22,083 nucleotides of DNA from a virus, in the IMG/VR virus record IMGVR_UViG_3300021185_001695, positions 1 through 22,083 of that record. The stretch is one strand, 5' to 3'. The notes beneath the pieces were generated by a model that saw nothing but the letters and a program-made list of their open reading frames with translations, searched no databases and was not told the origin of the DNA. This document shows positions 1-22,083 of the stretch, piece by piece (the first letter of the stretch is position 1; every line of letters starts with the position of its first letter). Made by a program: the position numbers and the translations under genes.

Positions 1-941
1 TCCATCTCTCTGAGTTTAGATCCTGCCCATCTAAGACCAGCTTTACCTCCCCAAAGTAGGTAGGAAATTGTGCCACATGCAGAAGAGTCACTTTCATCAT
101 AGTACTCATCTGCTCTGGAGAGATAGCTAAACATTCTTTTTATGGTTTCTACACTAACAGGCTTGCCCTGTGCGAGTTGAGTTGCTCTGACTTTGCCAAC
201 CTGGGTTGCACATTTGTTGCCATTTTTCTCATTTAGCTCTATGCCTCTTTTGGCATTGTTTTTCACTCCAGAAGGATAGTCTGAAAAAGACTCCATATTG
301 TACTTTTTCTTCTTCTTTTTCTTTTTGCCATAGCCTAGCATGTCTTTGACCTCTGACATCATGAACTCAGCCTCCTGGTTTTCCATTTCAGCAAGCTTCT
401 CATCAATTGTTTTGTCTTTAGGTCTCTGAGTTGCCTTTTCAGACATAAAAGCCTCTATTGAGAATCCTTTGACTTTCTTAGTTTTGATATAATTTTCCCA
501 GATGTCATCATCATTGACTTTCATAGAGACCATCCATGTCCCCTCTGGGAGGTCCATACCATAGTGAGCAGACTTGTCTTTGTCTTTATTCTCTATTATC
601 CAGGACTCAACAACTGTCATTCCCTCAAGCTTGTATTTATGCTCTAGAGTAGAGTTTGACTGATTGCCATTGACAAAAAACATTTCTGATGCTTTTCTGA
701 CTGTATCTTTGTTAAAAAAGATATAGTATTCCTCATCATCAGACTTTCTGTAGATTGGTCTGTTTGGCACTAAAGCTGCACCCATCAAGATTCTTTTTTC
801 TTGATCTATTTGTGCAAATTTTACCTCCTGGCTTTTCAAAGCAATCCATTCCTCTTCAATGGCAGGGTTTTCTACTAGACTCAGAGCTGACACTCCAATG
901 TCATCATTCTCTTCATCCAAGATTAGTTCTACTATTTTCAT
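1..941 (-). CDS. XkdF-like prohead (capsid maturation) serine protease, C-terminus cut by window edge
   Basis: About 313 residues are visible; the end runs off the left edge. The N-terminus (MKIVELILDEEN, then SALSLVENPAIEEEW) and the later segments LEHKY, GTWMVSMKVND and VKGFSIEAF match the pattern I know from XkdF-like phage serine proteases, which cleave scaffold or capsid precursors during head maturation. The His of LEHKY and the Ser of GFSIE are plausible catalytic residues. After about residue 210 comes an eight-lysine run, then a second segment (YPSGVKNNAKRGIELNEK ... RMFSYLSRADEYY ... CGTISYLLWGGKAGLRW) found behind several phage proteases and of unclear role. ATG start at 941, two bases after the tape measure stop, so co-transcribed with it. 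Family call is from memory; moderate to good confidence. Confidence 0.75.
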   Translation of the reverse strand, partial: MKIVELILDEENDDIGVSALSLVENPAIEEEWIALKSQEVKFAQIDQEKRILMGAALVPNRPIYRKSDDEEYYIFFNKDTVRKASEMFFVNGNQSNSTLEHKYKLEGMTVVESWIIENKDKDKSAHYGMDLPEGTWMVSMKVNDDDIWENYIKTKKVKGFSIEAFMSEKATQRPKDKTIDEKLAEMENQEAEFMMSEVKDMLGYGKKKKKKKKYNMESFSDYPSGVKNNAKRGIELNEKNGNKCATQVGKVRATQLAQGKPVSVETIKRMFSYLSRADEYYDESDSSACGTISYLLWGGKAGLRWAGSKLREM

Positions 942-943
942 AA

Positions 944-2719
944 TTATCCTATTTTAGCTGTTTCAATTATATTTCGATCTAAAGCCTGGGCTGATGACAC
1001 ATCTGATGAGGTCACAAAGGCTTTTATTGGTCTCTGGTTTTGTCCATTTAGTGCTTCAGCAATCTGATTCTGTGCTGATGATCCTACAATGTTGAATGAT
1101 GGAGTCCTGGAAGCAGGAGCAGAAACACCACCACCACCAGCAGATCCTGCTGCAGATTTTGCTCCAGAGATTGCTGATTTGATTGACATCATTATTCCTG
1201 CAGCCTGCAATCCATAAGCAATAAGCATCGGAATGTTTTGAGGAAATCCAACTTTTGCTGTTTGTGCTGTACCTTCTGCAACTGCTGCTGATGATCTTGC
1301 TGCAACTAAAGCTGAAAAAGTGAGTGTCTTTTTGGCTTCCTCTACTAATTCAATTGCATTCATCACTTGCTTTGCTACAAGAGCAGCCTTTCCAGCTTTT
1401 GTCTCAGCTCCAAAGAGTGCAATTGCCTGGTCTGCTGCTGAATGTTTAGCTGCTGAGATCATGTCTATTTGTCTCTGCTCTTCTGTTGCAATTCTAGTAT
1501 TTCTGTCCTCTTGTGCTTTGTCTGAAATTTCTTTGTCTTTTGCTGCCTGGTCCTCTCTGACTTTTTTATCTGCAGCAGCTTTGTCATCTCTAGCTTTGTT
1601 GTCTGCTGCTTCTTTGTCTGCAATTGCTTTGATTGCTGCAGCCTCTTCTGCTTTTAATGCAATGATCTGTCCTGTGACTTCTTTTGCCTTTGTGAGCTTT
1701 GCAGTTTCTAATTGAATGAGTGCAGCTTTTAGCTCCTCCTCTTCAATCATGTCCTCCTTTGTAGATTTGGACAATGTGTTCTCAAGAGTCTTTGCTTCTG
1801 ATCTAAGCCTGGCTGCTTCAATCTCCTGGTTTGTAATTTTCTCTTCCAGAGCTGCAGCCTCCTGGAGGAATCCGATTCTTTGCTGTGTTGTAAAATTCTC
1901 CTTGTCAATTGCCTGTTCTAAAAGTGCAGCTCTGTCCCTATCTGCTTTGGCTCTATCTACAATCAATGCTCTTTCAGCCTTGTCTGCTTTAGCTCTGAGG
2001 TCTGCAACCTTTTGTGCTGATTTTGCATCAGCAGCAATTTCTTTGCCTAGCTCTTTTGTTGCATCAATTGTTTTCTTTATGCCATCAACAAGAGCTTCTG
2101 TTGCAATGACTGCAGGGTTGATTGCTCTGTTTATTTCTAGAAATCCTGTTCCTGCATCATCTAAAGCTCCTTTGAAATCTCCATCAAAAAGCTTTTGAAA
2201 AGCAGATCCTAAAAGTCCAAGTCCTCCCAGGAGCTGATCTATTTTTTTGACTACAAAATCATTGATTGACTTGCTAAAGTTTTTGAATGATTCTATAGGA
2301 TTTGTGAATGTCTCAATAATTCCCATCCCTAGATCAGAGAGCTTGTCTGTGAGGTTGCCTAGAACAGAGCCTATCACACCCATAATCTTTGCAAACTTGT
2401 TCTGACCTTCTTCAGAATCCTGGAAAGCTTGAGCAACTGCTCCTATTGCAATTGCAATTGCACCTATTCCAGAAGTTAAAAGCACACCTTTAAGGGTTCT
2501 GAAACCTTTTGTGACATTTCTAAGTGTCCCTAAAAGTCCTTTAAACCCAGAAACAGCTCCTCCTGTGACAGTGTCAAGCTGGTTTCCCATTTCTGAGACA
2601 TCAGTTGATGCTTCTTTTGACTTTTGTGATGTTTCTTTTAAACTATCATTGACAGCATCAACATTTTTGACAGCTCCTTTACTGTCAACATTCAATTTCA
2701 TGTTTACTTCCTGGCTCAT
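944..2719 (-). CDS. Tail tape measure protein
   Basis: 591 residues. The tape measure sets tail length and is ejected during DNA delivery. The N-terminus (about 1-75) is polar and helical. A hydrophobic stretch around residues 79-99 (SGIGAIAIAIGAVAQAF) and a Gly/Leu-rich segment near 160-190 could insert in a membrane. Residues about 225-440 are a long Ala/Lys/Glu heptad-like coiled coil (repeated KAxADK-type blocks), followed by an Ala/Gly-rich C-terminal region with a GGGG linker. This layout is typical of tape measures; at about 1.5 A per residue it predicts a tail near 90 nm. The start overlaps the stop of the upstream 47-residue gene by ATGA. Long antisense frames opposite this gene are shadows of its repetitive composition. 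Confidence 0.85.
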   Translation of the reverse strand: MSQEVNMKLNVDSKGAVKNVDAVNDSLKETSQKSKEASTDVSEMGNQLDTVTGGAVSGFKGLLGTLRNVTKGFRTLKGVLLTSGIGAIAIAIGAVAQAFQDSEEGQNKFAKIMGVIGSVLGNLTDKLSDLGMGIIETFTNPIESFKNFSKSINDFVVKKIDQLLGGLGLLGSAFQKLFDGDFKGALDDAGTGFLEINRAINPAVIATEALVDGIKKTIDATKELGKEIAADAKSAQKVADLRAKADKAERALIVDRAKADRDRAALLEQAIDKENFTTQQRIGFLQEAAALEEKITNQEIEAARLRSEAKTLENTLSKSTKEDMIEEEELKAALIQLETAKLTKAKEVTGQIIALKAEEAAAIKAIADKEAADNKARDDKAAADKKVREDQAAKDKEISDKAQEDRNTRIATEEQRQIDMISAAKHSAADQAIALFGAETKAGKAALVAKQVMNAIELVEEAKKTLTFSALVAARSSAAVAEGTAQTAKVGFPQNIPMLIAYGLQAAGIMMSIKSAISGAKSAAGSAGGGGVSAPASRTPSFNIVGSSAQNQIAEALNGQNQRPIKAFVTSSDVSSAQALDRNIIETAKIG

Positions 2720-2859
2720 AGCTTGTACTTAATTAGTTTTAATCCTTCTTTGATAGACTCTGGCATCTTGTTTCTACCTAATGCAATCTTCTCCAGGTCT
2801 CCTAGACCCCTGTGATCATGTTTCAATATATCCAGCATATCAATAATGTTTTTAATCAT
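2716..2859 (-). CDS. Small tail-module protein of 47 residues, function unknown
   Basis: A short ORF starting MIKNIIDMLDILKHDHRG and ending LIKYKL. Its ATG overlaps the stop of the 1168-residue gene by ATGA (2856-2859), and its TGA overlaps the ATG of the tape measure by ATGA (2716-2719). This double stop-start coupling argues strongly that it is translated. It is charged, probably helical, with no Cys and no membrane segment. Lying directly before the tape measure it could be a small tail chaperone or tail-tip accessory, but nothing in the sequence fixes a function. Confidence 0.75.
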   Translation of the reverse strand: MIKNIIDMLDILKHDHRGLGDLEKIALGRNKMPESIKEGLKLIKYKL

Positions 2860-5800
2860 TCGCAGTAGTATGTGTCAATTACAATTCCTTTGCTTTTTTG
2901 TAGTGTTAAAAAGCCTCTGACTCTTTTATCTGAGTTTAATAATACAATCACATGGTAGTCATATTGTCTCCAATTTGTTATTGCTGCAGCATTGCTGGCA
3001 AAATTGTTTTGGCTGTTTTGAAATGTTGTTGTCACATCTTGACCCAGAACCTTTGTTGTTCTGATTTGATCTCCTAGCCCTGGATTGATGTCAATTCCAT
3101 CATGTGCAATTTCAAAATCTTCTATTTGATTTACTGCATAGTTTTCATCACATCTGCTGCTGAAACTATGTGCTGAAAGTGGCAGATAGAAAGATGTGTA
3201 TACAAAAGCTTTTGTCAATGGCTCTACAAGGTTGCAATCATAGACAGCAACAACTTCAGCAGATGAAAATTTGACAACTATATACTTGATCACTTTATAA
3301 TAGGCTTTTGAATCTTTTATGAAGTTGTCAAGGTTGTCACCTACAGCCAGAGCAAAATAGTCTGTGCTTCCATATATAGAGATGAAAGAATCTGTGCCTC
3401 CTCCATAATTTGGGACACCTCCTGGAGCTTTCCTAGAGATTAAATCACCCACTACAGGATAGAGACCAGAAGATCCATTGTGAAAATAGTTTGCATTTGA
3501 AACAGCATATTCACCACAAAAAGCACTGTGATAGACTGTGTAAGTGTTCGCCTCTATTTGTGCCTTTGTAGGGATTGAACTATATCCAGCAGAACCAATT
3601 CCAGCATGGATTCCAAAACCTGGAATTCTTGCAGTTGATGAGCTTGTTCCTGGAGCAGGGTTTGTGCTTATTGTGTGAATCCCTGTTATTGTGTTTTTAT
3701 CTGTATCATAGTCTGGACTGACATTTGTCTTTGCATAAAACCTAGCATGCTTTGTTGCTGGATGTGTCAATCCTGTGACTTTTGCCTCTTTGATTCTAGG
3801 TGAGGCAGTCATGTCTAGAGGAGATCCAGCTCCTAGAAAGACATTGTCTTTGTTGACCATAATGAGCTGAACTCCTGCTGCTGTTTTTAAGGTATCAATA
3901 TCATTAGTTGCTGAGAGTGTAGAAATTGAATCAGCAATTAAAAAACCATATTCATCGACATTTTCTTGCTCACATAGTTTCCCTCCTTCAGTGATCTCAA
4001 ATTTGAATGTTGCTTCTGTGTTAGATCCAAAAGATGTAATATAGGACAATGTAGGAGCTGTCACCTCACAGGGAGTCACATTGATAGAGCTAGGCACATT
4101 TTGAAGGATCGGTGCTGGTGTGCTATCAATCAGAGCTGGCTGTGTGAATCCATTGTTTTGACCTCCAGAGTTGTCTATTGTGAATTGACTATTGTCAACA
4201 GTGATGTCAATATTTGAGATATCTATTGGAACTCCAAAGATTGTAATTGGTGAGGTAAGCGTATCAACAACAGATGCAAACTTTGTAGATCTTAAAATGT
4301 TGACCAGCTCCAGCTCACTCTTTCCTGTATCAAAGTTTGTAGTGATGCTGTTTATTCTGTAAATCTTGTCAAAGATTCTGAGGTCATCATTTAGACTCAG
4401 CTCCTCAGTGATGCTCATAGGCAGCTCTGCAGTGAGTTTTGTGATTCTTTTTCTCTCATCAAATAAGTCTTTGATATAGCTCTCATAGTAAGTTTTAAAA
4501 AGTGTTTTTTCATTGCTCACTAGGGCATACTCATCAACTTCAGCATGGAAATTGATTGATTGTGACATGCCTTCCTCTACATAATCAGAGAAAACAGAAA
4601 CAGAATTTGATGGCATATAGGGTGAGTTGATCATGACCTTTGTGCCTCCTAGATTCCTCACACTTATAGAACTGATTGTCTGAATAGGATAGAACAGCAG
4701 AGGCATCTCTGCGCTCTTTTGCTCTTTTTCATCAACATGCCAACCCCATTGGACCTTTGTCAGATCTCCTGTGTTTAGATCATTAAGCCTTTCAAAGAGC
4801 ATGTGTTCAAAAGGCAGCTTGACCTCATAGGTCTCACCCTCAAACTTATCTTTTTTGCCATTAGTTAAAAAGTAGCTGTCCTCATTGTAGTTTGTTTGTC
4901 CCCAGGGTCTGTTGTTTATGCTGTTAAAATTAGAAGCCAGGAATGTTTTTGTCCCTTCATATCCTAGATTGACTTGTCTGTAGGGAATAGGTGAATCAAC
5001 CTGGCTCTTTGTAGAGTCAACATAGGGAGTGATGTCCCAGAGTTTTGTGGAGCTGGCATAGTAATCATCAAGAGTCTGGACCACAATGACATCATCATCA
5101 TTGATGTAGGCAATGAGATTGAACATTTTAAATAGTCCCTGGAGCAGATCAATGACTTTCATCTCTGGAAGGTTAATAGGTACACTAAAATGTGCATCTG
5201 TAATTGTTGTCATTGATGCAACAAGTTTGCAGTCTCTTTTGCCTCCTAGCAAAGCATTGTTTTGTCTTTGCACAAAGACCTCCAGGTCAAATGTAGTTGC
5301 AGCAGAGGTCTCTATGAAAACAGAAAACTGACCATTGTCAACTTCTATGAAATCATTTGTTTGACTCACAGCTGTTCCATTTTTTGTGTCACCTTTTAGG
5401 CTGTCAAATCTTCTGAACTCCTCTCCATTTTTATGGATCACTAGATTGTAGGTTGCTGTGTCATCTCCAGGATCAACTGTGAATTCCAGATTGTATTGGA
5501 TGTTCTTTTTTGTGTTGTTTATTGCAAAATTGTTGTGTCTGATTACTAGCTCATCTTGAGCTGTTCCAACAAGACCAAAACTTTTGAACTGTTTTGATTT
5601 TTGTTGATCCTCAAACAGACCTCCACTCTTTGTATGCAGCCAGAGATATAGATTATTGTAGGGGAGATTTGTGTTAGTAAAGAAATCATCTGAGAATTCC
5701 AGGTCATAGTGCAGCTCTATTGCTTTTATTATTGCATCTATTTTGATTGCTGGCTTTAGCTGTGAAAACAAAACTCCATTGTTGTCTATTCCTGCAGATG

Positions 5801-6362
5801 GATAGATGTTGTTGTTTTCGCTTGCAGAGGAGTCATAGATCAGCCTGTTTGTGTGAGTGATCAGTGGAAAAATCACAGCGTTCTCAATCTGGTCTGAGCC
5901 TATATTGTTATCTAAGCCATCAGTCATGTAGGCTGTGATGTTTGTGTCATTGTAGGGAAAATCAAAGGCACTCAATTCAGTCAGAGCTGAGATCTTGTCA
6001 TCTCCCAGGACATCAGTCAGTCTGATTGTGTCTCCAAAGAATGTGAGCTTGTAGCTTTCTGGTTTGTTGTTTTTAAGATTAACACCTTCAAATCTGACTT
6101 TCCCTTTTTTAAATGGCTTATAGTTTAAATGAAGATCAGCAACCTTTTTGATTTTAGCATTATATCCATCAATGAAATAGTTGTAAAAATGTTTGAAGAT
6201 CTTATTGTTGTTTTTGCTCGCTGGAACTGTGAAGCTCCTGGAGTAATCTGTCAAAACTGCATCAATCTTTTTTACATCTGTGATGTTTTGTGTCAAAGTG
6301 ATTGACTCATCTTTGAACATCTCAACTTCTTTTCCCTCAATATAGAGCTGTAGTTTTAGCAT
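2856..6362 (-). CDS. Large tail-tip / host-contact virion protein
   Basis: 1168 residues, the largest gene here. The N-terminus (LQLYIEGKEVEMF ... DVKKIDAVLTDYSRSFTVPAS ... NNKIFKHFYNYFIDGYN) resembles a conserved structural protein of flavobacterial siphophages. Residues to about 700 look like a beta-rich tail hub or baseplate-type body. Around 760-930 there is a Pro/Thr-rich linker followed by a fibronectin-like segment (containing TFKFEITEGGK and EYGFLIADS). The last 240 residues are Gly/Ser/Tyr-rich and have features of a receptor-binding tip. It lies between another structural gene (abutting, TAA then ATG) and the tape measure, a usual place for tail-tip proteins, although here it precedes rather than follows the tape measure. 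The exact tail role is inferred. Confidence 0.6.
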   Translation of the reverse strand: MLKLQLYIEGKEVEMFKDESITLTQNITDVKKIDAVLTDYSRSFTVPASKNNNKIFKHFYNYFIDGYNAKIKKVADLHLNYKPFKKGKVRFEGVNLKNNKPESYKLTFFGDTIRLTDVLGDDKISALTELSAFDFPYNDTNITAYMTDGLDNNIGSDQIENAVIFPLITHTNRLIYDSSASENNNIYPSAGIDNNGVLFSQLKPAIKIDAIIKAIELHYDLEFSDDFFTNTNLPYNNLYLWLHTKSGGLFEDQQKSKQFKSFGLVGTAQDELVIRHNNFAINNTKKNIQYNLEFTVDPGDDTATYNLVIHKNGEEFRRFDSLKGDTKNGTAVSQTNDFIEVDNGQFSVFIETSAATTFDLEVFVQRQNNALLGGKRDCKLVASMTTITDAHFSVPINLPEMKVIDLLQGLFKMFNLIAYINDDDVIVVQTLDDYYASSTKLWDITPYVDSTKSQVDSPIPYRQVNLGYEGTKTFLASNFNSINNRPWGQTNYNEDSYFLTNGKKDKFEGETYEVKLPFEHMLFERLNDLNTGDLTKVQWGWHVDEKEQKSAEMPLLFYPIQTISSISVRNLGGTKVMINSPYMPSNSVSVFSDYVEEGMSQSINFHAEVDEYALVSNEKTLFKTYYESYIKDLFDERKRITKLTAELPMSITEELSLNDDLRIFDKIYRINSITTNFDTGKSELELVNILRSTKFASVVDTLTSPITIFGVPIDISNIDITVDNSQFTIDNSGGQNNGFTQPALIDSTPAPILQNVPSSINVTPCEVTAPTLSYITSFGSNTEATFKFEITEGGKLCEQENVDEYGFLIADSISTLSATNDIDTLKTAAGVQLIMVNKDNVFLGAGSPLDMTASPRIKEAKVTGLTHPATKHARFYAKTNVSPDYDTDKNTITGIHTISTNPAPGTSSSTARIPGFGIHAGIGSAGYSSIPTKAQIEANTYTVYHSAFCGEYAVSNANYFHNGSSGLYPVVGDLISRKAPGGVPNYGGGTDSFISIYGSTDYFALAVGDNLDNFIKDSKAYYKVIKYIVVKFSSAEVVAVYDCNLVEPLTKAFVYTSFYLPLSAHSFSSRCDENYAVNQIEDFEIAHDGIDINPGLGDQIRTTKVLGQDVTTTFQNSQNNFASNAAAITNWRQYDYHVIVLLNSDKRVRGFLTLQKSKGIVIDTYYCE

Positions 6363-7349
6363 TTATCTGATGTTGTTTATTTTGTCAAAAGCAAATTCAA
6401 ACTCAAGAGTGTAGTTGATCATCTTGTCATTTAGATGTGTTTTGTGAGTCATGCTTTTTGTGAGTGGTAAAATTGGAAGAGTCTTTCCTTGATGTCTGAT
6501 GTAAATGTTCTCACTTAAAAGCAGCTCCTCAATTGTTGAGTTCATGTTTTCTTTAATAAAGCCTGTATTGACTGTCAGCTTTTTTGTTGCATTCACATTT
6601 GTGATCTGCTTTTGTGCTGCTGAAGTGCTATAGTTTAAACTTGATCTACTTACTGTGTTTGCTTTGTAGCTCTCAGAGACCACATCAAAGCTTTCTATTG
6701 ACTTCTTAAACACATGAAGGTCCTGGAATGCTCCATATTGATTAACAAAGCTCAATTTGTAGCTTGTAAACTTTGGCTCACAGATGTTTGTCACTGTGAT
6801 TGTTTTCAGAAGTGTAGTGTCATCAGTGTCATAGACTTTTATCTGACTAGAGTCAGCAGGAATTGTCACATACTGAATCTTTTGATTACTGTTTCCAGAA
6901 TCTGTGATCTGTGTGTCTGTGCTGTCAATCCTTACTTTGCCAACTCCCTCTGAAAAGATTGGAAGCTTTCCTGGTGTCCCCTCTGGGAGATAGATGTTGT
7001 CAGAAGTGATCAGTGCGTTCCTGGAAAGCTCTGGATTGATTTCATCCTCAAAATAGCCATATCCATCAACTGCTAGATAGTTGAAGATTCCTGGATTGCT
7101 ATGATCTAGTAAATCTCCCTGGAGGTCTTTGTAGTAAACAACAGCAGAAACCCATTTTGCATGACATTGATAGTCATCATTGAATGTGATTTCAAGGTGA
7201 TCTCTGACAAGCTCTCCTATCTCCAGGACAATGTTGTTTTCAGTTCCTAGTCTTTCTTTGTTGATTGTGTACTTCAAGTCTGCTGCTGAATATGAGCCAA
7301 CAGTTCCAGAGTAGATGTAGAGTTGCAATTGAATTGATCCTAATGCCAT
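6363..7349 (-). CDS. Phage structural protein, probable tail component
   Basis: 328 residues, start MALGSIQLQLYIYSG, beta-rich with no signal peptide or membrane helix. The segment FVNQYGAFQDLHVFKKS around residues 205-221 is a motif I associate with a conserved structural protein of Bacteroidota phages. The first half contains ELVRDHLEI and an acidic loop. Its stop abuts the ATG of the 1168-residue tail protein, and the gap from the preceding gene is only 11 bases with an A/T-rich leader (AAAAATATAAAAA before ATG) in place of a Shine-Dalgarno. It is probably a tail-tip or distal-tail component, but a minor tail or adaptor role is equally possible. Confidence 0.5.
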   Translation of the reverse strand: MALGSIQLQLYIYSGTVGSYSAADLKYTINKERLGTENNIVLEIGELVRDHLEITFNDDYQCHAKWVSAVVYYKDLQGDLLDHSNPGIFNYLAVDGYGYFEDEINPELSRNALITSDNIYLPEGTPGKLPIFSEGVGKVRIDSTDTQITDSGNSNQKIQYVTIPADSSQIKVYDTDDTTLLKTITVTNICEPKFTSYKLSFVNQYGAFQDLHVFKKSIESFDVVSESYKANTVSRSSLNYSTSAAQKQITNVNATKKLTVNTGFIKENMNSTIEELLLSENIYIRHQGKTLPILPLTKSMTHKTHLNDKMINYTLEFEFAFDKINNIR

Positions 7350-7360
7350 TTTTTATATTT

Positions 7361-8884
7361 TTAAAGTTGACCTCCTTTTCCTTTTCCTGCTCCAGATCCA
7401 TAGTCAACACCATCTGGAGGACAGTCCCAAACTGCAACATCTCTGACAATTCCTTCATCATCAATCTGCCACATCCTAAAGTTTCCTGTGTTTGTGCCTA
7501 TAGAAGTTTTGTTTGTGCTTACTGCATAGTAAAAATTGCCTCCTAACATTGGAGCATTGTTTAGACAAACTTGTTTTCCTAGAGCATTCGTGATTGATGT
7601 TGCAGGAGTGGTGACTGATTTAGAGACATTCCATGTTCCTGGACAGTAGCCATCAATTTCTGTCATTGCTGTTGCTAGATAGAAAGTGTTTGATCCACAT
7701 TGATTTGCTTTTGCTGGCTGGTTTATGTTTACAGGACAGGATATTGTTCCAGAGTTGCTGTACCCTCCAGGAACTGTCACAGTAAATGTCACTGTCCTGG
7801 CAGTGTCACTTGATACTTCTGGAAACTTTCCATTGCTGAAACCAGTGTTTGTTGATGTGTGTGCTGTGATAGATCCTAGAGCTGCTGATCCATAGTCTAC
7901 AATCCCAGACTGTGAAATTCTTTGCCCAGATAGATTTGCAGTTGAGCATGTGAACTCTGGATTTGCTGCTTGCTGCTCAAAGTCTTTTGAACATTTCACA
8001 GTTGATCCTGCATTTGTATATCCTCCTGGAACTGTTAAATCAAAAAACAGAGTCACTGTTCTGTTTGATCCTGTAGTGTTTGCAGAATAGCTTGAAATTG
8101 TTGAGCCATTAGCTGTCTCTCTGATAGATCCTACAGCAGCAACTGAGTTTGGCTTTGTAATGACTCCAGCTTGAGTGATTCCTCCTCCAGAGAAAGCTGC
8201 ATCTCCACATGCAAAAGCAACTCCTCCTGGAACACTAACAGTCACAGCAATTGATTGTGATGCTGTACAAGTTCCAGACTGTCCATCAGTTGCAGAAACA
8301 ATCACATTTGTTGATCCTCCTATGTTGTTTGAAAATATTGTGAGCGTGCTTCCAGAGACAGAGGCATTCACTAGAGTTTGATTTGCAACATAAACACTGT
8401 AGTTTGAAATAGCATTTGATCCTGCTGTAAAGTAGCTGCTCAGATTCACTGTGTCTGAGTCTCCTCCAGAGTCAATTGACACTGCTGGAATTGATCCATT
8501 TGTTGTTGGTCCTCCAGAACATGTCACAGGAGGATCTGATGGAGTTGGCTGTGTTACAATCAGAGCTGGCTGCTCAATTGTTCTTTCACAATCAATGTAG
8601 GCATCTGCTGTGTTTGAATAGCCTCCAGGAATAGAAATTCTAATAGTTAAATCTCTGTCAGTTGCTGTTGATACTGTAGAGAATTTGTCATTGCTGAAAT
8701 CTGAGTCAGATGATGTGATTGACAAAATAGTTCCTAGAGCAGTTGTGGCTTGACTGATTTGCCCTTGTTGATCTATTGATAAATTTTGAATCTCTGCAAC
8801 ATCACAATTGAATAGTGGAGTAGGTGCTACAGGCTCAGTCAAGTTCAAATAGAATGGACTTCTAACATTAATTTTTGTACTCAT
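7361..8884 (-). CDS. Cys-rich virion protein with three repeats and an Ig/cadherin-like domain, probable adhesin
   Basis: 507 residues. Three related blocks of about 80 residues lie at roughly 25-107, 224-307 and 311-391; each starts with F-x-C, contains a Q-x-G-x-I/alanine-GSI segment and ends in (I/V)PGGY(S/T)N ... C ... Q(P/Q)A. Between blocks 1 and 2 (about 125-218) is a cadherin/dystroglycan-like Ig fold (DTVNLSSYFTAGSN ... NIGGSTNVIVSATDGQSG). The C-terminal 110 residues contain further Cys and end in a Gly/Lys tail (GSGAGKGKGGQL). The N-terminus MSTKINVRSPFYLNL is typical of a Bacteroidota phage structural protein. Likely role: decoration or host-surface adhesion. Block 2 is the most diverged. 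Start overlaps nothing upstream; its ATG overlaps the TGA of the next upstream gene (ATGA). Confidence 0.55.
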   Translation of the reverse strand: MSTKINVRSPFYLNLTEPVAPTPLFNCDVAEIQNLSIDQQGQISQATTALGTILSITSSDSDFSNDKFSTVSTATDRDLTIRISIPGGYSNTADAYIDCERTIEQPALIVTQPTPSDPPVTCSGGPTTNGSIPAVSIDSGGDSDTVNLSSYFTAGSNAISNYSVYVANQTLVNASVSGSTLTIFSNNIGGSTNVIVSATDGQSGTCTASQSIAVTVSVPGGVAFACGDAAFSGGGITQAGVITKPNSVAAVGSIRETANGSTISSYSANTTGSNRTVTLFFDLTVPGGYTNAGSTVKCSKDFEQQAANPEFTCSTANLSGQRISQSGIVDYGSAALGSITAHTSTNTGFSNGKFPEVSSDTARTVTFTVTVPGGYSNSGTISCPVNINQPAKANQCGSNTFYLATAMTEIDGYCPGTWNVSKSVTTPATSITNALGKQVCLNNAPMLGGNFYYAVSTNKTSIGTNTGNFRMWQIDDEGIVRDVAVWDCPPDGVDYGSGAGKGKGGQL

Positions 8885-9447
8885 TTTTCTGCTGTTGTTT
8901 TTAGTCTCTGCTCAATATCCAGAGCAAAGCTTTGTTTGATGTCTTTAGGGAGCTGCTTAAATGCTATTGTAAAAGGAGTTGTAAAAAACAGACTAGGCTT
9001 GATCCCAGATAAGTAGATGCTTCTAGTAATCAGAAACACCAGGCTCTTTCTTTTTGCAAATCTTCCTTGATCATCTCTTGTTCCTGGAATGCCTTTTCTG
9101 ACTACCCAGGAGTCAATTGCATCTCTGAGCCTTCCATTGCCTTTGTACTTACCAGATCCAAACTTGTAGGGACTTCTAGGAGCTTGTTGCTTTCCTCTTC
9201 TCTTTGCTCCTTTAGGAAGCTTTCCAGGATTTGCTCCCTGGACTCCAAGATCTACAAAGTTGGCATAATCCTCTGCATAAAATTCAAGCTCTATGATGCC
9301 CTTTGTTGTGTCAATCTTTGGCTCACTATAATCCAGAGATTTAGCAAGCTTAGAATCGCTCTTGAGCTTTCTTCTAGATTTAGAGACAACTGTCTTTCCA
9401 AATCTATTGAGTGCTTTCTTTAGTGATTTGAGATCTGTTGCTTCCAT
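8881..9447 (-). CDS. HK97 gp10-like head-tail connection protein
   Basis: 188 residues. The N-terminal half is a basic helical segment; then comes ELEFYAEDYANFVDLGVQG (about 53-71), the tyrosine/valine 'FVDLGV.G' signature of the HK97-gp10-like neck or tail-completion family, followed by a basic Gly/Lys/Pro loop, WVVRKGIPG and a C-terminal ITRSIYLSGIKPSLFFTTPF that also fits the family. These proteins sit at the head-tail interface. The next gene upstream is tail-terminator-like, matching the usual pairing of gp10-like and terminator genes. It overlaps its upstream neighbour by one base (TAATG) and its downstream neighbour by ATGA. Confidence 0.65.
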   Translation of the reverse strand: MEATDLKSLKKALNRFGKTVVSKSRRKLKSDSKLAKSLDYSEPKIDTTKGIIELEFYAEDYANFVDLGVQGANPGKLPKGAKRRGKQQAPRSPYKFGSGKYKGNGRLRDAIDSWVVRKGIPGTRDDQGRFAKRKSLVFLITRSIYLSGIKPSLFFTTPFTIAFKQLPKDIKQSFALDIEQRLKTTAEK

Positions 9448-9902
9448 TAACAGCTTGTCATTGTGTTTGGCATTGTCACTGTAAATGATGCAGCAACTCC
9501 TGCTAGGTTATTCTCAAACCTCTCTGTGAAAAACTCACATGAGAAGGGAGTGTCTAGTTGATAGCTGTGTCTGTAGTCTGATTTTCTCTCCAGGACTGCA
9601 TGCAACCTTCCTGCAACTGCTAGCTGAGTGTTTAGAACATCAATCTCATTGTTGTTTCCTCTGAGTTCTGATGTGTTCTCCTCTTTTGAGAAGTCTACTA
9701 GGTCCATGAGGATCACAGCTACATCAACAGTGATTGTGTTTGCATTGATTGTTGCATTCTGCACCTGGAGATGACATAGAGGATAGATGTTTGATCTGTT
9801 GAGGTCTATCTCTGTGATGTCTCCCTGGGTTACTTTATTGACAAAAGGCTCTGCAATAGCAGCCTCCTGGAGATCATCAATGACTTTGAAATATGTATTC
9901 AT
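9447..9902 (-). CDS. Putative tail terminator / tail completion protein
   Basis: 151 residues, alpha/beta, no Cys-rich or membrane features. Segments LCHLQVQNATINANTITVDVAVILMDLVDF, LNTQLAVAGRLHAVLERK and a C-terminal FENNLAGVAASFTVTMPN fit a family of small phage tail-completion proteins (gpU-like position: a beta-sheet with a long helix carrying the LNTQLAVAGRL segment). The assignment rests on size, fold-like pattern and its place beside the HK97 gp10-like gene; no single diagnostic residue is known to me. Start ATG overlaps the preceding stop by ATGA. Confidence 0.5.
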   Translation of the reverse strand: MNTYFKVIDDLQEAAIAEPFVNKVTQGDITEIDLNRSNIYPLCHLQVQNATINANTITVDVAVILMDLVDFSKEENTSELRGNNNEIDVLNTQLAVAGRLHAVLERKSDYRHSYQLDTPFSCEFFTERFENNLAGVAASFTVTMPNTMTSC

Positions 9903-10180
9903 ATTGTTTTAATAAAAATTGGTGTCAGCTCTTCAGATGTTTCAATCTTCATTGTCACAAATTCTTCAAGCCATTCTAGAGCTTCATCAAAATCCAAATC
10001 TGGCTCTGCTTTTATAACGCAATCAATGGCTTTCCAAAAGTCATAAATTGCAACCTTTGGCTCAGATGCTGAGATTCCTATGAGTGCATTCTCAAATCCA
10101 TCAGATAATATGATCTCTTCATCATCCAGGAGAAAGCTCCTGTCATAAAGTGAGTTGATTAGTTCAGCTTTGTTTTGCAT
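9899..10180 (-). CDS. Small conserved phage protein (GFExALIG / TPIFI type), function unknown
   Basis: 93 residues, acidic. It shows a pattern recurrent in many tailed phages: GFENALIGIS near residues 28-37, then VAIYDFWKAIDCV, an acidic DFDEALEWLEEFV helix and a C-terminal TPIFI. The family is small, widespread and, to my knowledge, without assigned function. Its ATG lies 17 bases inside the -1 frame extension of the tail chaperone, and its stop overlaps the next gene by ATGA, so it is embedded in the coupled virion operon. Confidence 0.65.
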   Translation of the reverse strand: MQNKAELINSLYDRSFLLDDEEIILSDGFENALIGISASEPKVAIYDFWKAIDCVIKAEPDLDFDEALEWLEEFVTMKIETSEELTPIFIKTI

Positions 10181-10427
10181 TTTTTATCTTTTTCATTTCT
10201 ATCTCTGTCTTTTGTTTTTCAAAACTTAACCAGGTCAGACATGCTGCATAGTTGAGATTTGAGATCTGTTCAAATTTTGTCAAGTCTCCTTTTGCAATTT
10301 GATAGAAGGCTGTCCACCAGCCGAAATTTTCTGCAAGTGCATCCTCGTTTGTGGTGATAGCTGTGTCATTTTTTTCTCCAAATAGAACTCCAAATGAGTC
10401 AGAGACTCTTTCCTTAAACTTTGCAAA
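10164..10427 (-). CDS. -1 frame extension of the tail assembly chaperone (GT-like product)
   Basis: From the slippery run onward, the -1 frame reads FAKFKERVSDSFGVLFGE, then NEDALAENFGWWTAFYQIA, then GDLTKFEQISNLNYAACL and TWLSFEKQKTEIEMKK, ending at TGA 10164-10166. It has no ATG of its own near the run, so expression needs a -1 slip; a slip on the third in-run Phe codon gives a fusion of about 161 + 87 = 248 residues. The wxW ... LAxGD ... LxFxKxK pattern resembles the downstream part of tail chaperone pairs in other phages. The segment fills what would otherwise be a 99-base gap between genes. Confidence 0.65.
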   Translation of the reverse strand, partial: FAKFKERVSDSFGVLFGEKNDTAITTNEDALAENFGWWTAFYQIAKGDLTKFEQISNLNYAACLTWLSFEKQKTEIEMKKIKNAKQS

Positions 10428-10909
10428 AAAAAAATTGCTCCTAGAGCTACATCCAAGGGCATGTCTTTCATGTTCTTTCTTTTGTCTGAGTCATAATCCT
10501 CTATCAAATACTGATCTTTGTGTTTCTGTTTTACTTTCCTGTAAAGAACACCCATTGCATCATCCATTGTGTCCCAATCACTCATGAGAGTGTCTAGATC
10601 TACGAACTCTCCAAAGGTCATGTCTGTCAGCACAGGAATGAATCCATACTCAATGCCATCCTTTTCAAACCTCTGGATCAACTTAGGTTTCTCTTCAAAC
10701 ATCTTGTTGATGATCTCTGTGACCTCAACAATTGATGTGAACTTGTACTGATCAACTTCTGGAAGTGGAACTCCACAAAAGATCTCAACTGTCTTTTTTC
10801 TCAGAAAGTCTAGATCTGGATCTTTGCCCAGGATCTTGTTGAATTTCTGGTATTGTCCCAGAGTAAGCTCTGAGAGTTTATTCGGAACTGTAAGCTTTTG
10901 TGTTTTCAT
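10280..10909 (-). CDS. Putative tail assembly chaperone, short (0-frame) form
   Basis: 209 residues. The protein is helical, with LTLGQYQKFNKIL near the N-terminus, a central segment (IEYGFIPVLTDMTFGEFVDLDTLM, in two parts around residues 87-110) and PLDVALGAIFFLQSLRKESL around 150-170. This fits tail assembly chaperones that coat the tape measure during tail assembly. The FFL part is encoded by a run of ten T (coding strand, 10434-10425), an excellent slippery site; after it the -1 frame stays open for 88 codons, as in lambda gpG/gpGT. The 0-frame end (QKISAGGQPSIKLQKET) looks less conserved than the -1 product. It sits right after the large terminase, an unusual place; chaperones are normally just before the tape measure. 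Confidence 0.65.
   Translation of the reverse strand: MKTQKLTVPNKLSELTLGQYQKFNKILGKDPDLDFLRKKTVEIFCGVPLPEVDQYKFTSIVEVTEIINKMFEEKPKLIQRFEKDGIEYGFIPVLTDMTFGEFVDLDTLMSDWDTMDDAMGVLYRKVKQKHKDQYLIEDYDSDKRKNMKDMPLDVALGAIFFLQSLRKESLTHLEFYLEKKMTQLSPQTRMHLQKISAGGQPSIKLQKET
10425..10434 (-). promoter_or_regulatory. Ten-T slippery sequence for -1 ribosomal frameshifting
   Basis: On the coding strand this reads GCA ATT TTT TTT TTG CAA. The poly-U run lets both A- and P-site tRNAs re-pair after a -1 slip. The -1 frame downstream is long and protein-like while the 0 frame also continues for 48 codons, so the site can make two products. Polymerase slippage on the run is an alternative mechanism with a similar result. 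Confidence 0.6.
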
Positions 10910-10951
10910 TTATTATAAAACGTTTGTGTTTGTGTTTATCGGTCTAGGATT

Positions 10952-12217
10952 CTACAGGAAATTGTATTGTCCCTGGAATGGATTATTTAGCTGGTAGCTG
11001 ATTGCATATCTGAGACTGTCAAGTGCATGATTGTATTTGTCAATAGGAGTGTTTGATTTTCTGTCTAGCCAGATGTAGTTGTTTAGCTCTTTGACTAGAT
11101 GCACAGCCTGGTCATCATTGTGGATTACTAGATCATAATCCTGGAGCATGGCAATGCCAAACGTTACACTCCCTTGACCTTTGATGCTGGGTTTGATGTT
11201 GCATGTGCTTTTGAGTTCATGGATGAGCCTCACCTCGCTGGAATCTGCAATGATCAGAGAATCTCCTGCATGTTTTTTGTAGAGTGTTCTGAGATCTGAA
11301 GTGGTCAAAGCTTTGATGTAAAAGCATAGCTGAACATAGATGATCTTTCTGTCTTTGTCAATTGATGTTTTTAGAAGGACATTCTCATCCTGGGAGAACC
11401 CAAAGTCTGCACCAAAAACTGCAGGAGATACTTCCTGGAACTCTCCTAGTTTCCAATTGGTGAAGATCACACCCTCAGACCTTTCAATCCAATTTCCTTC
11501 TATGACAGCTTTGAATCTCTCTGGTCTCCTTTCTTTCATTCTCTCTATCTGGGCAATGTAGCTTTTTGATAGATTGTTAATGTTGTCTTTGTAGGTAGTG
11601 TGAATGTAGGTTGTATCTCCTTTTGAGAAGTTGCTTCCAGGAGCAACAGATCTGTCCTGGTAAAACCTCTGATATATGAAATGCTCCTTTGTGCTAGGAT
11701 TGAGCAGCAGGATCACCCTGTTCTGTTTGTCCTTCTGTCTGACTGAGAGATCTATCTTGTCAAAAGACTCTTCATCAATCTCTTCTGCTTCCTCCATTAC
11801 CCAGGTTGTAACTCCCTGGAGTGATTTCAAGTTTGCTGTCTGATCTCCAGATGAGGTCTTGATCCCTCTGAATAGAATCTTTGATCCATTCTCCCTGTTT
11901 ACTATCTCATCCCTGGTGATCTTGTACATAGGTTGTAAGCCTAGCATCTCAATCTTCTCTTTAAACTCTGGAATGATTGAAACATTTGCAGATCTAAGTG
12001 TGTATCTGGTGAACAGAATTGTGTGTCCTGCCTCCTGGGTTAGTCCTAGCAAAAAGACTCCTGTGAAAAAAGACTTTCCAGACCCCCTTCCTCCTGTGAG
12101 GATTGTGTATCTAGTCTCATTCCAGAATCTTCTGTACTTTTTACTGAACTCAATCTGTGTCTGCTCCTGGATCATCTTTAAAAAGGAATAACTTTGAGAA
12201 GTCAATTGAAGGCACAT
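10952..12217 (-). CDS. terL: Terminase large subunit
   Basis: 421 residues; packages phage DNA into the procapsid. Walker A GGRGSGKS at residues 42-49, Walker B with catalytic Glu in VMEEAEE at 140-146, a coupling-type segment LLLNPS near 170, and the RNase H-like nuclease acidic residues in GADFGF (Asp271), IIADSSE (Asp325) and HALDSLRYA (Asp400). All ATPase and nuclease signatures are present, so it looks functional. The family is that of phage PBSX/Terminase_3-type large subunits. The longest ATG frame overlaps the small subunit gene by 68 bases; an internal ATG at 12175 (MIQEQTQ) would cut the overlap to 26 bases and may be the true start. Confidence 0.95.
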   Translation of the reverse strand: MCLQLTSQSYSFLKMIQEQTQIEFSKKYRRFWNETRYTILTGGRGSGKSFFTGVFLLGLTQEAGHTILFTRYTLRSANVSIIPEFKEKIEMLGLQPMYKITRDEIVNRENGSKILFRGIKTSSGDQTANLKSLQGVTTWVMEEAEEIDEESFDKIDLSVRQKDKQNRVILLLNPSTKEHFIYQRFYQDRSVAPGSNFSKGDTTYIHTTYKDNINNLSKSYIAQIERMKERRPERFKAVIEGNWIERSEGVIFTNWKLGEFQEVSPAVFGADFGFSQDENVLLKTSIDKDRKIIYVQLCFYIKALTTSDLRTLYKKHAGDSLIIADSSEVRLIHELKSTCNIKPSIKGQGSVTFGIAMLQDYDLVIHNDDQAVHLVKELNNYIWLDRKSNTPIDKYNHALDSLRYAISYQLNNPFQGQYNFL

Positions 12218-12503
12218 CAGAAACTAGATCAATATTTTCTTTAGCTTGACCATAGCCAGAGTCCAGGAGTGCTTTATATGCACCCACATCACCCTGTCTG
12301 GCTTTCTTGATTAGTGCCAAAGTCATTAGGTCCTCCTGGGACATTCGCTCTTCTTCTAAGGTCAATGGATTGACAGCTTTGATATTTATGTTCAGCCACT
12401 TTCTAGCAGTTGTTGATCTATTCTTTGCACCTTTTGGTCTCCCATTAGAATTGCCAGACTGCCCTTTTTTAAACTGAAATTTTTTGATGTCATCTTTGCC
12501 CAT
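12150..12503 (-). CDS. Putative terminase small subunit (DUF5681-like)
   Basis: 117 residues. The N-terminus has FKKGQSGNSNGRPKGAKNRS, the KGQSGNPxGRPKG signature of DUF5681-like proteins that commonly precede the large terminase. The middle part (LEEERMSQEDLMTLALIKKARQGDVGAYKALLD) is helical and the C-terminus acidic. Position directly upstream of, and overlapping, the large subunit gene supports a DNA-recognition small subunit. No classical small-terminase HTH is obvious, so the function rests on the signature plus context. Confidence 0.7.
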   Translation of the reverse strand: MGKDDIKKFQFKKGQSGNSNGRPKGAKNRSTTARKWLNINIKAVNPLTLEEERMSQEDLMTLALIKKARQGDVGAYKALLDSGYGQAKENIDLVSDVPSIDFSKLFLFKDDPGADTD

Positions 12504-12527
12504 GGCTCTGCTGTATTTATGCTGTAT

Positions 12528-12755
12528 TTAGTAATTGTTTGACTTACTGATTTTGACTGATGGATCAGCCTGTTGCAGTTGCCCATATTTTTTCATGATT
12601 CTTTCTCCATGATTTACTCTTTGAGGCTCTTGTCTAAAGCCTGTGATAGGGTTGATAGAATAGTTCCAAAAATCTTCTGGAAAAGATCCATCAGATGGAG
12701 CTGGTCTATTTGGCTCACATCTAGGGACAGTATTTTCATGATTGTTTTTACTCAT
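12528..12755 (-). CDS. Small hypothetical protein, 75 residues
   Basis: Starts MSKNNHENTVPRCEPN, Pro/Asn-rich, then DFWNYSINPITGFRQEP and a basic C-terminal half. I do not recognise a family. Its ATG forms an 8-base ATGAGTAA overlap with the stop of the 49-residue gene upstream, and it ends 24 bases before the small terminase, so it appears to be part of the same transcript. No membrane segment or metal-binding cluster. Confidence 0.6.
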   Translation of the reverse strand: MSKNNHENTVPRCEPNRPAPSDGSFPEDFWNYSINPITGFRQEPQRVNHGERIMKKYGQLQQADPSVKISKSNNY

Positions 12756-12897
12756 TGTATATTGTTAAGCAAATGTCTATGAGTGGCAAATACAGAACAT
12801 AGTCAGTACAGTTTTTCTGTGGATAGTGTCTAAAGCCTATCACTAAGCCTCCATAAAACCCTAAACTAAGTTCCCATTCATTTACCACAGCAATCAC
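12748..12897 (-). CDS. Hidden small protein with GTG start, 49 residues
   Basis: Fills the apparent gap between the ParB-like gene and the 75-residue gene. Reading from GTG 12897 (or GTG 12888) gives a hydrophobic, aromatic protein, segments NEWELSLGFYGGLVIGFRHY and TDYVLYLPLIDICLTIYN. This composition and the WxLSxGFYxGxxxGFRxY ... VLYLPxIxxxxxxY pattern resemble small conserved proteins of Bacteroidota phages. It overlaps the ParB-like stop by 20 bases and ends with the ATGAGTAA overlap into the next gene. No in-frame ATG exists upstream, so start is GTG or involves frameshifting from the ParB frame. Confidence 0.6.
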   Translation of the reverse strand: MIAVVNEWELSLGFYGGLVIGFRHYPQKNCTDYVLYLPLIDICLTIYNE

Positions 12898-13297
12898 ATT
12901 TTGGTTTCTCTTCTTTTTCTTCTGTTTCTTTTGGCATTGGAAGATCTAGACCCCAATCATTGAGATCATCAACCTCCCACTCATTTGCCAGCATGTCAAA
13001 GTCCCAATCTCCTGCATTTGTATTGTCTTTTATGACAAACTCCTTCTGCTTTGCTTCACTCCATCCTTCTGCAACATCAATCCAAATTTCTGACATGCCA
13101 GCATCTTGAGCAGCTCTTAGTCTCATATTGCCTCCCAGGACCAGGAGATCTTCATTTACAACGACAGGGCGTTTCTCTAGCATCTCTGGAAAGCCTTCAA
13201 TTGATTTCACCAGGGAAAAGAACTTCTCATCCTTTATTACTCTAGGATTGTCTGGATGCTTTCTGAGCTTATAGATTTTTTCTAGTCTTTTACTCAT
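12878..13297 (-). CDS. ParB-like N-terminal domain (nuclease) protein
   Basis: 139 residues from ATG 13297 (a longer TTG start at 13306 is possible but the ATG makes an ATGAGTAA overlap with the upstream stop). It shows the ParB/Srx-fold core: LRKHPDNPRVIKD, then VVVNEDLLVLGGNMRLRAAQ (GGNxRLxAA is the hallmark) and AGMSEIWIDVAEGWSEAKQ, EFVIKDNTNAGDWDFDMLA and LNDWGLDLP. Phage ParB-like proteins of this type often act as DNA-binding or nuclease/methylase partners; no methyltransferase is adjacent here. The C-terminus CDCCGK has three Cys and may bind metal. Its place before the terminase genes suggests a role at packaging or late DNA processing. Confidence 0.8.
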   Translation of the reverse strand: MSKRLEKIYKLRKHPDNPRVIKDEKFFSLVKSIEGFPEMLEKRPVVVNEDLLVLGGNMRLRAAQDAGMSEIWIDVAEGWSEAKQKEFVIKDNTNAGDWDFDMLANEWEVDDLNDWGLDLPMPKETEEKEEKPKCDCCGK

Positions 13298-13649
13298 ATC
13301 TTTCAAACTCTGCTCTTAATGACTCAACAATGTTATTAAGACATGCGCTGCAGCCTGTTGGCTTTTCATTTGTCCTGTTTACTTTATTGTAGATTGAATA
13401 GATCATATCTCTTTCCTCATTTGATTTGAGTCTTTTGCCATTGTAAGTCTCAAAAAACATCTGCAGGAACTCAAACTCTGTCTGTGTCAGATTCCCTTTC
13501 TTTGGAAACCATCGATTGAGAGTGGACTTCCTTTTTTGACAGCCACAGTCTTTTTTAACTGCTTTTGCTACAGTGTCAACAACCTTTTTAATTCCCAGGG
13601 GTTTGGTCACAAATTTTTCAATGTCATCTCCTAATCCTTTACTCTTCAT
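13290..13649 (-). CDS. Conserved Cys-containing phage protein, 119 residues, function unknown
   Basis: N-terminus MKSKGLGDDIEKFVTKPLGIKKVV..., then DCGCQKRKSTLNRWFP, a helical middle (TQTEFEFLQMFFETYNGKR) and a second Cys pair CSAC near residue 100. The GLGDxIxKxTxxxGIKKVV ... CGCxxRxxxLN pattern is recurrent in flavobacterial phages, in my recollection, next to the terminase region. The two CxC/CxxC pairs could together bind one zinc. It overlaps the sigma-like gene upstream by 11 bases and the ParB-like gene downstream by 8. A small terminase-like or DNA-adaptor role is possible but unproven. Confidence 0.6.
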   Translation of the reverse strand: MKSKGLGDDIEKFVTKPLGIKKVVDTVAKAVKKDCGCQKRKSTLNRWFPKKGNLTQTEFEFLQMFFETYNGKRLKSNEERDMIYSIYNKVNRTNEKPTGCSACLNNIVESLRAEFERYE

Positions 13650-14217
13650 AATATTGATCTTTTAGTTTGTCATTTATCTTCACTTTGCATCTTTTCACAG
13701 TCCTGTAAATTGTAGAGACTGACAGCTTTGTGTCTTTGCTCATGTTTGAGGTGTGATTTTTAAATTCATATCTGTAGAGATTAAAAACTTTTTTGTCAAA
13801 CCAATAAAAGCTATTGACATATTCATTGATAAGTTTGTCAATGTCTTTTTCACTCTCCAGGATCACTTCTGGCTGCTCCTCAAAGTTCTGACTAGCATGT
13901 CTTTTCATGTAGCCTATGTTGTCATCCAGAGAGATATATTTCTTTTCTTTTCTGATCATGTCGATGTACATATTTTTGACTGTCTTGTATAACTTAAACG
14001 TACCAGAATCTGAGATTCGGTCTAGAAATCTGTTGATCATTGCAGGATTGTTTTCAGCCTTTTCTATTTCAGCATACATTTTTAGGAAGAGATCTTGAGT
14101 GATGTCCTCATGATACTGCCCTTTGAGCTTGAAGTATTTCACATCAACGTCATAGACAAAATCTTTGATCCTGTCATATCGTTTTGCAATGTATTCTAGA
14201 GCTTCTTTTTTTGTCAT
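13639..14217 (-). CDS. Sigma-70-family-like transcription factor
   Basis: 192 residues. EDITQDLFLKMYAEI (about 37-51) matches the core-binding region 2 pattern (xDLxQExFLKxY). Residues 75-95 include TFKLYKTVKNMYIDMIRKEKK, similar to a region 2.4-like helix. The C-terminal part (FDKKVFNLYRYEFKNHTSNMSKDTKLSVSTIYRTVKRCKVKI) has a region 4 HTH pattern: a short helix, then a helix with STIYRTVKR as recognition helix. Located directly before packaging and virion genes, it could direct late transcription. Divergent from housekeeping sigma; ECF-like. An HTH regulator without RNA polymerase contact is the alternative. ATGA overlap with ninG upstream. Confidence 0.65.
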   Translation of the reverse strand: MTKKEALEYIAKRYDRIKDFVYDVDVKYFKLKGQYHEDITQDLFLKMYAEIEKAENNPAMINRFLDRISDSGTFKLYKTVKNMYIDMIRKEKKYISLDDNIGYMKRHASQNFEEQPEVILESEKDIDKLINEYVNSFYWFDKKVFNLYRYEFKNHTSNMSKDTKLSVSTIYRTVKRCKVKINDKLKDQYYEE

Positions 14218-14606
14218 TTGTTTAAAGCTTTGTATTTCTCAATGATATCAACCAGCTCAAATCTGTCCCATTTGTAGCTTTGCTTTTTTGAGAGTTCAAC
14301 TGTCTGCTCTAGATCATAGACTCTATCCATTCCTATTTTGTCAATTAGATTGATTCTGTAGTTGAGCAAATTCGCACTCATGTAGTAATTGCATTTAAGA
14401 CATTGACCATGCACATTGTCCTCATTGAATCTGAGCTGTGGATGTTTGCCTGCTGAATAGAAGTGACCAGCCTGGAGAGTTGTTTTTTTGGAACAGGAGA
14501 TGCAAGGCTTTCCCTGGTCTCTGTTTCTGATGTAGAGATGAAAGTGTCTGACAGCTATCTTGATGAGCTGTGCAACTGTCTTATTTCTGTAGATGTTTTT
14601 AGCCAT
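14214..14606 (-). CDS. ninG: NinG/Rap-like recombination nuclease
   Basis: 130 residues. Cys35 and Cys38 (GKPCISC), AGHFYSAGKHPQLRF with His48, and EDNVHGQCLKCNYYMSANL with Asn64, His66, Cys69 and Cys72 reproduce the NinG/Rap pattern (a treble-clef HNH-type structure). Lambda NinG/Rap promotes RecBCD-pathway recombination by acting on branched DNA. It is the first gene after the terminator at 14703-14727, so it heads the second leftward unit together with the sigma-like factor and terminase genes, probably from a promoter in the 14607-14700 stretch. Confidence 0.85.
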   Translation of the reverse strand: MAKNIYRNKTVAQLIKIAVRHFHLYIRNRDQGKPCISCSKKTTLQAGHFYSAGKHPQLRFNEDNVHGQCLKCNYYMSANLLNYRINLIDKIGMDRVYDLEQTVELSKKQSYKWDRFELVDIIEKYKALNK

Positions 14607-14702
14607 GATCTTAATGGCTATCTGGACTCTATAAATTTACAACCTTCTAGCACACAATAGGTCTACAATCATTTAACACTTTTGGCTATGTTATAAACAA
14701 AA

Positions 14703-14727
14703 AACTCCCCACATAAAGCAGGGAGTT
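14703..14727 (-). terminator. Rho-independent terminator of the early operon
   Basis: On the minus strand the stem AACTCCC/GGGAGTT (7 bp, 11-base loop) is followed at once by a T-rich tract (TTTTTTGTTTAT, positions 14702-14691). There is no comparable T run in the plus direction. It lies 107 bases past the stop of the 117-residue HTH gene and separates the replication operon from the NinG/sigma/terminase unit. Confidence 0.8.
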
Positions 14728-14768
14728 CAAAAACTAATTAAAATGAAAAAAGTGAGTGATTCATAGCT

Positions 14769-14836
14769 TGTCCCATTTCCCATGTCCCTAAGGTTTTAGG
14801 ATTTGGGACAGTGGCTACTAGGCACACTCAAGCCTA
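14769..14836 (-). other. Structured intergenic RNA segment (three inverted repeats)
   Basis: The 227-base gap 14607-14833 holds, besides the terminator, three inverted repeats: TGTCCCA/TGGGACA (14769-14775 with 14804-14810), an inner CCTAA/TTAGG hairpin (14787-14791 with 14796-14800) and TAGGC/GCCTA (14819-14823 with 14832-14836), the last covering the TAG stop of the upstream gene. A second GTCCC at 14784-14788 could pair alternatively with GGGAC 14805-14809. This suggests a folded 3' UTR, a small RNA or an antiterminator/terminator pair. No ORF is seen in the gap. Confidence 0.4.
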
Positions 14837-15187
14837 TGCTACATTCAGCTTTGTTTGCACTGATTTCTCAGCTTTTTTGTAGTGTTTCTGAAAGACTTTG
14901 AGATAGTTTGAAACACTAGGCTGTGATGTTTTGAGGATCTTAGCAATTGTCTTTTGCTTATTTCTTTTCATTTTCAGATCTACAATCTGTCTCATCTTCT
15001 GTGGATCTAGCCTGGTGTGTTTTCCTATTCTTTCAAAAGTCAGTTCAAACCTTTCATTGTGTATTTTAGCAGCAGGCTCTTCTTTGACTTCAGTGTTGTT
15101 TGCTTCCAAGTACTCCTGGAGTATTGGTGTTATTGCCTGGACCAATTTGAGGACCAGCTCTTGATTTTTATTTTCCATTAGTTTCAT
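14834..15187 (-). CDS. HTH DNA-binding protein, last gene of the early operon
   Basis: 117 residues. An N-terminal helical region (LVLKLVQAITPILQEYLEA, a likely oligomerisation helix) and an acidic linker precede FERIGKHTRLDPQKMRQIVDLKMKRNKQKTIAKILKTSQPSVSNYLKVF, a good helix-turn-helix: KQKTIAKIL as the first helix and QPSVSNYLKVF as recognition helix, as in Trp-repressor or ParB-like HTH families. ATG at 15187, three bases after the SSB stop; an alternative ATG at 15178. It may regulate the next transcription unit across the terminator. Confidence 0.65.
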   Translation of the reverse strand: MKLMENKNQELVLKLVQAITPILQEYLEANNTEVKEEPAAKIHNERFELTFERIGKHTRLDPQKMRQIVDLKMKRNKQKTIAKILKTSQPSVSNYLKVFQKHYKKAEKSVQTKLNVA

Positions 15188-15189
15188 AT

Positions 15190-15582
15190 TTAAAAAGGTA
15201 AATCATTTTTAGTTTCTTCTGGCTCTTTGTCCAGGACAGGGAAAGGTGACAACACCTCTGAGGAAGCATTGCTGCCATCAGTTGCTTTTTCAATTGAGAA
15301 GCCTTTTAGTGATGTAAAAGATCTGAAGTTATCTTCTCCTGGCTTTTGCCACTTTCTGCCTTGCATGTATGCTGTTATTTTGACATCATCACCTTGCTGG
15401 ATCTCTGCGTTTTTTAAAGTTTCAATTCCTTTTTCATTCCACTCAATTGTGAAATAGTCAGAATACTGATCTTTTTCAATGTCTGGAATCAATAGGATCA
15501 ACTCCTGGTTTTTGTAGCTGTTGTTTGTTTTAGGCTCGCCTTTCTGAAAGACAATGCCATTTAGTTCTAGCTTTAAGCTCAT
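15190..15582 (-). CDS. Single-stranded DNA-binding protein-like OB-fold protein
   Basis: 130 residues. A beta-rich body (LELNGIVFQKG ... ELILLIPDI ... YFTIEWNEKGIETLKNAEI ... GDDVKITAYMQGRKWQKPG) matches the OB-fold of DUF3127-like Bacteroidota SSBs, notably the GDxVxVxxxxxGRxW strand. It ends in an acidic tail and DLPF, the classical SSB C-terminal tip used to recruit DNA-processing partners (DDDIPF in E. coli). Neighbours are a helicase-loader-like protein and replication proteins. It protects ssDNA during phage replication and recombination. It ends just before the HTH gene. Confidence 0.75.
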   Translation of the reverse strand: MSLKLELNGIVFQKGEPKTNNSYKNQELILLIPDIEKDQYSDYFTIEWNEKGIETLKNAEIQQGDDVKITAYMQGRKWQKPGEDNFRSFTSLKGFSIEKATDGSNASSEVLSPFPVLDKEPEETKNDLPF

Positions 15583-15586
15583 TGTT

Positions 15587-16123
15587 TTAGTATTTAGTTG
15601 ATTTTCGTTCTGTAGAGACCTCAGCTAGTCCCTGCTTTGTTTCTGTGTTTTTGCTGATTGATCTATTCATTCCTACTTCACATCTCTGATCAAAGTAGGT
15701 TTGAAATATTTTCATGATTTTGTCTATGCCTAATGATTCATAAAAGCTCCCATGTTGACCCTTTATGATCTGATTAAACAACAAGCTGAGATCTGAGAAC
15801 TTTAGAGAGCCATAATCTTGAATGATCATCAAAGCTGCATATTCAATTTGTTGCTCACTCATCGGTCTTTTTAGATCCAGGAGCTGATTCAAGTGAATGA
15901 GCCATCCTATCAGAATAGCCTCTATAGTGTTTGCTCCTGCTTCTCTTTGTACTGAGTAGAGAGTCCCTGTTGTTTTGTCATCAATAGCATCCTCAATTGT
16001 CTTGATAGACTTTGATAGATTTAAAATTAATCTATGAGGATTGTATTTTTTCAAAAGCTTTCCTTTGGAGGCTTGAGTAGTCAGTTTTTGTTGCATTGTT
16101 TTTTGTTTTATTAATGATTTCAT
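15587..16123 (-). CDS. Replication protein, possible helicase loader
   Basis: 178 residues, helical. The N-terminus is basic; then IEAILIGWLIHLNQLLDLKRPM, EQQIEYAALMIIQDYGSLKFSDLSLLFNQIIKG and SFYESLGIDKIMKIFQTYFDQRCEV. The 'Y.SLKFSDLSLLFN ... GxHGxFYESLGxxKIMxxFxxYxxxR' pattern recurs in Bacteroidota phage and mobile-element genes next to replication initiators. Helicase loading or primosome function is inferred from this context. The annotated frame overlaps the upstream gene by 92 bases, unusually long; ATG 16096 or an internal TTG near residue 24 would shorten it. Confidence 0.5.
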   Translation of the reverse strand: MKSLIKQKTMQQKLTTQASKGKLLKKYNPHRLILNLSKSIKTIEDAIDDKTTGTLYSVQREAGANTIEAILIGWLIHLNQLLDLKRPMSEQQIEYAALMIIQDYGSLKFSDLSLLFNQIIKGQHGSFYESLGIDKIMKIFQTYFDQRCEVGMNRSISKNTETKQGLAEVSTERKSTKY

Positions 16124-16727
16124 CTTCCCAGCTTCTGTTGTTTAAAAAAGTCTGAGGATTTTTTCTGTAGGTTTTGTCTGGAGTTGCTTCCAGATAGGCA
16201 GGCAAATAGTCAATGATCTGCTCTTTTGTTTTCTGTGTGATTGAGTTCCACTTCTTTTCAATCTTTTCTCTTGATCCTATCTTTTTGTCATAGAGATTCC
16301 AGAAATCTGAAAATGCTGGATATATTTCAACTATAATTTCATTTTCATTTTCATTTTCATTTTCATTTTCTAAAGGCATTGCCATGGCATTGCCATCGGA
16401 TAGAGTCTGTTTAGTTGATGATTTGTTTTTATTCCAGCGTTTAAGGGCGTTCTCACGCTGTTTCACAGAATGTGCAGCTCTCTTCTCTCTCTCCTGCTCC
16501 ACTCTTTCATTGTAGTAAAGACCATTTTCATCTATGCGAAACTTTGCCAGGACATCTGCAGTGGGTATGCCATGGCATTGCAATTGCATGACCTTCTTTG
16601 TGAGATGCCCTTTCTGGTGCTGCAAACAAAGCAGAGTGATAAACTGTCCTCTCTCCTCCATTGTAAGATCAGAGACTCCTGTGAGGAAGTCTGAGCTATA
16701 GAATAGGAATGCTGGATCTTTACTCAT
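16032..16727 (-). CDS. DUF1376-like phage replication protein
   Basis: 231 residues. Residues 1-70 (PAFLFYSSDFLTG ... LTMEERGQFITLLCLQHQKGHL) match DUF1376/YdaU-type N-terminal domains, a winged-helix-like module in phage replication organisers. Then a basic linker (QRENALKRWNKNK), an ENENENENENE low-complexity tract encoded by a 6-bp tandem repeat, and a C-terminal FWNLYDKKIGSREKIEKKWNSI ... NPQTFLNNRSWEDEI segment of the sort seen in DnaD/replisome proteins. Probably binds the phage origin or loads the helicase with the next gene product. ATGAGTAA overlap with the DnaA-like gene. Confidence 0.75.
   Translation of the reverse strand: MSKDPAFLFYSSDFLTGVSDLTMEERGQFITLLCLQHQKGHLTKKVMQLQCHGIPTADVLAKFRIDENGLYYNERVEQEREKRAAHSVKQRENALKRWNKNKSSTKQTLSDGNAMAMPLENENENENENEIIVEIYPAFSDFWNLYDKKIGSREKIEKKWNSITQKTKEQIIDYLPAYLEATPDKTYRKNPQTFLNNRSWEDEIINKTKNNATKTDYSSLQRKAFEKIQSS
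16341..16370 (-). repeat. Hexanucleotide tandem repeat inside the DUF1376-like gene
   Basis: Five perfect copies of ATTTTC on the plus strand (GAAAAT on the coding strand) encode Glu-Asn repeats; a degenerate copy precedes them. The unit is a multiple of three, so copy-number changes would lengthen or shorten the linker between domains without breaking the frame. Confidence 0.95.
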
Positions 16728-17238
16728 CTGTCAAAATCATGTTTTGTGTCTGTTGATCAATTATTTTAATGATCTCATTTTTTGTGATGGACACAGTTTG
16801 CTTTCCTTCCAGGATGTCAACAGCAACTGCATAAACTCTGGCTCTGTCTTTTTCTGAGATTCTATCTATAAGATCATTTAAAGCTTTTTTGATCACTTGA
16901 GTCTCTTCTCTTGAATCAATCACATGAAATCTGCCTATGAAAAAATCTGCTTTTTCTCTAAAGTCTCTGTCTGTTGCATAGAGATTGTCATATTTTTTGC
17001 AAGCGTGAAGGACAGAGGCATGATCTCTGTTGATGTATTTCCCAATAAATGACAGAGAAAGTCTCAAATGCCAATGAGCAAACTTGCAGAATATCTTTTG
17101 CAGATCTTGTTGATGTCTTTTTCTTGATTTGATTCTGATGTCAACTCCTGTCTCATCTAGGATTGTGTTGACGTAATCACTTAAAAGATAAGTTCCTGTC
17201 TCTTTTTTTATTGGGTGTTTAGGATTATATTGTGTCAT
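16720..17238 (-). CDS. Stand-alone DnaA domain IV-like DNA-binding protein
   Basis: 172 residues. Residues about 36-90 carry SRKRHQQDLQKIFCKFAHWHLRLSLSFIGKYINRDHASVLHACKKYD, closely like the DnaA C-terminal domain: an Arg-rich helix, an 'S...IG.YInRDHASVLHA' signature (DnaA RDHATVLHA) and KKY. No AAA+ ATPase part is present; the protein is 172 residues against about 450 for full DnaA. It could recognise DnaA-box-like sites at the phage origin or compete with host DnaA. The C-terminal 80 residues are helical and unassigned. Start ATG at 17238, following a 60-base gap holding a 36-base hairpin. Confidence 0.8.
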   Translation of the reverse strand: MTQYNPKHPIKKETGTYLLSDYVNTILDETGVDIRIKSRKRHQQDLQKIFCKFAHWHLRLSLSFIGKYINRDHASVLHACKKYDNLYATDRDFREKADFFIGRFHVIDSREETQVIKKALNDLIDRISEKDRARVYAVAVDILEGKQTVSITKNEIIKIIDQQTQNMILTDE

Positions 17239-17262
17239 AATTTACTTTTTTTGTAAAGCTCT

Positions 17263-17298
17263 GGGAGGATTAGATATTGTCCAGATAGCGTTCCTCCC
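17263..17298 (-). other. Hairpin between two early genes
   Basis: The 60-base gap between the 161-residue gene and the DnaA-like gene contains a perfect 7-bp inverted repeat GGGAGGA (17263-17269) with TCCTCCC (17292-17298), loop 22 bases, starting directly after the stop codon. No T-run follows, so it is not an intrinsic terminator. It might modulate translation or stability of the DnaA-like message, or be a protein-binding operator. Confidence 0.45.
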
Positions 17299-17784
17299 TT
17301 ATGCCTTAGTTAATACTATTGAAGATTTGTTGTGTTTCCATTTAGGCAGAGGAAGCTCCTCACCATTGTCATCCACAAATTTGTGACCTTCTAGTGTCAC
17401 AGTTGCTCCAGATTCAACTCCCTGGAGTCCTTTTTTATACTTGTCTTTTAGATTGTTCAAATGTTTTTGCATAGTCACAATCTCTGGACAGTTTGAATAG
17501 TCAACTGTTTTTGATCCTTCTCTCCTGGAGATCTTATAGTCTCCCCAGATGTAGTGATCAGTACCTACAAGATCATCTAGTGCCATCTCCTCTAGATCAG
17601 AGAGTGTTTGTGCAAAAAGCTTTTGCAGTTGTTTGATTTGTAGTACAGCAAAAGGAGCAGGAAGGTTGCCCTGGGTCACTTGTCTGACTACATCATCTAG
17701 GAACATCTTTGCTGTTCTCTTTCTTGTTATCAGCTCTTTTTCTTTGCTGTTAACCTCTGATGCGAGTTCTATTTTTTCTGACAT
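17299..17784 (-). CDS. Early phage protein of unknown function, 161 residues
   Basis: N-terminus MSEKIELASEVNSKEKEL, helical and charged, then FLDDVVRQVTQGNLPAPFAVLQIKQLQKLFAQTLSDLEEMALDDL, a beta-like GTDHYIWGDYKISRREGSKTVDYSNCPEI and a basic helix (QKHLNNLKDKYKKGLQGV). The middle pattern (gxKxxYSNxPEI) is recurrent in Bacteroidota phages beside replication genes, but I know no function. Two small genes directly precede it; its ATG lies inside the last 16 bases of the 56-residue gene. Confidence 0.65.
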   Translation of the reverse strand: MSEKIELASEVNSKEKELITRKRTAKMFLDDVVRQVTQGNLPAPFAVLQIKQLQKLFAQTLSDLEEMALDDLVGTDHYIWGDYKISRREGSKTVDYSNCPEIVTMQKHLNNLKDKYKKGLQGVESGATVTLEGHKFVDDNGEELPLPKWKHNKSSIVLTKA

Positions 17785-17939
17785 CTGTTTTGTTTTTTTG
17801 ATTCATAAAGGGCAAGAAGTGCAGCGTTCTCTTTCTTGTCTTTTTCTATTTGATCAATTATGATCCAATAGAGTGCATTCCATTTGTCTCTGAGATGTTC
17901 AACAATCTCATCATTTTCTCTTTTAATTTTTTTAGTCAT
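17769..17939 (-). CDS. Small helical early protein, 56 residues
   Basis: MTKKIKRENDEIVEHLRDKW then LYWIIIDQIEKDKKENAALL and a short basic end. It is highly charged and almost wholly helical, with one amphipathic core. It overlaps the following gene's start by 16 bases and lies 6 bases after the zinc-ribbon gene, so it looks translationally coupled. No known family. Confidence 0.6.
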   Translation of the reverse strand: MTKKIKRENDEIVEHLRDKWNALYWIIIDQIEKDKKENAALLALYESKKQNRCQKK

Positions 17940-17945
17940 TGTGTT

Positions 17946-18080
17946 TTAGTTTTGGTGATTAAATTCTGCTTCTTTGAGACAGTATCTGCAGAGAGGTGTG
18001 TTTTGGTGCAGCTCGTATGCTCTACCACCACAGCTCCTGCAAATCTCATCTCTGTTAATGTAGTATCTCTGATCTATCAT
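17946..18080 (-). CDS. Small zinc-ribbon protein, 44 residues
   Basis: Contains ICRSCGG near residues 13-19 and LCRYCLK near residues 32-38, two CxxC knuckles 15 residues apart, the spacing of a single zinc ribbon or treble clef. The start ATG overlaps the preceding stop by ATGA (18077-18080). Small zinc-ribbon proteins are common in phage early operons and may bind DNA or other proteins; the exact role is unknown. Confidence 0.7.
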   Translation of the reverse strand: MIDQRYYINRDEICRSCGGRAYELHQNTPLCRYCLKEAEFNHQN

Positions 18081-18475
18081 GACTGCTCCTCATCTTCATG
18101 CCACATATCATCCTTTGAAAAGACTCCCTCATTTGCAAAGCCTGTCAGATTTAGAATTGCTCTTCCTCTTCCTCTTTTCTCAGCCATACAGGCTAGATAA
18201 GACACTCTGCAGTTTTGTTTGCTGGCTTCTCCTATGGTCTGATAGATAGGATTCTCTCCCCACTTTGCTTTGACTTTTAGAGCAACATGCTCTCCAGGAA
18301 CACACAAAGCTTCTATAGGTTCAAAATCAACCTCCATCTTTTCAATTGCCTGGATCTTGTCAATGCCACTCTTTAGCATAAAAGGAACTTTTTTGTCTCC
18401 ATAACTTTGTATGTGAAAGTCTGATCCTACAAGTCCATAAATCTCACTGAGTTCTCTTAGTCTTTCTGATTTCAT
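18077..18475 (-). CDS. Candidate DNA-annealing/recombination-associated early protein
   Basis: 132 residues from ATG 18475, which forms an ATGA overlap with the upstream gene (an in-frame ATG at 18502 is less likely). A 'KKVPFMLKSGIDKIQ' segment, a beta-rich middle and the strongly patterned IGEASKQNCRVSYLACMAEKRGRGRAILNLTGFANEG near residues 87-123 resemble a phage family with 'GEAsxxNc ... MAExRAxxRAL' motifs found with recombination and SSB genes. The Rad52/Erf-like motif of Ala/Arg helices is suggestive, not conclusive. The C-terminus is acidic (DDMWHEDEEQS). Confidence 0.5.
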   Translation of the reverse strand: MKSERLRELSEIYGLVGSDFHIQSYGDKKVPFMLKSGIDKIQAIEKMEVDFEPIEALCVPGEHVALKVKAKWGENPIYQTIGEASKQNCRVSYLACMAEKRGRGRAILNLTGFANEGVFSKDDMWHEDEEQS

Positions 18476-18741
18476 AGTGCAAATTGTTTTTGCTCTTCCC
18501 ATAGTGACTCAATGTGAGCTTTAAGTTCTGAGACTGTTGATTTGATGTTTCTAGCTACTGTGCTGAAAGTTTCTGTGTTGAATCCTCTCTCTGTGTTTGG
18601 AGGAATGACAAGCTTGCCCTTTTCATCAAAGTTGAAAAAAGGACTGACTGTCCAGGATTGACTGTTTGCTTTTACTGTTGTAAAAATTGTCACTGACTGA
18701 TCATCTGTGTCAAATGACAAACTGAATTTTGAGTGTAACAT
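18472..18741 (-). CDS. Early phage protein of unknown function, 89 residues
   Basis: Beta-rich N-terminal half (SKFSLSFDTDDQSVTIFTTV, then a Phe/Pro segment SWTVSPFFNFDEKGKLVIPP) and a helical C-terminal half (FSTVARNIKSTVSELKAHIESLWEE). No family recognised. It starts 3 bases after the excisionase-like gene and its stop overlaps the annealing-protein candidate by ATGA, so it belongs to the coupled early operon. Confidence 0.6.
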   Translation of the reverse strand: MLHSKFSLSFDTDDQSVTIFTTVKANSQSWTVSPFFNFDEKGKLVIPPNTERGFNTETFSTVARNIKSTVSELKAHIESLWEEQKQFAL

Positions 18742-18743
18742 AT

Positions 18744-19025
18744 TTATTTGTTTAAGTATTCATCAGCAGCCTGTTGAGTGACAAGCCTTCTTTTTCCTCT
18801 GTGTACTACCTTGAGCCTTCCTCTTTCAATATCATTCTCAATTGTCTTTCTAGAGAGTCCTGCAATTTCTGTGACCTCTTTTATGTTGAGAAAGTTTGTA
18901 GGCTTTACCTCTGGACCATGTGCAATGATCTGATTGAGTCTGGTGATCTCAGTAATACATCCATCAAGCTTTGCCTCTAATGCTTCAAGCTGTATCTGGT
19001 TTTCTATTTCCTGTTGCTTATTCAT
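18744..19025 (-). CDS. Excisionase/MerR-type HTH DNA-binding protein
   Basis: 93 residues. An N-terminal coiled coil (QQEIENQIQLEALEAKL ... ITRLNQII) is followed by FLNIKEVTEIAGLSRKTIENDIERGRLKVVHRGKRRLV, a winged HTH of the HTH_17/excisionase type: helix EVTEIAGL, recognition helix SRKTIENDIERG and a basic wing. A final helix follows (TQQAADEYLNK). Such proteins act as recombination directionality factors or as early regulators. It lies second in the early operon, near the integrase and att site, fitting an Xis role; a pure transcription regulator is the alternative. Confidence 0.75.
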   Translation of the reverse strand: MNKQQEIENQIQLEALEAKLDGCITEITRLNQIIAHGPEVKPTNFLNIKEVTEIAGLSRKTIENDIERGRLKVVHRGKRRLVTQQAADEYLNK

Positions 19026-19028
19026 ATT

Positions 19029-19334
19029 CTATTTGATTATTTCTGCTAATTGATTTTTTATGACAGAGTGTTGAGCTGGTGTGTATTTCAAGTCAACTCC
19101 ATTTTCATCTAAAAGAGAAATACACAGAAAAAGAAGTTCTGTTGTACAATGGATCTGATTGTGCTGTTCCATGCTACCAGAGAGAACAAGAGTCATCCCA
19201 TTGTTTAGCAAGATTTTTTGCCATTTATACTCAATTCTTACTGTGTCTTTGTCAATGAGAGTTTCTGTGTTTATCCTCATTTTGTTAATTTCTTTTAAAG
19301 CTTTTAACGCTTCCTGGTGTTGTTTTTTTGTCAT
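19029..19334 (-). CDS. First gene of the leftward early operon, unknown function
   Basis: 101 residues, helical N-terminus (MTKKQHQEALKALKEINKM), then a beta-rich middle with WQKILLNNGMTLVLSGSME and a helical end (AQHSVIKNQLAEII). No recognised family. As the promoter-proximal early gene, opposite the repressor, it may be an anti-repressor or early regulator, but this is only position-based. Confidence 0.5.
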   Translation of the reverse strand: MTKKQHQEALKALKEINKMRINTETLIDKDTVRIEYKWQKILLNNGMTLVLSGSMEQHNQIHCTTELLFLCISLLDENGVDLKYTPAQHSVIKNQLAEIIK

Positions 19335-19489
19335 TTTTAACTACTTTTAAGACAAAGGCTGCATCAAGTTAAACAAAATTAAGTGCATTCTTTGTTGTTA
19401 TTGAGTACAATTTTAGTTTAAATAATTGGATAAAACTAATTTTTTACTCAAAAAAGACAAATATTATCAATTTTTGACAAACAAAACAC
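19335..19489. promoter_or_regulatory. Divergent control region between early operon and repressor
   Basis: 155 bases, A/T-rich, no ORF. Toward the early operon the minus strand carries TAATTTTG (19381-19374), a perfect match to the Bacteroidota -7 element TAnnTTTG, although no clear -33 TTTG lies at the usual distance. Toward the repressor, TTTG at 19391-19394 is followed after 19 bases by TAGTTTAA (19414-19421), a weaker pair with good spacing. The two candidate promoters overlap, so repressor binding between them could switch both. A GACAAA motif occurs twice (19456-19461 and near 19475) and could be an operator half-site. Confidence 0.45.
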
Positions 19490-20365
19490 ATGGAGAAAAA
19501 ATCACCTCAAGCAGAAAGATTGCAGAGATTTGTTGATCTTACAGGCTATTCAATCAATGAATTTGCGAAACAGTGTGGAATCCCTAGCACTAGAACTTTG
19601 ACAAGGATTCTCACAGATGGAGGCAGACCCAGCTCAAAGATTTTAGACAAAATAATCACCAGGTTTCCACAGCTCAATCATGATTGGGTTGTTCTAGGTT
19701 ATGGAGAAATGATTGTCAAGGGATTTGACAACAAGCCTGTTTCAGCAGACAGCCTTCAGAAATCAACCCAGGCTAGTTTTGGAACAATACAGCAGAGCAT
19801 GTCTGATCATGACTTTTCACTCAATGAGCTTGCAAAGGCAGTTGAAAAGGCAATCACTAGAGTTGACACTATGTCTCAGTTTCTAATCCAGGCAGCAGAG
19901 TCATCAGTAGAAAAACAGGCACTGATTGAAAAGCTTTTTTTTGAAAAAGTTGACAATAAGATTCTAGAGGTTGATAAACATGTTGCCCAGCTTTTTCATG
20001 TATTAAGAGAGAGAGATCAAGAGGCTAGAGAATCGGAGGACAAAAGAATTGATAGACTTGACCAACAAAGAAGAGAGCAAAGGCAAAAAGACATGAAAAT
20101 TTTGTTTGATCAATTTGACAGACTTTCAACAAAAACAAAAGAACATCTGGACCTAAATGCAGAAAGACAAAAAACACTCATCCAGGAAAAGATAGATGAA
20201 GGGATCAGAAGAGGCATTGATCAGATGAACATAGAAATGAAGAAAAATGCAGTTGAACAAACAGACTTTGCTATTAAGTCATTGATGGAAAAGTTTAGAT
20301 TGTCTAATTTGTTGCCAGGATTAGGATCACCAAAAAAAACATCTAATCCCAAGCTGAAAGAATAG
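19490..20365 (+). CDS. Phage repressor-like protein: HTH plus long coiled coil
   Basis: 291 residues, the only plus-strand gene in the window. Residues about 17-60 (TGYSINEFAKQCGIPSTRTLTRILTDGGRPSSKILDKIITRFP) form an XRE-type helix-turn-helix, followed by LNHDWVVLGYGEMIV, the usual continuation in flavobacterial phage CI-like proteins. The remainder (about 100-265) is a charged coiled coil (QALIEKLFFEKVDNKILEVDKH..., RIDRLDQQRREQRQKDMK...). No LexA/S24 peptidase domain is present, so self-cleavage is not expected. Likely lysogeny repressor of the divergent early operon. Its stop overlaps the integrase gene end by 23 bases, in convergent orientation. Confidence 0.75.
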   Translation: MEKKSPQAERLQRFVDLTGYSINEFAKQCGIPSTRTLTRILTDGGRPSSKILDKIITRFPQLNHDWVVLGYGEMIVKGFDNKPVSADSLQKSTQASFGTIQQSMSDHDFSLNELAKAVEKAITRVDTMSQFLIQAAESSVEKQALIEKLFFEKVDNKILEVDKHVAQLFHVLRERDQEARESEDKRIDRLDQQRREQRQKDMKILFDQFDRLSTKTKEHLDLNAERQKTLIQEKIDEGIRRGIDQMNIEMKKNAVEQTDFAIKSLMEKFRLSNLLPGLGSPKKTSNPKLKE

Positions 20366-21530
20366 CCTCAGACAGCCTGGCTTTGTCAACTCTGATGTAG
20401 TTTTCAAGCGTTTTAAGAGACTTAATTCCTGTGACCTTCATGATCAATGAGTGACTCACTCCTTTTTGCTCTGAGAGTGTAATGAATGTCCTCCTGGCTG
20501 TGTGACTTGCAATCAGTTTGAACCTAGGGATCTCTTCTGTGTCTTTCCTGTTTCCATAAAATCTGTCCCTGGTGACTACTTCTGTGAATCCTGCAAGCTC
20601 ACATATCTGATGAATGTGATCATTGAACTTTTGTCCAGAGATTGTCTTGAGTTTCCAATCATATTTATCTAGCAAAGCTCTCAGTTTCCTAGTCAATGGA
20701 ATGTAGGAAAACTGTCCTGTCTTTTTTGCTCTGATTTCAATGTTGTTGCCCACAATGAACTTCCTGTCAAAACGCTTGTAATCTGAAAACCTTTGTCCAG
20801 AGTAGCAACCTATCAGAAAAAGATCTCTGTAGTAATCTTTGACAGGATCTAGATCTAGGGTCTCCAGGATCTCTAGATCAGAAAGAGAAAGTGAGATGTG
20901 TGATGTTTCCCTTTTTTTAATTTTAACATCTTTAAAAGCTGAGTTGACAGCATATCCATTTTTGACGCACCAATTTAAAAAAGACTTTAAAAAACCAAGC
21001 TTTCTTCTCAGTGTATTGTCAGAGATGTTTTTCTCCTTCCTAAAGTATGCAATCAGATCATTGAAAAAAGCACTGTCAAAATCAGACAAATAGAAAACTT
21101 TCTTTTTCTTTTTCTGGATCTGCAAGATGGCTGTGTGTAACCTGGTATATTTTTGCCAGGAATCCTTTTTCACAGATTCGCTGTCTTTCTTTTGCTGGAT
21201 GTAGATCTGGAAGTAGTCAGAATAGTTGAGCCTTTTAGTGACTTGAGCAAGCTGAAAATGCTCATCAAGTTTTTTTCTTACAACGTCTCTAGTTAAACTC
21301 TCTTTATAATACCTTTTTAGATCATCAAAGACTTTCTGGTATTCATTCAGCTCATGTGTGATTTTTCTGTTTGCTTCTCCTATCTCACCTCTCCTGGCTT
21401 TTGGTCTTTGTGTTTTTAGATCCCACTCTGATCTGTCAATTTTTATCTTTGTTGAATACCTACACTTTTTTCCATAGAGATAAAAAATAAAAAAAATGTA
21501 GTTTTGAGGTCCATGTAGTAAAAAACTCAT
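20343..21530 (-). CDS. int: Tyrosine site-specific integrase
   Basis: 395 residues from ATG 21530; a TTG 27 bases upstream lies in a 12-bp repeat and is a poor start. N-terminal arm-binding-like part (KIDRSEWDLKTQRPKARRG), a SAM-like core-binding domain (NYSDYFQIYI ... LRRKLGFLKSFLNWCVKNGYAVNSAF) and catalytic domain. In TTG-based numbering the catalytic residues are Arg256 (SGQRFSD), Lys279, His352 and Arg355 (SHTARRTFI) and Tyr387 (ENYIR). The usual second His (GHKS) is replaced by TGIKS. Mediates integration at the tRNA-derived att core directly upstream. It may be autoregulated, as two arm-type repeats cover its immediate 5' side. Confidence 0.93.
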   Translation of the reverse strand: MSFLLHGPQNYIFFIFYLYGKKCRYSTKIKIDRSEWDLKTQRPKARRGEIGEANRKITHELNEYQKVFDDLKRYYKESLTRDVVRKKLDEHFQLAQVTKRLNYSDYFQIYIQQKKDSESVKKDSWQKYTRLHTAILQIQKKKKKVFYLSDFDSAFFNDLIAYFRKEKNISDNTLRRKLGFLKSFLNWCVKNGYAVNSAFKDVKIKKRETSHISLSLSDLEILETLDLDPVKDYYRDLFLIGCYSGQRFSDYKRFDRKFIVGNNIEIRAKKTGQFSYIPLTRKLRALLDKYDWKLKTISGQKFNDHIHQICELAGFTEVVTRDRFYGNRKDTEEIPRFKLIASHTARRTFITLSEQKGVSHSLIMKVTGIKSLKTLENYIRVDKARLSEAILSAWD

Positions 21531-21554
21531 TTGGTGTCCGTTTTGGTGTCCGTT
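21531..21554 (+). repeat. Tandem pair of 12-bp repeats, left arm of att
   Basis: Two exact adjacent copies of TTGGTGTCCGTT. A second, similar pair occurs on the other side of the att core in the same orientation. They are likely arm-type sites for the integrase N-terminal domain and directly precede the integrase start codon. Confidence 0.75.
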
Positions 21555-21568
21555 CAAAACTACAAAAT

Positions 21569-21642
21569 CCTGGTAAATAGTGTCAAATAATACCAGGAAA
21601 AAACAAAAATGCTATGTTTTACTAGGTTTTAGCACTATTTAC
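21569..21642. repeat. Inverted repeats beside the att core
   Basis: CCTGGTA (21569-21575) pairs with TACCAGG (21591-21597), and GTAAATAGTG (21573-21582) recurs inverted as CACTATTTAC (21633-21642), ten of ten bases. The left copies overlap. They are candidate sites for excisionase or another bending protein. Confidence 0.5.
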
Positions 21643-21648
21643 TAAGTA

Positions 21649-21671
21649 GGTTCGAGTCCCTCTTTCTCCGC
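21649..21671 (+). other. Attachment-site core derived from a tRNA-Ser 3' end
   Basis: GGTTCGAGTCCCTCTTTCTCCGC-type segment (T-loop plus 3' acceptor strand of a tRNA whose acceptor 3' strand is TTTCTCC followed by discriminator G; tRNA-Ser of Bacteroidota ends this way). The 5' side of the T stem (GTAGG) pairs poorly with CCCTC, so only the 3' tRNA portion is present and no functional tRNA gene is formed. It lies between the two pairs of arm repeats. Identity of the tRNA is inferred. Confidence 0.75.
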
Positions 21672-21683
21672 TTAATACCTTGT

Positions 21684-21715
21684 AAACCCCTGCAAATAGT
21701 AGGGGTTTCTTTTTT
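21684..21715 (+). terminator. Rho-independent terminator after the tRNA-like core
   Basis: Stem AAACCCCT (21684-21691) with AGGGGTTT (21701-21708), 9-base loop, then CTTTTTTT on the plus strand. It has the orientation of the tRNA fragment, as expected for a tRNA terminator carried along with the att sequence, or restored to the host tRNA after integration. Confidence 0.8.
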
Positions 21716-21738
21716 TGGTGTCCGTTTTAGTGTCCCTT
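21715..21738 (+). repeat. Tandem pair of 12-bp repeats, right arm of att
   Basis: First copy TTGGTGTCCGTT is identical to both left-arm copies; the second, TTAGTGTCCCTT, has two differences. Their presence right of the core, about 43 bp away, points to an attP-type arm-core-arm structure. Confidence 0.75.
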
Positions 21739-21761
21739 TAGCCAAAAGTTAACCTCTAGAT

Positions 21762-22083
21762 CTAGAGCTTCATCATGCAGTTGATGGCAGTTTCTCCTTC
21801 CAGAATCACACCACATCCAATGGCTTGCTTTTTGAAGTTTTTTGCATAGGCTGCAGCATAGGCTGTTGCATCTAAACCACACCCCACTTGCATGCCAAAG
21901 ACTCTGAAGTTTCTGCCTACTAGCCACTCAGTATAGGCTTGAGTGTGAATGTGTCCCTGGACTGTACTCATCATGTCATTTTTTGCTTTTGTGCGAGCTG
22001 TGCCTCCTTCACCATGAGTAAATTGTACACCATCATAAACAACTCTTTCAACCCAATTCCAATTAGTTCCCAGGACATCATTG
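21762..22083 (-). CDS. Phage-type metallophosphoesterase, C-terminal part
   Basis: 106 residues visible, N-terminus beyond the right edge. It contains FTHGEGG, then VQGHIHTQA (the GHxH metal-binding signature of calcineurin-like phosphoesterases) and FGMQVGCGLDATAYAAAYAK followed by AIGCGVILEGE, a C-terminal pattern I know from phage-encoded metallophosphatases. Such enzymes are thought to act on DNA or nucleotides during infection. Its stop (TAG, 21762-21764) lies 24 bases from the right arm repeats, so phage genes flank att on both sides. The first GNHD-type motif is not visible. Confidence 0.75.
   Translation of the reverse strand, partial: NDVLGTNWNWVERVVYDGVQFTHGEGGTARTKAKNDMMSTVQGHIHTQAYTEWLVGRNFRVFGMQVGCGLDATAYAAAYAKNFKKQAIGCGVILEGETAINCMMKL

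Follow-up and report, generated by a model that had tools for sequence, protein, structure and literature searches.

Introduction

Extreme CpG depletion in prokaryotes is normally attributed to methylation followed by deamination. Mollicutes with CpG methyltransferases (M.SssI, M.MpeI), for example, are CpG-depleted, and this is usually ascribed to the same pair of processes. Phages, in turn, avoid restriction sites, mainly orthodox Type II sites and more so in non-temperate phages (BMC Genomics 2018, PMC6286503). In vertebrate RNA viruses, CpG suppression has been linked to ZAP (PMC8844275). Bacteria also attack DNA methylated at CG by modification-dependent restriction, with Mrr, the MspJI family and PsuGI as examples (reviewed in PMC12707154). 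Our literature search on CpG avoidance in phages found nothing directly on topic.

Here, we analyzed a stretch of 22,083 nucleotides of viral DNA (IMG/VR record IMGVR_UViG_3300021185_001695), hereafter the window, which covers most of the genome of a siphophage, a temperate phage of Bacteroidota. This marine phage and its close relatives lack more than 90% of the expected CG dinucleotides. The window shares low CpG in a prokaryotic setting with the Mollicutes but differs from them in its suppressed CpG gains and in an effect that is as strong on transversions as on transitions; moreover, the window proteins scanned included no C5 methylase. As in restriction-site avoidance, short words have been purged from a double-stranded DNA phage by selection (GGCC, GAGCTC and GGATCC are all absent); unlike the cases described (PMC6286503), a dinucleotide has been lost in every context, at about 740 sites, and from a temperate phage. 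Depletion at the dinucleotide level across codon phases resembles ZAP-linked suppression, but the window belongs to a bacterial double-stranded DNA phage. Restriction of mCG is a known bacterial route against DNA modified at CG (PMC12707154), but it needs prior CpG methylation, and neither a methylase nor a nuclease was found here.

Results

Gene content of the window

The features to which we refer are as follows.

1-22083, whole window: CpG-depleted, 66 CpG, rho 0.08; part of the genome of a temperate Bacteroidota siphophage
944-2719, minus strand: tape-measure-like protein gene, CpG observed/expected 0.04; phrog_32985 (unknown function), role suggested by position and composition
2856-9902, minus strand: tail/structural genes, structural role suggested by position
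10952-12217, minus strand: terminase large subunit (Terminase_3), the key gene for finding relatives; closest cultured match Nonlabens phage P12024L, 51%
12878-13306, minus strand: ParB-N-like protein without a methylase domain (ParB-N is a partner domain of phage DNA methylases)
13639-14606, minus strand: sigma-like and NinG genes, immediately adjacent; a C5 DNA methylase gene separates them in relative L002 (record G002)
19490-20365, plus strand: repressor-like regulator, weak HTH, phrog_8
20343-21557, minus strand: Bacteroidota-type tyrosine integrase, with 90% identity to that of sister clade B (CpG 0.37)
21649-21671, plus strand: tRNA-derived attP core, the 3' end of a tRNA-Ser-like sequence (probable tRNA identity)

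The window also has primosomal and DnaA-like genes. We inferred the functions of several tail genes from their position. The relative G002 (30 kb) extends the genome and adds a portal gene.

Extent of CpG depletion

We found 66 CpGs in the window, compared with 813 expected from base composition; a preliminary description, made by eye, had put these figures at about 65-80 and about 800. The strand-symmetric ratio (rho) is 0.08, under the limit of about 0.4 that this description had set for the depletion it reported, and the depletion is thus confirmed as real and extreme. Stretches of more than 1 kb lack CpG altogether, as had been claimed (4713-5818 and 8346-9356), and the longest CpG-free gap runs from 18015 to 19307. 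The loss extends, again as described, to codon boundaries, where 27 C|G steps remain versus 371 +/- 14 under permutation of synonymous codons, and to non-coding DNA, where 10 CpGs remain of 88 expected (0.11). Arginine is written with 252 AGR and 11 CGN codons, which bears out the reported near-exclusive use of AGA/AGG. The observed/expected ratio is 0.081 at codon positions 1-2, 0.079 at positions 2-3 and 0.072 at positions 3-1. Because the depletion is equal across codon phases and is found in non-coding DNA too, we rejected codon usage as its cause. GATC (161 sites) and CTAG (96 sites) are not similarly lost, in agreement with the preliminary description. The excess of TpG/CpA that it proposed to look for does exist (1.39), but ApG/CpT is also raised (1.28) and TpA is low (0.52), and the TG/CA excess is therefore non-specific.

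The residual CpGs are unevenly distributed. The late region (944-12503) has a ratio of 0.058 versus 0.110 in the early region (p 0.03), and its CpGs are mostly private to the window, the corresponding positions in relatives carrying TG or CA, which is what transient mutations of mildly harmful effect should leave. Many CpGs between 13 and 20 kb are instead conserved, often within GCGTT/AACGC words; between 5800 and 20800 such conserved CpGs include those at 5879, 7016, 13170, 16438, 16448, 20409 and 20773. The least depleted context in the clade is ACGC (0.24). Two sites had been thought to keep their CpGs, and each did so in part: within the tRNA-derived core, 5 of 5 relatives retain the CpG at 21669 but have CA in place of that at 21653, and for the 12-bp integrase repeats just 2-3 of 5-6 relatives retain the CpGs.

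Spread of low CpG among relatives

Relatives were IMG/VR loci found through the terminase large subunit (TerL) of the window. Loci with 93-97% TerL identity (clade A) have CpG ratios of 0.06-0.12. The sister clade B (L008-L010), with TerL 91% and integrase 90% identical, has ratios of 0.35-0.39 (about 0.37). The two clades were recovered from shared metagenomes (3300006026 and 3300008012 among them), and their tRNA-derived cores are similar. Beyond these clades, CpG in relatives ranges from 0.02 to 1.5; the cultured relatives are all distant, and those measured have 0.66-0.92. Extremes have arisen separately in L030 (0.02), L060/L061 (0.06) and G003/L043 (0.08, over part of the length), and further separately arisen low-CpG cases are L237/238, L256/274 and L298/321. 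Altogether, at least 7 of 104 sequence clusters, mutually unrelated, have a CpG median of 0.15 or less, and none of the 104 has a median between 0.15 and 0.25, a gap that is suggestive only.

Some contigs are mosaic in CpG along their length: in L036 the ratio jumps sharply from about 0.1 to 0.7 at about 3.3-4 kb, in the G003 contig (L087) it falls from about 0.35 to 0.05 at about 11 kb, and the C5 methylase gene of G002 stands out from its CpG-poor background. The sharp steps suggest that CpG-poor phages have exchanged modules with CpG-normal ones, although each of these mosaics may be an assembly chimera.

Gains and losses of CpG between close relatives

Mutation and selection differ in their time course: with deamination, CpG gains are normal and look rare only after saturation, whereas with selection they are rare at once. 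We counted C/T differences before G at synonymous sites, observed versus expected, in pairs of low-CpG genomes grouped by 4-fold divergence. We found 5 gains versus 38 expected at 0.5% divergence (ratio 0.13), 8 versus 98 at 3.9% (0.08), 124 versus 683 at 7.8% (0.18), and a ratio of 0.13 at 14%, the counts at low divergence being small and the pairs having common ancestry. High-CpG relatives gave ratios of 0.83-1.16. Suppression of gains is flat across divergence, and near-identical genomes already show it at about 4- to 8-fold. Disjoint pairs likewise showed 64 gains of 246 expected, and 30 of 84 when transversions were counted alone. Among differences lying over 100 bp from their nearest neighbor, 12 gains were observed versus 38 expected, which makes imported recombinant patches unlikely as the main cause. 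Intermediate lineages (CpG 0.2-0.6) showed no suppression of gains at short divergence, indicating that they are in a different state from the low-CpG lineages.

Directional counts in clade tips gave the same picture. TG>CG changes occurred at 5.8e-3 versus 17-34e-3 for other contexts, AG>CG at 1.5e-3 versus 2.5-13e-3, and GG>CG at 0 of 1999 versus about 10e-3. Losses of CpG in the tips include transversions, and the rate of change per CpG is raised 4-6 fold relative to other C, for transitions and transversions alike; deamination would need a 20-40 fold excess confined to transitions. Polarization of ancestral CpGs by a strict outgroup was rejected as an approach, with only 11 sites left. At 4-fold sites, C makes up 0.6% before G versus about 20% elsewhere. 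The missing C is not matched by the predicted products: relative to CpG-normal relatives, T/A at synonymous sites before G showed no rise, against +0.6 in ln(T/A) predicted under deamination, and NCA/NCT showed none either.

Simulations separated the two processes. Simulated deamination (rho 0.07-0.23) gave gain ratios of 0.9-1.3 at 1% divergence, whereas simulated selection with S=2.6 gave a rho of 0.095 and gain ratios of 0.14-0.22 at all divergences (0.15 at 1%). We estimate the scaled selection per CpG (2Ns) at about 2.6-3.2; the predicted equilibrium, about 0.04-0.08 of expectation, matches that observed. Together, these results provide good support for the conclusion that CpG rarity is maintained by a process that behaves like purifying selection against the dinucleotide as such. 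CpG-biased repair or conversion would give the same pattern.

The avoided word

Depletion extends to every one of the ten NCGN contexts, at 0.01-0.24 in clade A and likewise in seven other low-CpG lineages. In clade A, neither TCGA nor ACGT falls under ACGA, and across the eight lineages palindromic contexts are not clearly more depleted than non-palindromic ones. From the depletion of all ten contexts, we conclude that the avoided unit is CpG itself; a single Type II site as sole cause was rejected on these counts.

Other words are also missing. The window has no GGCC (about 18 sites expected) and no CCTGA/TCAGG (49 expected), a single ACTGG/CCAGT (35 expected), and no GAGCTC, GGATCC, ATGCAT or GAAGAC. 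CCWGG is over-represented in the window (105 versus 47) and absent from clade B; L012-L020 lack CCAGC and CTGCAG. For CpG as for GGCC, CCTGA and ACTGG, counts thus lie far under the expectation from shorter words, and recent gains of CpG are selected against. In L060/L061 (L089, L090; GC 28%), CTAG is completely absent (0 versus 153, counted on both strands), and GTAC, GATC, AGCT and CATG are low besides CpG.

Search for the host

Searches with TerL in 395 and 301 genomes returned relatives of just 41-45% at best, and the genomes carrying them have ordinary CpG near the match where this was measured. No match to the exact tRNA-core pattern was found in the 395 genomes, and an integrase scan of genome contigs gave a best match of only 25%. 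As a proxy for host CpG, we counted AAACGAAA against its reverse, AAAGCAAA, in 385 Bacteroidota genomes. The lowest ratio was about 0.14 in these genomes and about 0.13 in the lowest family; in clade A the AACGAA/AAGCAA ratio is 0.03. Samples of the genomes lowest by the AAACGAAA ratio have CpG of 0.47-0.93.

Discussion

Our results indicate that new CpGs are removed from these phages as they arise. We consider it probable that this reflects purifying selection against CpG itself, exerted through a CpG-recognizing host antiviral activity. The removal of new CpGs does not depend on the mutation from which they originate, existing ones are lost faster by transversions and transitions alike, and every flanking context and codon phase is affected, as is non-coding DNA. 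The probable agent, a host activity that recognizes CpG in the DNA of the phage, could be a nuclease or a modification-dependent system, which methylates and then cleaves. Some hosts would have this activity and others would lack it, and the phage lineages meeting it would purge CpG. The clade-specific loss of other words shows that sequences can be purged from these phages by pressure at the word level, of which restriction is the simplest form, and such strong purging makes a CpG-recognizing defense the most economical agent. Recurrence of the low-CpG trait in unrelated clusters also favors selection. Against it, a methylase gene containing 24 CpGs is tolerated by G002, and temperate phages usually eliminate fewer restriction sites than virulent ones (PMC6286503). 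We know of no restriction enzyme that requires only unmodified CG. We found no CpG-specific defense, and the host was not identified among the sampled genomes. The preliminary description had named as a candidate a host factor directed at CG, whether restriction or some other; its selective form is supported, while a single Type II site is excluded and the factor was not found.

The same description had also proposed methylation with deamination, and a host with the same bias. Methylation of CpG by a host or phage enzyme, followed by deamination to TpG/CpA, would be a mutational cause, and the raised TpG/CpA, the C5 methylase of G002 and the frequency of C5 methylases among related marine phages speak for it. 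This methylase gene (21352-22428 in G002; L084 1495-2592), situated between the NinG and sigma-like genes, is itself CpG-rich (observed/expected 0.62, 24 CpGs, in a background of 0.08) and is therefore probably recent; G003 and G004 lack one, so that it was rejected as a common cause, and contigs carrying its relatives have CpG anywhere from 0.03 to 1.62. Moreover, gains are suppressed at 0.5% synonymous divergence, where the model gives a ratio near 1, transversions are affected about as strongly as transitions, the expected synonymous T and A are not enriched, and L043 reaches a CpG of 0.08 with CA at just 1.03. As the main force removing CpG, deamination was rejected by the gain test, directional counts, simulations and base products, and we regard it as very improbable. 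That the phage simply follows a CpG-poor host chromosome also seems improbable, if slightly less so. A few Bacteroidota are moderately low (0.47-0.66 in samples of G210 and G156), but 69 chromosome samples lie at 0.65-1.48, nothing near the phage bias appeared in the 385 genomes or in the lowest family, and clades A and B differ (0.08 versus 0.37) despite 90% identical integrases and shared metagenomes.

Two further explanations retain selection but change its agent. The depletion could be the sum of many ordinary Type II systems with CG-containing sites (CCGG, GCGC, ACGT, TCGA and others). In line with this, CCGG is zero or nearly so in most clades examined, L038/L058 excepted, GCGC is low in many, and other words are lost clade by clade; however, non-palindromic ACGA, GCGA and ACGG are about as depleted as palindromic contexts in eight lineages with differing other avoided words, and we consider this sum unlikely. 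Rather less likely still is selection on RNA, in which a host RNase or RNA sensor would recognize CpG in transcripts, ZAP-like in function; to our knowledge, no bacterial factor of this kind has been described. The selection signature is compatible with it, UpA is low too (0.52), and in the window depletion is somewhat stronger in late than in early genes. In G002, however, the head region (0.124) shows no extra depletion relative to the early region (0.122), non-coding DNA is also depleted, and neither L043 nor L061 has low TpA.

Returning to selection against CpG through a host activity, we put forward, as a tentative and rather speculative extension, that some marine Bacteroidota possess an as yet undescribed antiviral system that senses bare CpG in phage nucleic acid, comparable in bacteria to the sensing of CpG by animals, and that several unrelated phage lineages have shed more than 85-95% of their CpGs in response. 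Known Type II restriction does not explain the loss of a two-base word in all contexts. The near-identical genomes available here allow deamination to be tested, and the data favor selection against this word in every context. With sister clades at 0.08 and 0.37 in the same samples, and with nearly the same integrase, the question is directly testable. Should CpG be read by a host factor, these phages would be a signpost to finding it.

Follow-up and report, generated by a model that had tools for sequence, protein, structure and literature searches.

The window, by which the whole analysed stretch of 22,083 bases is meant, is one whole virus record. Its right end, where a tRNA-Ser-like core lies between two pairs of 12-bp repeats, raises the question of whether this DNA is the attP site of a phage or a junction between prophages in a chromosome, and of which protein reads the repeats. 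A large terminase subunit, an XkdF-like protease, a repressor-like protein and an excisionase-like protein are encoded in the window, and for this reason it looks like a temperate tailed phage. No complete tRNA was found in the window. On the plus strand, the right end runs from the integrase gene through the left pair, 94 bp of DNA, the core, a hairpin and the right pair to the end of a metallophosphoesterase gene. The features are as follows:

18744..19025, minus strand: excisionase-like HTH_17 protein, a candidate directionality factor
20343..21530, minus strand: 395-aa tyrosine integrase that starts with the ATG at 21530; its variable part, residues 1-25, probably reads the arms
21531..21554, plus strand: left arm pair, next to int: TTGGTGTCCGTT twice without mismatch (21531-21542 and 21543-21554)
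21555..21562, minus strand: putative -7 element of the int promoter, TAGTTTTG, immediately upstream of the left arm pair
21649..21671, plus strand: core GGTTCGAGTCCCTCTTTCTCCGC, 3' end of tRNA-Ser(UGA), differing from hosts at one base; the identity block is probably 21657-21671
21684..21716, plus strand: hairpin resembling a terminator, with stems at 21684-21692 and 21700-21708 and a run of T up to 21716
21715..21738, plus strand: right arm pair, exact TTGGTGTCCGTT at 21715-21726 and TTAGTGTCCCTT, with 2 mismatches, at 21727-21738
21762..22082, minus strand: phage metallophosphoesterase, 3' part, cut by the window edge

The attachment site and its host target

The tandem 12-bp repeats that the original prediction placed on both sides of the core are present, as three exact copies and one with 2 mismatches. 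With up to 2 mismatches allowed, TTGGTGTCCGTT has 6 matches in the window against 1.41 expected, a number reached by 0 of 100 shuffles; the core occurs once. The left pair abuts the integrase start as had been claimed, the A of the ATG pairing with position 21530 and the repeats beginning at 21531. The mechanical start of the open reading frame, a TTG at 21557, is an unlikely start for the integrase because the repeats would then be translated. The predicted phage-type metallophosphoesterase is also found beyond the right pair, where its 3' end is at 21762 and the right edge of the window cuts it off; its full-length relative in the viral locus L004 matches PF00149 and phrog_221. The terminator-like hairpin, sought by the same rule, is present in 19 of 20 relatives, and likely ends the transcript of the rebuilt tRNA. 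A perfect 11-bp inverted repeat (TGTAGTTTTGA/TCAAAACTACA, window positions 21497-21507 and 21554-21564) spans the left arm pair, with its inner half overlapping the putative promoter box and its outer half within int codons; this outer half is missing from L004-L007.

A host tRNA-Ser gene ending in the core had been suggested as a check, and such genes were found. The core is present with at most one mismatch in 243 of 397 genomes from the family of a Bacteroidetes single-cell genome, with 0 matches to the reversed-pattern control among those listed, and 29 of the 30 core loci scanned are tRNA-Ser(TGA), the other one being tRNA-Ser(GCT). Phage core and host tRNA-Ser are equal at 22 of 23 bases. 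The tRNA-Ser identity of the 23-bp core thus holds. Its full length as the exchanged stretch had to be given up for about 15 bp (TCCCTCTTTCTCCGC), since identity starts at or after TCCC in seven of the nine integrated relatives with a readable core. Identity from TCCC onward places the exchange 3' of the T loop, which would explain the one-base difference between phage and host cores before TCCC (host GAATCCC, phage GAGTCCC).

The search with the integrase gave seven viral loci at first, and further scans added more. The order int, repeats, core, hairpin, repeats and phosphoesterase recurs in many viral contigs, and in the 20 loci readable on both sides the second repeat pair lies 180-230 bp from the int-proximal pair, before the phosphoesterase. 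Past the phosphoesterase of L004 there are an M15 endolysin and an S74 tail chaperone, and host genes are absent there, so that phage DNA lies on both sides of the site.

A TAnnTTTG box is found at -40 to -24 in 17 of 22 loci, against 0.46 expected from base shuffles. This motif is the -7 element of Bacteroidetes promoters, and a G at -10, the atypical base of the window's own box, is nearly absent in F. johnsoniae (both from an excerpt of PMC6847099). By the numbering in that excerpt, transcription would start within the repeats, so that Int, when bound to them, would be expected to shut off the promoter of its own gene. Integrase autorepression has been shown for KplE1 and put forward as general, according to an excerpt of PMC2951348. 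Because the left pair occupies the space between promoter box and ATG, Int probably represses int in the window too; as judged from position, such repression through the left pair is only plausible, and on account of the atypical G at -10 the autoregulation is a step that we infer.

Arm words and the integrase N-terminus

The integrase matches PF17293 and PF13102 above the cut-off and PF00589 at 26.3 bits, just below the cut-off of 27.1, and is similar to phrog_1 (integrase) with an E value of 2.2e-28. Its N-terminal region is Arm-DNA-bind_5 by Pfam. Residues R247, K270, H343, R346 and Y378 are invariant across 27 sequences, and we take them, by their motifs, to be the catalytic Arg, Lys, His, Arg and Tyr, the second His/Trp being outside the assigned set. 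The AlphaFold model (mean pLDDT 86.9) has strands at residues 2-6, 11-18 and 21-30, followed by a long helix, and the variable residues 1-25 are predicted to form a three-stranded DNA-binding sheet. As a whole, the model resembles lambda Int (1z1b, E 4.5e-8) and Tn1549 Int (6en0, E 4.2e-8).

A DNA search of the phage collection gave nothing near the window, and a protein search returned 44 records, every one below 60% identity. Scans with the arm-word pattern brought in relatives together with unrelated contigs. Nine loci (L009, L011, L013, L014, L015, L017, L018, L019 and L020) have the word and no relative of the window integrase by HMM at E<=1. In L009, L011, L014 (about 6561-6579) and L019 (about 3938-3956), unrelated tyrosine integrases have the same period-12 pair, TTTGGTGTCCGTTTTGGTGTCC, next to them; the pair in L019 is near a tRNA-Gly and those in the other three are near what we read as the apparent 5' half of a tRNA-Leu. 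These loci may have converged on a single word, or the code may be a wider one. Locus L041, an integrase relative with an att site on a 4-kb contig binned as Campylobacterales, is probably a mis-binned phage fragment.

Related phages were always found to carry the repeats, in many cases with another word; their absence from related phages with the same integrase would, according to the original prediction, have refuted it. The frame is constant, an 8-bp word and a 4-bp spacer with a period of 12, and the sequence of the word varies. Ten words were recorded among relatives, mostly on short contigs with several near-duplicates:

GGTGTCCG: the window, L002, L003, L008, L016, L041
AGAGACAC: L004-L007, L108, L109
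GTGTAAGG: L033, L035
GGACACAC: L034
GGGTACGG: L037 and the relic L042
GCGTGTGG: L021
ACTTACGG: L112 and the second relic in G001
TGAGGTGC: L115
TGAGGTCG: L161
GTAGAATA: L132

The left word recurs on the right in 19 of 20 two-sided loci, with 17-20 of 20 positions in agreement; among 4000 shuffled controls the highest value was 16. This count omits L042 and L002, where the right side is absent, and includes L132, which is outside the Mantel test described below; L114 was dropped for its broken integrase frame (one TGA, one TAA) and L038 because it duplicates L037 across the part that was read. The exception is L021 (660-1060, on the contig of L039), with GCGTGTGG on the left and AGAGACAC on the right. 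This mismatch could stem from an exchange that recently affected one side only, from a defective phage or from chimeric assembly.

The 8+4 period-12 pattern is a property of a subfamily. A period-12 pair is among the top repeats at 15 of 16 genome integrases, with L051 reaching 8 of 9 positions. The period-12 rule was rejected for Arm-DNA-bind_5 integrases at large, where 36 places gave 30 loci and 28 scored loci, nine of which comply.

The word follows the N-terminus of the integrase. In a partial Mantel test that controls for the remainder of the protein, the word correlates with residues 1-25 at r 0.85 among 20 phage-type loci, 0.77 among 14 non-redundant loci and 0.62 among 35 loci with genome integrases included; in each case 0 of 5000 permutations reached the value. 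The correlation with the rest of the integrase, when the N-terminus is fixed, is -0.01, 0.07 and -0.05 in the same three sets. The genome integrases numbered 21, of which 16 were read (without L052, L056, L058, L060 and L066) and 15 entered the Mantel test (L062 also being out). Mean pairwise column identity is 0.35 for residues 4-24, 0.73 for residues 25-60 and 0.65 for residues 61-395.

Single pairs of loci display the same relationship. The window and L004 have 361 of 371 identical residues after residue 24 and 12 of 24 before it; the corresponding values are 363 of 371 and 11 of 24 for L002 and L005, and 342 of 371 and 8 of 24 for L035 and L108. The words differ within each of these three exchanged pairs, the rest of the integrase being 92-98% identical and the core almost unchanged. 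At the DNA level, a 25-bp right arm tract is replaced between L008 and L005 and between L035 and L108, with flanks that are identical or nearly so, and the right arm of the window and L004 resembles this pattern; L035 and L108 have an additional insertion difference beyond the arm. The converse is also found, as a common word occurs despite 63-70% identity after residue 24 (window and L016, 234 of 371; L033 and L035, 258 of 371; L004 and L108, 254 of 371). The covariation strongly supports the identification of the repeats as arm-type sites, and we read the arm word and the N-terminal codons as a cognate address that would be changed as a unit.

Integrated copies in bacterial chromosomes

Arm sites would predict, for an integrated element, one pair beside int and the other past the target gene after its restoration. 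For chromosomal copies, which are relatives of the window phage in 11 genomes, the word was taken from beside int and then searched for. All 11 genomes have a second arm pair carrying this word, the reversed pattern giving 0 matches. It adjoins tmRNA in five genomes, tRNA-Ser(GGA) in two and tRNA-Ser(TGA) in two; no gene was called beside it in the other two of the 11, one of these being on a cut locus. The second pair is on the contig and strand of the int-side pair in eight of the 11, at a distance of 15 to 136 kb, and on a different contig in two (G140 and G347); there are several in G121. In nine of 12 pairs, the int side and the distal side have in common 13-23 bp that end at or just past the 3' end of the target, and for the other three (G258 and two of G121) the arm itself was returned and no core was obtained. 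The distal arm begins 36-43 bp past the shared stretch or target 3' end, the value in the window being 43 bp. The word family AGGTGCTA is used with all three kinds of target, which makes word and target separate choices.

Relics of such elements are present in the single-cell genome G001. One of them (L042) consists of an integrase N-terminus, an arm pair and a core running into other DNA, and a complete tRNA-Ser(GGA) lies about 14.5 kb from it. Between the two, the right arm of a second relic (L044, G001:C10, ~35.0 kb) has the hairpin and the ACTTACG word. This arm is ~770 bp past the tRNA-Ser(GGA), its element is gone and its word is unlike that of the integrase relic 14 kb away. In G121 (G121:C1:870129-870343, loci L202 and L217), two arm pairs lie 195 bp apart, an attP-like spacing within a chromosome that suggests tandem or nested elements.

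These last two loci are what might be expected if the contig crossed from one tandem or nested prophage into another within a chromosome and were not free phage DNA. None of the viral loci L002-L008 contains a tRNA, however, and the repetition of one gene order across many viral contigs also argues against such a junction, which is very unlikely. The original proposal that the window crosses attP, and not attL or attR, agrees with the phage genes beyond the phosphoesterase in L004 and with the separation of the arm pairs in chromosomes.

As for the repeats, the site might be an ordinary attP, the arm sites having drifted along with the whole integrase and no unit having been exchanged. Close relatives often have one word in common, and without correction, similarity between words goes with similarity in the rest of the integrase as well (r 0.43); this correlation falls to the -0.01 given above (n=20) once the N-terminus is taken into account, and the exchanged pairs have unlike words with sharp DNA edges, so that simple drift is improbable. 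It is very unlikely that a repressor or excisionase uses the repeats as its operators and that they are not arm sites of Int. Their location in the int leader and the excisionase-like and repressor-like genes nearby would suit operators, but the repeats flank the att site on either side and are found again at the far end of integrated elements, and they track Int residues 1-25. With high probability, then, the window is the attP of a temperate Bacteroidetes phage whose arm word changes as a unit with the Int N-terminus.

A possible self-recognition address

IntDOT has arm-type sites, and in its subgroup arm repeats lie beside the core as they do here. The lambda arm layout differs from that of the window; lambda Int and Tn1549 Int are alike in overall fold to the window integrase and have 14-15% identity to it. 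The IntCTnDOT subgroup (CTnDOT, NBU1) is likewise from Bacteroidetes and has arm-binding, core-binding and catalytic domains, according to an excerpt of PMC8138268, whereas the element described here is a temperate phage with a strict 8+4 frame and with words that are unlike between near relatives. In the intS system of KplE1, the promoter of the integrase gene overlaps att, and integration is likewise into a tRNA gene (excerpt of PMC2951348); in the window such an overlap is putative. KplE1 belongs to another host phylum, and the regulation in the window is judged from position alone. No description of arm-word exchange was found in openly licensed literature.

By combining the above observations, it is possible to propose how the site might work. 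The three-stranded N-terminal sheet of Int would recognise, in every 12-bp repeat to the left and right of the core, the 8-bp word, with the other Int domains acting at the core. Upon integration, the phage would supply the tRNA 3' end and the terminator. The core would be set by the host tRNA and common to different phages; the arm word would be private to the phage type, changing together with the matching N-terminal codons. Int bound to the left pair, between the int promoter box and the ATG, would probably also repress int.

The arrangement might further be a diversifying self-recognition address, in which the core is shared, selection changes word and sheet together, and word and codons move as a split cassette; this is a tentative reading, and we lean slightly away from it. 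In such a cassette, two short tracts ~180 bp apart would be replaced together and the DNA between them conserved. Selection would keep changing the word and its matching sheet because many phages and islands must share a tRNA or tmRNA core. The integrase of one prophage would then not excise, integrate or repress another, and the hypothesis follows that the words insulate co-resident prophages. Pointing towards insulation are L008 and L005, with nearly one core and unlike words; L033 and L034, contigs numbered in one metagenome (3300017743), with unlike words; and the relics of two words at the tRNA-Ser locus of G001. Against it, G121 has one word at several places.

The phages described here provide a natural set of about ten integrase/arm-word pairs on one scaffold, with which the arm-binding specificity code of tyrosine integrases becomes directly testable by domain swaps, and which could yield orthogonal integration tools for Bacteroidetes. 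They also give a simple rule by which both ends of such an element can be located with nothing more than its DNA sequence: the period-12 word next to int appears again 36-43 bp beyond the target tRNA or tmRNA.
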